A program made the translations under genes and the position numbers. From Nitrosomonadales bacterium (lineage in GTDB: Bacteria > Pseudomonadota > Gammaproteobacteria > Burkholderiales > Gallionellaceae), in contig JACRAT010000029.1 in assembly GCA_016234685.1 (NCBI GenBank), forward strand, positions 1-64,000: 64,000 nt of DNA, in the 5' to 3' direction. This document shows, in pieces, positions 1 through 64,000 of the stretch. The notes beneath the pieces were generated by a model that saw only the letters and a list, made by a program, of their open reading frames with translations, was not told the DNA's origin and made no database searches. Within the stretch, counting starts at the first letter, position 1. Each line of letters opens with the position of its first letter.

Positions 1-2
1 CC

Positions 3-140
3 AAACAAAAGCTAGGCTGGACACCCAAGGTCGGCTTCAAAGAACTGGTCAGCGAAATGGTGCGAGAAGACCTCAAGTCCGCCGAGCGCGACGAGTTGGT
101 CAAAAAGCACGGCTACGCCACCTTCAATCGCCACGAATAG
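3..140 (+). CDS. gmd: GDP-mannose 4,6-dehydratase, C-terminal end (5' truncated by window)
   Basis: Frame reads KQKLGWTPKVGFKELVSEMVREDLKSAERDELVKKHGYATFNRHE*, typical Gmd C-terminus. Confidence 0.85.
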   Translation, partial: KQKLGWTPKVGFKELVSEMVREDLKSAERDELVKKHGYATFNRHE

Positions 141-146
141 ATCGCC

Positions 147-215
147 ATGATGCAACCCGACAGCAAGATCTACGTCGCCCTCAGCTATATGACATGTGGA
201 GGAGCGGCGCGATGA
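147..215 (+). pseudogene. Remnant of GDP-L-fucose synthase N-terminus
   Basis: MMQPDSKIYVA resembles the Fcl/WcaG start, then homology is lost and a stop follows; located directly after gmd as fcl usually is. Confidence 0.55.
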
Positions 216-388
216 GTGCCAGTCTGTCGAGTTGGGGGCACCCACTTTCCGATTTTCTGGGGCTGGCAAGACTTGCGGGCGAGGCGATTATGGCGGTCTA
301 TGCGCTTGTGCTGGATTTGTGTTGCTACGCCGCGAGTGGTGTGTCCATTCATGCTGAGCGGACTGACGGTGGAGTAGCCAATCCGTAA
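212..388 (+). pseudogene. Remnant of 3'(2'),5'-bisphosphate nucleotidase (CysQ) N-terminus
   Basis: MSASLSSWGHPLSDFLGLARLAGEAIMAVYA resembles the CysQ start; homology is lost after MAVYA. Confidence 0.5.
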
Positions 389-464
389 AAATAGGCGGAA
401 GGCGGAGCTCTCAAAGCTGTTGCTAGTCGCTCTGGCGATGCGCGCGCCGCTGCGCTGTTTTGTG

Positions 465-647
465 GGCGGCTATGCCAATGCGCGCAAAGGTCACATTGCT
501 GATTCTACTGGTGTTGAGACTCTTTATGAGGCGCCAGTTGCACCACAAGTTCGGGTGAGCCCCCTCGGCAGGGAACCGGAAGCATGCGTTGAACAAATAG
601 CGAAAAGAGTAAATTTGTTTGATGATTTATCTGCGGTTAATCTATAA
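465..647 (+). pseudogene. Remnant of adenylylsulfate kinase (CysC) C-terminus
   Basis: GGYANARKGHIADSTGVETLYEAPVAPQVRV...EPEACVEQIAK aligns by eye with [31 protein letters not shown]...VAECVHEL of the intact cysNC in this window; P-loop half absent. Confidence 0.65.
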
Positions 648-663
648 GTAAAGGTCGAATACA

Positions 664-2022
664 GTGGATATGGGGCGGTCTGATGGGGCAATCAGCCAGC
701 GGTCAAATGAGCGCCGCAGTAAAATTTTCAAGGCTGTTTGGACGGGGCTATTTACACGAACTATCACCATAGGCGTTTCCCTAATGATGGTGCCTCTGGC
801 AGTGCATTACTTGGGTAAAGAGCAGTATGGGTTATGGGTGACGGTTTCATCACTGCTGGCGATGCTGGCCTTTATGGATGGAGGTGCAGGCAATGCTGTG
901 ATCAACATGGTTGCACACGCCTGTGGCGCAAATAGAAGAGACCTCCCCAAAATTGTTTCAACTGCGTTTTTTAGCTTGATGGTCTTGACATTAGTCGGTT
1001 CAATGTTGTTCTTGAGCGTTTTTTCTTTTGTTGATTGGGGGCGACTGCTGGGAGCAAGTGCTGCGACTTCCCGATCAGATGTCGACATTGTTGTCTTGGT
1101 TGTTGGGCTATTCTTCTTTTCAAACATGGTGTTAACCTTGGTCGGGAAGGTGCAAAGAGGGATGCAGGAAGGAAATCTCGACAATATTTGGAGTGGTATC
1201 GGTGCATTACTCTCGCTCATATTTGTGTATGTTGCGATACAGGAGGACGCTGGGCTTGTAGGGGTTGTTGTAGGGTTCTTGCTGGGAGTGGCGTTGGCCT
1301 ATCTGATGAGTTCGGTGCATTACTTTGTTTTTTACAGGAAAGCTCTGTTTCCTCTGTGGGGTCTTGCAGACAGAAAAATTGCGAAAAACATGTTTGGGGT
1401 CGGAGGGCTATTCCTTGTCTTGCAGATAACGTCAACTATTCAAGGGCAGGCCGATAATGTGATTATTGCCAACATGCTTGGTGCTTCTGAGGTAACGAAC
1501 TATGCGGTTTGTATGAAACTATTTGTTTCCGTATCAATGATATTTGGACTGGTCTTAACTCCTCTGTGGCCGGCGTATCGCGAAGCGATTGCCAGTGGGG
1601 ACATGCAGTGGACAAGGAGGGTTTTTATTAGATCATTGAAATGGACGTTGTCTATCAGTGTTCCAGTGGCGATTCTGCTTGTTTTATTCGGAGCGAGAAT
1701 CATCGAACTGTGGGTCGGGCGGAATGCTGTTCCATCGGATAGCTTGCTGCTGGGCTGTGGAATATGGATGGTGTTGTTGACTACGGGAAGTGCATTGGCG
1801 GTGTTGCTCAATAGCCTGCAGATGTTGAGAATACAGCTTATGGTTGCTATTTCTGCGGCAACATTGAATATATTGCTAACTATAAGTCTGATCCGAGAGA
1901 TGGGGGCGGAGGGGGCGGTTTGGGGCTCGATAATTTCCTATCTTGTCTGTTCTGTACTGCCCTATTCATTCGTATTGAGAAATGTATTTGGAGTAAACCG
2001 AGGAGAGAAGCGTTTTGCATAA
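664..2022 (+). CDS. Polysaccharide flippase (Wzx/MATE-like)
   Basis: 452 aa, many TM segments, Wzx-like N-terminus. Confidence 0.8.
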   Translation: MDMGRSDGAISQRSNERRSKIFKAVWTGLFTRTITIGVSLMMVPLAVHYLGKEQYGLWVTVSSLLAMLAFMDGGAGNAVINMVAHACGANRRDLPKIVSTAFFSLMVLTLVGSMLFLSVFSFVDWGRLLGASAATSRSDVDIVVLVVGLFFFSNMVLTLVGKVQRGMQEGNLDNIWSGIGALLSLIFVYVAIQEDAGLVGVVVGFLLGVALAYLMSSVHYFVFYRKALFPLWGLADRKIAKNMFGVGGLFLVLQITSTIQGQADNVIIANMLGASEVTNYAVCMKLFVSVSMIFGLVLTPLWPAYREAIASGDMQWTRRVFIRSLKWTLSISVPVAILLVLFGARIIELWVGRNAVPSDSLLLGCGIWMVLLTTGSALAVLLNSLQMLRIQLMVAISAATLNILLTISLIREMGAEGAVWGSIISYLVCSVLPYSFVLRNVFGVNRGEKRFA

Positions 2023-2890
2023 AGATTCGCCAACCATATTCTTTGTGGTGGGAGCTTCCAAGTCAGGAACATCTTCCATTAATGAGTATTTGGAACAGCA
2101 TCCCGCCATAAATATGGTCAAGCATAAGGACGTGGCTTGTTACTTTTGTAATGATTACGGGATGCCTATCACTCTTGAAGAGTACAGGGGAATGTTATTT
2201 CCTGACGGTACGTACAACGCGACGGGGGATTGTTGCCATGCTTATCTGACCGACGAGCATAGTGCAAGCTGGATTCACTCCGAGTTTCCCAATGCAAAAA
2301 TCATCATCATCCTTCGCAATCCGGCTGATCGTGCATTTTCACAGTATCACTGGCTGGTGGCGCATGGATATGAATTTGCAGAAACCTTTGAGGAGGCGTT
2401 GCGTATGGAAGATGATCGGTACATGCGCAACGTGAGGAAACAAGCTGACCTGATTCAAGGTTATAAAGATAACTATCTGTATTTTCGTTCGGGCCTGTAT
2501 TCGCAACAAGTGCGGCGCTACATAGACCTTTTTCCAAGGGAAAACATACTTTTCATAAGGTTTGATGATCTGCGGCAGAATTCAGCTGCGGTGGTCAGTA
2601 GGGTTTATTCTTTTGTTGGCGTTGATGCTGCGGAGCTCCCTGCCTTGAAAATCTACAATGAGAGGGTCGAGCCATATAGCATCAGGCGGCAGTACTTTAT
2701 TCGCCGATATTTGAGCAAAATCCTTCCTTGGAGATTGGTGAATCAGTTGCTTAAGTGGAATTTGAAAAAGACCGTGCATAGTAAATTCAATCCAGAGACG
2801 AGGTATCGATTGCAGGTGGATTTTGGCGAAGACGTTAAGAAAACACAGCAACTGACAGGGCTTGATTTGTCAAATTGGCTGGTGAAATAA
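2015..2890 (+). CDS. Sulfotransferase family protein
   Basis: FFVVGASKSGTSSINEYLEQHP 5'-PSB loop and IIIILRNPADRAFSQYHW 3'-PB motif. Confidence 0.85.
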   Translation: MHKDSPTIFFVVGASKSGTSSINEYLEQHPAINMVKHKDVACYFCNDYGMPITLEEYRGMLFPDGTYNATGDCCHAYLTDEHSASWIHSEFPNAKIIIILRNPADRAFSQYHWLVAHGYEFAETFEEALRMEDDRYMRNVRKQADLIQGYKDNYLYFRSGLYSQQVRRYIDLFPRENILFIRFDDLRQNSAAVVSRVYSFVGVDAAELPALKIYNERVEPYSIRRQYFIRRYLSKILPWRLVNQLLKWNLKKTVHSKFNPETRYRLQVDFGEDVKKTQQLTGLDLSNWLVK

Positions 2891-3486
2891 AGGCGGCCAT
2901 GGCAAAAATATTTCAACTATTGAGATGGCTACGTCAGTATCGTAGTCGAAGAAATGTATTGGGCAGCCCGAAGGTAAAAATATCAGAACGAGCAAAGATA
3001 GACTCATACCGGAAAATTGCACTCTTTCCTAGTAGCAAGTTGACCATCGGGTCAGAGACAGGCATCTATGCAACCTTGGTGACTGAACATGCTGACGCGG
3101 AAATTGCTATTGGGGAACGAACATTTATTGGTGACAGTCAAGTAATTGCTGCAAACCAAATTACAATTGGTGACGACGTACTAATTTCTTGGGGATGCAC
3201 AGTTGTTGATCATGATTCACATTCCATTTTCTGGAGCAAAAGATCTTGCGATGTTCATGATTGGTTGAATGGAAAGAAAAATTGGCAGCACGTACTCCGA
3301 GGGGAAATCAAGATTCAGAACAAGGTTTGGATTGGAGCGAATGTGACCATATTAAAAAATGTAACTATTGGTGAAGGGGCGGTCATCGGTACTGGCAGTG
3401 TGGTCACTAAAGATGTTCCTAGCTGGACAATTGTGGCAGGCAATCCTGCAAAAGTAATTAGGATGATTCCAGAGAATGAGAGATAG
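2875..3486 (+). CDS. Hexapeptide-repeat acyltransferase
   Basis: Left-handed beta-helix repeats, VWIGANVTILKNVTIGEGAVIGTGSVVTKDVP. Confidence 0.85.
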   Translation: MAGEIKAAMAKIFQLLRWLRQYRSRRNVLGSPKVKISERAKIDSYRKIALFPSSKLTIGSETGIYATLVTEHADAEIAIGERTFIGDSQVIAANQITIGDDVLISWGCTVVDHDSHSIFWSKRSCDVHDWLNGKKNWQHVLRGEIKIQNKVWIGANVTILKNVTIGEGAVIGTGSVVTKDVPSWTIVAGNPAKVIRMIPENER

Positions 3487-4288
3487 TCGAATGACATGGG
3501 AAGAGTCAGTGCAATGGTTGCGAGACCAGCCAGACCAGAAAGAATTGGTTAAAGCCGCGTTTTATGACGACCCATTGATTGAGGCGGCAGAACGTTATGC
3601 TGGCAGTAGTGAATGGATCGCAGTTCGCGCATTTCTTCCAGTTCAAAAGGGCGCTGTGCTGGATATAGGCGCAGGTCGAGGGATTGCTTCTTTTGCTCTT
3701 GCTAAGGATGGATGGGATGTAACTGCTTTGGAGCCGGATAACAGTAATCTGGTGGGTGCTGGTGCGATACGTGGCCTAGCCCAAAAAGCATCACTTGATA
3801 TCGAAGTGGTTCAGGAGTGGGGGGAGTCATTGCCTTTTGCAGATGCGACTTTTAAGGTCGTGCATTGTAGGCAAGTGTTGCATCATGCTCGTGACTTGAA
3901 AAAACTGTGTTCCGAAATTAATCGAGTCCTACAGCCAGGTGGAACAATGATTGCGACAAGAGAGCATGTAATCAGTCGCAAAGAAGATTTGGCCACCTTT
4001 CTTAAGCTACATCCTTTGCACCATTTATATGGAGGGGAAAATGCGTATCTGCTTAACGAATACGTTCAAGCTATTGTGGGCGCAGGAATGCAGATAGAGC
4101 ATGTGTTTAATCCGTTAGCGTCAGACATCAATTTATATCCAACCACCTTGAAGTTGGTTAAATCAGAGTTAGCACATCGGTTTGGTCTCCCATCTTGGTT
4201 TATTCCTGATGTGGCAATGCGACTGAAAGGGGCTCTAAATAATGCTCCTGGTAGGCTTTACACTTTTGTGGGAAGGAAGTCTGATTAG
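3476..4288 (+). CDS. Class I SAM-dependent methyltransferase
   Basis: VLDIGAGRGIASFALA motif. Confidence 0.85.
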   Translation: MRDSRMTWEESVQWLRDQPDQKELVKAAFYDDPLIEAAERYAGSSEWIAVRAFLPVQKGAVLDIGAGRGIASFALAKDGWDVTALEPDNSNLVGAGAIRGLAQKASLDIEVVQEWGESLPFADATFKVVHCRQVLHHARDLKKLCSEINRVLQPGGTMIATREHVISRKEDLATFLKLHPLHHLYGGENAYLLNEYVQAIVGAGMQIEHVFNPLASDINLYPTTLKLVKSELAHRFGLPSWFIPDVAMRLKGALNNAPGRLYTFVGRKSD

Positions 4289-5199
4289 TGGTCAATCATG
4301 TGTTGATTACTGGCGCAGCCGGTTTCATTGGCCGCCATGTTTCTGCTGAGTTTGCTCGTCGTGGTATGCGTGTGACGGGCATGGGGCGTGGCGAATTGGG
4401 TGATTGGCATCTGTACGGTATTGATACATGGTATCCATGTGAGGTCACAGTAGATTCGCTCTTTCAATATGCAGACACGCCAGATGTAATTGTGCATTGT
4501 GCGGGTGGTGCCTCGGTTGGCGTTTCCGTTCAGGAACCTTACCAGGATTTTATCCAGACCGTTCAGACGATGGCTCAAGTTCTGGAGTTCATGCGCTTGC
4601 GTGCACCTCATGCCAAGCTCGTCTACCCATCCAGTGCCGCAGTGTATGGTCAAGTAAAGCAATTACCTATTTCTGAAGATACCCCGTTGCAACCGATTTC
4701 TCCTTATGGAACGTATAAGCAGATCGCTGAAAATTTGTGTCAGCTGTATGCGCATCAATACCAGTTGTCGATAGCAATTGTTCGTTTGTTTTCCATTTAC
4801 GGTGAAGGCTTGCGCAAGCAGTTGTTATGGGATGCATGTAATAAGTTGGCCAATGGGAATCCTGAGTTCTTTGGCACGGGGGGGGAAGTGCGCGACTGGT
4901 TGCATGTAAAGGATGCTGCAAAATTGTTGGCATTAGCAGCCGATCATGCTTCTCCTATAGCGCCAATTTTAAATGGCGGATCAGGTCAAGGTGTTTGTAT
5001 TAGGGATGTATTGCAACATTTGAGTGAGCAGTTGGGCTCGAATGTTGTTCCGCAATTTTCTTCATGTGAGAAAGTGGGTGATCCCAATGCGTTTATTGCC
5101 GATATGACGATTGCGAAGCAATGGGGGTGGTCGCCAGAAATAGATTGGCATAGCGGTGTTGCCGGATACGCACAATGGTTTTCGGGGGGAAGAACTTGA
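4288..5199 (+). CDS. NAD-dependent epimerase/dehydratase
   Basis: VLITGAAGFIGRHV Rossmann motif and YGTYK catalytic motif; GTG start. Confidence 0.85.
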   Translation: MVNHVLITGAAGFIGRHVSAEFARRGMRVTGMGRGELGDWHLYGIDTWYPCEVTVDSLFQYADTPDVIVHCAGGASVGVSVQEPYQDFIQTVQTMAQVLEFMRLRAPHAKLVYPSSAAVYGQVKQLPISEDTPLQPISPYGTYKQIAENLCQLYAHQYQLSIAIVRLFSIYGEGLRKQLLWDACNKLANGNPEFFGTGGEVRDWLHVKDAAKLLALAADHASPIAPILNGGSGQGVCIRDVLQHLSEQLGSNVVPQFSSCEKVGDPNAFIADMTIAKQWGWSPEIDWHSGVAGYAQWFSGGRT

Positions 5200-6350
5200 T
5201 CCGTGTTGCCTTTATCCTTCCTAACCAGCCAAGAGCATGGATGGGCGGAATCAATTATTTGCGCAATTTGTTTTGGGCGATTCACGATGCTGACTGTCAA
5301 GAAATTCAGCCAGTGGTTTTCTGTAGTCGGAATTTTCCGCAAGATATTCTGGATGAGTTCCCCCAAGTAGAGATTGTGAAGACGGGATTGTTTGATCGTT
5401 TTTCACCGTTATGGTGGATGCGCAGAATAGCCCGCTTGTCAGGGCGGGACCTTGCTCTTACCCGATTGTTGCGCAAGTACAAAATTGTGGTCGTTTCGCA
5501 TCATGTACCCAATGGCATCGGGAGCGATATTAAACAAATCGGCTGGATTCCAGATTTTCAACACGTTCATTTACCCGCCTTTTTTTCTGCGGAGGAACTA
5601 CACGCACGCGATCAAGAGTTTATACGTATCTGTGATATTTCGGATCGAATCATCGTGAGTAGTAATAGTGCAAAGTGTGATCTGGCCGCGTTCTATCCTA
5701 GTAAAAAGGACATAGCTGACGTGTTGCAATTTGCAGTCAGACCACCTGCTACTGGGTTGATCGCCAGTCGCGAGGAATTGCAAGAAAAATTCGGGATAAC
5801 AGGTGAGTATTTATACCTGCCGAATCAGTTCTGGGTGCATAAAAATCACGGCGTGGTCATTGAAGCCCTTCATCGTTTGAAGAGTTTGGAGCGAAAGGTG
5901 ATTTGCGTATTTACGGGCACGACGAATGATCATCGACATCCTCAATATTTCGATGATCTGATGCAGAAGGTCAGATCATTGGGGGTCGATGAGCAAGTCA
6001 AAATGCTGGGAGTGGTTCCATATAGCGACGTACTTTCATTGATGCACCATGCGCGTACCGTGATCAATCCATCCTTCTTTGAGGGTTGGAGTACCACGGT
6101 TGAAGAGGCAAAGGCGATGGGTAAACGTCTAATTTTGTCGGATATTCCAGTGCATCGTGAGCAGGTAACAGAGGGAGCTAGGTTTTTTGATCCTAATAAC
6201 CATGACGAATTGGCCGCCCAAATCTGGCTTGAAATAGAAGGTGTCGCAATACAACCAAGTACGGATGCCTGCTTTAGGCAGGCTCATGAGGCACTTGTTG
6301 CTTATGGTATGAAATACCAAGATTTGATTAAGCGGATGAGTGAAAGATGA
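5175..6350 (+). CDS. Glycosyltransferase family 4/GT1-like
   Basis: C-terminal NPSFFEGWSTTVEEAKAMGKRLILSDIPVHREQ motif. Confidence 0.85.
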   Translation: MVFGGKNLIRVAFILPNQPRAWMGGINYLRNLFWAIHDADCQEIQPVVFCSRNFPQDILDEFPQVEIVKTGLFDRFSPLWWMRRIARLSGRDLALTRLLRKYKIVVVSHHVPNGIGSDIKQIGWIPDFQHVHLPAFFSAEELHARDQEFIRICDISDRIIVSSNSAKCDLAAFYPSKKDIADVLQFAVRPPATGLIASREELQEKFGITGEYLYLPNQFWVHKNHGVVIEALHRLKSLERKVICVFTGTTNDHRHPQYFDDLMQKVRSLGVDEQVKMLGVVPYSDVLSLMHHARTVINPSFFEGWSTTVEEAKAMGKRLILSDIPVHREQVTEGARFFDPNNHDELAAQIWLEIEGVAIQPSTDACFRQAHEALVAYGMKYQDLIKRMSER

Positions 6351-8062
6351 GGTATCACTATGTACTGATATGCAGAATAATTGTGGTGATTTTGCTTGGG
6401 TTTAGCGCGGGGGATTCCCTCGCAGACAGGTTACCTGTGCAGTTGGTTTCTAGCCAGTCAGATAATGTGTTTGTGGGTGAGTCTGGGCGGCTGGAAGTCA
6501 AGATGGATCGTTCAAATTCATTGCTTGATGCAAAGGCTGTGGTGGAAATAAAAGATGAACAGGGCAACCTGTTGAGCAAAAAAACAATTGATTTGAGAGT
6601 CAAGCATCCGGTAATTGATTTGAAAGGTTTGGGCTTTTACTCAATTCAAGTTGTGGCCTCGGATGGAGCCAAAGTATTAGGGAATGCAACAGCCGCGATT
6701 CTGCCTAAAATCGCCAGTGATTCTGAAAGTTCGTTTGGTCTCTGGCATGTTCATGGCGACCTGAAGTCAGGAATTAAGGCTGGCGCTCATTGGACGAGGG
6801 TGCTGCGTACTCTCAATACCTATGTGCTCGATGCGAGAGGGGCGGTTGTGCCGAAACCACCAGTCAAGATGGTTGCTGCGCCAGTACTGCCTGGTTATTC
6901 CTTCATAGATACTCTTGCTTATGGCCTTCCTAGTTTCTTGCGTAATGATGGAGAGAAACCTGTCCCTAATCTTTATCCTCCCAAAGATTGGCTTCTTTTT
7001 GAGCAGTTGGTAGAACAATTCGCACGAGATTTTGCATATGAACCCGAATATTTTTCGGTTTACAACGAACCGGAAATTTTTTGGCAGGGGAGCGATCAAG
7101 AGTTAGTCAGATTTTTAGACACCATTGCTCGTGCGATCAAGAAAGAGCACCCTACGACGAAAGTGTTAGGGCCAGGCTTGGCGACCATAAAAATTCCGCA
7201 TCTGCGAAAATTGGCAAAACTAGGTTTATTTGAACACATGGATGGTTTTGTCACCAATGCCTATGCTGAAGTGGGTGGGCCGGAAGATGAATTTATCGGA
7301 AGGGTTCGTGAGTTAAAGCTTTTGTTTAGTGAGTTCGGGCTGTCTCCGATGCCTATATACATCACTGAGTATGGTTGGACATCGGCATCAGGGGTGGCAT
7401 GGCAGAAGTCAGTGGACGAGTTGACTCAAGCGCGATATGTTGCACGCTCCTTGGCGTTGTTAAGAGCTGAAGAAGTAAATGCGGCGATTTATTTTTGCTT
7501 GCGCTTTAATGGGACAACCCCCGGTGCGCTTGGGTTTTCGGTGACGCATAGTGATGGCACACCCAAACCCGCTTTTGTTGCGTTCGCTACTGCATCTAGA
7601 ATAATTGGGCCAGCAAGAGGGAAGCCAAGCCTGATCGAGAGTGATGATGGGCTGAGGTTGCTCCAATTACGCGCAGATGCTAAAGAAAAATCTGCTCTGG
7701 TAATTTGGAGCCGGGACTCCGACCATAACGTGTTTATACCGGGCAATTTTTCTAAAAGCGCCGTGGATATGATGGGTAGATCGCATGATGTATCTGAAAC
7801 CATCAAAGTTGACGAGAGCCCGTACTACTTTATCGCCAAGGCTCTGCTTGATGACATCCCCATTTTGAAAAACAAGCAGGTTGTGAAGAGGGGAGCTTCG
7901 GTTGGCATTCCTGTTCCACAAAACATTTTCGTGCCGCAACCACTAAGTATCGTGGACAAGAAACAGATACTGATACCTGTGAATGCACCAGTAGGTACTT
8001 ATTGGTTGGTAAGTGATGCCAATAAGCGAATCACGATATTCCCCATCGTTGTTACTGATTAA
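6347..8062 (+). CDS. Secreted glycoside hydrolase-like (TIM barrel) protein
   Basis: N-terminal signal peptide; YFSVYNEPEIFWQG and MPIYITEYGWTSASG resemble clan GH-A acid/base and nucleophile segments. Confidence 0.65.
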   Translation: MRYHYVLICRIIVVILLGFSAGDSLADRLPVQLVSSQSDNVFVGESGRLEVKMDRSNSLLDAKAVVEIKDEQGNLLSKKTIDLRVKHPVIDLKGLGFYSIQVVASDGAKVLGNATAAILPKIASDSESSFGLWHVHGDLKSGIKAGAHWTRVLRTLNTYVLDARGAVVPKPPVKMVAAPVLPGYSFIDTLAYGLPSFLRNDGEKPVPNLYPPKDWLLFEQLVEQFARDFAYEPEYFSVYNEPEIFWQGSDQELVRFLDTIARAIKKEHPTTKVLGPGLATIKIPHLRKLAKLGLFEHMDGFVTNAYAEVGGPEDEFIGRVRELKLLFSEFGLSPMPIYITEYGWTSASGVAWQKSVDELTQARYVARSLALLRAEEVNAAIYFCLRFNGTTPGALGFSVTHSDGTPKPAFVAFATASRIIGPARGKPSLIESDDGLRLLQLRADAKEKSALVIWSRDSDHNVFIPGNFSKSAVDMMGRSHDVSETIKVDESPYYFIAKALLDDIPILKNKQVVKRGASVGIPVPQNIFVPQPLSIVDKKQILIPVNAPVGTYWLVSDANKRITIFPIVVTD

Positions 8063-8082
8063 CATGCCGGTGTTTCGCATAC

Positions 8083-8838
8083 ATGAATCCAATGCCTTTT
8101 ATTACCATCGTTGTTGCCGTTTATAACGGTGCAAAAACACTCCAGCAGTGTATTGATAGCATAGCGAATCAGGTTTATTCGCATAAGGAGCTGATTGTTA
8201 TGGACGGAGCATCTAAGGATGCGACTGTGTCCATTTTGGAAAGGAATAATTCACAAATTGCATTCTGGGAATCCAGCGTTGATCGTGGTATTGCGCACGC
8301 ATGGAACAAGGCTCTCGAACATGCCAAAGGTGATTGGGTTCTGTTTTTGGGTGCAGATGACCGTTTGTGGGATGCGCGAGTATTGTCGGATATAGCAGAA
8401 GCTCTGCAAGACAACGATGTGGACGATGTTGTATACGGGGAAATCATATTTGAAGGCGGAGCAGTTAATGGCCTAGTTGCAGGTGGGCCTAGTAATTCGA
8501 TGGTGTTAAAGAGAAGAATGGTCATACCTCACACGGCTGCTTTTCATCGCCGTACATTTTTTGATGAGGTGGGGCGTTATGACGAAACATTCAAGATGGC
8601 GATGGACTATGAGTTGTTGTTGAGAAAGAAATCCTTTTCGCCCCGCTTTGTGAGTCGCCGAGTTACGGTGATGGGAGGCGAGGGGCTTAGTTCGCGCTTG
8701 ATTAAGAAAACTTTCCTTGAAGGACGCTCGGCACAAATAAAAAACAAAGTAGACCTGCGTATCAGGATTGAAGCTTGGCACGCGTTCTATCAACTGCGTC
8801 ACTTGATCAATCTTTGGCGAAAAGGAACCAGTGTATGA
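8083..8838 (+). CDS. Glycosyltransferase family 2
   Basis: ITIVVAVYNGAKTLQQCIDSIANQVYSHKELIVMDGASKD. Confidence 0.9.
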   Translation: MNPMPFITIVVAVYNGAKTLQQCIDSIANQVYSHKELIVMDGASKDATVSILERNNSQIAFWESSVDRGIAHAWNKALEHAKGDWVLFLGADDRLWDARVLSDIAEALQDNDVDDVVYGEIIFEGGAVNGLVAGGPSNSMVLKRRMVIPHTAAFHRRTFFDEVGRYDETFKMAMDYELLLRKKSFSPRFVSRRVTVMGGEGLSSRLIKKTFLEGRSAQIKNKVDLRIRIEAWHAFYQLRHLINLWRKGTSV

Positions 8839-9533
8839 GTCAATATAAAGATGGAGCTTATCTTGAGAAAAATCCCACGTGGGATGTGGAGGACTCTGCT
8901 TGGAAAGCAGAAAATGTTCTCAAATTGCTGCAACGCAATAAGCTTGCTCCGACTCGTATTGCGGAAGTCGGCTGCGGGGCGGGAGAAATACTGAATCAAC
9001 TTTTCCTAACATTGCCAGCAGATTGTACGTTTACTGGCTACGAGATTTCACCTCAGGCAATTGAATTGTGTAATCAAAGAAGGAATGAACGCCTGCAATT
9101 TTATTTAGGCGACGTGCTGGAGGGGGATCTTTCAACTCCATTCGATTTGATTATGGCGCTCGATGTGTTTGAGCATGTGGATGACTATATTGGATTCTTA
9201 CGGCGATTGCGTAGTAAGGCGGGATACAAGATTTTTCATATCCCCCTCGACATGTCGGTGATGTCCGTGTTAAGTGTGACCCCGATATTGAATGCACGGG
9301 ACAAGGTCGGGCATTTACACTATTTCTGTAAAGAAACGGCCCTCGCAACATTGCAGGATACCGGATATCAGATTCTAGACAGCTTCTACACCAGCGGTCC
9401 AATCAATCGTCCCCCACGTGCACTGGCGGAAAAATCGCGCCTTGCTGATGTCATCAAAGGCAAATTATTTGCCCGCGATCCTGATAGGTGGGTAAAGATG
9501 CTGGGGGGCTCTATGATGATTTTGGCAAAGTAA
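8835..9533 (+). CDS. Class I SAM-dependent methyltransferase
   Basis: IAEVGCGAGEIL motif; start moved to the ATG at 8835 within ORF 8775..9533. Confidence 0.8.
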   Translation: MSQYKDGAYLEKNPTWDVEDSAWKAENVLKLLQRNKLAPTRIAEVGCGAGEILNQLFLTLPADCTFTGYEISPQAIELCNQRRNERLQFYLGDVLEGDLSTPFDLIMALDVFEHVDDYIGFLRRLRSKAGYKIFHIPLDMSVMSVLSVTPILNARDKVGHLHYFCKETALATLQDTGYQILDSFYTSGPINRPPRALAEKSRLADVIKGKLFARDPDRWVKMLGGSMMILAK

Positions 9534-9584
9534 ATGTTGTTTACCTGTTCTTGATTCCACTCTGTTGATTAGGTCGAGGTTGCG

Positions 9585-10115
9585 TTGGCAAAAATACAAA
9601 ATAATCGGAGTGATTTCAAGCTGAGATTGATCATTCGATTTTATAGACTGGCTCATTGGGCTTCGATTAGGAGGAAGCAATCCAAATGTTCTTGGGTCGT
9701 GGCTGTACCTATTTTGGTGGCGTACCGGATAGTTACTGAGTGGTTCTTCCATCTTGAGTTGCCGGCAGCTACGCAAATAGGAAGGGGACTAATCATTGAT
9801 CATGGCTTTGCATTGGTAGTTAACAAACATACGATCATCGGCGACGATTGCCGTTTGCGCCACTGCGTAACAATAGGTTGCAAGGTAAATGAAGATGGGA
9901 CACAGGGGCCATCGCCCAGACTTGGGCATCGGGTAGAAGTGGGTGCAGGAGCTATTGTCATCGGTGACATCGCTATCGGTAATGATGCAGTCATTGGAGC
10001 GGGGGCTGTTGTTACTAAAGACGTACCTGCCGGGGCTGTGGTTGTGGGGAATCCCGCTCGAGTTGTGAAGATTAAACATCAAAATACAACTGGCGATGTT
10101 AGGTTGTCAGCGTGA
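9585..10115 (+). CDS. Serine acetyltransferase-like hexapeptide transferase
   Basis: CysE-like C-terminus IGRGLIIDHGFALVVNKHTIIGDDCRLRHCVTIG. Confidence 0.8.
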   Translation: MAKIQNNRSDFKLRLIIRFYRLAHWASIRRKQSKCSWVVAVPILVAYRIVTEWFFHLELPAATQIGRGLIIDHGFALVVNKHTIIGDDCRLRHCVTIGCKVNEDGTQGPSPRLGHRVEVGAGAIVIGDIAIGNDAVIGAGAVVTKDVPAGAVVVGNPARVVKIKHQNTTGDVRLSA

Positions 10116-11335
10116 AGGTATTGCAAGTTAATGTTCGATTGCAAGAAGGTGGTGCGGCAAGAATCGCACTTGATTTGCATCGGCAGTTATTGAACGCGGG
10201 TGTTGAGAGCAAATTCGCTTACGGCTGGGGCGAGAAAGGCGGCAGATCCTCAGTTGAAGCCAGTGTTCCCAACTGTTTTCAAGTTGGACAACAGATTCAA
10301 GTTGCGAGCAATATGATGTTTCATGGGGTGGCAGGAATTGATTTAGTGCCGCCCGTTGGACTGGGTCGTCAGCGTTTGCTTGATGCAATCTGCTGGGCCG
10401 ATGTTGTACACCTGCATGTGATACATAGTTATTTTCTTCCATTTGATTGGTTATTGAAGGAACTGGTACGCTCAGGTAAGCCAGTGGTTTGGACAGCGCA
10501 CGATTACTGGATGCTGACGGGGCGGTGTGCTTTTACCGAGGGGTGTGAAGGTTGGTATAAGGGGTGTGGATGTTGCCCAACACAGAAAAACTATCCTCCT
10601 TCATATTTGGATTTCTCAGCTGCACAGTTCAAGGCTAAACGGCAACTTCTTGCTGATCTGGGTAAGTTGCTTCATGTTGTGACTCCTTCCAAATTCGTTG
10701 CTCAAGCGGTCAGGGAGGGCTTGCCGGATGTAAATGTCAGCGTGATCCCCAATTGGATTGATAGCGAATTTGAAGCAGCATTACGTGATGTGCCCTTGAG
10801 AGACTCCCCCCTGAATTCCACTACAGAAAAGATAAAGGTGATAGTCATTGCGAATGACCTCTCTGATTCAACTAAAGTAGATAGAGGTCTGATCAACATG
10901 CTGTCGGAGATGCACCATGTTGAGATTCATACCATTGGGCAAAATACTCCCTTTATTGGGACAAATGTGGTGAATCACGGAAGAATTGCGCAACGGAAGA
11001 GCATGGTTGAAAAAATATCAGCAGCAGATGTGGCCTTGTTCACATCAGAGAAGGATACTTTCGGCTTGGTAATGATCGAAGCACTTGCGTGTGGTATACC
11101 AATTTTTGCCGTTGATAGTTTGGCTTCCAAAGAGGTGCTCGGCAGACTTGGTTTGATGAGTATGAGTCGCCAAGAAATTCTGAAGAGATTAGTTAACCGG
11201 AAGTCGTTTGAACAATTGACTAGAGAGCAATGCTCTGTTTCAAGCCCCCAGTTGTTGTCGGTATATGGCGCTGGAGCGGCAATAAAAGCTTATCTCGAAT
11301 CTTATGAAGATTGTATAGGGTCGGTGGTATGTTGA
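10112..11335 (+). CDS. Glycosyltransferase (GT4-like)
   Basis: MKVLQVNVRLQEGGAARIALDLHRQL and C-terminal SEKDTFGLVMIEALACGIPIFA. Confidence 0.85.
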   Translation: MKVLQVNVRLQEGGAARIALDLHRQLLNAGVESKFAYGWGEKGGRSSVEASVPNCFQVGQQIQVASNMMFHGVAGIDLVPPVGLGRQRLLDAICWADVVHLHVIHSYFLPFDWLLKELVRSGKPVVWTAHDYWMLTGRCAFTEGCEGWYKGCGCCPTQKNYPPSYLDFSAAQFKAKRQLLADLGKLLHVVTPSKFVAQAVREGLPDVNVSVIPNWIDSEFEAALRDVPLRDSPLNSTTEKIKVIVIANDLSDSTKVDRGLINMLSEMHHVEIHTIGQNTPFIGTNVVNHGRIAQRKSMVEKISAADVALFTSEKDTFGLVMIEALACGIPIFAVDSLASKEVLGRLGLMSMSRQEILKRLVNRKSFEQLTREQCSVSSPQLLSVYGAGAAIKAYLESYEDCIGSVVC

Positions 11336-11354
11336 GATTTTACTGGGGCGACTG

Positions 11355-12761
11355 GTGAAATTATTTTCAACATCTTGGAACTCTTTGAGATCCGCTACCT
11401 TTGTCCAGATAGGTGGTATTTGCTGGACTGACAAGATAATAATCGTCACTCTTTTTTATTATTTTCTGTCTTACCCCTTTGCCATTCGTAATCTAATGGG
11501 GGTGGTTTATCCCTTGGTGTTAAATGGCCTATTAGTTGCGACTGTTCTGACTTGTGCTATGGGAAGAGCAGCTATTTTGACACCGCGATTTTATCGCGAT
11601 GACAGAATAATAAAGATTGGCGTATTGCTGTACGGCTTGTACTTCGCAGTGTTGATGATGGTTTCGCTTTTAAATTCTGCAGATTCAATAGTGGCTGTTT
11701 CTGCATTGTATGAATTGCGAGAGTTGGTGTTTGCGCTAATCATTCTCTTTTTATTAAGCGAGAAGGGTGTGATCATTTCACTCCGGTTTTATGTGGAAAT
11801 ATTTACTTGGTGCTCTGTTCTTGGGTTGTTGCTGGTACTGTTGAATTTCATGGGTGCTATTCAGCCCATCACTGAAGTGAATCTAGATAATCTCCCCGGT
11901 GGTGGAGTTAACAGCCGATTATTTTTTGGTATAGGGTTCGTTTGGCCAAACACTTGGCTTGGTTCGCCGGTTGGACTGGAAAGATTGCAGTCATTTTCAG
12001 ATGAAGCCGGGACGTTTGCTTTTGCTGTTTTGCCGGCTATTTTACTAGCGGTGTATTGGCGCATGAAAGTGCGTGTGTACGTCATGGCTGTCGCTTTAAT
12101 ATTTACATTCTCACTTGGTGCTATTTCGATTTGGTTGTTTATCACTCTGTTTAGTATGCTTGCATCTCTCGTACAAGAAGGCGTGAAAGCCAAGCGTGTT
12201 TTTACTTTTCTTTTGTTTATTGGGGTCTTGCTGCTGATCATCAGTTTCTTTCCTTTTGATTTGTTTGAGCAGGCGGATAGATATTTTTCAGCAAAATATG
12301 CATCTGATGGTGAGGATGGAACTTCAATTGGTCAGCGGTTGGCAGGATTGGAAATTGCTCTAAATGCAATCCAAGAACATCCCCTTGGATTTGGAGCAAA
12401 TAGCGCCGGCGTGTCTCTTAATTTAGGGCATGCTTCTTTAGCGGTAGGGTGGTTTATTCCATTAGTTGAAGCAGGTGCGGTTGGTTGGTTAATTTATGTC
12501 TTGGCCTTTGGATTGATTCTTGTGCATGCGCTACGTAATGCAATTTACTCCACAAACATAAAGCGAGTTTGTGCCATTGTGATTCTGATTAATGGTTATG
12601 CGGCTTTTCAACGAGCTGGTATTGATGCAAATGTTTGGCAGTTGTTCTGGTTGATCGTTTATTTGAGATTGATTGGAATGAATGCCAATGATCTGGCTAA
12701 TTTGGCTCCAATGGCAAACCGCAAATCAGAAACAATTTCTGTTAGAGCCGTTGTTGGGTGA
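11355..12761 (+). CDS. O-antigen polymerase/ligase-like (Wzy-like) membrane protein
   Basis: Multi-TM; GQRLAGLEIALNAIQEHPLGFGANSAG resembles the O-antigen ligase family. Confidence 0.7.
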   Translation: MKLFSTSWNSLRSATFVQIGGICWTDKIIIVTLFYYFLSYPFAIRNLMGVVYPLVLNGLLVATVLTCAMGRAAILTPRFYRDDRIIKIGVLLYGLYFAVLMMVSLLNSADSIVAVSALYELRELVFALIILFLLSEKGVIISLRFYVEIFTWCSVLGLLLVLLNFMGAIQPITEVNLDNLPGGGVNSRLFFGIGFVWPNTWLGSPVGLERLQSFSDEAGTFAFAVLPAILLAVYWRMKVRVYVMAVALIFTFSLGAISIWLFITLFSMLASLVQEGVKAKRVFTFLLFIGVLLLIISFFPFDLFEQADRYFSAKYASDGEDGTSIGQRLAGLEIALNAIQEHPLGFGANSAGVSLNLGHASLAVGWFIPLVEAGAVGWLIYVLAFGLILVHALRNAIYSTNIKRVCAIVILINGYAAFQRAGIDANVWQLFWLIVYLRLIGMNANDLANLAPMANRKSETISVRAVVG

Positions 12762-12774
12762 TCGGAAGAATCTT

Positions 12775-13554
12775 ATGGCTATACGCATTTCTGTGGTGAC
12801 AGTTGTTCTAAATGATATCGCTGGTTTAATGAAAACCAAGGAAAGTCTTTTTCGACAGCAGTATGAGAGTTACGAATGGGTAGTTTGGGATGGTGGGTCA
12901 AGCGATGGAGTCGCGGAGTATTTGGAAAATTTGGAGGATAAAGTCAATTGGGTGAGCCAGCCAGATCGGGGAATTTACGATGCCATGAATCGTGGGGTTG
13001 CTATGAGTTCTGGCGATTACGTCGTGTTCATGAATGCGGGTGACACGTTTCACGACAACGGGACGCTTGCTAAAGTGGCCAAGGCTTTGTCAGAGAGTGG
13101 GCCGGTTGCAGATGTTTTGTTTGGAGGTGCCATGTTGAGCTTTCCTGAGAGTGGCAGGTTGGTTTATCGTGCGCCAAGGACGGTGGAGCGATCTTTGTGG
13201 CATGGTTTGCCTGCAAATCATCAAGCGACTTTTTATCGCAAGGTGCTGCTGGATCAGACTCCGTATGATTTGCAGTATCGACTTTGCGGTGATTATTATT
13301 TGGCGGCAGCATTGATGAGCAATGCTGCTCACGCAGTTTATTTGGATGAGCCGTTGGCGACATTTGAGGTGGGTGGGCAGTCGTATAAGCGACGCAGGCA
13401 GCTTTTCCTTGAACCCTATCGCATTCAGCGAGATGTGCTGGGCCATCCTTTCCACTATCGCTTGGCAAGCATGGCTAAACGATTTGTTTCAACGACAGGT
13501 TTTGTATTGCTGTCGCAGCCTCTTTTTAAAAAGAAGAAAAAGCGCAGTGCTTGA
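12775..13554 (+). CDS. Glycosyltransferase family 2
   Basis: ISVVTVVLNDIAGLMKTKESLFRQQYESYEWVVWDGGSSDG; start at 12775 inside ORF 12682..13554. Confidence 0.88.
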   Translation: MAIRISVVTVVLNDIAGLMKTKESLFRQQYESYEWVVWDGGSSDGVAEYLENLEDKVNWVSQPDRGIYDAMNRGVAMSSGDYVVFMNAGDTFHDNGTLAKVAKALSESGPVADVLFGGAMLSFPESGRLVYRAPRTVERSLWHGLPANHQATFYRKVLLDQTPYDLQYRLCGDYYLAAALMSNAAHAVYLDEPLATFEVGGQSYKRRRQLFLEPYRIQRDVLGHPFHYRLASMAKRFVSTTGFVLLSQPLFKKKKKRSA

Positions 13555-13597
13555 CATCGAATGGAGCAAGCATTTTTAGTGATAATTTTATTTTGAG

Positions 13598-14341
13598 GTG
13601 AACAGTTTGACATTCTTTTCTTTGCTTATTTTGCGACTTAAGAAGCTGCGAATCATTTTGTTGAAACCTATGTTGCGCCGTGCATTTTTCCAGTACTTGG
13701 TGATGGCGGGGGTCGAGCATAAGGCGGCACTTAATCGTCCTTTAAAAACAGTGGTTGATATTGGCGCTAATCGCGGTCAGTTTGCGTTGGCCGCTAGGGC
13801 TATTTCTGGAGCCAAAGTTGTTTCGTTTGAGCCGTTACCTGAAGTGGCGGTGCTTTTCAAAAAAGTATTCGCTGATGATGCCGCAGTTAAATTGCATGAG
13901 GCGGCCATTGGGGAGAAGTCGGAGCGAAAGATGATTCATTTGTCGGCTCGCGATGATTCATCTTCTTTGCTTGAAATAGGGGACGCTCAGTCGGACTATT
14001 TCCCCGGTACTCACGAGGTGGGAACGCTGGAGGTCGCGGTGGGAACGCTGGATCAATTTCTGGGTGACGACGAGATTGTGCGTCCCTCAATGCTCAAGCT
14101 GGATGTGCAGGGATTTGAGTTGCAGGCGCTTGCGGGTTGTAAGAGCATGATCCACAACTTTGATTTCATCTACTGTGAGTGCTCTTTTGTGGAGCTGTAT
14201 AAGAACCAACGACTGGCAGGGGAAGTTATTGATTATGTGCGCGAGCTGGGTTTTAGCTTGGCTGGGATATATAACCCCTCGTATGACGGTGACGGAAATT
14301 GTATTCAGGCCGATTTGTTCTTCAATAAAGTTGCGGCTTAG
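13598..14341 (+). CDS. FkbM family methyltransferase
   Basis: VVDIGANRGQFALAARAISGAKVVSFEPLPE. Confidence 0.88.
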   Translation: MNSLTFFSLLILRLKKLRIILLKPMLRRAFFQYLVMAGVEHKAALNRPLKTVVDIGANRGQFALAARAISGAKVVSFEPLPEVAVLFKKVFADDAAVKLHEAAIGEKSERKMIHLSARDDSSSLLEIGDAQSDYFPGTHEVGTLEVAVGTLDQFLGDDEIVRPSMLKLDVQGFELQALAGCKSMIHNFDFIYCECSFVELYKNQRLAGEVIDYVRELGFSLAGIYNPSYDGDGNCIQADLFFNKVAA

Positions 14342-14384
14342 TGCGCGGCTAGCTGATGGAAGCGATAAGCAAGTTTGAGGCTCC

Positions 14385-15614
14385 ATGCGCATTCTGATTA
14401 ACGGCACGAATTACCACCCAGAGAAGATCGGCATCGGCAAATACACCGGAGAGATGGCGGAGTGGCTTGCCGCGCACGGACATGAGGTCAGGGTGGTGAC
14501 TGCATCTCCTTATTACCCGGAATGGCGCGTCGCACAGGGCTACTCTTCTTTGGGTTATCGCAGAGAGAGCCTCGCTGGTGTTGAAGTCCGGCGCTGTCCC
14601 TTATGGGTTCCCCAAAAGCCCTCTGGTTTGAAGCGGATATTGCATTTGGCAAGTTTTGCTTTAAGCAGCCTCCCAGTCATGCTGGGGCAGGTGTTTTGGC
14701 GGCCGGATGTCGTGATTGTCATTGAACCACCGTTGATGTGCGTGCCTGCGGGCTGGTGTGTGGCGCGGTTGGCGGGGGGCAAGGCTTGGTTGCATATTCA
14801 GGATTTCGAGGTCGATGCGGCATTCGATATGGGTATTTTGCCGCAGGGACGAGCGCGCCAATGGGTGCAGGCGATTGAGCGCTGGCTGATGCGTGGCTTT
14901 GATCGCGTTTCGACCATTTCCCCCAAGATGCGTGAAAAGCTGCTCGACAAGGGCATTGCCTCCGATACTGCTGTGCTGTTCCCTAACTGGGTGGATTTGC
15001 ACCAGATCGTGCCGCAGTCGGATGACGGGTGTTTGCGTCAAGAATTGGGAATCCCCACCGACAAACTGGTGGCGTTGTACTCCGGTAACATGGGTGAAAA
15101 GCAGGGGCTGGAAGTGCTGCTGGAGGCGGCTCGTCTGGCGCGGGACGATGCGCGCATCCAGTTCGTGCTGTGCGGCGATGGCTCATCTCGCCAGCGCTTG
15201 CAGGCGGCTTATGGTGATTTGCCCAACGTTTCCTGGTTTTCATTGCAGCCCGCCGAGCGCTTGAACGAATTGCTGAATCTGGCGGATGTTCACCTGTTGC
15301 CGCAGCGCGCCGACGTGGCGGATCTGGTAATGCCCTCCAAGTTGACCGGGATGCTGGCCAGTGGCCGGCCAGTGCTGGCGACGGCTCATGGCGGAACTCA
15401 GGTCGCGGAGATCGTGGCCCGGTGTGGGCGCGTTACGCCACCGGGGGATGCGGCTGCGTTGTGGCTGGCATTGCGGCAGTTGGCGGATGCGCCTGACGAG
15501 CGCGCTGCGCTTGGGCGGGCGGCGCGGGCTTATGCCGAGGAATGGTTGGGGGATGATGCGGTGCTGGGACGTTTCGAGCAGGCGTTGCGTGATTTGACGG
15601 GAGTGAAGGGTTAA
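14385..15614 (+). CDS. WcaI-type colanic acid family glycosyltransferase (GT4)
   Basis: MRILINGTNYHPEKIGIGKYTGEMAEWLAAHGHEVRVVTASPYYPEW. Confidence 0.88.
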   Translation: MRILINGTNYHPEKIGIGKYTGEMAEWLAAHGHEVRVVTASPYYPEWRVAQGYSSLGYRRESLAGVEVRRCPLWVPQKPSGLKRILHLASFALSSLPVMLGQVFWRPDVVIVIEPPLMCVPAGWCVARLAGGKAWLHIQDFEVDAAFDMGILPQGRARQWVQAIERWLMRGFDRVSTISPKMREKLLDKGIASDTAVLFPNWVDLHQIVPQSDDGCLRQELGIPTDKLVALYSGNMGEKQGLEVLLEAARLARDDARIQFVLCGDGSSRQRLQAAYGDLPNVSWFSLQPAERLNELLNLADVHLLPQRADVADLVMPSKLTGMLASGRPVLATAHGGTQVAEIVARCGRVTPPGDAAALWLALRQLADAPDERAALGRAARAYAEEWLGDDAVLGRFEQALRDLTGVKG

Positions 15615-16585
15615 TGGAGCGCCTTTGTCTGGTGACCGGGGCGACCGGTTTTGTCGGCGGGCCATTGTGTCGGCGGTTGCTGGATGACGGTTGGCGTGTG
15701 CGGGCTGCGGTGCGTACACTGCGGCCCTTTCCTGAGTTTGCCGGGCGGGCCTTTGAGACCGTGCAGGTGGGCGAAGTCGGGCCGGACACGGATTGGTCGG
15801 CGGCGCTGGCGGGGGTGGAGTGCGTATTCCATCTTGCCGCAGATGGTGGCGCAGGCGCGGATGCCGCCGATCTGGTTCAGGAGCGCTTGCATCGAACCAA
15901 TGTGCTGGGTACGGCGCAGTTGGCTCGGGCGGCCTGTGAGCAGCAGATCAGTCGGCTGGTTTACCTTGGCACGATCAAGACCAATGGAGAGCAAACGGCC
16001 CACGGCGCGGCTTACACAGAAAATACCCTCCCCGCACCGACCACGTTATACGGCAGCTCGAAATGGGAGGCCGAGCAGGCACTGTGGTCAACATTGGCTG
16101 GTGGCACCACGTCGGCCGTGGTGATTCGTCCGCCGCTGGTTTACGGGCCGCAGGCCAAGGGCAACTTCCTGCAACTGCTGAAGATTGTGAGCAAGGGGAT
16201 TCCGCTGCCGCTGTCTGGTGTCGATAATCGGCGTAGTCTAATTTACTTGGAAAATTTGCTGGATGCGCTGGTTTGCTGTGCGGTTCATCCGGTTGCGGCG
16301 GGGAAGACTTATCTGGTGGATGATGGCGAGGCCGTGTCCACTGCCCGGCTGATTACGCTGATTGCGCAGGCGATGGGGGTGACGCCTCGTTTGTTTTATT
16401 GCCCGGCCTGGATCATGTTCGGGATGGGGCGCTTGACCGGAAAAACCGAGCAAGTGCAACGATTGTTCGGGTCGCTGGTGGTGGATAGCGGTAGAATCAA
16501 CAAGGAACTTGGCTGGAGTCCGCCTTGCACGATGGAGCAGGGGGTGGATGCCAGCGTTGCGTGGTATCGACAATACAATAAATAG
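15614..16585 (+). CDS. NAD-dependent epimerase/dehydratase
   Basis: LVTGATGFVGGPLCRRLL and YGSSKWEAE. Confidence 0.88.
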   Translation: MERLCLVTGATGFVGGPLCRRLLDDGWRVRAAVRTLRPFPEFAGRAFETVQVGEVGPDTDWSAALAGVECVFHLAADGGAGADAADLVQERLHRTNVLGTAQLARAACEQQISRLVYLGTIKTNGEQTAHGAAYTENTLPAPTTLYGSSKWEAEQALWSTLAGGTTSAVVIRPPLVYGPQAKGNFLQLLKIVSKGIPLPLSGVDNRRSLIYLENLLDALVCCAVHPVAAGKTYLVDDGEAVSTARLITLIAQAMGVTPRLFYCPAWIMFGMGRLTGKTEQVQRLFGSLVVDSGRINKELGWSPPCTMEQGVDASVAWYRQYNK

Positions 16586-16794
16586 GGTACTTCGAGGAAA
16601 GTCGTCATTCCCGCGAGCGAGATGCAGCTCATTGATTTGGAGTGGCTTTTTCTAGGTCAGGAGTGAATGGGCGGGGATTTTCGAGGTGTCCGATATTTTA
16701 AGAGTGCACCGGTTCGCTGGAGGCGGGGGTGTTTGGCTGCATGAGTCAATGCTTGGCTTGCAGCGCGGCTCTGCCGAAGTGGGGAAAAGATTTT

Positions 16795-17457
16795 ATGAAT
16801 TTGATGCAAATAATAAAAAGGACGGGGGACATCGTCCTAGCGCTGGTTTTGCTGTTGCTGCTGGTCCCCATTTTCGGACTGGTGATTATTGCGCAGTTGC
16901 TGCTGGAAGGGCGTCCGGTATTTTACGTCTCCCGTCGCTATGTCACGACCGAGCAGGCCGTGGCAATTCCCAAATTCCGCACCATGGTGCGCGATGCAAA
17001 ATCCGAGAAATATCGCTTGTCCGAACGCTTCATGCGTGACGGCTACCTTGATATTCCGCTGAGTTGCGAAGTCTATACGCCGCTGGGGCGCTTGCTGGAG
17101 CGGACTCAGATCGTTGAAACCTTGCAGTTATTTACCGTGTTGAGCGGCAAAATGAGTTTTATCGGCAATCGTCCCTTGCCGCTGGAGAATATCAAGTTGC
17201 TGCAGCAATTTGAAGGTTGGGCAGAGCGCTTCGATGCGCCTGCCGGGATTTCTGGAATCTCCCAAGTGGTCGGAAAATACGGTCTTACTCCGCAGCAACG
17301 GCTGGATCTAGAGCGACTGTATTCGCGCGTGTACCGCGAGGGCAATGTGGTGAAATGCGACACCATGATTGTCTGGTACACCGTTCGACTGCTTGTTACG
17401 GGTAAGTCTTTGCCTATGGATCATGGGGTCGCGTTGCTCAATGCTTGTTTGAAGTAG
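16795..17457 (+). CDS. Undecaprenyl-phosphate sugar transferase
   Basis: RTGDIVLALVLLLLLVPIF, IPKFRTMVRDAKSEKYR, MSFIGNRPLPLENIK. Confidence 0.82.
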   Translation: MNLMQIIKRTGDIVLALVLLLLLVPIFGLVIIAQLLLEGRPVFYVSRRYVTTEQAVAIPKFRTMVRDAKSEKYRLSERFMRDGYLDIPLSCEVYTPLGRLLERTQIVETLQLFTVLSGKMSFIGNRPLPLENIKLLQQFEGWAERFDAPAGISGISQVVGKYGLTPQQRLDLERLYSRVYREGNVVKCDTMIVWYTVRLLVTGKSLPMDHGVALLNACLK

Positions 17458-17584
17458 GTGATGAATCGCTGTCGAGTTGCGTTTAAATCAGCCCTGGGTT
17501 GGCGTCGGATGCTGTCCGAGTTGCATGGATGTGCAGACAGGGGCGATCTCTAGGGTGTTAGCCGGCTTCGTGAACGATTGCTAG

Positions 17585-19486
17585 CTAGAGGAATATCTTT
17601 AGCTCATGCACGCACTCGGCTACGTCCGCCGATAGAGAATGCAATCTAAGCTCAGGAGCTTCTGGGGCCTCGTAGCTGCTGTTGATTCCTGTCATATTCG
17701 GGATTTTTCCTGCTCGTGCCTTCTTGTACAAGCCCTTGGGGTCGCGCTCCTCGCATACTTCAAGCGGTGTATCGATAAAAACCTCTACGAATTGTCCTTC
17801 TTCAAACAGTGATCGGGCGAAGTCGCGTTCGCTGCGGAAGGGCGAGATGAAGGCGGTGATGACCACCAAGCCGGCATCGACCATCAGTTTGGCGACTTCG
17901 GCGACGCGGCGGATATTCTCGACGCGGTCGGCGTCGGTGAAGCCAAGGTCGCGGTTCAGGCCGTGACGGACGTTGTCGCCGTCGAGGATGTAGGTGCGGT
18001 AGCCCTCGGCGTGGATGGCTGATTCGAAGGCGTTGGCTAAGGTGGATTTTCCAGAACCGGAGTAGCCAGTGAACCAGAACACCTTGCCCTTGTGACCGTT
18101 CAGTCGTTCACGTTCGATGCGGGTGATGGTATGAGAGTGACGATGGATGTTCTGGGCGCGACGCAGGGTGTGGCGGATGGTGCCGGCAGCGATGGTGGCG
18201 TGGGTGAAGCGATCCACCAGAATGAACGAGCCCATCCCTCGGCTGTTGGCGAATGCATCGAACGCCAACGGCTTGCTGGCGGACAACTTACACACGCAGA
18301 TGTCGTTGAGTTCGAGTTGTTTGTGCGATTCGTGCCTCAGGGTGTTCACATCGACTTTGTATTCGATCGAGGTGATGGAGGCGGAAGTCCACTGGGTCGC
18401 CAGACGCAGGTCGTAGGTGCGGCCGCTCAGACCGGGCTCTTCGCCCATCCAGACTACGGTGGCTTCAAACTGGTCGGTGGTGTCGAGCGGATTTTGCGCG
18501 TGGCTGAACACATCGCCGCGCGAGGCGTCGATCTCGCGGTTCAGGGTCAGCGTGACGGCTTGGCTGGCGCGGGCTACGGGCAGGTCGCCGTCGAAGGTGA
18601 CGATGCGTTCGACTTCGGCGGTCTGGCCGGTGGCGGTGACGCGTACGGTGTCGCCGACTTTGACGCTGCCTTCGGTGAGCGTGCCGGTGAAGCCACGGAA
18701 ATCCAGATTTGGGCGATTCACCCATTGGATCGGGAATACCAGATCGTGCTTGGGCGGCACGCTGACATCCACAGTTTCCAAATAGCCCATCAGGGTCGGG
18801 CCGCTGTACCAAGGGGATTTCTCCGAGCGGCTGAGCATGTTGTCACCCTTGAGCGCGGACAGCGGGATCGGCGTGATGCTTTCGAAGCCTAGTGTTGCCG
18901 AGAATTCGCGGAACATGGCTTCGATGTCCTGATACACCTGCTGGTCGAAGTTCACCAGATCCATCTTGTTGATGGCCAGCACCACGTGACGGATGCCCAT
19001 CAGCGACACCAGATAGGCATGGCGGCGGGTCTGCACCTGCACGCCGTAGCGCGCGTCGATCAGCAGGATGGCGACATCGGCAGTGGAGGCGCCAGTGACC
19101 ATGTTGCGGGTGTATTGCTCGTGGCCAGGGGTGTCGGCGACGATGAACTTGCGTTTGGCGGTGGCGAAAAAGCGGTAAGCCACGTCGATGGTGATACCTT
19201 GTTCGCGCTCGGCGGCTAGGCCGTCCACCAGCAGGGCAAAGTCGATGTCTTCGCCTTGAGTACCGTGTTTCTTGGAGTCGCTCTTCAGCGAAGCGACCTG
19301 ATCGTCATAGATCATCTGCGCTTCCCACAGCATACGGCCGATCAGCGTACTCTTGCCGTCGTCCACGCTGCCGCAGGTGATGAAGCGTAGCAGGTCGAGC
19401 TGCTCCTGTTCGGATAGATAGGCTTCGACGGCGGTGCGCGCGTCAGCGGCGCGGGTCGCGCTGGTGGTTTTGGTCGTCTTGCTCAT
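17585..19486 (-). CDS. cysNC: Bifunctional sulfate adenylyltransferase subunit 1/adenylylsulfate kinase
   Basis: GTPase domain ([33 protein letters not shown]) fused to APS kinase ([15 protein letters not shown]). Confidence 0.95.
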
Positions 19487-20940
19487 CAGAAGTATCCTTC
19501 CTGCTTTTTCTTTTCCATGGAGGCGGACTGATCGCTGTCGATGGCGCGGCCTTGTCGTTCGGAGACGTGGGAGTTCATCAGTTCAAGGATGATCTCGGGC
19601 AGGGTCTCGGATTCGGATTCGATCGCGCCGGAGAGCGGGTAGCAGCCCAGTGTGCGGAAGCGGATCTTGCGGCGCTGGATGGTCTCGCTAGGCAGTAGAC
19701 GCATACGGGCGTCGTCCACCATCAGCAACATGCCGTTGCGCTCGACCACCGGACGCTCCTTGGCAAAATACAGCGGCACCAGCGGGATGTTTTCGCGGTA
19801 GATGTATTGCCAGATGTCCAGTTCGGTCCAGTTGGAGATCGGGAAGGCGCGGATACTCTCGCCCCGGCGCTTCTTGCTGTTGTACAGGTTCCACAGTTCC
19901 GGGCGTTGGCTCTTCGGTTCCCAGCGGTGCTGGGCGGTGCGGAAGGAGAAGATGCGCTCCTTGGCGCGCGACTTCTCTTCGTCGCGGCGTGCGCCACCGA
20001 AGGCGACATCGAACTTCCACTTGTCCAGCGCCTGCTTCAGGCCTTCGGTCTTGGTGATGTCGGTGTGCAGTGCCGAGCCGTGATCAAAGGGATTGATGTC
20101 CTTCTCGATGGCTTCTGGATTGATGTGCACCAGCAGATCCATGCCGCTCACATTGGCCATATAGTCGCGGAACTGGTACATCTCCTGGAACTTCCAGCGC
20201 GTGTCCACGTGAAGCAGCGGGAAGGGCGGCGGGGCAGGGTAGAACGCCTTGCGCGCCAGATGCAGCATGACGGCGCTATCCTTGCCGATGGAATACAGCA
20301 TGACCGGATTCTCCGCCTCGGCGGCCACTTCGCGCATGATGTAGATGCTCTCGGCTTCCAGTCGGTCGAGGTGGCTCATGGTCTCGGCAGGCAGGGTGCG
20401 ACGCGGGCGCGCAGCTTGAATCTGGGGCGACAGATCCAGCACGGGTTGGTAGCCGAGCAGGCCGAATGCGATGCCGGCGGGCGCGGTCATGGTGCGCAGG
20501 AATTCGGTGAGTGTGCCATGCGGGAAAATCACCATGTCCTTGTCGATGTGGGCACGGAGCTTTTGTAGGGCATCGCCCAAGGCAGTGATGCCGCCCTCGC
20601 TGGTTAGCGCGTGCTCCAGCGGAACCCAATAGCGCGCGCCGCGCGCATCGTTGGCGTGCAGGCAGTCTGCTCCGTTGGGCAGCTTGGCGAGCTGGGCGAA
20701 CAGCACCAGTTTGCGCCGGGTACGGGTTTCTTCGACTTCCCACTCCAGTGTCATCGGTGTCGGCGCGCGTCCCAGTTCGTCGCGCAGACTATCCACATTC
20801 AACTCGGCGGGCAGAATCCCCAGTTCATGCAGGCGGCGCTCCGCAGTGCGTTTGGTGTCAGCTTCGCCGAGTGCTTGCAGGTGGGCAAAGGCAAGTTCAG
20901 TGTTCCACGCTTGGGGGGATTCTAGGTCGAGAGATGTCAT
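19486..20940 (-). CDS. cysD: Sulfate adenylyltransferase subunit 2 with an unrecognised ~187-aa N-terminal extension
   Basis: CysD core from [18 protein letters not shown] (in-frame Met at 20379) to [13 protein letters not shown]; frame open upstream to Met at 20940; stop overlaps the cysNC start. Confidence 0.9.
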
Positions 20941-21159
20941 GGCCGTGGCGTTATAGGGTAATCTGTCGCAATATTGCATTGATGCGCGCAGCCTGTCAAA
21001 TGCGCAATCCAATCTGCTGCCAAATTGGGCTATGAATATTATTTATGGAGATTGCGACAAAATTAATTGCCGGTTTGTGTGGTGGTGAAACAGACAACTG
21101 CCATGTATAAAAAAGCACCCCGGATTGAGGTGCTTCGTTTATGGTCAGACGAGTGAAGG

Positions 21160-21301
21160 TTAATCCCAGCTAATCCATTAGCTCCGAAACCCCTCTAACT
21201 CCCCCTCATCAGGGGGGGCTGAGCAACCCCTCCCCTGATAAGGGGAGGTTGGGAGGGGTTTGAGTGGAATTTTGCCTAATGGATTATCTGGGTTAATCCC
21301 A
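21160..21301. repeat. MITE-like palindromic element A
   Basis: Ends AATCCCAGCTAATCCATTAGC and GCCTAATGGATTATCTGGGTTAATCCC are inverted repeats around an inner palindrome AAACCCCTC...GAGGGGTTT. Confidence 0.6.
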
Positions 21302-21345
21302 ATTCAACGCTCCGCCCGACTGATATTCGGTGACGCGTGTCTCTA
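21293..21345 (-). pseudogene. Duplicated fragment of the nrdB 3' end
   Basis: ATCCCAATTCAACGCTCCGCCCGACTGATATTCGGTGACGCGTGTCTC vs genuine nrdB end ATCCCAGCTTAGCGCCCCGCCCGACTGATATTCCGTCACGCGGGTCTC. Confidence 0.7.
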
Positions 21346-21442
21346 CTGGCTTTTGGCCATGGCCTAGCGGCGTTGCCGCCCTTAACCTCCGCTGCGCGAA
21401 GGTTAGCCTGTGCCGAAAGAATTTCTTCGAGACGACTGGCGG

Positions 21443-22585
21443 TCAATCCCAGCTTAGCGCCCCGCCCGACTGATATTCCGTCACGCGGGTCTCAAAGAAA
21501 TTCTTTTCTTTCTTCAAGTCGATCATTTCGGCCATCCAGGGGAAGGGGTTGGTCGCGCCTTGGAACAGGATGTCGATGCCGATCTGCTGGCAGCGGCGGT
21601 TGGCGATGAAGCGCAGGTATTCCTTGAACATGCCGGAGTTGAGCCCCAGCACGCCGCGTGGCATGGTGTCTTCAGCGTAGCGGTATTCGAGGTCAACGGC
21701 TTTCTGGAACAGACCTTGGATTTCGGTGCGGAACTCGGGCGTCCACAGGTGCGGGTTCTCCAGCTTGATCTGGTTGATGACATCTACGCCGAAATTCAGG
21801 TGCATGGATTCGTCGCGCAGGATGTACTGGTATTGCTCGGCAGCGCCGGTCATCTTGTTCTGGCGACCCAGCGCCAGAATTTGCACGAAACCGACATAGA
21901 AGAACAGGCCCTCCATGATGCAGGCGAACACGATCAGGCTGCGCAGCAGTTTTTGGTCGGCTTCTGGGGTGCCGGTCTTGAAGTCCGGATCGGTCAGCGT
22001 CTCGATGAACGGAATCAGGAATTCGTCCTTGTCGCGGATGCTCTGGATTTCGTGATAGGCGTTGAACACCTCGCCCTCATCCAGCCCCAAGCTCTCCACG
22101 ATGTACTGGTAGGCGTGGGTGTGGATGGCCTCCTCGAACGCCTGACGCAGCAGGAACTGGCGGCACTCCGGGTTGGTGATGTGGCGATAAGTACCCAGCG
22201 CGATGTTGTTGGCGGCGAGGCTGTCGGCGGTGGTGAAGAAGCCAAGATTGCGTTTCACCAGACGACGCTCGTCCTCGGAAAGGCCGTTGGGGTTCTTCCA
22301 CAGCGCGATGTCGGCGGACATGTTCACTTCCTGCGGCATCCAGTGATTGGCGCAAGCCGCGAGGTATTTCTCCCAGGCCCATTTGTACTTGAACGGCACC
22401 AGTTGATTTACATCGGCGCGGCTGTTGATGATGCGCTTGTCCTCCACACGCACGCGGCCAGTGCCGGTCGAGGCCGTCTGGCTCGCGGTACTGGTGCTGC
22501 TTGGCATGGAGGTAGCGGAATTCATCGCGCCCAGGCGTACAGCCGGGGCGATGGAAGAGGTGATTTCGTCGTCGAAAGATAGCAT
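21443..22585 (-). CDS. nrdB: Class Ia ribonucleotide reductase beta subunit
   Basis: R2 ligands in [14 protein letters not shown] and [13 protein letters not shown]-term [15 protein letters not shown]. Confidence 0.95.
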
Positions 22586-22639
22586 TCGTTTCTCCTGCTC
22601 TTTACTTGCTCCCGCTATGCGGGGAAAACTGCTGTCGTC

Positions 22640-22659
22640 ACTCCCGCGAAGGCGGGAGT
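22640..22659. repeat. Palindromic hairpin ACTCCCGC-GAAG-GCGGGAGT
   Basis: 8-bp perfect arms, 4-nt loop, in the gap between nrdB and the upstream ORF. Confidence 0.55.
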
Positions 22660-22675
22660 CCAGTGGATTTGCCGT

Positions 22676-23002
22676 TTAGCCTTTGTCAGGGACAAGGTGC
22701 TTGACAATTGCTCGAATGAAGGCGGAATTGTTACTGCCCTGCATTGTTTCCATTTTGAAGGTTCCAGGATTTATTCCTTTGACTTCACGAGAAATCGGCT
22801 TGCCTTCTAGGAAGTCTGAAACAAGGAATAACAGGTTTTTCGAATGCTTGCCGGGGCTGGGGCTGCCGATTGAGTTATTGAGCATCTGCACATAAAGAGC
22901 CCCGTGGCTATCGACCCATAAGCAATATTCCAATTCTGGTTTGCCAGTTTTTAACTTGGGAGCGACAGCAGAAAAGTCCTCAATTTTCTTTAAGGTATTC
23001 AT
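22676..23002 (-). CDS. Hypothetical protein between nrdA and nrdB
   Basis: MNTLKKIEDFSAVAPKLKTGKPELEYCLWVDSHGALYVQ...; starts just after the nrdA stop, same strand. Confidence 0.65.
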   Translation of the reverse strand: MNTLKKIEDFSAVAPKLKTGKPELEYCLWVDSHGALYVQMLNNSIGSPSPGKHSKNLLFLVSDFLEGKPISREVKGINPGTFKMETMQGSNNSAFIRAIVKHLVPDKG

Positions 23003-23004
23003 TC

Positions 23005-25860
23005 TTATTGGCACGCCTCACACTCAGGGTTGTCAATCGAGCAGAATTTAGCCTCCTCCACCGGAGCTGCCGATGCGGTCGCGATCCCGCCGCTGTTCGG
23101 CACTGCGTTCAACGAACCTGCCCGTGAGGTGGATTTCTCTGCCGAGGTCGCGCCCAAGGTGCGCAGGTAGTAGGTCGTCTTCAAACCGCGTACCCAAGCC
23201 ATCTTGTAGGTTTCGTCCAGCTTGCGACCGGAGACGCCCGCCATGTAGATGTTGAGCGATTGCGCCTGGTCGATCCATTTCTGGCGACGCGAGGCGGCTT
23301 CGATCAGCCATTGCGGTTCGACTTCAAACGCTGTGGCGTACAGGTTGCGCAACTCAGCCGGTATGCGGTCGATCTTGCTCAAGCTGCCGTCGAAATACTT
23401 CAGGTCGGCGATCATCACTTCGTCCCACAGGCCGAGCGCCTTGAGGTCGTTCACCAAGTGGTCATTGATGATGGTGAATTCGCCCGACAGGTTCGATTTC
23501 ACGAAGATGTTCTGGTAGGTCGGCTCGATGCTGGCCGACACGCCGACGATGTTGGAGATGGTCGCGGTAGGCGCGATGGCCACACAGTTGGAGTTGCGCA
23601 TCCCGAACTGGGCGATGCGACCACGCAATGTTGCCCAGTCCATGGTGACGGAAGTGTCCACTTCGACGTAGCCGCCGCGCGCGTCGCGCAGCAAGTCCAG
23701 TGTGTCTTGCGGCAGGATGCCACGATCCCACAGACTGCCGCGATAGCTGGAGTAGCGGCCGCGTTCTTCGGCCAGTTCGGTAGAGGCGAGATAGGCGTAG
23801 TAGCACACCGCTTCCATCGAGCGGTCGGCGATCTCCACCGCTTGTTCGCTGGCGTAGGGGACGCGCAGGGTGTGCAACGCATCCTGAAAGCCCATGATGC
23901 CCAAGCCCACCGGACGATGGCGCAGGTTGGCGTCGCGCGCCTTCTTCACGGCGTAGAAGTTGATGTCGATCACGTTGTCCAGCATACGCATCGCGGTGCG
24001 GATGGTGCGCTGCAACTTGGTGTGGTCGATCTTGCCGTCAGTAGTCAGGTGCGCCGCCAGATTCACCGAGCCGAGATTGCACACGGCGATCTCGGATTCC
24101 GAGGTGTTCAGAGTGATCTCGGTGCACAGGTTGGAGCTATGCACCACGCCGACATGCTGCTGCGGGCTGCGGATGTTGCACGGGTCCTTGAAGGTGATCC
24201 AGGGATGGCCGGTCTCGAACAGCATGGTCAGCATCTTGCGCCACAGCGAAGCGGCGGCGACCTTCTTGAATAGCTTCAGTTCACCGGAAGCAACCTTGGC
24301 TTCGTAGCCGGTGTAGGCTTTTTCAAAGTCAGCGCCGAACTTGTCGTGCAGGTCAGGGCAGGTGGAAGGCGAAAACAGCGTCCATTCGCCGCCTTCCATC
24401 ACGCGCTTCATGAACAGGTCGGGGATCCAGTTGGCGGTGTTCATGTCGTGGGTGCGGCGGCGGTCATCGCCGGTGTTCTTGCGCAGCTCCATGAACTCCT
24501 CGATGTCGAGGTGCCAGGTCTCCAGATAGGCGCACACTGCGCCCTTGCGCTTGCCGCCCTGATTCACCGCCACGGCGGTGTCGTTCACCACCTTGAGGAA
24601 AGGCACCACGCCTTGCGACTTGCCGTTGGTACCCTTGATGTGGCTGCCCAGCGCACGCACGCTGGTCCAATCGTTGCCCAGACCGCCGGCGAACTTGGAC
24701 AGCAGCGCGTTCTCTTTCAAGGCTTCGTAGATGCCGTCGAGATCGTCCGCGACGGTAGTCAGATAGCAGGAAGAAAGCTGAGAGCGGCGTGTGCCGGAGT
24801 TGAACAGTGTCGGTGTGCTGGACATGAAATCGAAGCTGGACAGCAGACGGTAGAACTCGATGGCGCGTGATTCGCGGTCGATCTCGTTCAGCGCCAGACC
24901 CATCGCCACGCGCATGAAGAAGGCTTGCGGCAGCTCGATGCGCTCGTCTTCGATGTGCAGGAAATAGCGGTCGTACAGCGTTTGCAGGCCGAGGTAGTTG
25001 AAGTTCAGGTCGCGGCTGGCATCCAGCTCGGCACCCAAGCGGGCGAGGTCGTAGTGGCCCAACTCCGGGTTCAGCAACTCGGCGTCGATGCCGCGCTTGA
25101 TGTACTTGGGGAAATAGTCGGCGTAACGCGCGGCCATCTCGGCTTGCGTCACTTCTTCGCCCAGGATCACGAAACGGATGTTGTCCAGCAACAGGCGTGC
25201 GGTGACGAAGCCGTAGGCCGGGTCCTTCTCGATCAGGGTGCGCGCGGACAGGATGGTGCTCTTGTGGACTTCCTTCAGCGACACGCCGTCGTACAGATCC
25301 TTCAGCGTCTGCTTGAGCACCAGCTCAGGATCGACCGCATCGCCCAAGCCTTCGCAGGACGACGCGATGACGTTCTTCAGGCGCGACATGTCCAGCGGAT
25401 GCAGACTACCGTCCAGATGGGTGACGTTCAGCGCGTGCTCAGGCTCGGTCTTTTTCGCCTTGGCGCGCTCCTGAGAGCGCTGCTCGCGATACAGCACATA
25501 TGCGCGCGCGACATCATGTTCGCCGGAACGCATCAGCGACAGCTCGACCTGATCCTGGATGTCTTCGATATGCACCGTGCCGCCCTGCGGCTGACGACGC
25601 ATCAGCGCGTTCACCACGTTGGCGGTCAATTGCTCGACCAACTCGCGCACGCGCGCCGAACCCGCACCCTGACCGCCGTTGATGGCGAGGAACGCCTTGG
25701 TCACCGCGATGGAGATCTTGGACGGCTCGAACGACACCACCGATCCGTTGCGGCGGATGACTTTGTACTGGTCGAAGGCCGTAGCGCCAGCGGAAGAAGA
25801 TTCGGTGCTGCTCGGGAAGGGCGGGGGCGTGACTGCGGAGCTTTGTGTTGCATACAGCAT
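23005..25860 (-). CDS. nrdA: Class Ia ribonucleotide reductase alpha subunit
   Basis: ATP-cone N-term, NLCTEITLNTSESEIAVCNLGSVNLA, C-terminal CSIDNPECEACQ; start at MLYATQSS rather than the 26016 ORF start. Confidence 0.95.
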   Translation of the reverse strand: MLYATQSSAVTPPPFPSSTESSSAGATAFDQYKVIRRNGSVVSFEPSKISIAVTKAFLAINGGQGAGSARVRELVEQLTANVVNALMRRQPQGGTVHIEDIQDQVELSLMRSGEHDVARAYVLYREQRSQERAKAKKTEPEHALNVTHLDGSLHPLDMSRLKNVIASSCEGLGDAVDPELVLKQTLKDLYDGVSLKEVHKSTILSARTLIEKDPAYGFVTARLLLDNIRFVILGEEVTQAEMAARYADYFPKYIKRGIDAELLNPELGHYDLARLGAELDASRDLNFNYLGLQTLYDRYFLHIEDERIELPQAFFMRVAMGLALNEIDRESRAIEFYRLLSSFDFMSSTPTLFNSGTRRSQLSSCYLTTVADDLDGIYEALKENALLSKFAGGLGNDWTSVRALGSHIKGTNGKSQGVVPFLKVVNDTAVAVNQGGKRKGAVCAYLETWHLDIEEFMELRKNTGDDRRRTHDMNTANWIPDLFMKRVMEGGEWTLFSPSTCPDLHDKFGADFEKAYTGYEAKVASGELKLFKKVAAASLWRKMLTMLFETGHPWITFKDPCNIRSPQQHVGVVHSSNLCTEITLNTSESEIAVCNLGSVNLAAHLTTDGKIDHTKLQRTIRTAMRMLDNVIDINFYAVKKARDANLRHRPVGLGIMGFQDALHTLRVPYASEQAVEIADRSMEAVCYYAYLASTELAEERGRYSSYRGSLWDRGILPQDTLDLLRDARGGYVEVDTSVTMDWATLRGRIAQFGMRNSNCVAIAPTATISNIVGVSASIEPTYQNIFVKSNLSGEFTIINDHLVNDLKALGLWDEVMIADLKYFDGSLSKIDRIPAELRNLYATAFEVEPQWLIEAASRRQKWIDQAQSLNIYMAGVSGRKLDETYKMAWVRGLKTTYYLRTLGATSAEKSTSRAGSLNAVPNSGGIATASAAPVEEAKFCSIDNPECEACQ

Positions 25861-26012
25861 GAATTGTTTCTCCCTTGTAGTGATGAAAACCTCGAACATG
25901 CTAGCTGCTCGACTCAAATAGCCCCCAGCAGCAGGAGGGCTGTCACCCTGTCGTTCGCTATGGCTTTTCGAGGTTTTCTGATTATTTGGTTTTCCCGGCT
26001 GCCGAAGCAAAA

Positions 26013-26060
26013 CCACAACATATTGTGTTTCGACTGCTTGGAATGCGCTAATTCTAGTGA
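26013..26060 (-). promoter_or_regulatory. Tandem NrdR-box-like sites upstream of nrdA
   Basis: CCACAACATATTGTGT (26013-26028) and GCGCTAATTCTAGTGA (26045-26060), 32 bp start to start. Confidence 0.6.
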
Positions 26061-26209
26061 AACCCGAAATTTATGCAAGCGGTTGTGGTGAAAATTTTCC
26101 ACTTGCGTTCGGGGCGAAAATCTTCCTGTCTGAGATGATCGGCTGGGCGAAAAAGTTGACGTGAGCGTGCGCTATCAGTTGCGCCCCGCCATCTGGTGCG
26201 GGGGAGGTT

Positions 26210-26743
26210 TTACAAGCTGGCGCGGAAACGATCCCAGTCGAAAAAGGGACCGGGATCGGTCTTTCGACTGGGGGCGATGTCGCTGTGGCCGGTGATGTCG
26301 GTGAGCGGATAGCGGCGCCGCAGACGGCGGGTGAGACGGATCAGCGCGACGTATTGAGCGTCGGTGAACGGGGTATCGTCCGTGCCCTCCAGCTCGATAC
26401 CCAGCGAAAAATCGTTGCAGCGGCTGCGTCCGCGCCATTCCGATACGCCTGCGTGCCAAGCGCGCAGGTTGCACGGCACGAACTGAGTGATGCCGCCGTC
26501 ACGGCGGATGAGGAAATGGGCCGAGACCTTCAGCCCGCGCAGCCGGTCGAAATACGGGTGGGCATCGCAATCCAACGTGTTGGTGAACAAACGCTCGATG
26601 GAGTCGCCGCCGAATTCTCCCGGCGGCAAACTGATGTTGTGGATTACCAGCAGCGAGATTTTTGTCCCGGGCGCGCGCCGGTCGCAGTTGGGCGAGGTGC
26701 GGCGGCGCACGCCGGTCAGCCAGCTTTGGGCATCAATCTTCAT
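26210..26743 (-). CDS. ampD: 1,6-anhydro-N-acetylmuramyl-L-alanine amidase
   Basis: LLVIHNISLPPGEFGGDSIERLFTN, VSAHFLIRRDG, DITGHSDIAPSRKTDPGP. Confidence 0.93.
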   Translation of the reverse strand: MKIDAQSWLTGVRRRTSPNCDRRAPGTKISLLVIHNISLPPGEFGGDSIERLFTNTLDCDAHPYFDRLRGLKVSAHFLIRRDGGITQFVPCNLRAWHAGVSEWRGRSRCNDFSLGIELEGTDDTPFTDAQYVALIRLTRRLRRRYPLTDITGHSDIAPSRKTDPGPFFDWDRFRASL

Positions 26744-28097
26744 CGTTGTCGCGTCCCTTGATGCCCAGCCGTTCCATGCGGTAGCGCAGTGCGCGGAAAG
26801 TCACGCCGAGGATGCGCGATGCCGCCGTGCGGTTGAAGCCGGTCTTGTCCAGCGCTTGCAGGATGGCGGCGCGCTCGACCTGATCCAGATACTCCGGCAG
26901 CGGGCGTTCGCTGTCGGGCGACGGGGGCGCGTCGTTGTGCTCGGGCGGCTCCAGTTGCAGATCGGTCTCAGTGATGTGCTCGTCCAAGCACAGCGCCAGC
27001 GCGCGTTCGATGATGTTCTCCAACTCGCGCACGTTGCCGGGGAAGTCGTAAGCGGCGAGTGCTTTCAGAGCTGCCGGGGTGAAGGTCACCGGCGCTGTGC
27101 CGCGCAGCCGTTCCAATATCTGCTGGGCGATCTCGGCGAGGTCTTCGCGCATCTCGCGCAGTGGCGGCATGGATAAGGTGATGACGTTCAGCCGGTAATA
27201 CAGATCCTGACGGAACTTGCCTTCCTGCACGCAGCGCGCCAAGTCGCGGTGGGTGGCGCTGATGATGCGCACGTCCACCGGCTCCTCATGCACTGCGCCG
27301 ACCTTGCGCGCCTTCTTCTCCTGAATGACGCGCAGCAGTTTGACCTGCATCGCCAGAGGCAGATCGGCTACTTCGTCTAGGAACAAAGTCCCGCCGTTCG
27401 CGGCCTGAAAGAAGCCTTCTCGCTCGCTCTCTGCGCCGGTGAATGCGCCCTTGCGGTAGCCGAAGAACTCGCTCTCCATCAGATTCTCAGGGATCGCGCC
27501 GCAGTTCACCGGGATGAAGGGCTGGTCGCAGCGGGCGCTCTGCTCCACGATCAGTCGCGCCGCCAGTTCCTTGCCGCTGCCCGATTCGCCGCAGATGTGC
27601 ACGGGCGCTTGGCTGCGTGCGACGCGAGCGATCAGGTCGCGCACTTTTTGCAGCGCGGGCGAATGTCCGAGCAGGCCGCGAGTCCCTTCCGTAGCAAGGG
27701 ATGGCGGTAGTTTGATGGCGGCTTTCACCAGCGCTCGCAATTGATCCAGCGAAACCGGCTTGGCCAAGTAGTCGAATGCGCCGGCCTTGAGTGCGCCGAT
27801 GGCGCTTTCCATGTTGCCGTGGGCGGTGATGACGGCAACCGGCACGTCCAGATCGCGCGCGGCGATGTGGCGCACGATCTCGATGCCTTCACCGTCCGGC
27901 ATCCGCATGTCGGTCAGGCACAGATCGAAGTGTGCGCCGGCCAAGCGTTGCAGTGCTTCGCGCACGCAACTGGCGCGCTCGACCTCCAGCCCCATGCGCA
28001 GCAGGGTCAGCTCCAGCAACTCCAGAATATCCGGCTCGTCGTCCACTACCAGCACACGGGCTGCTTTGCTGGTCGGCTGGCGTCGTTCATTGCTCAT
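26733..28097 (-). CDS. Sigma-54-dependent response regulator (PilR/NtrC-like)
   Basis: Receiver VLVVDDEPDILELLELTL, AAA+ GESGSGKELAARLI and GAFTGAESEREGFF, C-terminal Fis HTH. Confidence 0.9.
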   Translation of the reverse strand: MSNERRQPTSKAARVLVVDDEPDILELLELTLLRMGLEVERASCVREALQRLAGAHFDLCLTDMRMPDGEGIEIVRHIAARDLDVPVAVITAHGNMESAIGALKAGAFDYLAKPVSLDQLRALVKAAIKLPPSLATEGTRGLLGHSPALQKVRDLIARVARSQAPVHICGESGSGKELAARLIVEQSARCDQPFIPVNCGAIPENLMESEFFGYRKGAFTGAESEREGFFQAANGGTLFLDEVADLPLAMQVKLLRVIQEKKARKVGAVHEEPVDVRIISATHRDLARCVQEGKFRQDLYYRLNVITLSMPPLREMREDLAEIAQQILERLRGTAPVTFTPAALKALAAYDFPGNVRELENIIERALALCLDEHITETDLQLEPPEHNDAPPSPDSERPLPEYLDQVERAAILQALDKTGFNRTAASRILGVTFRALRYRMERLGIKGRDNDED

Positions 28098-29703
28098 TCG
28101 ACTCTCCCAATACGATACGGAAACACGCGCCGTTGTCGGACGGGCGATATTCCAGTCTCGCGCCGTTGGCGGCGCACAGTTCGCGCGAAATATACAGGCC
28201 CAGCCCGGTGCCGGCGGCGTTGGTGGTGAAGAACGGCTCGAACAGGTGGGGCAGCGCATCGGGTGCGATGCCGGGGCCATCGTCACGGATCTCCAGCACG
28301 AATTTGCCAGCCTCGCTCGATTCGCCGCGCAAGGCTACGCTGCCGGGCTGTTGGCGACAATAGCGCAGGGCGTTGACGCACAGATTCCATAGCACTTGCT
28401 CGAAATGCCCGCGATCGAAGCTGATCGGGCAAGGCGCGGGCAGATCGAGGGTGAACAGATCGGCGGCGACGTGTTGCGATTGGCTCAGTTCGTCGATGAA
28501 CATCGGCAGCTTCTCGGCCAGATCGAAGGTCTCATGGTGCAGCCGGTCGCGGCTGTTGAGCTGCATCACATCCTGCACGATGCGATTGATCCTAGCGGTA
28601 TTGCTCAAGATCAGCTGGATCAGCCTCGCCTGCGAATTGGCGCGCTTCTCGTCGCGCAGCAGTTCGGCGGCGTAGCTGATCGAAGACAGCGGGTTGCGTA
28701 CCTCGTGGGCGATGCTGGCAGTCAGCCGTCCCAGCGCTGCCAGTTTGAGTTGCTGCGCTTGGGCTTGGATGCGTTGCAAGTCTTCCAGCACGATCACCGC
28801 CCCCCGAAATCCCTCGTGTGCCACTGGCAAGAAGCGCACATTGACCGGCTCGCCGCCATCTTGCAAGGAGACTGCTGCCATGTCGGGTTGAGCTTCGTTG
28901 CGCCAGTCGGCATAAAGTTCGGCCAGCCGGGCCGAGCAGTCAGCCAGAGCGATCTCGCTCTGGCTGGGGGCGAGCGTGTGGCCCAGCAAGCGCTCTGCGC
29001 CGGGGTTGAGTTGGCGCACCAGCGCGTGCTCGTCCACCACCAGCACGCCATCTTGCCAATCCTGGATCAGCAGCCGGTTGGCTTCGGCCATGCTGGCCAG
29101 ATCGGCACCGCGCGACAGGGCCAGTTGTTCACTGGCGCTGGCATATTTCGCCAGTGTGTGGGCCAGCCAAGCCACGGCGAAATACGCCACACTCAACAAG
29201 CCTGCCTGTAGGAATTGCGCCGAGGCGGCGTTCTCGGTCAGCACGGCATAAGCGTGTTCCAGCAGCACCGCGATACTGGCCAGTGCGGCGAAGAACAGCG
29301 TGGTCTTGCCTCGGCTGATGAGCCCGGCGGCGGCCAGCGAGATCAGCAACAGCACGCCCAACCCGCTTTGTACGCCGCCGCTGAGGTGCGACAGCAAGGT
29401 CAGGCAGACGATGTCGGTGGTGATCTGTCCCGCCAGTTGTAGATTGAAATCGGGGCGGCGCAAACGCAACGGCACGAGCGCCAGCAGCGTCAGCAGAATG
29501 TAGAACAGACTGGTTTGCAGGAACAGCGCCGCGCCATCGGTGTTCAGCCAATAGCGTTCGCCGAAGGGGTAGAGCACCACGAGCAGCATCCCGCCCAGCA
29601 CCAGTCGATAGAGGTCGTAAAGATACAGCGAGCGCCAGAGTTTCTCTTGCGCCGGGATGGCGTAAGACTCAAGGTAGGCGGGCCAGTGGGCGGGGAAAGG
29701 CAT
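28087..29703 (-). CDS. Sensor histidine kinase (PilS-like)
   Basis: N-terminal TMs, ASIAHEVRNPLSSISYAAELL H-box, G-boxes; pairs with the pilR-like gene. Confidence 0.9.
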   Translation of the reverse strand: MPFPAHWPAYLESYAIPAQEKLWRSLYLYDLYRLVLGGMLLVVLYPFGERYWLNTDGAALFLQTSLFYILLTLLALVPLRLRRPDFNLQLAGQITTDIVCLTLLSHLSGGVQSGLGVLLLISLAAAGLISRGKTTLFFAALASIAVLLEHAYAVLTENAASAQFLQAGLLSVAYFAVAWLAHTLAKYASASEQLALSRGADLASMAEANRLLIQDWQDGVLVVDEHALVRQLNPGAERLLGHTLAPSQSEIALADCSARLAELYADWRNEAQPDMAAVSLQDGGEPVNVRFLPVAHEGFRGAVIVLEDLQRIQAQAQQLKLAALGRLTASIAHEVRNPLSSISYAAELLRDEKRANSQARLIQLILSNTARINRIVQDVMQLNSRDRLHHETFDLAEKLPMFIDELSQSQHVAADLFTLDLPAPCPISFDRGHFEQVLWNLCVNALRYCRQQPGSVALRGESSEAGKFVLEIRDDGPGIAPDALPHLFEPFFTTNAAGTGLGLYISRELCAANGARLEYRPSDNGACFRIVLGESNEQ

Positions 29704-29705
29704 CG

Positions 29706-29930
29706 TCAGTCGATGGATGCGCGGCGTGCGTCGCGGTGGGCGGCGCTGCAATAGAACTCATCGCCGTCGGGCAGGCTCTCGCTCTTGGGCAGATGCACCC
29801 CGCAATGCGCGCAGCACACCATGTCTTCGCTGGACTCAGGCGCGGCGGGTGCGGCGGGCGGCTTGCGGAAGCGGCGCAGCAGCAGATAGATCAGCACCAC
29901 CACGGCGGCAAGGAACAGTAAGCGACTCAT
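29706..29930 (-). CDS. PP0621-type small protein
   Basis: TM plus CCAHCGVHLPKSESL...YCSAAHR, next to pilS-like gene. Confidence 0.75.
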   Translation of the reverse strand: MSRLLFLAAVVVLIYLLLRRFRKPPAAPAAPESSEDMVCCAHCGVHLPKSESLPDGDEFYCSAAHRDARRASID

Positions 29931-30000
29931 CGCGGGGACTCCATTCAGGGTTCGGAAACAGGCCGCACTTTATCACCCGCCAGCCGATAGGCGAAGCAAG

Positions 30001-30537
30001 CTAGATCAGTCGCACCCGCTCGATCAGCACGCTGGTTGCGCCATCGCTGACCCAGCACTGTCCGTCTTGGATGGTGCATTGCAACTGCATGGTGCGTTGC
30101 GCCATCTTGGCCAACGCGGCGGTCTGCTCGGGCGGCAACTGGTAGACGTTCAGATTGCTCTGGCGGGCGAAGGCGTTCTTGTTCTGCTCGAACCACATAT
30201 CGGCGGTGCGCCCGCCGTAGGCGTAGAGCACCACTTGCTCGGAGCGCCCACAGGCGCGGCGCACCAGCTTCTCGTCGGGCAGGCCGACATCCAGCCAGAG
30301 CTGGATCGCCCCGGTCAGATCCTTCTGCCACAGCGCAGGCTCATCGTCCGCGCTCAGCCCGCGCCCGAACTCCAGCCACTCGTGCGCGTGCAGCGCAAAA
30401 GCCAGTAGCCGCACCATCATCCGCTCATCCGTCTCGGACGGATGTCGCGCCAGCGTCAGCGAGTGGTCGGAGTAGTAATGCCGTTCCATATCGGCGATCT
30501 GGAGGTTGGCTTTGAAAACGGTGGATTTGATGGCCAT
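30001..30537 (-). CDS. yaeQ: YaeQ family protein
   Basis: MAIKSTVFKANLQIADMERHYYSDHSLTLARHPSETDERMMVRLLAFALHA. Confidence 0.92.
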   Translation of the reverse strand: MAIKSTVFKANLQIADMERHYYSDHSLTLARHPSETDERMMVRLLAFALHAHEWLEFGRGLSADDEPALWQKDLTGAIQLWLDVGLPDEKLVRRACGRSEQVVLYAYGGRTADMWFEQNKNAFARQSNLNVYQLPPEQTAALAKMAQRTMQLQCTIQDGQCWVSDGATSVLIERVRLI

Positions 30538-30570
30538 GATGGGTTCAATGTGTAGGGCTTAGATGAAAAC

Positions 30571-30611
30571 CGTTCGCCCTGAGCCGGTCGAAGGGCTTGC
30601 CACGAACGGAG
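30571..30611. repeat. REP-like repeat CGTTCGCCCTGAGCCGGTCGAAGGGCTTGCCACGAACGG
   Basis: Same core recurs at 31313. Confidence 0.65.
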
Positions 30612-30614
30612 GAA

Positions 30615-31028
30615 TCATTCAGTTACCCTGCCGCGCAGTTGCTTCACCGCGCCGCGCCGGGTCTTGCTTTCGATGCGTCGCTGTCGCGAACCGCGCGTGG
30701 GTTTGGTGGCGACGCGCCGCTTCGGCGGTGTCGCTACGCTTTGCAGCAAAGCCTTCAAGCGCCGCAGCGCCTCGCTGCGATTCTGCTCCTGATTGCGATG
30801 CTCTTGCGCTTTGATGACCAGCACGCCATCCTTGCTGATGCGCTGATCGGCGAGGTTCAGCACGCGCTGCTTGAAGTCATCCGGCAGGCTGGAAGCTGGG
30901 ATGTCGAAACGCAACTGGATCGCGCTCGACACTTTGTTGACGTTCTGCCCACCTGCCCCTTGGGCGCGGATCGCCGAGAACTCGATCTCACACAGAGAGA
31001 GCAAAATGCCGGGGGCGAGGTAGAGCAT
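30615..31028 (-). CDS. arfB: Alternative ribosome-rescue factor/peptidyl-tRNA hydrolase ArfB
   Basis: FSAIRAQGAGGQNVNKVSSAIQLRFD (GGQ), basic tail. Confidence 0.92.
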   Translation of the reverse strand: MLYLAPGILLSLCEIEFSAIRAQGAGGQNVNKVSSAIQLRFDIPASSLPDDFKQRVLNLADQRISKDGVLVIKAQEHRNQEQNRSEALRRLKALLQSVATPPKRRVATKPTRGSRQRRIESKTRRGAVKQLRGRVTE

Positions 31029-31031
31029 GGC

Positions 31032-31247
31032 TCAGGCCAGCACGCGGATGGTCACGTCGCCCAATCTGACTACCTGCCCGGCGCGTATCTTGGCCGTTTT
31101 ACGCAATTCGACCGAGCCATCCACGGCGACCAGCCCTTCCGCGACCAGCATTTTGCCCGCGCCGCCGGAATCACACACGCCAGTGAGCTTGAGCAGGTCG
31201 TTGAGGGCGACGAATTCGCCGCGCAGGTGGAAATCGAGTTGTTGCAT
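31032..31247 (-). CDS. S4 domain RNA-binding protein (YbcJ-like)
   Basis: MQQLDFHLRGEFVALNDLLKLTGVCDSGGAGKMLVAEGLVAVDGSVELRKTAKI. Confidence 0.85.
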   Translation of the reverse strand: MQQLDFHLRGEFVALNDLLKLTGVCDSGGAGKMLVAEGLVAVDGSVELRKTAKIRAGQVVRLGDVTIRVLA

Positions 31248-31312
31248 GGTCAGCCTTTCTGCAAGTGGCTTTGTGCCTAGGCAGTTAAGTGGCTCAGGGA
31301 AAACTAAACACC

Positions 31313-31393
31313 CCGTTCGCCCTGAGCCTGTCGAAGGGTTGCCCGCTTTCACTCTGTATCGTTCATGGTTCGACATGGCTCACCACGAACGGA
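31313..31393. repeat. REP-like repeat, second copy
   Basis: CGTTCGCCCTGAGCCTGTCGAAGGGTT ... CACCACGAACGGA. Confidence 0.65.
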
Positions 31394-31410
31394 GAATGGG
31401 CGGCGGATTC

Positions 31411-33045
31411 CTACAGCTTCGCCGCGTGCTCTCGGGTGGTGTGGAACACCACTTTCGGCCATCTTTCCTGCGTCAAGCGCAGGTTGACGTTGTTCGGTGC
31501 GAGGTAGGCCAGATTGCCCGCCGCGTCGATGGAAAGATTGTGCGACAGGGCTTTCTCGAAGTCGGCGAAGATCTTTTTGTCGTCGCAACTCACCCAGCGT
31601 GCGCTGCTGATGGACGCGCTCTCGAACATCGCGTCCACGCCGTATTCGCCTTGCAAGCGGCTGGCCACTACGTCGAACTGCAACATGCCGACCGCGCCGA
31701 TGATGAGGTCGCCGCCATCCACGGGTTTGAACACTTGCACCGCGCCTTCTTCGCCCAGCTGTTGCAAGCCTTTGTGCAGTTGCTTGATCTTGAGCGGGTT
31801 GCGGATGCGCACCACGCGGAAGAAGTCGGGCGCGAAGTAAGGGATGCCGGTGAATTGCAGCGGCTCGCCTTCGGAGAAGCTGTCGCCGATCTGCATGTTG
31901 CCGTGGTTGGGCAGGCCGATGATGTCGCCTGCGTAGGCCTCTTCCGCCTGCTCGCGGCTGGAGGCCATGAAGGTGACCACGCTGGAGACGCGGATCTCTT
32001 TGCCGATGCGCAGGTGCTTCATTTTCATGCCGCGCTCGAAGTGGCCGGAACAGACGCGCAAAAAGGCGATGCGGTCGCGGTGTGCCGGGTCCATGTTGGC
32101 CTGAATCTTGAACACGAAGCCGGAGAACGGTTGCTCGGTCGGCTCGACGCTGCGCACGGAAGCATCGCGGCCACGCGGCGCGGGAGCCCAGTCCAGCAGC
32201 GCGTTCAAGATCTCACGCACGCCGAAGTTGTTGATGGCCGAGCCGAAGAACACCGGTGTCTGCTGGCCCGCAAGGAAGCGCTCCAGATCGAAGGGATGCG
32301 ACGCACCGTGCACCAACTCGACTTCCATCTTGAGCTGCTCGATCTCCAGCGGGAAACGCTCGGCAAGCACCGGGTTGTCTATCCCCTTGATGACTTCCAC
32401 CTCGCCATCGGCGCGTTCTTCGCCCGGCGTGAACAGCAAAATCTCGTCGCGCAGCAGGTGATACACGCCCCGGAAGGTCTTGCCCATGCCCAGCGGCCAG
32501 GTCACCGGCGCGCACTGGATGTTGAGCACCGACTCGACCTCGTCTAGCAGCTCCAGCGAATCGCGCACTTCACGATCCATCTTGTTCATAAAGGTGACGA
32601 TGGGCGTGGCGCGCATCCGGCACACGTCCAGCAGCTTGATAGTCTGCGCCTCCACGCCCTTGGCCGCGTCGATCACCATCAGCGCCGAGTCCACGGCGGT
32701 CAGCACGCGGTAGGTGTCTTCGGAGAAGTCCTGGTGGCCGGGCGTGTCGAGCAGGTTCACCACATGGTCGCGGTATTCGAACTGCATCACCGATGAGGCC
32801 ACCGAGATGCCGCGCTGCTTTTCGATGTCGAGGAAGTCGGAAGTCGCATGGCGACCGCTCTTGCGCGCCTTCACCGCCCCCGCCATCTGGATCGCGCCCG
32901 AGAACAGCAACAGCTTCTCGGTCAGCGTGGTCTTGCCCGCATCCGGGTGGGAAATGATGCCGAAGGTGCGGCGGCGCGCCACTTCGCGCGCGATCAGCTC
33001 GCGCGGCGCGGCAGCGTTGGATGAGGATTCGATGTCGTCGGACAT
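31411..33045 (-). CDS. prfC: Peptide chain release factor 3
   Basis: [52 protein letters not shown]. Confidence 0.95.
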
Positions 33046-33255
33046 GATGTGCGTCCCGTGAAAAAAGTGCGCGAGTTTAATGGGTTGGCGGGGGAAAGTC
33101 TAATGCGGGCGGATTGTCCGTCGCCGCAGCGAACTTGCACGATCAACCTGAAACGCGCGCAGCGATTCGTTCGCGCTTTTCTTCTTCAGGAGGAAAGTCG
33201 GGTAGGGGCGAGATCAGCGCGCGGCGCTCACCGATCTCTGCTGCGGGCGGGGGGC

Positions 33256-33486
33256 GTTAAACCCGGACGATCCATTAAACCGTTAAACCCGTCATACCGG
33301 CGCAGGCCGGTATCCAGATGATAGAGTTGGGACTAGAAGGGATGGGCGGCTTTTTGCCCAACTCGCAAAATTCCCCACGCAAGTGGGGCAACATCAAGGT
33401 TTTGTCGGCTACGCAGCCTGTTTTTCCTTGCTGGATACCGGCCTGCGCCGGTATGACAGCCTAATGGACAGTCCGGGTTAAACCCA
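33256..33486. repeat. MITE-like palindromic element B
   Basis: GTTAAACCCGGACGATCCATTAAAC...GTCATACCGGCGCAGGCCGGTATCCAG at left; CTGGATACCGGCCTGCGCCGGTATGACAGCCTAATGGACAGTCCGGGTTAAACCC at right (inverted). Confidence 0.7.
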
Positions 33487-34392
33487 ATCCTTGGGCCGCA
33501 AGAATTTCTCGTACAACTCCGCCTCCGGCGTGCCCGCCTCCGGGTGCCAGTCGTAGCGCCATTTTACCAGTGGCGGCATGGAAAGCAGGATGGATTCGGT
33601 GCGGCCATTCGACTGCAAGCCGAAGATAGTGCCGCGATCCACCACCAGGTTGAATTCGACGTAGCGTCCGCGCCGATACAACTGGAAGTCGCGTTCGCGC
33701 TCGCCGTAGGGCGTGTCCTTACGCTTTTCCAGCAGCGGCACGTAGGCGGAAAGATAGTGGTCGCCCACGCTTTGCTGGATGGCGAAGCAGGTGTCGAAAT
33801 CCGGCGTGTTCAGATCGTCGAAGAAGATGCCGCCCACGCCGCGCTGCTCGTTGCGGTGCTTGAGGGTGAAATACTCGTCGCACCAGTGCTTGAACTTGGG
33901 ATGCAGCGCCGGATCGAGCGGGTCGAGCGCGTTCTTGCAGATCTGGTGGAAATGCACCGCGTCCTCCTCGAAGCCGTAATACGGCGTGAGATCCATGCCG
34001 CCACCGAACCAGAATACCTTGTCGCCATCCGGCTTGTGTGCCATGAACATGCGCACGTTGGCGTGCGAAGTCGGCGCGTAAGGGTTGCGCGGGTGCATCA
34101 CCAGCGACACGCCCATCGCCTCCCACGAGCATCCCGCCAACTCGGGGCGGTGCGCAGTGGCCGACGCAGGCATCTTGTCGCCCTGCACATGCGAAAAGGC
34201 GACGCCGCCGCGCTCGATCACATTGCCTTCTTCTAGGATGCAACTGATGCCCTCACCTTTGCCGATGCCGCCGGAGCCGGTGGCACGTGTCCACGGGTCG
34301 CGGATGAACTTCTTGCCGTCTACTTGCTCCAGACGGTCAACGATGAGTTCCTGCAATTGCATCAGGTATTGCTTAACGGCGGCGCTATCCAT
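33478..34392 (-). CDS. hemF: Oxygen-dependent coproporphyrinogen III oxidase
   Basis: [53 protein letters not shown]. Confidence 0.95.
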
Positions 34393-34475
34393 GTTCTCTC
34401 CGGCATTCACTCCCCTCGCCCGCAGGCGGGAGAGGGAATAGGTTCAAGGGATGCCTCATAGCGAGACATTCCCGA

Positions 34476-35036
34476 CTAATTTCGTATGATTCTACCATTC
34501 ACCCAAGCGCGGATGGTTGAGGGTTTTTTCCGCGCGCCCACTCGCCCCGGCAACACCCACACCTGCGCACCGAACAAGCGACGGCACTCAGCGGCGGTCT
34601 TGGCCGAACGCTGCCCGCTAAGGTTCGCACTGGTGGAGACCAGCGCCATGCCGACGCTGCGACACAGCCTGCGTGCTGCCGGATGTGCCGTCAGCCGCAC
34701 CGCCAGCGTGTCATGCGCCCCACGCAACCAGCGCGGGCAGCTTGCCTGAGCGGGCATCAGGTAAGTGATCGCTTGCGCGCCATCCGCTACCAGCCGTTGC
34801 TCGTCTGCCACATCCAGCGGCTGCAAATAGCGCCGTAACTGGCACGGCGAACTGGCGATCAAGATCAGCCCCTTCTTTTGCGGCCTGTCCTTGAGCTTCA
34901 ACAAACGCGACACCGCAGCCCGATTGCGCGGATCGCAACCCAAGCCGTAGCAAGATTCCGTGGGATAAGCGATCAGACCACCGCGCTTGAGGTGGGCGGC
35001 AAGAGAACGAGAAGGGATGGACAGCGCGGCGGACAT
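34476..35036 (-). CDS. tsaC: Threonylcarbamoyl-AMP synthase (Sua5/YciO/YrdC)
   Basis: GGLIAYPTESCYGLGCDPRNRAAV, KGLILIASS, ALVSTSANLSGQ. Confidence 0.9.
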   Translation of the reverse strand: MSAALSIPSRSLAAHLKRGGLIAYPTESCYGLGCDPRNRAAVSRLLKLKDRPQKKGLILIASSPCQLRRYLQPLDVADEQRLVADGAQAITYLMPAQASCPRWLRGAHDTLAVRLTAHPAARRLCRSVGMALVSTSANLSGQRSAKTAAECRRLFGAQVWVLPGRVGARKKPSTIRAWVNGRIIRN

Positions 35037-35363
35037 AGCTAAAACGTAGTGAGAACCTGCGCGCCATCATACAGAAATTGCTGCTCAACGTACCCCGCCA
35101 CACGCAACAGCGCGGCGGCTCAGCCCGCCACTCACGATACAATGCCAGCCCGCCATCCAACGAGTAGGGAGGTGGGAGAAACCGGATAGAGATGAAAGAA
35201 AAAAACGGCCCGGAAACCGCATGGATACTGAGATTACAAGAAAGTATGGGAAATCTGATTCCCGGACAGTTTTGGGGTAAAAGCGGGAGATATTCGGGAG
35301 GAATTACGGAGAAATACCCGAACTAATACGGAAATAATCCCACTTCAAATGCAATTTAATCAG

Positions 35364-35969
35364 TCATCGAACGCGATTTAATATGACCGTCAGATAATCG
35401 TGAGTGACCTCAGAAATTAACTGACGATCAGAAACAGGAAGTCCGACCAAACGCCGAGCAGGCAGCCCAGGGTGATGTACTCGCTTCACCATCAATCCCG
35501 CAAACGACAGCGCTTTGGCCTTCTTGGGTGAAATCTCATACGGCTTGGTTCCTGAGTGATGCCACGCTGCCAGATCAGACTCTCGTGAGCCATCAAAACC
35601 AAGCGTGACAGAATTACCCACAGCACGATAATGAAAGCTCTTCAGCATATCGCCTGACGCATGAAGAATTCGGGTGCGCTTGGCTTGGACTTTTCTGGCC
35701 ACGGACAGACTCATTGTTTGACGCAGCTTTCCGTCCTTGGTGTACGCCCCACCCTGCGCCTTCAAAATAGCCGAGCCAATGGTGAGCGGAGACAGCGGCT
35801 TCCACTTCGATCCATCCGGCGCAAGACCAGCGCTGTGGCGATCCTTGTTAACACGCAACAGCGACTCGCCAATGCTGTCCATCAATGGCGCAGGTTTCTC
35901 AATGGCACGTCTGGCGGCAGTAAGGGCGCGATCCAGATGATCCACTTGAAAATTCATCTCAAAAAGCAT
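35364..35969 (-). CDS. Phage virion morphogenesis protein (Mu gpG-like)
   Basis: Virion morphogenesis family features: SIGESLLRVNKDRHSAGLAPDGSKWKPLSPLT. Confidence 0.8.
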   Translation of the reverse strand: MLFEMNFQVDHLDRALTAARRAIEKPAPLMDSIGESLLRVNKDRHSAGLAPDGSKWKPLSPLTIGSAILKAQGGAYTKDGKLRQTMSLSVARKVQAKRTRILHASGDMLKSFHYRAVGNSVTLGFDGSRESDLAAWHHSGTKPYEISPKKAKALSFAGLMVKRVHHPGLPARRLVGLPVSDRQLISEVTHDYLTVILNRVR

Positions 35970-36057
35970 ATCGTTACTCCCGTGGTTTGGTCAGACTGCG
36001 CTTCGGCGCTACTGCACAGTATCCAGACCCCAAACGCGGCCCCTAAAAAGGCCGCGT

Positions 36058-37326
36058 TTACTTTTTGTAGACTATCCTGCCATCACGCTGCTTGTCGAAG
36101 TATGCTTCACGCGCATCCGCACTTTTTTTACTGGCCATGAATGTCGTCGCCCCCGTCCATCCGGCGCGACACCACTCGAACACGCAGATGGCGAATTCGC
36201 TGGAGCCATCCACCTCAAAAGCTCTCAAATAGCGACGTTTCAAGCGCCAGCGCCCGTTATCCTTGCCGTCCTGAACCCACACCCACCAAATCTCATCCGG
36301 CTCAATCAGAGTCATAGCCATCAGGTTCACATAGCGCAGCCGATCTGCCTTGTCCGGCCTAGCCATCCACTTAAATTCGCCGCTTCCATCCTGAAACAGC
36401 GCCTTAGTAATGGCCAGAGAGCTGCCAGCCGCATCGGTAAACGCCGCCCCCATTTCCATGCTCGCGCCAAATACATCGAGGAAATCAGCGACCGCCACCT
36501 CCGGCGCAGTTTCAGCAGGAAGAATCACGTCCGCAGGAACCTTGGTCGGCTTAGGTAGCGCAGGCGATTTGAATCCAGTTGGCCACGACGATCCACGCTC
36601 TTTCAGCACCGCGTCATAGCCTTGCAGCGGCGGCACAGTGTGCGGTTCCAGCCAAGCCTTGCCGGGGTTGTAGGCTAAGCCGGGATCGATGCCTTTGGGG
36701 ACGCGCACGGTGCGCGGGTTGCTGCCGTTCTTGCCGACGATGCGATCTTCCCATTCGATGGGCGGTGCGGCATCCGGGCCGGCATTGCCTTTGGCTTCCC
36801 ATTTCCGTTGGGCCTCGAACCTGGACAGCGCGTGAATTCGGCACTTACAGCCCCAGCCGTTGGCTGTGTAGTGGGTGACAAACCACGGGTCATCGGCGGG
36901 CAGGATGATGCCGTCCCATGCTTTGTGTTCGAGCCTCGGATGCTCGATGCTGGTGTGATCGTATTCCCAGTAGGGCTTGATATCCTTGAGCGCCACCATT
37001 TGCTGATAGCGCCCGGCGTTGTAGCTCTGGGTGATGTTGGTGTCGTAGATGACCCGGCTGCGCCAGCCGGGTGCGCCGTTGTGCGCCCAGCCGTGCTTGG
37101 TCACGATCTCGTCGAAACGGGTGCGGAATTCGGCGTAGCCGCCGCCTTCCCACTTGGCTTTCTGGATGGCGTTGTAGAAGTCTTCGACTAGGGCATCGTG
37201 CGCAGCACCGGCCACCACAAAGGCGTGGCTGTGCTGTTCCTGCCAGATGTCCGTCCAGCCGGAGGACGGCAGCTTGATTTTGTTGCGATAGAAGTTGATC
37301 GCCTGGTCGAATTGAAAGCCGCTCAT
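36058..37326 (-). CDS. Phage head morphogenesis protein (Mu gpF-like) with C-terminal PBECR-like nuclease domain
   Basis: N-terminal minor-head region; C-term GEFKWMARPDKADRLRYVNLMAMTLIEPDEIWWVWVQDGKDNGRWRLKRRYLRAF resembles phage-associated BECR-fold domains. Confidence 0.78.
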   Translation of the reverse strand: MSGFQFDQAINFYRNKIKLPSSGWTDIWQEQHSHAFVVAGAAHDALVEDFYNAIQKAKWEGGGYAEFRTRFDEIVTKHGWAHNGAPGWRSRVIYDTNITQSYNAGRYQQMVALKDIKPYWEYDHTSIEHPRLEHKAWDGIILPADDPWFVTHYTANGWGCKCRIHALSRFEAQRKWEAKGNAGPDAAPPIEWEDRIVGKNGSNPRTVRVPKGIDPGLAYNPGKAWLEPHTVPPLQGYDAVLKERGSSWPTGFKSPALPKPTKVPADVILPAETAPEVAVADFLDVFGASMEMGAAFTDAAGSSLAITKALFQDGSGEFKWMARPDKADRLRYVNLMAMTLIEPDEIWWVWVQDGKDNGRWRLKRRYLRAFEVDGSSEFAICVFEWCRAGWTGATTFMASKKSADAREAYFDKQRDGRIVYKK

Positions 37327-37556
37327 TGTCTTCTTCGGCCATAGAAATTTGTAACAACCTCGGCAAGCCAGCGCGCGCCATCTTCGGATAGACCATTTGC
37401 AAATTCAGCGGCAATCTCAGCTCTTTTAACAAAGTCCTGATCGAATTTGTTAGCCACGGCTGATGCGAACTCAGCGACCTCATGGGGGCGTAGTTTCTCA
37501 ACCCATTCTGTTGAAGAGACCGTTACATACGCCGCCTTTTCAAATTCCAGTCCCAT
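37323..37556 (-). CDS. Hypothetical phage protein
   Basis: 77 aa, tightly packed between portal and gpF-like genes. Confidence 0.6.
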   Translation of the reverse strand: MGLEFEKAAYVTVSSTEWVEKLRPHEVAEFASAVANKFDQDFVKRAEIAAEFANGLSEDGARWLAEVVTNFYGRRRQ

Positions 37557-39106
37557 TATTCATCACCTCCAACATCAGCCCGCCCAGCCAAATGCGCCGC
37601 CGCGAAACCCTCGGCAACGCTCTGTCCCCACTCCTTCGATGGCGCAGCCGTTAGCGCCGCGATCTTGTCCAGCGCCTCATCAAATCCGCCAGACTCGGCC
37701 ACGATGGCAGCGATCTGTTGGGTCAGTGCCTCTTCATGCGGGGCGGACAGTGCGGCCAGTCTGGCGGCGTAGATACCGGTCACATCGGCCTGTTTGGCTT
37801 CGCTGGCCAGCATGGCCAAGCGTACCAGTGCCGCGTCGGCAGGCTGTGTGGGTGGTGTTTCGGCAGGTTTGGCGCTCCCCGTCACCAGTAGCTTCGCACC
37901 TTCTTTTGCACGTGGGATCTGAGTGACTAGATGCGCGTAATCGACATCAATCTCCATGCCCATCGCCGCACCGTCATTCAGCACCTTGACCATCTTGGCC
38001 TGATCGACGGTTTCCTCGGTGTCATAGATGAACTTCGGCACCCGGTTTTCAGGGAACAGGCCGTTGATGAGCACAATCGGGCGCACCAGTTGATTGTTGA
38101 TCGTGGGCTGGATCTGGCGCACGTCATGCAGCAGAATCTCGCGCCGCACCTTGTCGTAAATCATGATGCGCGCTTCGGAGGTGCTTTTTCCATCCAACTC
38201 ACCACCAAGAATCGCCTTGGACTGCTTGCTCTCCCAGTAGGCCGTTGCATTGAGGAAATCGTCCACATTGCCCTTGGCGGCGGCCTGAACGAAGTCGATG
38301 GTCATGTTTTGCGGGACAACTCCGGCACCATCCGAGCCGATATTACGCACCGCACGCAGCAGCTCGTCGCGTGCAGGCTTACCGAGGCCAGCTGGATATT
38401 TACCCAGCCGCAGCGGCAAGCCATACACCTCAAGGAAACGCTGCATATCGCGGATGTTGTAGGCCTTGTAGGCATACGTCCATGCCAGCACGCGGAACAG
38501 CGCGGACTGCTCGATGTATCCTGATTTTGCGCGATGCTCATGCACCACCCAGCCCCACTCGCGCAGCGGTTCCGGCATCCCCATCTTGAGCAGCTGAATC
38601 TCTGCCGTATCGCGGTCAGTCTGGAAGTTGCGCTGCGGGATGAAATTCAGCGCCTGAGGCAGCCACTCACTGCCCGTCTTCCAGTCGATCTCCATCGCCG
38701 CGAATCCCTTGCCGATGGCATCGGTGAGATCGTATTGCGCATCCTCAAACCGGGGAATGCTGGCGAGCATGTCTTGCAGCTCGGCAGTACGGTCGATCTC
38801 AGCCTGAGTTGCATCCTTGGGTGGCTCCAATTTCCAGCCCAACCCGGTCACGGCACGGCGGCGCTTGGCCAGCTCGGAAAATACATGTGGATCCTGTTCC
38901 TCGACCAGCTCGAACAATGTGGCCTGATCGGAGATGAAGCCCTGATCAGCCTGCGCAAAAGCGCTGGCCAAGCGGGAAGGGTCGAGCGTGTTCACGCTCA
39001 TGTAGTTGACAGTATTACCCTGCATGGAGCGAGCGCCGGTTTGCAGTTGGTCAAGCCCGGATTTATTTACTCTGGCCAGTGCGGCCTTTCTCTTTTTAGT
39101 CATCAT
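37556..39106 (-). CDS. Phage portal protein (DUF935, Mu gp29-like)
   Basis: LRLGKYPAGLGKPARDELLRAVRNIGSDGAGVVPQNMTIDFVQAA; start at MMTKKRKAALARVN. Confidence 0.88.
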   Translation of the reverse strand: MMTKKRKAALARVNKSGLDQLQTGARSMQGNTVNYMSVNTLDPSRLASAFAQADQGFISDQATLFELVEEQDPHVFSELAKRRRAVTGLGWKLEPPKDATQAEIDRTAELQDMLASIPRFEDAQYDLTDAIGKGFAAMEIDWKTGSEWLPQALNFIPQRNFQTDRDTAEIQLLKMGMPEPLREWGWVVHEHRAKSGYIEQSALFRVLAWTYAYKAYNIRDMQRFLEVYGLPLRLGKYPAGLGKPARDELLRAVRNIGSDGAGVVPQNMTIDFVQAAAKGNVDDFLNATAYWESKQSKAILGGELDGKSTSEARIMIYDKVRREILLHDVRQIQPTINNQLVRPIVLINGLFPENRVPKFIYDTEETVDQAKMVKVLNDGAAMGMEIDVDYAHLVTQIPRAKEGAKLLVTGSAKPAETPPTQPADAALVRLAMLASEAKQADVTGIYAARLAALSAPHEEALTQQIAAIVAESGGFDEALDKIAALTAAPSKEWGQSVAEGFAAAHLAGRADVGGDE

Positions 39107-40787
39107 CGTCCCAATCATCATGGTTGCTAATGCGGCGGCTGGAGCTGCGCATCTGGTTGCGGGAGCGCGCCGCCGAGGTGTACTGCCACTCGCCGCCGAA
39201 CTGCGTGGCCAGCGTGTGCAGCATCTCCAGCGCATCTGGCCCATCGTCATGGTCAGCTTCAGGCCAGAACTTGAGCTGCTCGATTAGCGTGCTTTGTGAG
39301 CGATGCAACAGAATCTGGCCATTGGACACATGCGGTTGCAGGCTGATGATGCGCAGCCCTTTGTCGGTGCTAGGTGTCACCGGAATTGCTGGGAAGGAGA
39401 TACCGGCCAGCGCGGCGCGCTTGATCAGCTCGCTGTACAGAAAGGCTTGGAACTGGACGGTCTCCACCGCCCAAGCGACGCAGCCATATTCAGCTTGTAA
39501 CTCGATGGCGCGGCTGATGATGAGGTCGGGAACACGACGGCAGATGTCTGCCTCGACCACAGACAGCTTCATCGTCTTGCGATTCAGCCCACCCACCAGC
39601 AGCGCCGAGGGATCGCGTGCCGCGCCTTGCTTGCCCAATGATGGGTCAAGCGAACCGAAGAATGCCCAGTCGTTGTCTCGGTCGATCCAGAACTGAACAC
39701 CCTTGAACGGTGCCGTCTCATCATTCCCAGCCTCGTTCTGCTGTTCCTGATTGAAGGCATCGTGATCGGTCGCGCGCATACACATCAAGCGATACAGCGG
39801 GCGCACTTGTGGCCATGACACCACGGCCCCGGCATCCATCGCGGTTTTGTTTTTCTGGTAGAAAGCCAACGCCTCGGCCTCGGCGGCATCCTTTTCATCA
39901 TCCTCGCCGGAGCGGGTGTAGATCGCCTCCCAGCGCTCCCACAGTGCCATGTTGTCTGGCCACTGCATGATGGAGCGGAAGATTCGCCGCCTCCATCCCG
40001 GTGCGCGCGCGACGCGATTGATCGCCGCATCGTAGTGCAGGCTGGTACCGACCCAGAACACATCCATGCCGCCACCGGGGCCAGCCAAGCCGATCACCGC
40101 CGACAAGACATATTTCTCAATCTTGTCGCGCTGCTTCTTGTCTTTGACGTTCTCATCGTTTTCCAGATCGTCCAGAAAGATCAGGTCAGGCCGGTGCGGG
40201 CCGTGCTTCATCCCGCGAATCTTCTTACCGGTGCCGCCAATGCGCACCTTGATGTTGTTGACGGTGATCGCCGTGGTGGCCTGCCATACCCGGCCTTGGC
40301 CACACGCCTCGGGGAAGTCCATCGCCAAGCGTGGATTGGTATCCAGCTCGGCCTTGATAGATTCCAGCATCTCGGCAGCCTGCTCCTCGGTGTTCATGAT
40401 GATGCCGATCATGTGCTTGCGACCGGTCACGATGCACCACAGGCTGCCGAGCTGGGTTTCGTAGGTTGACTTGGCTTCGCCGCGCGGCGCTTCATGCACT
40501 TCGCGGCCATCGGCAGCGCCGTCGATCACTTCCGGCAGGCGCTTGAAGATGAACTGTTGGAACAGCGAAAAGTGCGGTGTAGGGACGTAGTGTGGGAAGT
40601 AGGTCTGGCAGAAAAATCCGTAGTCATTCCAAGCGCGCTCACGCCGTGTGCGACTAGCCTCAGGATCAGTCTGGAACGCCTCGCATTCCAACTCAATCTG
40701 GCTGCGGATGTCCTCGCCCAGCTTGGCCAGCTCAATCTCGAACTCGCGCCAGTTTCTGACTTCCTTGATGTCGTGAACGTCAGGCAT
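39096..40787 (-). CDS. Phage terminase large subunit (Mu gp28-like)
   Basis: EAPRGEAKSTYETQLGSLW Walker A-like, PDLIFLDDLEND Walker B; start at MPDVHDIKEV. Confidence 0.88.
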   Translation of the reverse strand: MPDVHDIKEVRNWREFEIELAKLGEDIRSQIELECEAFQTDPEASRTRRERAWNDYGFFCQTYFPHYVPTPHFSLFQQFIFKRLPEVIDGAADGREVHEAPRGEAKSTYETQLGSLWCIVTGRKHMIGIIMNTEEQAAEMLESIKAELDTNPRLAMDFPEACGQGRVWQATTAITVNNIKVRIGGTGKKIRGMKHGPHRPDLIFLDDLENDENVKDKKQRDKIEKYVLSAVIGLAGPGGGMDVFWVGTSLHYDAAINRVARAPGWRRRIFRSIMQWPDNMALWERWEAIYTRSGEDDEKDAAEAEALAFYQKNKTAMDAGAVVSWPQVRPLYRLMCMRATDHDAFNQEQQNEAGNDETAPFKGVQFWIDRDNDWAFFGSLDPSLGKQGAARDPSALLVGGLNRKTMKLSVVEADICRRVPDLIISRAIELQAEYGCVAWAVETVQFQAFLYSELIKRAALAGISFPAIPVTPSTDKGLRIISLQPHVSNGQILLHRSQSTLIEQLKFWPEADHDDGPDALEMLHTLATQFGGEWQYTSAARSRNQMRSSSRRISNHDDWDDDD

Positions 40788-41274
40788 AGCGCTTTCCAAG
40801 GATCGCCCCGACATCTTCAAAGTGTGGTTGCAGTGTTTTCAAAGCGGCAGGGTCTTTTAGACGCAGGTGGTCGGCGATGGTCTTGAGCGTGTCCAAAGCT
40901 ACCGACAGTCCAGAAAACTGCGGATTGACGCGCGCAAAGGCCTTGCTGAACTTGGCATAGGCATCGGCCAGCTGGGCGAGCAGCTGCGCCTTCTGCGCAG
41001 CCGGAATGCTCGATTCCTCCAGCTCGCGCGTGGTGGTAATGACTTGGCGGGCGAAATCTTCCACCAGCTGCTGGTTGAGATCATCAATCCCGGCACCACT
41101 GATCTTGTAGGCCGTGCGCGCCGTGTCCCAGTCATCGCCTTTCTTCTTGGCAGCAGACTTCCAGTCTCGCGCGGTGTCGTAGCTCACGCCGCACGAAACC
41201 GCCGCCCCATTGAGGGGTAGTCCCTCAACGTAGAGCTGGCGCACACGGTCACGAGTATCTTGAGAGTGCGCCAT
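40780..41274 (-). CDS. DUF1804/terminase small subunit-like protein (Mu gp27-like)
   Basis: HTH N-term MAHSQDTRDRVRQLYVEGLPLNGAAVSCGVSYDTARDWK, upstream of terminase. Confidence 0.8.
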   Translation of the reverse strand: MAHSQDTRDRVRQLYVEGLPLNGAAVSCGVSYDTARDWKSAAKKKGDDWDTARTAYKISGAGIDDLNQQLVEDFARQVITTTRELEESSIPAAQKAQLLAQLADAYAKFSKAFARVNPQFSGLSVALDTLKTIADHLRLKDPAALKTLQPHFEDVGAILGKRYA

Positions 41275-41277
41275 CGG

Positions 41278-41673
41278 TCACGATACCCGCTTGATGATCT
41301 CAACAGCGGCTGCGGCAAGCGCACCGCCAACCCCGCCACCCACTGCACTCAACTTAGCAACCTTCTCGATCATCTTCTTGTCTTCGTTCTCAAGATCGGT
41401 GACGCGAGAGCTGAGGCCCTTGATCTTTTCGTTGACGTTGGATTCCAATCCGTCGATGCGCTTATGCAGCGATTCCCCTTGCTCCTTGATCTTGTCAGAC
41501 AAATTGTCTTCAACCCGGTGCAAGCGATCCGTGCTGGTCTGGTCAAGCTTTTGTATATCCGCGCGAATGCCAGCTATGCTGGAATTCATCGCCTCGACCG
41601 TGCCAACCAGCTTGCCGATACTCAGCATGATCTGTGCGTTGCTTACATCTTCTGCCTGTTTTTCTACGCTCAT
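41278..41673 (-). CDS. Coiled-coil protein with C-terminal membrane segment
   Basis: Heptad-rich, C-term AVGGGVGGALAAAAVEIIKRVS. Confidence 0.65.
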   Translation of the reverse strand: MSVEKQAEDVSNAQIMLSIGKLVGTVEAMNSSIAGIRADIQKLDQTSTDRLHRVEDNLSDKIKEQGESLHKRIDGLESNVNEKIKGLSSRVTDLENEDKKMIEKVAKLSAVGGGVGGALAAAAVEIIKRVS

Positions 41674-41900
41674 TACCGCCCCCTCAATTTATTGGTTCGC
41701 TCACCACGCTCGGCGCACTCCACACACAACTCCACGCCGGGCAGCGCGACGCGGCGCGCGGGCGGAATCGGGTCTTCGCACTTCGTACAGAATTCATGCT
41801 CCACCCCGTCCGTCTGCGAGCGCCGCGCCTGCGCGGCCAGCGCATCCGCCCGTTGTTGCTCTTCGCGCTCCTGGGCGCGGTCTGCTTCGTCAGCCATCAC
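41673..41900 (-). CDS. TraR/DksA C4-type zinc-finger protein
   Basis: EFCTKCEDPIPPARRVALPGVELCVECAE. Confidence 0.85.
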   Translation of the reverse strand: MMADEADRAQEREEQQRADALAAQARRSQTDGVEHEFCTKCEDPIPPARRVALPGVELCVECAERGERTNKLRGR

Positions 41901-42421
41901 TTCCCCCCAGCCAGCAGGCGATTCTTCTCCGCGCTGCCCGCCGAGCTGCCGAAGTAATACGACAGCACCATCATCAGCGCGCCATCGAGCGTGCCCAGCA
42001 CTCGCGCCACCAGCTCGCGCATCGCCGGGTCAACCACGTGCGTCAACAGGAACGCCTGCACCGCCAGCCAGCCGACCACCACCAGCACCGCCAGCCCGCG
42101 CGGTGTCCAACTGTCGCCAGTCTTGATCTCCCGTCCGCGCGCATCGGCGCGGTCGCCTGCGGCTACACGCTCCAGCTCCTCGGCATGGGCGAATCCCAAC
42201 GCCTGCATCTTGGCGGCAAACTCGTTATCCGCCTCACGCAGCGCCAGCAGCTGCTCGGGCGTCGCCCCCGTCACTGCCTGCCCAATGGCCTTCTGATTGG
42301 CGTCTACCTGAACGCCAATCACATCGCCAATCGTCTGCGCCGCCATCCCTATCAGCCCCGGCACGTTGCCAGTGGCCGCCGCGCCGATCCACGGCAGCGC
42401 CTTTTTGATAAAGTCATTCAT
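41897..42421 (-). CDS. Holin-like membrane protein
   Basis: 174 aa, two C-terminal TM segments, beside endopeptidase gene. Confidence 0.65.
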   Translation of the reverse strand: MNDFIKKALPWIGAAATGNVPGLIGMAAQTIGDVIGVQVDANQKAIGQAVTGATPEQLLALREADNEFAAKMQALGFAHAEELERVAAGDRADARGREIKTGDSWTPRGLAVLVVVGWLAVQAFLLTHVVDPAMRELVARVLGTLDGALMMVLSYYFGSSAGSAEKNRLLAGGK

Positions 42422-42606
42422 TTCGCCGCCCCCCGTTCTCCCTGCACCAACCCCACCAGCGCCGAAACACTCGCGCTAAACCAGCCAGCCCCTCCTTGCC
42501 GCGCCTGCCGGTACAGATACGCCGCCCCCGCCCAGCGGCCCTTCTTGGCGCAGGCCAGTTCCTTGCGCTCAGCGGGTGTGCTACGTCGTTTTGCCTCGCC
42601 CATCAC
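42418..42606 (-). CDS. Hypothetical small phage protein
   Basis: 62 aa, overlapping starts/stops with neighbours. Confidence 0.5.
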   Translation of the reverse strand: MMGEAKRRSTPAERKELACAKKGRWAGAAYLYRQARQGGAGWFSASVSALVGLVQGERGAAK

Positions 42607-43061
42607 GCCAGCCCTTTCAGATAACGGGTTGGTTCGCCAGGTTTGAACACAGCGGACAGCACCTCGCCACGCGGCTTGTCGACAGCCGCCGCGATGGATA
42701 AATGCACCCAGCTCCCCTCGAAGATCAGCTGGTCGAAGTTGATGCCTGAGCGATTGATGACGCCGCAGATCAGGCGCGGTGTGCCATAAGCTGGGCAGGT
42801 GAAATCAACTGCCAGCCCCTTGGTGTGCTGGCTGGTGGGAGCGCCGCCCACACGGGCGTTGATCTCCGGGCTGCGGTAGCCGCTGGAGATCAGGATCGGC
42901 TTGTCACCCAGCAGACTGCGCACCAGCTCCAGCGTCTCGGCCAGCCGTTCGAGATTGCGAATCGCCTCTGGTGACGGGGTATTTTCGATGCCGAGGCGCA
43001 CTGAATCTTGCGAGTGCGTCAGCTCTTCCAGCGTGAAATGGGGGGTGAGATTCATAATCAA
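42603..43061 (-). CDS. Peptidase M15A-like endolysin
   Basis: LTPHFTLEELTHSQ, ISSGYRSPEINARVGGAPTSQHTKGLAVDF. Confidence 0.9.
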   Translation of the reverse strand: MIMNLTPHFTLEELTHSQDSVRLGIENTPSPEAIRNLERLAETLELVRSLLGDKPILISSGYRSPEINARVGGAPTSQHTKGLAVDFTCPAYGTPRLICGVINRSGINFDQLIFEGSWVHLSIAAAVDKPRGEVLSAVFKPGEPTRYLKGLA

Positions 43062-43246
43062 GCGGCCTCCGAGTGTGGTTTGAACTTTGAAGGGTCAAAC
43101 GCACACGGTGCAGAGCCAGAGCGATACTCATGTAGGGGCTGAAACTTGCAGTTTCCGTACCCGAACATGCGCTCGTCAGCCGCCACGCACCAGTAGGTAC
43201 AGAGCGAACAGCGGCGTATCAGCAGAGCAGTGATGTTTGTTCCCAT
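43058..43246 (-). CDS. Hypothetical Cys-rich small protein
   Basis: RRCSLCTYWCVAADERMFGYGNCKF, overlaps next gene by ATGA-type junction. Confidence 0.5.
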   Translation of the reverse strand: MGTNITALLIRRCSLCTYWCVAADERMFGYGNCKFQPLHEYRSGSAPCAFDPSKFKPHSEAA

Positions 43247-43282
43247 GCCGCGAATTTACGCGCGCGCGGGAAGGAAAAGAAC

Positions 43283-43300
43283 GCTGGAAATGTTTCCAGC
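43283..43300. promoter_or_regulatory. Palindrome GCTGGAAA-TG-TTTCCAGC
   Basis: Perfect 8-bp arms; upstream of leftward late operon; related copies at 54279 and 60001. Confidence 0.6.
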
Positions 43301-43471
43301 CGGGCGATGCAGAGCAGTCCAGAGTGGAATGTGGTGGTGACTTAAGTGGAGATCGTTATGTTTGGATACTGGAGAAATCTCTCGGGGGATGAGAAACGGT
43401 ATTGGGTGCTGTATGTTCTGAAGTGCGCCGTGGCCGGAGCGGCACTGGTGCTTATTTTGATGCAAGCCAAG

Positions 43472-43777
43472 TTAGAAGCGCACCAACGCAAGTCCCAAGT
43501 AGCCCCTCCATGCAGCAAAGTGGGAAGCTCGCACCTGAGCCGACATCAACCTGCGCTGCCACTCATGTTCGGCAAGAATGAACTGCGCGCTCTCGGGTGG
43601 ATAGGGGCTTTGCCACTTGGCTAAATCCTTGTCTGAAAGCTTGGAGAGCGCCGAACGATCAACCTGCTGATAGTCCTCATCCAGTTCGGCTTGAATTGCC
43701 GCCTGACGGTTCTTCTCCCTGAACTTTATTTCACGCGCTCGAAGCGATTCGGAGATTCTGTCCAAAAAGTCGGTCAT
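43472..43777 (-). CDS. Hypothetical protein
   Basis: 101 aa, charged, protein-like composition. Confidence 0.5.
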   Translation of the reverse strand: MTDFLDRISESLRAREIKFREKNRQAAIQAELDEDYQQVDRSALSKLSDKDLAKWQSPYPPESAQFILAEHEWQRRLMSAQVRASHFAAWRGYLGLALVRF

Positions 43778-43792
43778 GGCGGGATCATTTAG

Positions 43793-44359
43793 TCACTGGT
43801 CTTTCGGGAGATTCACGGGGGCCGCTGAAAACACATAAGCCTTATCCGCTGACGATAGGGCCAGTGAGTAGTTGTTTCCGTTCAGGATATAGCTGTGCAT
43901 CTGGTCTGCCGTGGTGGTTGCCGAGCCAAATAGCGTCACAACTTGCGGGCCGATGGCTGTTTTATCAATCGTTGGGTTGAGAGATTGAATCGTCAGGGAA
44001 ATCAGCAGCGGTATATTCATTGCGGCTTTCATTTGCGCAAGGTTGTCACGGCCTGATACGGTTTGAATAATTGTGATGGAGCGAACTGAGTGATCCTTCT
44101 CGTTAATGACCCCAACAAGGATTGAGTTGTTGTTGAACTGATGATTGAGGTATAGAAACCCGTCTGAGCTATCCTTCTTTGTAAGTTGAGCGTTCTGTAT
44201 TAGGAAGTCGCTTTGCTTGGAATTGAGATTGTTGACGAACTGCTCAATCGTCATTCCCAAGGTATAGGTTGGCTTTTCGACAACGGCAGGCTTTTCTTCT
44301 TTGCAGCCAAGCAGGGTAGCAATCAGCAGTATAGCTACCAGATTTGTGATTATTCGCAC
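43793..44359 (-). CDS. Putative lipoprotein (possible lysogenic-conversion gene)
   Basis: MRIITNLVAILLIATLLGCKEEK lipobox signal peptide. Confidence 0.65.
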   Translation of the reverse strand: MRIITNLVAILLIATLLGCKEEKPAVVEKPTYTLGMTIEQFVNNLNSKQSDFLIQNAQLTKKDSSDGFLYLNHQFNNNSILVGVINEKDHSVRSITIIQTVSGRDNLAQMKAAMNIPLLISLTIQSLNPTIDKTAIGPQVVTLFGSATTTADQMHSYILNGNNYSLALSSADKAYVFSAAPVNLPKDQ

Positions 44360-44486
44360 TACTCATCCCCCTTTGAAGTTTCCTCCATGATGCTGCCCGA
44401 CGATGGATTGAATGTACATATACCTTTTTGCCTATGCAGTTAGGCCTATTCATTTGCGGTGGGTTTTGCGCTAGGCTGCGCGCGGG

Positions 44487-44831
44487 CTAAGCCCTTTTCT
44501 TTTGCCGTTGCGCGAATAGAGCACCCGCTGCCGCAATGTGTTGCTTCTCTTCCTGCGGGCAATGTCGGTAGTTATCCAGTAGGGCCGCCTCATCTGGGGC
44601 TAGGGTTGGCGCAGGTGCAATGCCGCGCTGGCCAGTTAGGATGTACAACACGTCCGCGCCAGCGGAAGCAATGGCGACCAAGTAATCAGAGTCCGGGGCG
44701 CGTCCGTTCCCTTCATATAGCCCCTGAGTTTTCTTAGTTACCCCTCCGACCTCGCCAAGTGCTGTTTGGCTCAAACCAAGGCGCAGTCGTTCTTCTTTTA
44801 GCCTCTCCCCGAGAGAAACCGAGTGGTTCAT
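44487..44831 (-). CDS. XRE-family HTH regulator (putative prophage repressor)
   Basis: LGERLKEERLRLGLSQTALGEVGGVTKKTQGLYEGNGRAPDSDYL. Confidence 0.85.
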   Translation of the reverse strand: MNHSVSLGERLKEERLRLGLSQTALGEVGGVTKKTQGLYEGNGRAPDSDYLVAIASAGADVLYILTGQRGIAPAPTLAPDEAALLDNYRHCPQEEKQHIAAAGALFAQRQKKRA

Positions 44832-44842
44832 TTAAATACCTC

Positions 44843-44871
44843 TTGACAGGTAACCGTTCGGTTACCATAAT
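44843..44871 (+). promoter_or_regulatory. Early promoter TTGACA-N17-CATAAT with embedded operator GGTAACCG-TT-CGGTTACC
   Basis: -35 at 44843-44848, palindrome 44849-44866, -10 at 44866-44871. Confidence 0.75.
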
Positions 44872-44910
44872 TCGCACATCCACCCACAAATAAAAACGGA
44901 CTTCCACAAA

Positions 44911-45135
44911 ATGAAGCCTAAAAAAGACACCGATCAAGCTAAAGCCAAGCTACGCAAGAAGCGTGCTGAGCTTGCCGCCCTAGGCGTCAATCTGCGCGAG
45001 CTGTGCGCAGCGAACAACATCAATTACCAATCCGCCCGCGATCTGCTGTGTGGCAAATCCAAGGGCCGTCGCGGCGATGCTCATCGCGCCGCCGTCTTTC
45101 TCGGCCTCAAGCCCAACCCAGAGCAACGCACTTAG
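44911..45135 (+). CDS. Small DNA-binding protein (Ner-like position)
   Basis: LGVNLRELCAANNINYQSARDLLCGKSKGRRGDAHRAAVFLGL; first gene divergent from repressor. Confidence 0.7.
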   Translation: MKPKKDTDQAKAKLRKKRAELAALGVNLRELCAANNINYQSARDLLCGKSKGRRGDAHRAAVFLGLKPNPEQRT

Positions 45136-45159
45136 GAGCCATCATGAAACGCAAAACCA

Positions 45160-45429
45160 TCAATCGTCATCGCCAAGCTGCACGCTCAAAACAATTTTCG
45201 TCTCGCCAACAAGCGCTGCTGCGCGACTGTCTCCGCTTGCTTCGAGCAATTCGGCCATTCTGCCCAGCCCTGCAATCAGCCCCTTGCGCGGGAAATCTGG
45301 CTGCTCATTCAGCTCATATATCAATGCAATGTACATGCCCCTCAGCGCTGCGAACTCACTCGATACCTGAGAACCCATACCGCCTTGCCCGGCTTGCGCA
45401 GAAGAACCGCGCTTGATGCTTTTGTCCAT
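45160..45429 (-). CDS. Hypothetical protein, antisense to the early operon
   Basis: MDKSIKRGSSAQAGQGGMGS...; strong SD cggagggcatcATG. Confidence 0.55.
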   Translation of the reverse strand: MDKSIKRGSSAQAGQGGMGSQVSSEFAALRGMYIALIYELNEQPDFPRKGLIAGLGRMAELLEASGDSRAAALVGETKIVLSVQLGDDD

Positions 45430-45503
45430 GATGCCCTCCGAAATGAAATCGACGAGCACATTTTACGCAGCAGGCAGCGATTTTAGCGCGTCCGAACAAG
45501 TAT

Positions 45504-46016
45504 TTGTTTGGAACAGCATGGCAGGAGGCCGTTTCTGAAATGCGGCGGAATTGGAAACGCATCCAGCCCACCAGTCTGCGCGATGCGCTGCGGCTGTGCA
45601 AGGACTACGCGCTGGAGAAGAAGCGCTACACGGTGGAGCGCATCGCCGACCTGATGGATGTCAGCGCCGACCTGCTCTACAAGTGGCTGTCCACAGGCCG
45701 GATGCCCGCATCGTCCATCCCCGCCTACGAGCACATCTGCGGCATCAACTTCGCCACCCGCTGGCTGGCCACCAGCGCAGGGTTTCTGGTGATCGCCGCC
45801 CCCACCGGGCGCGATGCCACTGCCGCCGACATGCAGGTGCTGCAAGAGCTGCTGCACACCGCAGTCGGCAACCTGCTCAAGTTTTACGACCGGCGCGCGG
45901 ATGCAGATACCGCCTTGGCTGGCATCCAGCAGGCGATGGAGGGGCTGGCATGGCACAAGGTCAACGTCGAGAAAAACGATCAACCCGAATTTGAGTTTAC
46001 AGAGGAGCAAGCATGA
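45504..46016 (+). CDS. Phage early HTH protein
   Basis: RYTVERIADLMDVSADLLYKWLSTGRMPASSIPAYEHICG. Confidence 0.65.
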   Translation: MFGTAWQEAVSEMRRNWKRIQPTSLRDALRLCKDYALEKKRYTVERIADLMDVSADLLYKWLSTGRMPASSIPAYEHICGINFATRWLATSAGFLVIAAPTGRDATAADMQVLQELLHTAVGNLLKFYDRRADADTALAGIQQAMEGLAWHKVNVEKNDQPEFEFTEEQA

Positions 46017-46082
46017 AGCCGGAAGAAACAATTTTTTGCCCTGCCTGGGCAAACCTAGTCCAGGCAGAGCTGAGCGAGGCAA

Positions 46083-46349
46083 TCAGTGTAGGAGCCGATC
46101 CATCAGCGCATTGTATTCAGGGGCGGCTTGGCTACCGCGAATGCCTGCTGCGATCTGATTCAAAACAAGCTGAAGCACCTCGCGGTTGGCAACGGATTCA
46201 GGGATTTTTTCTGCGGTGGTATCGAAGCTTTGCGCAAGGTCGCCGGGATTGATTTTATGTTCACGGCAAATCGTATTGGACAGGTGCACAAGAGCAAGTT
46301 GCTGGCCAGCGAACAGCGCATAGATACGTTTCAACTGTTTATCAGTCAT
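46083..46349 (-). CDS. Hypothetical protein, antisense to the early operon
   Basis: MTDKQLKRIYALFAGQQLALVHLSNTICREHKINPG...; SD ctggagaatccccATG. Confidence 0.5.
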   Translation of the reverse strand: MTDKQLKRIYALFAGQQLALVHLSNTICREHKINPGDLAQSFDTTAEKIPESVANREVLQLVLNQIAAGIRGSQAAPEYNALMDRLLH

Positions 46350-46444
46350 GGGGATTCTCCAGTGGTTAGAAAAGGGGCGCTTGCGAGGCGCGCATCCATT
46401 TTATCCAACGGCAGTCATCCCCACCCAACAATAGAGGAGCAAGC

Positions 46445-47443
46445 ATGAGCAACATCGTGACAACTGAATCGAGTGGGGTAGCCCAGATCGCCGTGCGCTT
46501 TGGTGTGGATAGCGACGATCTCGGTGTGCTGGCGCGCATCGGATCGGATTCCATCAACCGAGCCATGTTCGAGATCACCCGTGCCGGGCTGGCATTTCTG
46601 CGGGCGCAGGAGCTGCTGTCGCTGGGAGATTTTGGGAATTCAGTCGTGTGCGAACGTTCGCACACGGACGATGACGGTGGCTTTATCGAGTGGATTGAGA
46701 AAAACGGCATGGCAAAAGAGCGCGTCTACGAATCCATGCGCATCGCCAAATTCGTGATGCGCCTGCCCGCTGGCCAGGTGGATGAGGTGCTGGCGCTGGG
46801 TAAGGTAAAAGTGATGCTGCTGGCCTCGCTGCCGCAAGAAGTGATCGACGAGGCAGCGCAGACCGGCGAAGGCTTGATCGGCAAGGCTGAGCTGATGACG
46901 GTACGCCAGCTCAAGGATGAGGTGGCTGCGCTCAAGCGCCGTGAGAAGAACTATGAAGCCGAGCTGGAGGTGGCGCAGCGCAAGGTTGAGCGACTCTCTG
47001 AAGCCAAGCAGCGCTTGACTCAATTCGAGTTGCGCACGGAAGAGCTGCGCGCCGAGTGCATGGCGCTGCAACTGGAAGCTGAGCTGCCTTTGAATGCCCT
47101 GCATAAGCTGTTTGAAGAAGAGTTGAACGATGTTTCAGGATCACCCGAAGCACGCCTGCGGCTGGAGCAAGTGTGGATCGTGGCGCACAACGCGGTAGCC
47201 ACTGGGCTGGACATGCTGGAGAAGCTGCACGAGCTGGATCGCCAAGAGCAGCTAGGCTTGCCATCGCGCCAAATGAGCCAGCACATCCTGCTGCCCAGCG
47301 AGGCCGCCGACTGGCTGCTGAACAAACCGTTGATCGAGAACCGCTACGAAGGGCAGCGCGCCCTGCGCGAAGACAAGCGCGTGCAAGACACGCCGCGTCG
47401 TGGTCGCCCTAAAGGCTCTAAAAACAAGGCGGACGGAGAGTAA
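46445..47443 (+). CDS. Phage early protein with coiled coil and C-terminal AT-hook-like tail
   Basis: 332 aa; C-term RRGRPKGSKNK. Confidence 0.65.
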   Translation: MSNIVTTESSGVAQIAVRFGVDSDDLGVLARIGSDSINRAMFEITRAGLAFLRAQELLSLGDFGNSVVCERSHTDDDGGFIEWIEKNGMAKERVYESMRIAKFVMRLPAGQVDEVLALGKVKVMLLASLPQEVIDEAAQTGEGLIGKAELMTVRQLKDEVAALKRREKNYEAELEVAQRKVERLSEAKQRLTQFELRTEELRAECMALQLEAELPLNALHKLFEEELNDVSGSPEARLRLEQVWIVAHNAVATGLDMLEKLHELDRQEQLGLPSRQMSQHILLPSEAADWLLNKPLIENRYEGQRALREDKRVQDTPRRGRPKGSKNKADGE

Positions 47444-47446
47444 GCC

Positions 47447-49108
47447 ATGAAAGGGAGCGCGATGATCAAGCGCATCGACCCGCCATCTGGCGGTCAGGTG
47501 GCAGTGATGCCTGCGGCCAAGGTGCTGGCGCTGCGTAGCCGCGACCCTTGGCGCGAGGCGACCGAGCGCGCTCGGCAAGTCGCTCAGCACCGCGAGACCG
47601 TCGTGAGCTTCATCCTGCAACAGGTCAATCAGGGGGTGTCGCAGAACAATGCCGTCTCGCTGCTGATGTCGCGCGCTGAGGCTGGCCAGCTGCCTGCGCA
47701 TGTCAAGGTGGCGCTGGCGGGGGTGGCCAAGGCTGGGCGCGCCACGCCTTCCCGTTCGGCGATCTGTGAGTGGTGCGCTCAACACCGCGAAGGCGGTGTC
47801 ACCGCGCTGCTGCCAGATCACAAGGGGCGCGTGGTTGAGGCTGCCGGATGGTGGGGGCCTGCGCTGGAGTATTACAACAACCCCGGCAAGCCGGATATGT
47901 CGGCGGTTCATCGCCGACTGGTGGAGGTGGATGGCTTCGCCGTCACCTATGACCAGGTGCGCGGATACCTGACTGGCGTGCCCGCCATGTTTGGCCGCAA
48001 CAGCCCAGCCCGTATCGGCAAAAACCTCTACCGACTCACCGAAAAGGCCTACATCCGCCGCTCGACCGAAAACGCCTTGCCCGGCGATGTGTATGTCGCT
48101 GACGGTTATCGCGCTGACGTGTACCTGGCGCACCCAGTCACCGGCGACATCTGGCGGCCAGAACTGACGGTCGCGCTGGATATGCGCAGCCGGATCTGTG
48201 TCGGCTGGCGCGCTGATGAGCATGAAGGCACTTATGCCGTGCAGAACATGTGGGCGGAGTGTTTTGCCCGCTGGGGGCATGTGCCGCCCTTCATCTACGT
48301 GGATAACGGCTCGGGCTACAAGAACAAGCTGATGAGCGATGACCTGACCGGCTTCTACGCCCGTGCGGGTGTGCAACAGATCATCCACGCCATACCCGGA
48401 AATCCACACGGCAAGGGCTGGGTGGAGCGGTTCTTCAGGATCGTGAAGGATGACTTCCTCAAGCTGTGGATGCCGCAGTTCTACTGCGGCACTGACATGG
48501 CCGACGAGGTGCTGAACAAGACGGTGAGTGAGATCAAGGCCGGTCGGCTGGCATTGCCGACGCTGGCTCAATTCACCGAAGCTTTCAATGCGTGGCTGTT
48601 GCGCTATGCCCATCGCCCGCACCCAGAGGACAAGAGCATCACCCGCGCATCGTTGTGGTCGCAACTGGTTCCTATCCCGCCGCACGCTGGCGTGACTGAA
48701 CTCAAGCGTCAGGCTGTCACGCTCACCGTTCGCCGCGCCGTAATCAAGCATGGCAAGCGCGAATACATGCACCCCGATCTGCACGCCTTCAATGGGCAGC
48801 GTGTGCTGCTGGAATACGACCTGATGGATAACGCCGTGGCGGTGATACGCACGCTGGATGGACGCTGGATCTGCGACGCACACCTGATTGCCGCCATTGA
48901 TGCCATTGCACCGAGCCGCATGGACGATAAGCGCGTCGCCCGCGCCGACGATGCCATCAAGCGGTTGGAACAGAAGATCGACGAGCAGAAGGCGCGCGCC
49001 GGTCGGGTGTTCGACGCCGAGGCGCTGGCCGAGGGTGCGCTGCCTGCGCTGGAGGGGGAAGCGCAGCGTATTGAGCACAACGATTTCAGTTTGGACGATT
49101 TTAACTAA
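47447..49108 (+). CDS. Mu-type transposase A (DDE)
   Basis: VYVADGYRADVYLAHPVTGDIWRPELTVALDMRSR, FIYVDNGSGYKNK, GNPHGKGWVERFFR. Confidence 0.92.
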   Translation: MKGSAMIKRIDPPSGGQVAVMPAAKVLALRSRDPWREATERARQVAQHRETVVSFILQQVNQGVSQNNAVSLLMSRAEAGQLPAHVKVALAGVAKAGRATPSRSAICEWCAQHREGGVTALLPDHKGRVVEAAGWWGPALEYYNNPGKPDMSAVHRRLVEVDGFAVTYDQVRGYLTGVPAMFGRNSPARIGKNLYRLTEKAYIRRSTENALPGDVYVADGYRADVYLAHPVTGDIWRPELTVALDMRSRICVGWRADEHEGTYAVQNMWAECFARWGHVPPFIYVDNGSGYKNKLMSDDLTGFYARAGVQQIIHAIPGNPHGKGWVERFFRIVKDDFLKLWMPQFYCGTDMADEVLNKTVSEIKAGRLALPTLAQFTEAFNAWLLRYAHRPHPEDKSITRASLWSQLVPIPPHAGVTELKRQAVTLTVRRAVIKHGKREYMHPDLHAFNGQRVLLEYDLMDNAVAVIRTLDGRWICDAHLIAAIDAIAPSRMDDKRVARADDAIKRLEQKIDEQKARAGRVFDAEALAEGALPALEGEAQRIEHNDFSLDDFN

Positions 49109-49119
49109 GGGAGAACAGC

Positions 49120-50064
49120 ATGACGCAGAAGACTTATCCACCGCACTACACCTCAGCCGACATCGCGCTGATCGAGCGTATCCACGTCTGGATGGCTGCG
49201 CACAGATATACACAAGCGGCGCTGGCCAGACTGTCTCGTGTGGCAGCCAGCACGCTCAATCAGATCCTCAAGGGAGCGTATATCACCAGCCCGAGCAAGC
49301 AGCTTGCTTCGGTGGAGTCAGCCATGCGCCACGCGGAGGAGACCACCTTGGATGCAGTCGTTCCGGTCGAGACCAGCGTGTTCAAGCTGGGGCATACCTG
49401 CTGCGCGATGGCACGGCGCAATCGCAACTTCGCCGTGTTCAGCGGGTTCGTCGGCACCGGCAAGACCTTCGCCATCAAGCACTACGCTGCCGCGCACAGC
49501 AACACGCATTTGATCGAGGCCACGCCGACGATGACCCCGCAGAGCCTGATCCGCGACCTATCGGTGCGCATTGCCGGATACAGCGGAAAGGGCAGCATCG
49601 CCAGCCGTTTTGATGCGGTAGTAGATGCGCTGCGCAACACCGACAGCCTGCTGATCGTGGACGAGGCCGAAACGCTGACCCCGCACCAGCTCCACACCCT
49701 GCGCCGCCTGCGCGACCTCGCCAACGTCGGCATCTTGCTGGTTGGCACGGAGCATTTGTCCGGCCTGATCAAGCCAGCACATGGGCAATTCGATCAGATC
49801 CGCAGCCGCACCGGATTCTGGCCAGAGACGGTGCGCCAGATCACCCAAGACGATGCCGCCGCGCTGGTGCAGGCCGGATTCGGCACGGAAGAGGTGCCGG
49901 ATGAGGTGGTGCAACGCCTCTACCAATACTGCAAGGGAAGCGCACGGATGCTGGTCGAGGGGCTGATCGCCTCGATGCAGCAGATGCGCAAGGGCCGTGC
50001 ATTAAGCCGCGACATGGTTGATTACGTCGCAAAACAGGCGCTGTGCCTGCAATCGTTAGCCTAA
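49120..50064 (+). CDS. MuB-like transposition AAA ATPase
   Basis: FSGFVGTGKTFAIKHYAA Walker A, SLLIVDEAETLTPHQL Walker B, N-terminal HTH. Confidence 0.92.
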   Translation: MTQKTYPPHYTSADIALIERIHVWMAAHRYTQAALARLSRVAASTLNQILKGAYITSPSKQLASVESAMRHAEETTLDAVVPVETSVFKLGHTCCAMARRNRNFAVFSGFVGTGKTFAIKHYAAAHSNTHLIEATPTMTPQSLIRDLSVRIAGYSGKGSIASRFDAVVDALRNTDSLLIVDEAETLTPHQLHTLRRLRDLANVGILLVGTEHLSGLIKPAHGQFDQIRSRTGFWPETVRQITQDDAAALVQAGFGTEEVPDEVVQRLYQYCKGSARMLVEGLIASMQQMRKGRALSRDMVDYVAKQALCLQSLA

Positions 50065-50074
50065 GGAGAGCCTC

Positions 50075-50248
50075 GTGAGAAGAGATACGAATGAAGTGAA
50101 AGTCCGCAACTACCGCATCGTCGCGTTCGTCCTGGCTGTTCTGCTGGCTTACTCAGTGGTCGGCAACAACGACCGACGCGTGCATGAAGCGGAGTCTTGT
50201 GGCACTCACCTCAAATACTCCAGCGCCCTGCTGGCCAGCCGGGAGTGA
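50075..50248 (+). CDS. Small membrane protein (57 aa, GTG start)
   Basis: Not in ORF track; AAGGAG SD, one TM (YRIVAFVLAVLLAYSVV). Confidence 0.5.
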   Translation: MRRDTNEVKVRNYRIVAFVLAVLLAYSVVGNNDRRVHEAESCGTHLKYSSALLASRE

Positions 50249-50251
50249 GCC

Positions 50252-50476
50252 ATGTGCGGAACAGTCAACCATCTGAGCGACGACGAGCAATTCGACCTAG
50301 CCAGCGACCTCGCCCATCTTGCCAGCAGGCTTGACGATGCCCGCGTGCATCTGCCCAAGCCCTACCGAGACGACGCGCTCGAAGTGGTCGAAGCGCTGCA
50401 TCGCCGCGCGGCTGAGCTTGGCGGTGATCGTGCCTGCGAGATCTACGGCAACGAAGAAGAGGAACTGCACCTGTGA
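50252..50476 (+). CDS. Hypothetical phage protein
   Basis: 74 aa, packed in early operon. Confidence 0.55.
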   Translation: MCGTVNHLSDDEQFDLASDLAHLASRLDDARVHLPKPYRDDALEVVEALHRRAAELGGDRACEIYGNEEEELHL

Positions 50477-51030
50477 AAACCTCCTGCCCAGCCTGCGGAG
50501 CCACCGCCAGCCTTGATGTGCTGCTCGGCAACGAAGGCGCACGCGAGGCGGTGATGGCGGCGCTGGCCATGCCTGCGCCCATCGGCAAGCTGCTGGTGCA
50601 GTACCTCGGCCTGTTTCGCCCGGCATCCCGCAACCTCTCGTTCGACCGCGTGGCCACGTTGCTCAACGAGCTGCTGCCGATGATTTCTGAAGCCAAGATC
50701 GAGCGAAAAGGATGCACCTACTCGGCTCCACAGGATTACTGGCGCATGGCTATAGAGCTCATGCTGGCCAAACCCAAATCTGGCCCGGACTCACTCGACC
50801 TGCCGCTCAGGTCTCACGGATACCTGCTGTCCGTTATAGCAGGATATTCAAAAAAGGCCGAGGGCGAGCGGGAGGCCAAGACCGAAGCACAGCGCGCCGG
50901 TCGCACACCGGTCGGCAGTGTGGCCGCGCATCAACCCGTAGCACCCGCTAAAACTGAGCAAAAGAGAACATTCATCCCAGAACCGGTGAAGGCCGAGCTG
51001 GGGCGCTTGAAAACCAAAACCCACCCATAG
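50473..51030 (+). CDS. Hypothetical phage protein with N-terminal CPAC motif
   Basis: 185 aa, overlaps upstream stop. Confidence 0.6.
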   Translation: MKTSCPACGATASLDVLLGNEGAREAVMAALAMPAPIGKLLVQYLGLFRPASRNLSFDRVATLLNELLPMISEAKIERKGCTYSAPQDYWRMAIELMLAKPKSGPDSLDLPLRSHGYLLSVIAGYSKKAEGEREAKTEAQRAGRTPVGSVAAHQPVAPAKTEQKRTFIPEPVKAELGRLKTKTHP

Positions 51031-51036
51031 GAGACC

Positions 51037-51666
51037 ATGATGAGCACGACCGAAACCAAACCCATCCCCGAGGGATATATGCAAGATGCCAAGGGTGCGC
51101 TGTGGCCCAAGGACACCGTGCGCGAGATCGATCTGGTGCGCGACGAGCTGGTGCGCGAGATCGTCGGCAAGGCCAAGACACAGTCGGAGGCGCTGGCACA
51201 GTTCAAGGCTGGCGTGTTCGGCGATATCGAAGCGTTCATCCAGCTCAGCGGCGAGAAATACGGTGTGAAGATGGGTGGCATCAAAGGCAACGTCAGCCTG
51301 ATTACCTTCGATGGCCGTTACAAGGTGCAGCGTGCCGTGGCCGAGTCGCTGGCCTTCGACGAGCGCTTGCAGGTCGCCAAAGAGCTGATCGACCAGTGCA
51401 TCCACGAATGGAGCCAAGGGTCGCGCTCCGAGATCCGCGCACTCATCAACGATGCGTTCCAAGTGGACAAGGAAGGCCGCGTCAACTCCGCGCGCATCCT
51501 GAGCCTGCGCCGCCTCGACATCAAGGATGAAAAGTGGGGCCGCGCCATGCTGGCCATTGGCGAGAGCATTCAGGTGGCGGGAAGCAAGACCTACTTCCGC
51601 GTGTACGAGCGTATCGGCGATACCGACCAGTACCGCCCGATCAGCCTTGATATTGCGGCGGTGTGA
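51037..51666 (+). CDS. DUF3164-like phage protein
   Basis: PEGYMQDAKGALWPKDTVREIDLVRDELVREIV. Confidence 0.85.
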   Translation: MMSTTETKPIPEGYMQDAKGALWPKDTVREIDLVRDELVREIVGKAKTQSEALAQFKAGVFGDIEAFIQLSGEKYGVKMGGIKGNVSLITFDGRYKVQRAVAESLAFDERLQVAKELIDQCIHEWSQGSRSEIRALINDAFQVDKEGRVNSARILSLRRLDIKDEKWGRAMLAIGESIQVAGSKTYFRVYERIGDTDQYRPISLDIAAV

Positions 51667-51667
51667 A

Positions 51668-51919
51668 GTGAATACGCTGATTGTTTTCTTAGGCACTTTC
51701 GCCACCGTGTTTGCACTTGGATTTCAGAGCCAGAACGTGAATCAGGGCCACTACAAGGCCGCGATGCTGACCTCGTTCTGCATCGGCGGCGGCAATCTGG
51801 TGATCCTGCGCTCTATCCCGGACGGCAACCTATCCGCCCTGCTGGCCTACCTGCTGGCAGGCCCCATCGCCATCGTGGCCAGCATGTGGATACATCAGCG
51901 GACGCTGGGCAGGAAGTAG
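51668..51919 (+). CDS. Small phage membrane protein
   Basis: GTG start after DUF3164-like stop; three hydrophobic segments. Confidence 0.6.
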   Translation: MNTLIVFLGTFATVFALGFQSQNVNQGHYKAAMLTSFCIGGGNLVILRSIPDGNLSALLAYLLAGPIAIVASMWIHQRTLGRK

Positions 51920-51985
51920 CCTGTGGTCTGGATCACCACCTGTAGCAGATTAACGATTTACCCAACCAACGAAAGGAGCAACACC

Positions 51986-52270
51986 ATGAAGAAGCAAGAA
52001 CTAATCGCTCAGATAGCAGCAGAAATCGGCATCAAGCAAGGCGCTGTCGAAAACGTGTTGGACTGCCTTGGAATCCTCGCCCAGAGTGCGCTGGCCAATG
52101 GTGATGAGGTAACGCTGCCCGGCATTGGCAAGCTGTCGGTAAAGGCCAAGTCGGCGCGCACAGGTCGCAACCCAAAGACCGGCGAAACGATGGAAATACC
52201 CGCCAAGAACGTGCCGCACTTCACCGCCGCTAAGGCGTTGAAGGATGCGGTGAGCGTGCCGCACCACTAA
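51986..52270 (+). CDS. HU family DNA-binding protein
   Basis: MKKQELIAQIAAEIGIKQGAVENVLDCLG, TGRNPKTGETMEIPAKNVPHFTAAKALKDAV. Confidence 0.9.
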   Translation: MKKQELIAQIAAEIGIKQGAVENVLDCLGILAQSALANGDEVTLPGIGKLSVKAKSARTGRNPKTGETMEIPAKNVPHFTAAKALKDAVSVPHH

Positions 52271-52332
52271 TCCCTCGCCTCCAGCCCGTTGAATCAGCGG
52301 GCTGCGGGAGATGATTTTAGTCAGGAGAAGAA

Positions 52333-52527
52333 ATGCTTAAAACGACTGCAAAGACGGCGCAACTGGAACTGCACGATACATGCAGCAACCATGTCTGGAA
52401 GTTCGAGATTGATTACCTTGAGCCTAGCGTAGTTGTCAGCAAAAACGGGATTCGCAAAACAACTATTGGGCGGGTGGAATACCCAATAACTACAGAATTT
52501 TTAATGAGTCTGACGAAAGGGATATGA
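52333..52527 (+). CDS. Hypothetical protein
   Basis: 64 aa with SD (aggagaag). Confidence 0.5.
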   Translation: MLKTTAKTAQLELHDTCSNHVWKFEIDYLEPSVVVSKNGIRKTTIGRVEYPITTEFLMSLTKGI

Positions 52528-52528
52528 C

Positions 52529-53230
52529 ATGAGCGATTCCAGAAAAGCGATATTGGAGAAGATCAAGAAGTGCTTGGCGCTGTCCGCCAGCAGCAATGAG
52601 CACGAGGCTGAGGCAGCCTTGCGTCAGGCTCGCGCGCTGATGAAAAAGCACAGCATCGATGATCAGGACGTGCTGGCCTACGAGGCCAGTGAGCAGCACG
52701 CAAAGGCCGGGGCGCAATCCAGCCCACCCGGATGGGAGCAATCCTTGGCGAACAAAGTATCTGCCGCGTTCGGATGCCGGGTGATATTTTCCTCGGGGTG
52801 GGCGATGAGCCAAGCCAAGTGGAAATTCATCGGTTGCGGCGCATCGCCAGAGGTGGCTTCCTATGCGTTCCAGGTGCTGCATCGCCAATGCAAACGCGCC
52901 CGTGCAGAATTCATTGCCGACAAGTTGAAGCGCTGCAAGCTGGCCACCAAAACGCGCCGGGCCGATCTGTTCTGTCAGGGCTGGCTGCACGCTGTGTCAG
53001 GCAAGATCGCCGCGCTGATCAACAGTGAACGGGAAGAGGATGCCATCGAGGCCTATGTCGCCAAGAACTACCCAAGCCTGAGCGATATGAAGCGGCGTGA
53101 CCGGAATGCCGGACGCAACTTGAGAGACCGTGAATACAACGACATTGGTGCGGGTTATTCCTCCGGCAAGAATGCAGATCTCAATCGCGGTGTTGATGGC
53201 ACAGAGCAGTTTAAGTTGGGGGCAGCATGA
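52529..53230 (+). CDS. DUF2786-like protein
   Basis: ILEKIKKCLALSASSNEHEAEAALRQARALMKKHSID. Confidence 0.85.
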   Translation: MSDSRKAILEKIKKCLALSASSNEHEAEAALRQARALMKKHSIDDQDVLAYEASEQHAKAGAQSSPPGWEQSLANKVSAAFGCRVIFSSGWAMSQAKWKFIGCGASPEVASYAFQVLHRQCKRARAEFIADKLKRCKLATKTRRADLFCQGWLHAVSGKIAALINSEREEDAIEAYVAKNYPSLSDMKRRDRNAGRNLRDREYNDIGAGYSSGKNADLNRGVDGTEQFKLGAA

Positions 53231-53742
53231 GCGACCTCACCAAATACTACCTCCAGCTCGTCGGCATCGCCAAGGGCTGGGCGATGAAGAACCTGCCGGG
53301 CTGGAGCGACGAGATCCACCGTGACTTATTGCAGCGCCACGGTGCGATGGTGGTCGGCGGGCGCATCTCGGCCAGCAGCTTGAATGTTCCGCAGCTCGAT
53401 GCAGTGCTGTGCGATTACGAGCGGCGCGGCTGGAGTCGGCAGAAGCGCATCTTCAGCGGCGGCGGGGATGCCCAAAAAGTGCCTGAGCGCATTGCCATGA
53501 TGGTGCGGATGTGGGGCAAGCTGGGCAAAGCAGGCAAGGTGGAAAAAGCCACCCGCCCGGCGCTGCTGGCCTTCTGCGCGCGGCAGACTGGGCGTGACGT
53601 GCCGAATCTGGATAGCCTTTCTGTGGCCGAGTCGCAGAAGATCATCGAAGCGATGAAGGGATGGTTGGCACGGGACGCTGCGCGCCCCTCCCTCTCCCCA
53701 ACCCTCTCCCGTGGGGAGAGGGAGCAAGCGCGAAAGGCGTAA
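53227..53742 (+). CDS. GemA-like regulatory protein (Mu gp16 family)
   Basis: LTKYYLQLVGIAKGWAMKNLPGWSDEIHRDLLQRHG. Confidence 0.85.
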   Translation: MSDLTKYYLQLVGIAKGWAMKNLPGWSDEIHRDLLQRHGAMVVGGRISASSLNVPQLDAVLCDYERRGWSRQKRIFSGGGDAQKVPERIAMMVRMWGKLGKAGKVEKATRPALLAFCARQTGRDVPNLDSLSVAESQKIIEAMKGWLARDAARPSLSPTLSRGEREQARKA

Positions 53743-53746
53743 ACCC

Positions 53747-54148
53747 ATGACGAACCACTGGCCGGTGGTCGATGCCGAGCTGCTGCGCACCCTGCCGCCG
53801 GTGCTGGGTGCGGTGGTGCGGGCGCTGGGCTTTGGGCGTGCCAAAGAGTTCCTGGTCGAACGCGGCGGGGTCAATGTCAGCATCCCCAAGCACCGTAGCG
53901 CTGGCCTTGGTCTGAGCGACGAGGAACTGGCCAGACTGCGCGAAATGCTTGCCCCGCACATGGACGCTGCCGACCGGGTGTGGATGCCCAAACCCGATAA
54001 GCTGTTCATTCGGGTGCGCGACGAACAGATCCGCCGTGAGAAGCATCGCTACAGCATCACCGCTCAGGCTCGACAGCATAATCTCTCCAGTCGCCATATC
54101 CAGAATGTGCGCCGCGAGGGGGATGATGCGCAGCTGGACTTGTTCTAG
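53747..54148 (+). CDS. Mor-like middle/late transcription activator
   Basis: LGFGRAKEFLVERGGVNVSIPKHR plus C-terminal HTH TAQARQHNLSSRHIQNVRREG. Confidence 0.85.
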   Translation: MTNHWPVVDAELLRTLPPVLGAVVRALGFGRAKEFLVERGGVNVSIPKHRSAGLGLSDEELARLREMLAPHMDAADRVWMPKPDKLFIRVRDEQIRREKHRYSITAQARQHNLSSRHIQNVRREGDDAQLDLF

Positions 54149-54278
54149 CCAGCACGCATACGTTTAAAAATCACCACGCGCATTTGAAATGCCAGCGATC
54201 TGCCAAAATCAACCCATCGCACCACTCGAACACACTAAGCCCTCAAAGCGCGTTTAAATCGGTTTCGCTCCATCCTCG

Positions 54279-54298
54279 GGCGGGAAACATTTCCCGCC
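54279..54298. promoter_or_regulatory. Palindrome GGCGGGAAA-CA-TTTCCCGCC
   Basis: Perfect 9-bp arms, in the gap between mor-like gene and head operon. Confidence 0.65.
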
Positions 54299-54350
54299 GT
54301 GTTTCTCCTCCCCTCAAGCGGCATGATGCTCTCCATCAACAGGAGCCTCC

Positions 54351-55364
54351 ATGCCGAACGCCAATCAACCCTCTGCCAACTTCGCCGCCCTCACCTTTGA
54401 GCTGGGCGCGGGCGGTGATGCGGTCACGACCGAGGCACATTTGCTGCCGGTGGGGCCGTTTCGGTCGAGCGACATTCGCCCAGTCGAGTGCGCAGCGTGG
54501 CAGTTGGATGCCTCCATCGCGGCGCGAGTGATAGCGCGGGCAGCCAATCGCAAGACGGACACGCTGATCGACTATGAGCACCAGAGCCTGCGCTCGGAGG
54601 CCAACGGCCAGAAGGTGCTGGCAGCGGGCTGGATTCCTAACACGCTGGAGTGGCGTGAAGGCAAGGGCTTGTACGCCATCAACATTGGCTGGACGGCGCA
54701 GGCGCGCCGCGAGATCGCCGACAAGCAGTATCGCTACATCAGCACGGTCTTCTATTACGACGGAATCACCGGCGAGGTGCTGGAGATCATTTCTGTTGCC
54801 CTGACCAATACCCCCGGAATCGACGGCCTTGACGCGCTGGCAGCGATGGCGCGGGCGGCCTTGTCGCGGGGAGAGCTTTCCGATTTTTCAACCACAGGAG
54901 ACGCCGACATGGCACTTACTGACCAGCAGGCAGCTGCGCTCACCATCGAGCGTGATGGCCTAAAGACCAATGTGGCGGCTCTGACCGCCGAGCGTGATGG
55001 CCTGAAGACGCAGGTTGCGGCGCTCACCTCTGAGCGTGATGACCTGAAAACCAAGGTGAACGCAATTGAGGCAGAAAAAGTGCAAGCCGCGCTGAAAGCC
55101 GAAAAATCCAAGTGCGAAGAGATGATTCAGGCTGCGCTGACCGGCGGGGTCTTGACTCCGGCTGAGGAGGGTTATGCCCGCAAGAAGACTCTTGCTGACT
55201 TGACCGAGTACCTAGACACGAAAAAGCCGCTGGCACTACTGAACAAGCAGGCTGGCGGCAAGGGTGGCGCGGGCGAACATGGCCTGACGCAGGAGGAACT
55301 GGCGATGTGCACCAAGATGAATGTCAAGCCGGAAGAGTTCGCCAAGAACAAAGCCAAATCCTGA
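54351..55364 (+). CDS. Phage protease/scaffold (Mu gpI-like, possible internal scaffold start at 54909)
   Basis: LLPVGPFRSSDIRPVECAAWQLDASIAARVIARAANRKTDTLIDYEHQSL. Confidence 0.9.
   Translation: MPNANQPSANFAALTFELGAGGDAVTTEAHLLPVGPFRSSDIRPVECAAWQLDASIAARVIARAANRKTDTLIDYEHQSLRSEANGQKVLAAGWIPNTLEWREGKGLYAINIGWTAQARREIADKQYRYISTVFYYDGITGEVLEIISVALTNTPGIDGLDALAAMARAALSRGELSDFSTTGDADMALTDQQAAALTIERDGLKTNVAALTAERDGLKTQVAALTSERDDLKTKVNAIEAEKVQAALKAEKSKCEEMIQAALTGGVLTPAEEGYARKKTLADLTEYLDTKKPLALLNKQAGGKGGAGEHGLTQEELAMCTKMNVKPEEFAKNKAKS
54942..55067 (+). repeat. Three tandem 42-nt repeats in the scaffold region
   Basis: TIERDGLKTNVAAL / TAERDGLKTQVAAL / TSERDDLKTKVNAI. Confidence 0.85.
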
Positions 55365-55393
55365 CTTGAAACTTAACAAACTGGAGAAGATTC

Positions 55394-56308
55394 ATGCCTA
55401 TTACCGCCGCTCAACTTGCAGCACTGCATACCACGCTGGTCACACGTTTTAACGCCGGTCTCGCTGCCGCGCCGAATCACTGGAATCAGATTGCCAAGCC
55501 GATTTCCAGCAATGGCAAGTCGAACACCTACGCTTGGCTCTCTCAATTCCCGGCTTTCCGCGAATGGGTCGGTGCGCGCCAGCACAAAAAAATGTCTGAA
55601 ACGGCGTTCACGGTGGTGAATCGCAAGTTTGAAAACACGGTTGACGTTCAGCGCACTGATCTGGAAGACGACAATTTTGGTCATTACGGCGACATTGCCG
55701 AAAGCTACGGCCAGTCCGTCATGGATCTCCAGAACGAGCTGGTCTTTCAGGCATTGCGTGATGGGTTCGCGCAGGTTTGCTACGACGGTCAGTACTTCTT
55801 CGACACCGATCATCCGGTTGCGCCGAGTGAAGACGGCACCGGCGTGCCAGTACTGGTGAGCAATGTGCAAGCAGGTGTACTGGAACCCTGGGTATTGCTG
55901 TGCACCGAACGCGCTGCGCGGCCTCTGTACTTGCAGGAGCGCATCAAGCCTCAGTTTGAGGCGGTGACCTCTGCTCAGAATCAGAATGTATTCGATCTGG
56001 ACGCCTACAGCTACGGCGGTCGCTGGCGCGGAGCGGTGGCCTACGGCTTCTGGCAATGCGCATTCGGCTCGCGCGCAGCGCTGACCGTTGACAATTTCAA
56101 TGCCGCCTACAAGGCGATGGAAGAAATGAACGGTGATGGCAATCGTCGCTTGGGCATCACGCCAGACATCCTCGTGTGCGGCCCGGAAAATCGTGCGGCA
56201 GCGGAAGCGCTGCTGAAGGCTGCTCAAAACGCCAACGGCGCGTCGAATACGAACTTCAACAAGGTGAAGTTGCTGGTGTCGCCGTTCATGTGCTCACCGC
56301 TGGTCTGA
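55394..56308 (+). CDS. Mu-like major head subunit (gpT)
   Basis: LHTTLVTRFNAGLAAAPNHWNQIAKPISSNGKSNTYAWLSQFPAFREWVG. Confidence 0.92.
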   Translation: MPITAAQLAALHTTLVTRFNAGLAAAPNHWNQIAKPISSNGKSNTYAWLSQFPAFREWVGARQHKKMSETAFTVVNRKFENTVDVQRTDLEDDNFGHYGDIAESYGQSVMDLQNELVFQALRDGFAQVCYDGQYFFDTDHPVAPSEDGTGVPVLVSNVQAGVLEPWVLLCTERAARPLYLQERIKPQFEAVTSAQNQNVFDLDAYSYGGRWRGAVAYGFWQCAFGSRAALTVDNFNAAYKAMEEMNGDGNRRLGITPDILVCGPENRAAAEALLKAAQNANGASNTNFNKVKLLVSPFMCSPLV

Positions 56309-56331
56309 TCTAACAACTTAAGGAGAACGTG

Positions 56332-56712
56332 ATGGCAAATAAGGTATTTTTTGTGCGCGTCAATGCAAAAACCGGTGAGGGCAAGTTTTTTCGCTGCGGC
56401 TTGGAGTTTTCTCGCGAATGGCGTGAAGTAGAGGCGGATGAAGCGACGGCCAATCGCCTGCGTGAAGAGCAGATGCTGGAGGTGTCTGATGTCAGTCCGA
56501 GTGCCTCTGATTCCGCCCCTTCGGTTCCGACCGACCCGGCAGGGCGTGTCGCTGCGATTAAGGATGTCATCGCCTCGCTGGACAAGAGCAACGCTGATCT
56601 TTGGCTTGGCAGCGGTGCGCCGAAGGTGTCTGCCATTGAGGCGGTGACCGGCTGGACGCTATCTGGCGCAGAGCGTGACGCAGCGTGGTCTGACTCTCAG
56701 GCTGCTCAGTAG
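56332..56712 (+). CDS. HI1506-like phage protein
   Basis: FFVRVNAKTGEGKFFRCGLEFSREWREVEADE, after gpT. Confidence 0.7.
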   Translation: MANKVFFVRVNAKTGEGKFFRCGLEFSREWREVEADEATANRLREEQMLEVSDVSPSASDSAPSVPTDPAGRVAAIKDVIASLDKSNADLWLGSGAPKVSAIEAVTGWTLSGAERDAAWSDSQAAQ

Positions 56713-56717
56713 GCATC

Positions 56718-57209
56718 ATGGCCTTCGCTACTCGCTCTGACCTGTTGGCGCGCAGCAATGCGCGTCGGCTGTTTCAACTGGCGGTGCCTGCTGACGTGCA
56801 GATGCCGCCCGATGACGCCCTGAGAGTGGCGATCACCGGAGGTGACCTGACGGCGCTGTCCGGCGAGGATCGAGCCTCCGTCGAGCTGGCGCTGGCGGCC
56901 ATTGATCAGGCTTTGGCCGATGCCGAGCAGTTGATCTTGAGCTACCGCATTCCCGTCACTGCCAGTAGCCCGCTGATCTCCCGGCTGTGCGCGACTGTCG
57001 CGATGTTCTACCTGCAAGGTGATGAGCGGATGGTGGACGAGGTGAACAAGGCCTATGAAGCCGCAGTAGCTACACTGAAATCACACGTCCGAGGTGAGAT
57101 CAATCTGCTGCCAGAAAGTATAGCCGAGGCGGCGCTGCCGGAAGATCAGGTGATTTTCATCAGCTCACCGCGCCGGTATGGCGGCTTGGCACCGGATGGT
57201 GGCTGGTGA
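56718..57209 (+). CDS. DUF1320-like protein (Mu gp36-like)
   Basis: MAFATRSDLLARSNARRLFQL...ALAAIDQALADAEQLILSYRIPV. Confidence 0.85.
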   Translation: MAFATRSDLLARSNARRLFQLAVPADVQMPPDDALRVAITGGDLTALSGEDRASVELALAAIDQALADAEQLILSYRIPVTASSPLISRLCATVAMFYLQGDERMVDEVNKAYEAAVATLKSHVRGEINLLPESIAEAALPEDQVIFISSPRRYGGLAPDGGW

Positions 57210-57691
57210 TGGTTTCGCTACATCCAATCATTGTGATGCTGGCCACCAAGCCAGCGTGGTTCGCCGGAAACTGGTTTCGCAAGGTGGCCGGAGCATCTGA
57301 GTACGCGCAAATCAAGCCTGAAGCCCTGCCACTACCTGCTGCATGGGTGGTGCGCAGCTCAGACAAGGGGGAGCCGATCGGCGTCCGTCTGGATCTGGAC
57401 ACGCCTGAGTTCGACGTGGTGATCGCAGTCTCGAATGCGCGCAGTCATACGCCGGGCGACACCGATGAGCAACTTCTCAAATATCGACAGGCAGTGTACC
57501 GCTTGCTGCGTGGCGAAGAGGGTGCGCCCGACACAAAGCCCATCACCTGGCACGGCGGGCGAGTGATCGAGTACACCGATGGAGACCTGTACTGGGCAGA
57601 CAGGTACAGTTTTCAGGCAGTTATTGACAACCACTTGCCAGATCCCGCCGCCCATTTGGATGGCATAACGAAAATAGGAGGTAATCCATGA
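57206..57691 (+). CDS. Mu gp37-like protein
   Basis: Position between gp36-like and sheath genes. Confidence 0.75.
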   Translation: MMVSLHPIIVMLATKPAWFAGNWFRKVAGASEYAQIKPEALPLPAAWVVRSSDKGEPIGVRLDLDTPEFDVVIAVSNARSHTPGDTDEQLLKYRQAVYRLLRGEEGAPDTKPITWHGGRVIEYTDGDLYWADRYSFQAVIDNHLPDPAAHLDGITKIGGNP

Positions 57692-59178
57692 TCTCGAATC
57701 CACAAGTTCCCAACGCGCTGCGTTATCCGGGCGCGTATATCGCCATCGACGGCTCACAGGCCGGGCTGGGTGGGGACATTCCCGCCGTCTTGCTGGTCGG
57801 TCAGAAGCTGGCCACGGGCACGGCCCCTGTGGCTGAGATTACTCGTGTTGCCAGCGTGCAGGATGCGATCAACAAGGCGGGAGCTGGCTCTATGCTGGCA
57901 CAAATGGCCGCGCGCTACCGTGCCGTCGATCAGGCGCTGGATCTGTACATGCTGCCTTATGCGGATAATCCGGCTGGCGTGGCTGCGACAGGTTCGATCA
58001 CTCTCGCCACACCGGTAGCGGGAGCGTCGGCAGGCACGCTGGTGCTGTATATCGCCGGGCGTCCGGTCAGTGTCGGCATCAGCGCCGGGATGACCGCAGC
58101 TCAGGCTGCAACTGCAATCGTCACCGCGATCCGCGCAGTAGGTGCGGATATTCCGGTGGTGGTTGCGGTTGATGCCGTCGTCCCGGAAACCGTTGTGCTG
58201 ACAGCCCGTCACAAGGGTACCTGCGGCAACAACATCGACTTGCGGCTGAATCTGTATGGCGAGGAGAAACCAGCAGGACTCACGGTGTCGATTGCCGCAA
58301 TGGCTGGCGGGACGGGTGATCCAGCCCCCTCAATCGTCGAGGGGGTGGGAATCGACAACATGCTTGACGGTCGCTGGTATCGCTATATCGCGCTTGGTAT
58401 GAACGATGCTGCGACCTTGGCAGCATGGCATGTGGAAAGCCAGGATCGCTACTCTACGGCCAATCAGGCCGGGATGCGGATATTTACGGCGCATCGAGGT
58501 AATTTCACCACGGCGGCGGCTTTTGGCGAGACCAAGAACTACGAGCATATCTCCATGCTGAGCTTGGGTATCAATCCGACCAGCACATGGGAGGCTGCCG
58601 CCATCGTATGTGCTGCCGCTGCGCCGCGTTTGTACAACAACCCGGTGCAGTCTCTCGAAGGCACTCCACTGCCGGGCATGATCGGCCAGAAATATCACTT
58701 CTGGTCTGATGCCAACAGCCTGCTGTTCAAGGGTATGAGCGTGATGCAGGCCGCCCGTGATGGTTCGTGCAGTATCAAGCGACTGGTTTCGATGTACCGC
58801 TTCCGTCCTGATGGCAGCACGGATGATGCATTCCTGGACATCAACACTGCCGAGGTGATGGAGCGCATTCGCTATGAACAGCGCATCAGTTCGATTCAGC
58901 GTTTCACGGGGTCGGCAGCGGCGAAAAGCAATGAGGGCTATCGTCCCGGCCTGCGCATCACCACCGTGGAAGATGTGCGCGCTCATTTGCTGAGCCTGTA
59001 CAAGAACAAGCTGATGCAGGAGTTTGGCTGGGTGCAGAACTACGAGTACTACAAATCCACCCTGCTTGTGGAGCAAGACCCGACCAATCCAAGCCGGTTC
59101 AACTTCGCCGATCAGCCGGTGCTGTTGTCGCCGTACTACATCCTTGCGGGTGTCGCCCAGTTCCGCAAGGCCGTTTAA
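57688..59178 (+). CDS. Phage tail sheath protein (Mu gpL-like)
   Basis: GAYIAIDGSQAGLGGDIPAVLLVGQK and C-terminal sheath region. Confidence 0.92.
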   Translation: MISNPQVPNALRYPGAYIAIDGSQAGLGGDIPAVLLVGQKLATGTAPVAEITRVASVQDAINKAGAGSMLAQMAARYRAVDQALDLYMLPYADNPAGVAATGSITLATPVAGASAGTLVLYIAGRPVSVGISAGMTAAQAATAIVTAIRAVGADIPVVVAVDAVVPETVVLTARHKGTCGNNIDLRLNLYGEEKPAGLTVSIAAMAGGTGDPAPSIVEGVGIDNMLDGRWYRYIALGMNDAATLAAWHVESQDRYSTANQAGMRIFTAHRGNFTTAAAFGETKNYEHISMLSLGINPTSTWEAAAIVCAAAAPRLYNNPVQSLEGTPLPGMIGQKYHFWSDANSLLFKGMSVMQAARDGSCSIKRLVSMYRFRPDGSTDDAFLDINTAEVMERIRYEQRISSIQRFTGSAAAKSNEGYRPGLRITTVEDVRAHLLSLYKNKLMQEFGWVQNYEYYKSTLLVEQDPTNPSRFNFADQPVLLSPYYILAGVAQFRKAV

Positions 59179-59202
59179 TGAGCATTTGAAAGGGGTTTGA
59201 AC

Positions 59203-59565
59203 ATGGCACAAATCAATAACATTCGGACGGTCTCTGCCCCCTCGGTAGGAAAACTACCCTTGGCCGAGAAACCGGGAACTTTTACGCCCAGCGGTTTCAA
59301 GCGTGAGCATAAGCCGGGGCGGCTGGCCGCTGATGGCGGCTATACCGAGACATCCTCTCCGGCGAAGCTGGAGCTGAGCCTTAATCTGCACGGTGGTTTT
59401 GATGTTCAGGCGCTGAATAACATCAAGGACGAGGATGTCACCGTGCGTTTGGCTGATGGCAGCGTACACCTGATGAGCATGGCTTTTGTGACAGAGCCTG
59501 TCCCCGTCGATGGGGGTGACAGCAAGATGACCATCATCTCCAATACCTCTGAAAAGATCGCGTAG
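59203..59565 (+). CDS. Phage tail tube protein (Mu gpM-like)
   Basis: GKLPLAEKPGTFTPSGFKREHKPG..., after sheath. Confidence 0.82.
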   Translation: MAQINNIRTVSAPSVGKLPLAEKPGTFTPSGFKREHKPGRLAADGGYTETSSPAKLELSLNLHGGFDVQALNNIKDEDVTVRLADGSVHLMSMAFVTEPVPVDGGDSKMTIISNTSEKIA

Positions 59566-59572
59566 GTGAATC

Positions 59573-59848
59573 ATGGCTAAGCTGATACTGAAACACCCGC
59601 TGACTCTGGGGAAGCTGACGGTCTCTGAGCTTAACTTCAGAGATTTCACCACGGCTGCCGACTACCTGTCTTTTGATCAGCGCGGCGGAGTAGCTCAGCG
59701 CATCGCGCTGATCGCCTCGCTGAGTGGCACTGACGAAGAGTTGGTCAAGCAGCTGCGCGGCGTCGATTATCGTGCTGCCGAAAAGATGGCCGATGCGATG
59801 ATCGAAGCAGACGCGACCGCATCGGTGGAGGACGCTGAAAAAAAGTAG
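59573..59848 (+). CDS. Phage tail assembly protein (Mu gp41-like), zero-frame product
   Basis: LTLGKLTVSELNFRDFTTAADYLSFDQRGGVAQRIALIASLSG. Confidence 0.85.
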   Translation: MAKLILKHPLTLGKLTVSELNFRDFTTAADYLSFDQRGGVAQRIALIASLSGTDEELVKQLRGVDYRAAEKMADAMIEADATASVEDAEKK

Positions 59849-59985
59849 CCAGAATCATCGCCGCCTGTGCTCTAGTTGCAAGGGGGATGCATCAGGATTT
59901 GCGGTATGTCGAATCGTTGCCGCTTCCCAAGCTGTTCATGTGGGCGCGAATCGCGGCGGCGATGGAAGGCAGGGCATTCGAATAA
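59839..59985 (+). CDS. -1 frameshift extension of tail assembly chaperone
   Basis: Slippery A AAA AAG at 59839-59845 just before the TAG; -1 frame reads VARIIAACALVARGMHQDLRYVESLPLPKLFMWARIAAAMEGRAFE*. Confidence 0.75.
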   Translation, partial: KKVARIIAACALVARGMHQDLRYVESLPLPKLFMWARIAAAMEGRAFE

Positions 59986-60000
59986 GACCTATCTCGGCCA

Positions 60001-60018
60001 GCGGGAAATGTTTCCAGC
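60001..60018. promoter_or_regulatory. Palindrome GCGGGAAA-TG-TTTCCAGC
   Basis: 7 of 8 arm positions pair; upstream of tape measure; third copy of the motif. Confidence 0.55.
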
Positions 60019-60076
60019 GTAATTCAGAAGGTGTGTAGTTGGTAAGCTCCAGTGTGATCCCACTGGAGCTTTTTAC

Positions 60077-62488
60077 ATGTCTGAACCTGCCGTCAGGGCC
60101 GAACTGTCGATTACCTTGAAAGATGGCGTAAGCGGTGGCATCAAGGCCATCACCAATACGGCAGAGCAGTCATCCAAAAGGGTATACGAAGCCAGCGCGT
60201 ATGCAGCCAAGCGATCTGCCGCCGCGACCGAACAAGCTACTGCCGCCCAGCGCTCAAGTTACGAGAAGTTGTCCCACGCCCGCGAGGCGTTGAACGCTCG
60301 CTCAGAGCAAGCCATTCAAGATGAGATACGTCAGACGCAGCGTGCTTATGCCGTTTTGTCTGCGGCGGGATTCGCCTCTGCCGAGGATCAGGCGCGCGCC
60401 TTCGAGAAGACGCGGGACAAGATCACCCGTTTGACCAACGAGATGGGAAGGCTCACCTCCGAGCAACAAAAGGCTGCGGAGGCAGCAGAGGCTGCGAATT
60501 CCCGGCAGCGTTCCGGCTACGAAAGGTTTTCGCGCGCCCGTGAAGTGCTCGGGGTGCGCTCCGAAAATGCCATCCAGCGCGAGATCCAGCAGACCGAGGC
60601 GGCGTACAAGCGACTGGAGGCCTCTGGCACGCTGTCGTCTGATGCGCTGGCACACGCCGCCGAGAAGATGCGCGAGAAGATCACCCGACTGACCAACGAG
60701 ATGGGCAAGCTGACTGCCGAGCAGCGCCGGGCCGCGCAGGAGGCCGAAAAGCTCGAAAAGGCACAGTCTGGCATCCGTCATGGTGTGGTTGGGGCGGCAG
60801 GCACTGCTGCGGCGGGTTATACGCTAGCTGCCCCGGCCAAAGCGGCGATGTCGTTCGACGAACGTCTGGCCAACATGGCTAACACCGCTTATGCCGAGCG
60901 CGATGCCGCCGGTCGCAAGGTGGGCATTGGCACGCTGGAAGCAACCATCAACCGTTCCACGCAGCCCGGCATCGGCGGCGGCACGCGCGAGCAGGCGGCG
61001 GAGGCGCTGGACGCGATGATCTCCAAGAACACGCTGGGCTACCAGCGCTCTCTCGACTTCCTGCCGACGGTGATGCGCACGGCCAGCGGCGCGAACGCCG
61101 ACCCTAAAGAAATCGCCAACCTCACCAGTGTACTTGTCGGCCAAAAGATTGTGGCCAATGACCGCGAGCTGAAGGTCGCGTTGAATATGATCACCGCTTC
61201 CGGGCAAGCGGGCGGTTTCGAAATCAAGGACATGGCGCGCTGGCTGTCGCAACAGATGCCGGACGCCGGTCGCGCTGGCCTGCTCGGGCTCGACGGTCTG
61301 CAAAAGGTGCTGGCGATGAATCAGGCCGCCGTGATGACAGCTGGCACCGCCGACGAGGCCGGAAACAACGTCAAAAACCTGTTGGTCAAGCTCGTCTCCA
61401 AAGACACCGGTACCGACTTCGAGAAGGCCGGACGCGGCGACCTAGCCGGGTACATGGTCAATCAGCGCCTCAAGGGCGTGGATGCCGTGACTGCCTGGCA
61501 GAACATCATCGATCAAGAGGCGGCGAACGACCCGCGCTTGAAGGCGGCTTTAGCCAAGCTCGCCAAGACCAAAGACAAGGGCGAGCAGGCGCAGATTATC
61601 GAGTCCATCAAGGCGCTGTCCGAGGGCAGCGTGATCGGCAAGTACTTCCAGGACATGCAGGCGGTCGGCGCGCTGATGGGGCTGCGCAACAAGGACGTGG
61701 TCGGCAAGGTAGATTCCGCGATCTCGCGCAACCGAACCGAGTATGGCGTCAACGATGTGAATTACGAGGTGATGAGCGGCACCGCATCGTTCCAAGTGCG
61801 CGCCGCCCAGCAGGCCAAGGATGCCGCTCAGAAAGACGTGATGGACATACTGACGCCCGCGATTACGGCGGTGTCGGGAGCCTTTACCGATCTGGCGACC
61901 AAGTATCCCTTGCTGACCGGTACAACGATGCTGGCCACTGGCGCATTGACGGCACTGGCCACTGCATCGGGGCTGGCCTCGATGGCAATGGGCGGCGGCA
62001 AAGGCGGCGCAATCGCTCAGGCCGCCACTAAATATGCCCCGGCCCTTGGTGGCGCAGCAAAATTTGCAGGCCGTGCCAGTGTCGCTGGAGTTGGTGCGCT
62101 GGCGGGCGGGTATGTACTTGATAAGACCTTCGGCGAGGATTCGGTCATTTCCCGCTACGGCTCCAGCGCGTTCAACGGTGCTGCCATTGGCGCGACTGTT
62201 GGCAGCATCGTGCCTATCCTCGGAACGGGGATCGGTGCGGCGGTAGGATTGGGCGTCGGTACGCTCTACGAGGGTATCAAGGATCTGCTGAAGCCTGCTG
62301 AGCAAAAAACCAATGCTGAGAATGCGAAGGCTCAGGAGCCGCCGAAGTCTGCTGAGCAAAAGCCAGTGGATGTGAACGCAAAGATTATGGTCGGGCTGGC
62401 TCCGGGGTTGGTGTTGCAGAGCCAGTCGGTTAAATCCTCTGGCGGCGGTGTCAATGTGAACACCGGCAGCATGTGGAGCACGCCATGA
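60077..62488 (+). CDS. Phage tail tape measure protein
   Basis: 803 aa, coiled coil, hydrophobic centre, tandem 86-aa duplication. Confidence 0.9.
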   Translation: MSEPAVRAELSITLKDGVSGGIKAITNTAEQSSKRVYEASAYAAKRSAAATEQATAAQRSSYEKLSHAREALNARSEQAIQDEIRQTQRAYAVLSAAGFASAEDQARAFEKTRDKITRLTNEMGRLTSEQQKAAEAAEAANSRQRSGYERFSRAREVLGVRSENAIQREIQQTEAAYKRLEASGTLSSDALAHAAEKMREKITRLTNEMGKLTAEQRRAAQEAEKLEKAQSGIRHGVVGAAGTAAAGYTLAAPAKAAMSFDERLANMANTAYAERDAAGRKVGIGTLEATINRSTQPGIGGGTREQAAEALDAMISKNTLGYQRSLDFLPTVMRTASGANADPKEIANLTSVLVGQKIVANDRELKVALNMITASGQAGGFEIKDMARWLSQQMPDAGRAGLLGLDGLQKVLAMNQAAVMTAGTADEAGNNVKNLLVKLVSKDTGTDFEKAGRGDLAGYMVNQRLKGVDAVTAWQNIIDQEAANDPRLKAALAKLAKTKDKGEQAQIIESIKALSEGSVIGKYFQDMQAVGALMGLRNKDVVGKVDSAISRNRTEYGVNDVNYEVMSGTASFQVRAAQQAKDAAQKDVMDILTPAITAVSGAFTDLATKYPLLTGTTMLATGALTALATASGLASMAMGGGKGGAIAQAATKYAPALGGAAKFAGRASVAGVGALAGGYVLDKTFGEDSVISRYGSSAFNGAAIGATVGSIVPILGTGIGAAVGLGVGTLYEGIKDLLKPAEQKTNAENAKAQEPPKSAEQKPVDVNAKIMVGLAPGLVLQSQSVKSSGGGVNVNTGSMWSTP

Positions 62489-63660
62489 GCTGGCGCGACC
62501 GCATGGTGACGGCTTCATTCCGTGGGAATCAGTTCCTGACGGAAAGCCACGATACAAAGGGTGGGCGGCGGCTCATCGTGCATGAATATCCGGGGGCCGA
62601 GGAGCCTGTGGTCGAAGACCTCGGTGGCAAGGCTGGCGAGTTTCACCTGACGGCCTATTTCATCGGGCCGGATTATGACCTGTCCCGTGATGCGTTTCTG
62701 CTGGCGTTGAATACGCCAGGAGCGGAATGGCTCTATCACCCGTGGCGCGGGCCGTTATGGGTGTGCGCCCGCGATTGGTCGGTCAGCGAGAGCAACGACC
62801 GGGGCGGCTATTGCGCCATCAGCGTGAATTTTGTGCCGGGCGGTATGGTTCAGTCGATATTGGTAGACCGAACCGATACCGCAGCGGAAAAAATCAAAGG
62901 GTTTGGAGTGATGCAGGATCTCGCTCTGGAACCCATGTCGTCGACCAGCACCGAGAGCATGATCGCCACCGTGCGCGCTCAACTTGATCGCGTGCGCAAT
63001 TTGCTTTCTCTTTCGTCCTTGCCATTGAGCTGGATCAGTCAGGCTCGTATCCTGATCGACGGGATCAAGGGAGACATGGCTGCATTGCTGGCTACCCCCT
63101 CTGATTACGCAGCTGCGTTGAGGTCGCTCTCTGACTTGCTGGGGGCTGGTGATACGCAGGCATCACTCACCTCTTCTCGCCTTGCGGCCAGCGGCATTGC
63201 CGATACTGCATTGCCGCTGGCCATCGATAATTTGGTGGCCATGAGCAATATCCCGGTGGTCATGCCGGGTGGTGCGGGTGACTCTCCAGCACTGCGCATC
63301 AATCTGGCCCGCGAGGCCGATCTCCGTAACCGGCTGCTGCTGATCAGTGCTGCTCAACTGGCCCTCGCTGATTACCGTGTGGCGGCAGACCGGGACGCGG
63401 CGCTGGCCAGCGTTGTGGGCGGTATCGACAGGCTGCTGCCAAGCATGGGCGATGCGGTGTTTCAGGCGGCACTGGATTGCCGTGCGGCGCTGATCGATGC
63501 GCTACTGGCGCAGCAGCTTGATCCGGCGTCTGTGCGCGACATCGTGTCGCCTTTGCCGGCCACGGTGCTGGCTCACCGTTTTGAGATGGCAGAGGATGCG
63601 TTTATTGCCGCTAACCGAGTGCGCCACCCGCTATTCGTTAAGGGGCGGGTATATGGATAG
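62485..63660 (+). CDS. DNA circularization protein (Mu gpN-like)
   Basis: SWRDRMVTASFRGNQFLTESHDTKGGRRLIVHEYPGAEEP. Confidence 0.9.
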   Translation: MSWRDRMVTASFRGNQFLTESHDTKGGRRLIVHEYPGAEEPVVEDLGGKAGEFHLTAYFIGPDYDLSRDAFLLALNTPGAEWLYHPWRGPLWVCARDWSVSESNDRGGYCAISVNFVPGGMVQSILVDRTDTAAEKIKGFGVMQDLALEPMSSTSTESMIATVRAQLDRVRNLLSLSSLPLSWISQARILIDGIKGDMAALLATPSDYAAALRSLSDLLGAGDTQASLTSSRLAASGIADTALPLAIDNLVAMSNIPVVMPGGAGDSPALRINLAREADLRNRLLLISAAQLALADYRVAADRDAALASVVGGIDRLLPSMGDAVFQAALDCRAALIDALLAQQLDPASVRDIVSPLPATVLAHRFEMAEDAFIAANRVRHPLFVKGRVYG

Positions 63661-64000
63661 CGTGGTGGAAATACGCTTTGATGGCCAGCGTTACGGCTTT
63701 TGGCAGAGCGTCAGTATCAGAGAGTCTGTCGATGATCTTTGTGCCTCGGTCAGCTTGGGAATCACGCTGAACGGCACGGGCGAGCCGTTGACGCTATCGG
63801 CCAACACCGTGGTGCAGGTGCTGGTCGATGGTGAGCTGGCCACTACGATCAGGGCGGGCAAGGTAAGCCGCGCGGTCGGCGCGACGGATCACACTATACG
63901 TGTGGATGCCCGGTCACTGGCGCGTGAACTGGTGGATTGCCAGTACTCCAAGACGCTCTCCGCATTGCGGCTGGGTGAGGTGGTGAAGAGTATTTGTAGC
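63653..64000 (+). CDS. Mu gpP-like baseplate hub protein, 3' truncated by window
   Basis: MDSVVEIRFDGQRYGFWQSVSIRESVDDLCASVSLGIT. Confidence 0.8.
   Translation, partial: MDSVVEIRFDGQRYGFWQSVSIRESVDDLCASVSLGITLNGTGEPLTLSANTVVQVLVDGELATTIRAGKVSRAVGATDHTIRVDARSLARELVDCQYSKTLSALRLGEVVKSICS

What the first reader, a model, noticed from the sequence alone, without database searches (positions are those of the whole stretch)
43283..60018. A shared GGAAAYRTTTCC palindrome at three prophage intergenic sites
GCTGGAAATGTTTCCAGC (43283-43300), GGCGGGAAACATTTCCCGCC (54279-54298) and GCGGGAAATGTTTCCAGC (60001-60018) share a dyad. They lie in the gaps preceding the leftward late operon, the head operon and the tape measure gene. 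This suggests a phage regulon operator read by one factor, with the Mor-like protein (53747-54148) the leading candidate, synchronising the split late operons.
Basis: partly seen in the sequence, partly recalled or inferred. Interest (0 to 1): 0.68.

Follow-up and report, generated by a model that had tools for sequence, protein, structure and literature searches.

The report
Phage late-gene switch with translation lock
A virus dormant in an iron-oxidising bacterium marks its four late-gene promoters with one shared DNA palindrome, most likely read by its own Mu-type activator protein, and at most of these promoters in its relatives the start of the message is also built so that only activator-driven transcripts should be translated.

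Summary
GGAAAYRTTTCC occurs exactly at the three stated places (0.01 expected in the window). The whole 2.35-Mb genome holds only four copies, all in this Mu-like prophage. The fourth lies 1.6 kb past the window end, before a baseplate gene.

Related prophages conserve the same four sites (lysis, head, tape measure, baseplate; 14 of 14). Each is followed by exactly 27 bp and a sigma70 -10 hexamer (A-11 in 50/51 and T-7 in 49/51 non-redundant sites), with no conserved -35. This resembles the geometry of phage Mu Mor/C activator sites.

Viral contigs found by the DNA pattern alone carry the Mor-like gene (22 of 23 that are at least 20 kb; the exception has lost its early region). Wrong-spacer controls carry none (0 of 24). 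Direct binding is untested.

New here: in head, tape-measure and most lysis promoters, DNA from the -10 to +1 encodes the 5' arm of a covarying hairpin whose 3' arm holds the Shine-Dalgarno. Read-through mRNA would be locked, late-promoter mRNA unlocked, as in T4 gene e. In this window the lock is strong at the tape measure, weak at the head, absent at lysis. Component mechanisms are known; this pairing appears undescribed.

The parts
43283..43300 (-). Operator 1 (lys/packaging promoter). Transcribed leftward: GCTGGAAACATTTCCAGC
   Evidence: Exact match; promoter-profile score 35.2 on the - strand
43253..43258 (-). -10 hexamer TAAATT, 27 bp from the operator core; predicted +1 about 43246
   Evidence: Same spacing as in relatives
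43259..43268 (-). Alternating CG tract (GCGCGCGCG) immediately upstream of the -10; function unknown
   Evidence: Sequence; recurs at most lys sites and several TMP sites of relatives
34476..43061 (-). Leftward late operon: endolysin, phrog_756 DNA-binding protein, terminase large subunit, portal, minor head protein, neck protein (phrog_27533 at its left end)
   Evidence: PHROGs
53747..54148 (+). Mor/C-family late activator (133 aa), proposed reader of the operators
   Evidence: PHROG 836 late transcriptional activator E 5e-16; Pfam Mor in 21/26 family members, best 3.7e-12
54279..54298 (+). Operator 2 (head promoter) GGCGGGAAACATTTCCCGCC
   Evidence: Exact match; profile score 39.7
54322..54327 (+). 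-10 hexamer CATGAT, 27 bp from operator core; predicted +1 about 54334
54328..54346 (+). Weak hairpin GCTCT (54328-54332) / GGAGC (54342-54346): 5' arm upstream of +1, 3' arm holds the SD of the head protease
   Evidence: 5-bp stem here, 6-10 bp in most relatives; SD unpaired probability near 0 in read-through RNA
54351..56308 (+). Head maturation protease and major head protein, first genes of the head operon
   Evidence: PHROGs 328 and 371
60001..60018 (+). Operator 3 (tape-measure promoter) GCGGGAAATGTTTCCAGC
   Evidence: Exact match; profile score 41.2
60043..60048 (+). -10 hexamer TAAGCT, 27 bp from operator core; predicted +1 about 60055
60044..60071 (+). 11-bp hairpin AAGCTCCAGTG (60044-60054) / CACTGGAGCTT (60061-60071): 5' arm overlaps the -10 and ends before +1, 3' arm holds the SD; U-run follows
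60077..62488 (+). Tail tape measure protein gene. The fourth operator (contig 65556-65567, GGAAATGTTTCC + 27 bp + CACAAT) lies beyond the window, in the 3' end of a gp46-like gene before the baseplate (gp47-like) gene
   Evidence: PHROG 794; fourth site

Best explanation
The palindrome is the operator of a Mu C-type late regulon. The Mor/C-family protein encoded at 53747-54148, the last gene of the rightward early block, binds as a dimer to GCKGGAAAYRTTTCCMGC centred near -45.5 of four sigma70 promoters that have a -10 but no -35. By contacting RNA polymerase it switches on the lysis/packaging, head, tape-measure and baseplate operons together. At three of the four promoter classes in this prophage family, the DNA from the -10 to +1 also encodes the 5' arm of a hairpin whose 3' arm contains the Shine-Dalgarno. 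Transcripts reading in from upstream fold and hide the start site (and at the tape-measure gene probably also terminate). Transcripts started at the activated late promoter lack the 5' arm and can be translated. Shown by sequence: sites, spacing, -10, conservation, co-occurrence with Mor, synonymous-site constraint, covarying hairpin arms. Inferred: direct Mor binding, activation, start points, translational effect. The confidence given is for the Mor/C regulon; for the hairpin lock I would put about 0.65.
For: Genome-wide restriction of the motif to the prophage. Rigid 27-bp spacing: 51 non-redundant sites not selected on the -10 have A-11 in 50 and T-7 in 49, and no conserved -35. In viral contigs the 27-bp spacer gives 44 stretches against 24 for seven other spacers together. 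Mor is found in 22 of 23 such contigs of at least 20 kb and in 0 of 24 control contigs; the exception lacks MuA, MuB, GemA, Mor, protease and half of the head gene. In head-protein-ascertained loci the 62 more distant ones (45% or less) have no site and no matching Mor apart from one weak hit, while 17 of the 18 closer ones have Mor on the contig. In L215 Mor is moved away from the head operon, yet the head site is kept. All 14 full prophages have the same four sites. Mor is the only transcription-factor gene in 14/14. The gp46-embedded site is frozen at synonymous positions: GGA 17/17 against all four Gly codons elsewhere in the same gene, TCC 17/17, AAT 17/17. Hairpin: stems of 8 bp or more exceed all 300 within-class arm swaps in all three classes, with compensatory pairs. 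Literature: Mu Mor dyad centred at -43.5 and C dyads in four late promoters (PMC4287176; PMC4461284); T4 gene e RBS lock (PMC3014915).
Against: No binding or expression data. Mor and the sites share phage ancestry, so linkage is broken in few cases (L215, diverged G610). Pfam scores the window protein just under its cut-off (23.8 against 24.9 bits), and the fold search is weak (Mu C 9l0x and Mu Mor 1rr7 rank 4th and 6th but with E about 1). In this window the hairpin is strong only at the tape-measure gene, weak at head (5 bp) and absent at lys; it is absent at gp47 sites in all relatives. Late-start RNA frees the SD only partly in prediction (mean unpaired 0.33 against 0.00).
Confidence: 0.86

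Rival explanations
1. The palindrome is a repressor operator, read by the XRE repressor (44487-44831) to keep late operons silent in the lysogen.
For: Palindromes near promoters are often repressor operators; an XRE-type repressor is present.
Against: The XRE repressor is detected in only 8 of 14 motif-bearing prophages. The site lies upstream of where a -35 would be, and promoters without a -35 would not need repression. A different palindrome, GGTAACCGTTCGGTTACC at 44849-44866, sits between a TTGACA and a CATAAT beside the repressor gene and is a better candidate for the repressor operator.
Confidence: 0.05
2. Another conserved phage protein reads the site, for example the phrog_18998 protein (46445-47443) or the phrog_756 DNA-binding protein (40780-41274).
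For: phrog_756-like is found in 14/14 and the phrog_18998-like protein in 13/14 motif-bearing prophages.
Against: phrog_756 corresponds by position (next to the terminase large subunit) to Mu gp27, annotated small terminase, and sits in the late operon. phrog_18998 is an early gene of unknown function with no domain found in Pfam. Neither explains the Mor/C-like promoter geometry.
Confidence: 0.05
3. Structural or accidental: conserved only by recent common ancestry of the prophages, or a DNA-structure, gyrase or packaging site.
For: The phages are related and share most genes.
Against: Spacer bases between operator and -10 are largely randomised (information mostly under 0.5 bit) while operator bases reach 2 bits. 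Synonymous sites are frozen only at the operator and the -10. Four sites at exactly one spacing each precede an operon.
Confidence: 0.02
4. The hairpins are only intrinsic terminators of the upstream operon, not translation locks (a rival to the second layer only, not to the Mor regulon).
For: Tape-measure hairpins are followed by runs of T.
Against: Head and most lys hairpins have no T-run, yet their 3' arm still holds the SD and the arms covary.
Confidence: 0.3

Closest known systems
Phage Mu C-dependent late promoters (Plys, PI, PP, Pmom)
   Same: Four late promoters switched on by one small Mor/C-family activator through a dyad upstream of the -35 region; lysis and protease/head operons are served in both (PMC4461284, PMC4287176).
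   Different: Different operator sequence; four sites at lys, head, tape measure and gp47; lysis plus packaging genes run leftward as a separate operon; only one Mor/C-like gene is detectable in the window instead of Mor plus C; no mom-type promoter identified.
Phage Mu Mor at the middle promoter Pm
   Same: Dyad centred at -43.5 and a -10 without a -35 (PMC4287176); here the centre is about -45.5 if the hexamer is -12 to -7.
   Different: Serves late operons, not a middle operon; start points not mapped.
T4 gene e / soc / 49 / I-TevI RBS-sequestering leaders
   Same: Upstream-initiated transcripts hide the SD; the late promoter lies in the DNA encoding the 5' arm, so late transcripts escape (gene e, PMC3014915).
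   Different: Here a sigma70 -10 overlaps or abuts the anti-SD arm, the promoter appears to depend on a Mor/C-type activator, and the device recurs at three of four late operons across a prophage family rather than at scattered genes. Effect not measured.

Membership tests
Mor/C transcription activator family (Pfam PF08765, PHROG 836) | Sequence match to the family | tested here: met
   PHROG 836 E 5.3e-16; 21 of 26 relatives match Pfam Mor at E 0.01 or better, best 3.7e-12; the window protein alone is 1.1 bits under Pfam's cut-off.
Mor/C transcription activator family (Pfam PF08765, PHROG 836) | Fold of Mu Mor / Mu C with C-terminal helix-turn-helix | tested here: inconclusive
   Model pLDDT 83 with two C-terminal helices; 9l0x (Mu C) and 1rr7 (Mu Mor) among the top six hits but E about 1; profile search ranks Mu C first at E 0.24.
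Mu C-type late regulon | Dyad operator upstream of several late promoters | tested here: met
   Four operators before lys, head, tape-measure and baseplate genes in 14/14 prophages.
Mu C-type late regulon | Fixed distance to the -10 and no functional -35 | tested here: met
   27 bp; A-11 50/51, T-7 49/51; no conserved -35; spacer-specific enrichment.
Mu C-type late regulon | Activator binds the dyad and is required for transcription | not testable with these tools
   Needs EMSA, footprinting and reporter assays.
T4 gene e-type read-through RBS lock | SD in the 3' arm of a hairpin whose 5' arm is upstream of the late start point | tested here: met
   Stems of 6 bp or more at 72 of 122 non-redundant profile-scan sites: tape measure 33/35, head 23/38, lys 16/32, gp47 0/17 (classes assigned by hexamer, so approximate). 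Start point inferred, not mapped. In this window: tape measure yes, head weak, lys no.
T4 gene e-type read-through RBS lock | Arms covary | tested here: met
   Arm-swap permutations exceeded in each class at 8 bp or more; 3 of 7 consensus pairs with two-sided changes.
T4 gene e-type read-through RBS lock | Reduced translation of long transcripts | not testable with these tools
   Needs reporter fusions.

The most novel reading that the evidence does not exclude
A two-layer late-gene switch used regulon-wide: a single Mor/C-type activator sets one rigid promoter geometry at four operons, and the promoter's own -10 to +1 DNA serves as the anti-Shine-Dalgarno arm, so that only activator-started transcripts of head, tail and lysis genes can be translated while read-through from prophage or early transcription stays silent.
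Probability: 0.6. Interest if true: 0.72.

Novelty: new variant of a known kind. Interest (0 to 1): 0.62.

Why it matters
It gives an operator, promoter rule and candidate activator for a family of Mu-like prophages found in iron oxidisers and other bacteria, whose activator has no close relative in the searched phage records (only one hit, 29% identity). It predicts late operons directly from DNA. It also suggests that the T4-style translation lock, known from a few genes, is used systematically by transposable phages to keep lysis and virion genes silent in lysogens, which simple reporter fusions can test.

Tried and rejected
Repressor-operator reading: rejected on gene distribution and geometry. 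Host-factor reading: no copies of the motif in the rest of this genome assembly. Chance: 0.01 expected. Mere shared ancestry: contradicted by randomised spacers and frozen synonymous codons. A simple residue-to-operator code in the Mor recognition helix was looked for by eye and not found: variant operators (YGAAANNTTTCR) occur with near-identical C-terminal helices. Distant-Mor prophages in the same genus or family (L290-L292) have no profile hits, and no alternative motif was worked out. Literature searches for Mu-like late operators and for Ferriphaselus prophages found nothing on it. phmmer of the single protein against PDB found only unrelated hits. A phage-record search with the gp46-like protein found no match, so codon use in Mor-less homologues could not be compared. 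My notebook entry misstated the head-protein counts; the right figures are 18 close loci (17 with Mor on the contig, one fragment without) and 62 distant loci.
Full report
OBSERVATION. The three palindromes are at the stated coordinates. GGAAAYRTTTCC matches the window three times against 0.01 expected. The genome that holds the window (2.35 Mb, 43 contigs, about 88% complete) has four copies only, all in this Mu-like prophage; the fourth is 1.6 kb beyond the window, inside the 3' end of a gp46-like gene just before the baseplate gene. Two genomes of the same genus have four copies each, in clusters with the same spacing.

ANATOMY. Rightward early block: MuA and MuB transposition genes, GemA, then the Mor/C-like gene 53747-54148. 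Then come the head operon (protease 54351, major head protein), sheath, tube, tape measure 60077 and hub. Leftward: endolysin, phrog_756 DNA-binding protein, terminase, portal, minor head and neck proteins. The four sites precede the leftward operon, the head operon, the tape measure gene and the gp47-like gene.

PROMOTER RULE. Read in the direction of transcription, each site is followed by exactly 27 bp and a hexamer: TAAATT (lys), CATGAT (head), TAAGCT (tape measure), CACAAT (gp47). In 51 non-redundant sites collected through Mor or position, and not selected on the hexamer, the second hexamer base is A in 50 and the sixth is T in 49. These are the two key bases of a sigma70 -10. One clear misfit is a one-mismatch chance site in L058. 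Bases between operator and -10 carry little information, and no -35 is conserved. The core is extended to GCKGGAAAYRTTTCCMGC. If the hexamer is -12 to -7, the centre is at -45.5. Mu Mor binds a dyad centred at -43.5 at a promoter without a -35 (PMC4287176), and Mu C binds dyads in four late promoters (PMC4287176, PMC4461284).

INDEPENDENT ASCERTAINMENT. The pattern operator + 27 N + TAAGCT found 44 stretches in viral contigs; the same pattern with spacers 20 to 26, seven spacers together, found 24. The Mor profile was then found in 24 of 42 contigs with the 27-bp spacer, including 22 of the 23 that are at least 20 kb, and in none of the 24 control contigs. The single large exception has a deletion that removes MuA, MuB, GemA, Mor, the protease and half of the head gene.

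CONSERVATION. In 80 loci found through the major head protein, the 62 with head identity of 45% or less have no site (also none at profile score 20 or more) and no matching Mor apart from one weak hit. Of the 18 closer ones, 17 have Mor in the locus or elsewhere on the contig and one is a fragment. In L215 the Mor gene lies apart from the head operon, yet the head site is kept. Fourteen full prophages, this one included, each have the four sites at the same genes, with occasional one-base variants of the core. Of the window's regulators, only Mor occurs in all 14 comparison prophages; the XRE repressor occurs in 8 and the phrog_925 HTH protein in 5. More distant family members have related operators with the same 27 bp: GTGAAATGTTTCAC, GCGAAGTATTTCTCGC, GCGAAACATTTCAC, and CGAAACATTTCA in Methylotenera.

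CODING CONTROL. The gp47 site lies inside gp46 codons. Across 17 phages the operator Gly is always GGA, while two other invariant Gly codons in the same gene use all four forms. The operator Ser is always TCC, the Val/Ile codon always ends in T, and the Asn that supplies T-7 is always AAT. DNA-level selection therefore acts on both the operator and the -10.

SECOND LAYER. Directly at the -10 lies the 5' arm of an inverted repeat whose 3' arm carries the Shine-Dalgarno. In tape-measure and most lys sites the anti-SD CTCC starts at -8 and overlaps the hexamer; in head sites it starts at -5 to -3. For 72 sites with stems of 6 bp or more, predicted SD accessibility is 0.00 in read-through RNA and 0.33 in RNA starting at +1, higher in all 72. 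These 72 were chosen for having a stem, so the control that matters is arm swapping: exchanging arms among sites of the same class gives fewer long stems than observed in all 300 trials for each class at 8 bp or more: tape measure 30 against at most 28, lys 13 against at most 10, head 9 against at most 7. Consensus folding shows two-sided changes at 3 of 7 pairs. In the 14 prophages the stem is 7-13 bp at every tape-measure site, 7-15 bp at 12 lys sites, 4-10 bp at head sites, and absent at gp47 sites. In this window: tape measure 11 bp, head 5 bp, lys none. T4 gene e works this way: late promoters lie in the DNA encoding the 5' part of the inhibitory structure (PMC3014915). At the tape-measure gene the hairpin is followed by a T-run and may also terminate upstream transcripts.

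MECHANISM, shown and inferred. Shown: sites, spacing, -10, conservation, co-occurrence with Mor, arm covariation. Inferred: Mor dimer binding, recruitment or activation of sigma70 RNA polymerase, start points, and translation control. A plausible benefit is that the repressor gene is transcribed leftward toward the lysis operon (44487-44831 lies upstream of 43061 on the same strand), so a lock at lys in relatives would stop lysis genes being made from lysogenic transcripts.

MEMBERSHIP. The Mor-like protein is a divergent member of the Mor/C family (PHROG 836; Pfam Mor in 21 of 26 relatives; the window protein alone is just under Pfam's cut-off). The fold comparison puts Mu C (9l0x) and Mu Mor (1rr7) among the top six, but not significantly, so it is inconclusive.

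VERDICT. The kind of system (Mu-type late activator regulon) is known. The operator sequence, the single-activator four-promoter layout and the regulon-wide pairing with an RBS lock were not found described in the library searched.

Noticed in passing
window 44843-44871: TTGACA, 17-bp spacer containing the palindrome GGTAACCGTTCGGTTACC (44849-44866), then CATAAT: a likely early promoter with the prophage repressor's operator, beside the XRE repressor gene.
   Followed up: partly
window 43259-43268 and lys/TMP sites of relatives: An alternating GCGCGCGCG tract directly precedes the -10 at most lys promoters and several tape-measure promoters; it may be a DNA-structure element, function unknown.
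   Followed up: partly
contig C14 65556-65600 (L005 5556-5600): The fourth promoter is embedded in protein-coding sequence (gp46-like: GNVSSV...HNG), with operator and -10 frozen at synonymous positions.
   Followed up: yes
L048, L212, L219, L063-L065, L208: Variant operators (outer G-C replaced, e.g. CGAAACATTTCA; in L208 AGAATCATTTCC) with the same 27-bp spacing and diverged Mor proteins; no obvious recognition-helix residue explains the change.
   Followed up: partly
L316 1380-1500 and 8975-9065 (phage Mu): Mu's own lys and I leaders also show short inverted repeats near the -10 region and SD (CCTGA..TCAGG; TGCTC..GAGCA), so a similar lock may exist in Mu itself.
   Followed up: no
L288/L289 (IMGVR 3300028830_000308): Prophage remnant in which the early region (MuA to Mor), the protease and half of the head gene are missing, joining the head operon directly to the lys operon while late promoters remain.
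   Followed up: partly
window 53683-53730: A CCCTCTCCC..GGGAGAGGG inverted repeat overlaps the end of GemA, just before Mor.
   Followed up: no
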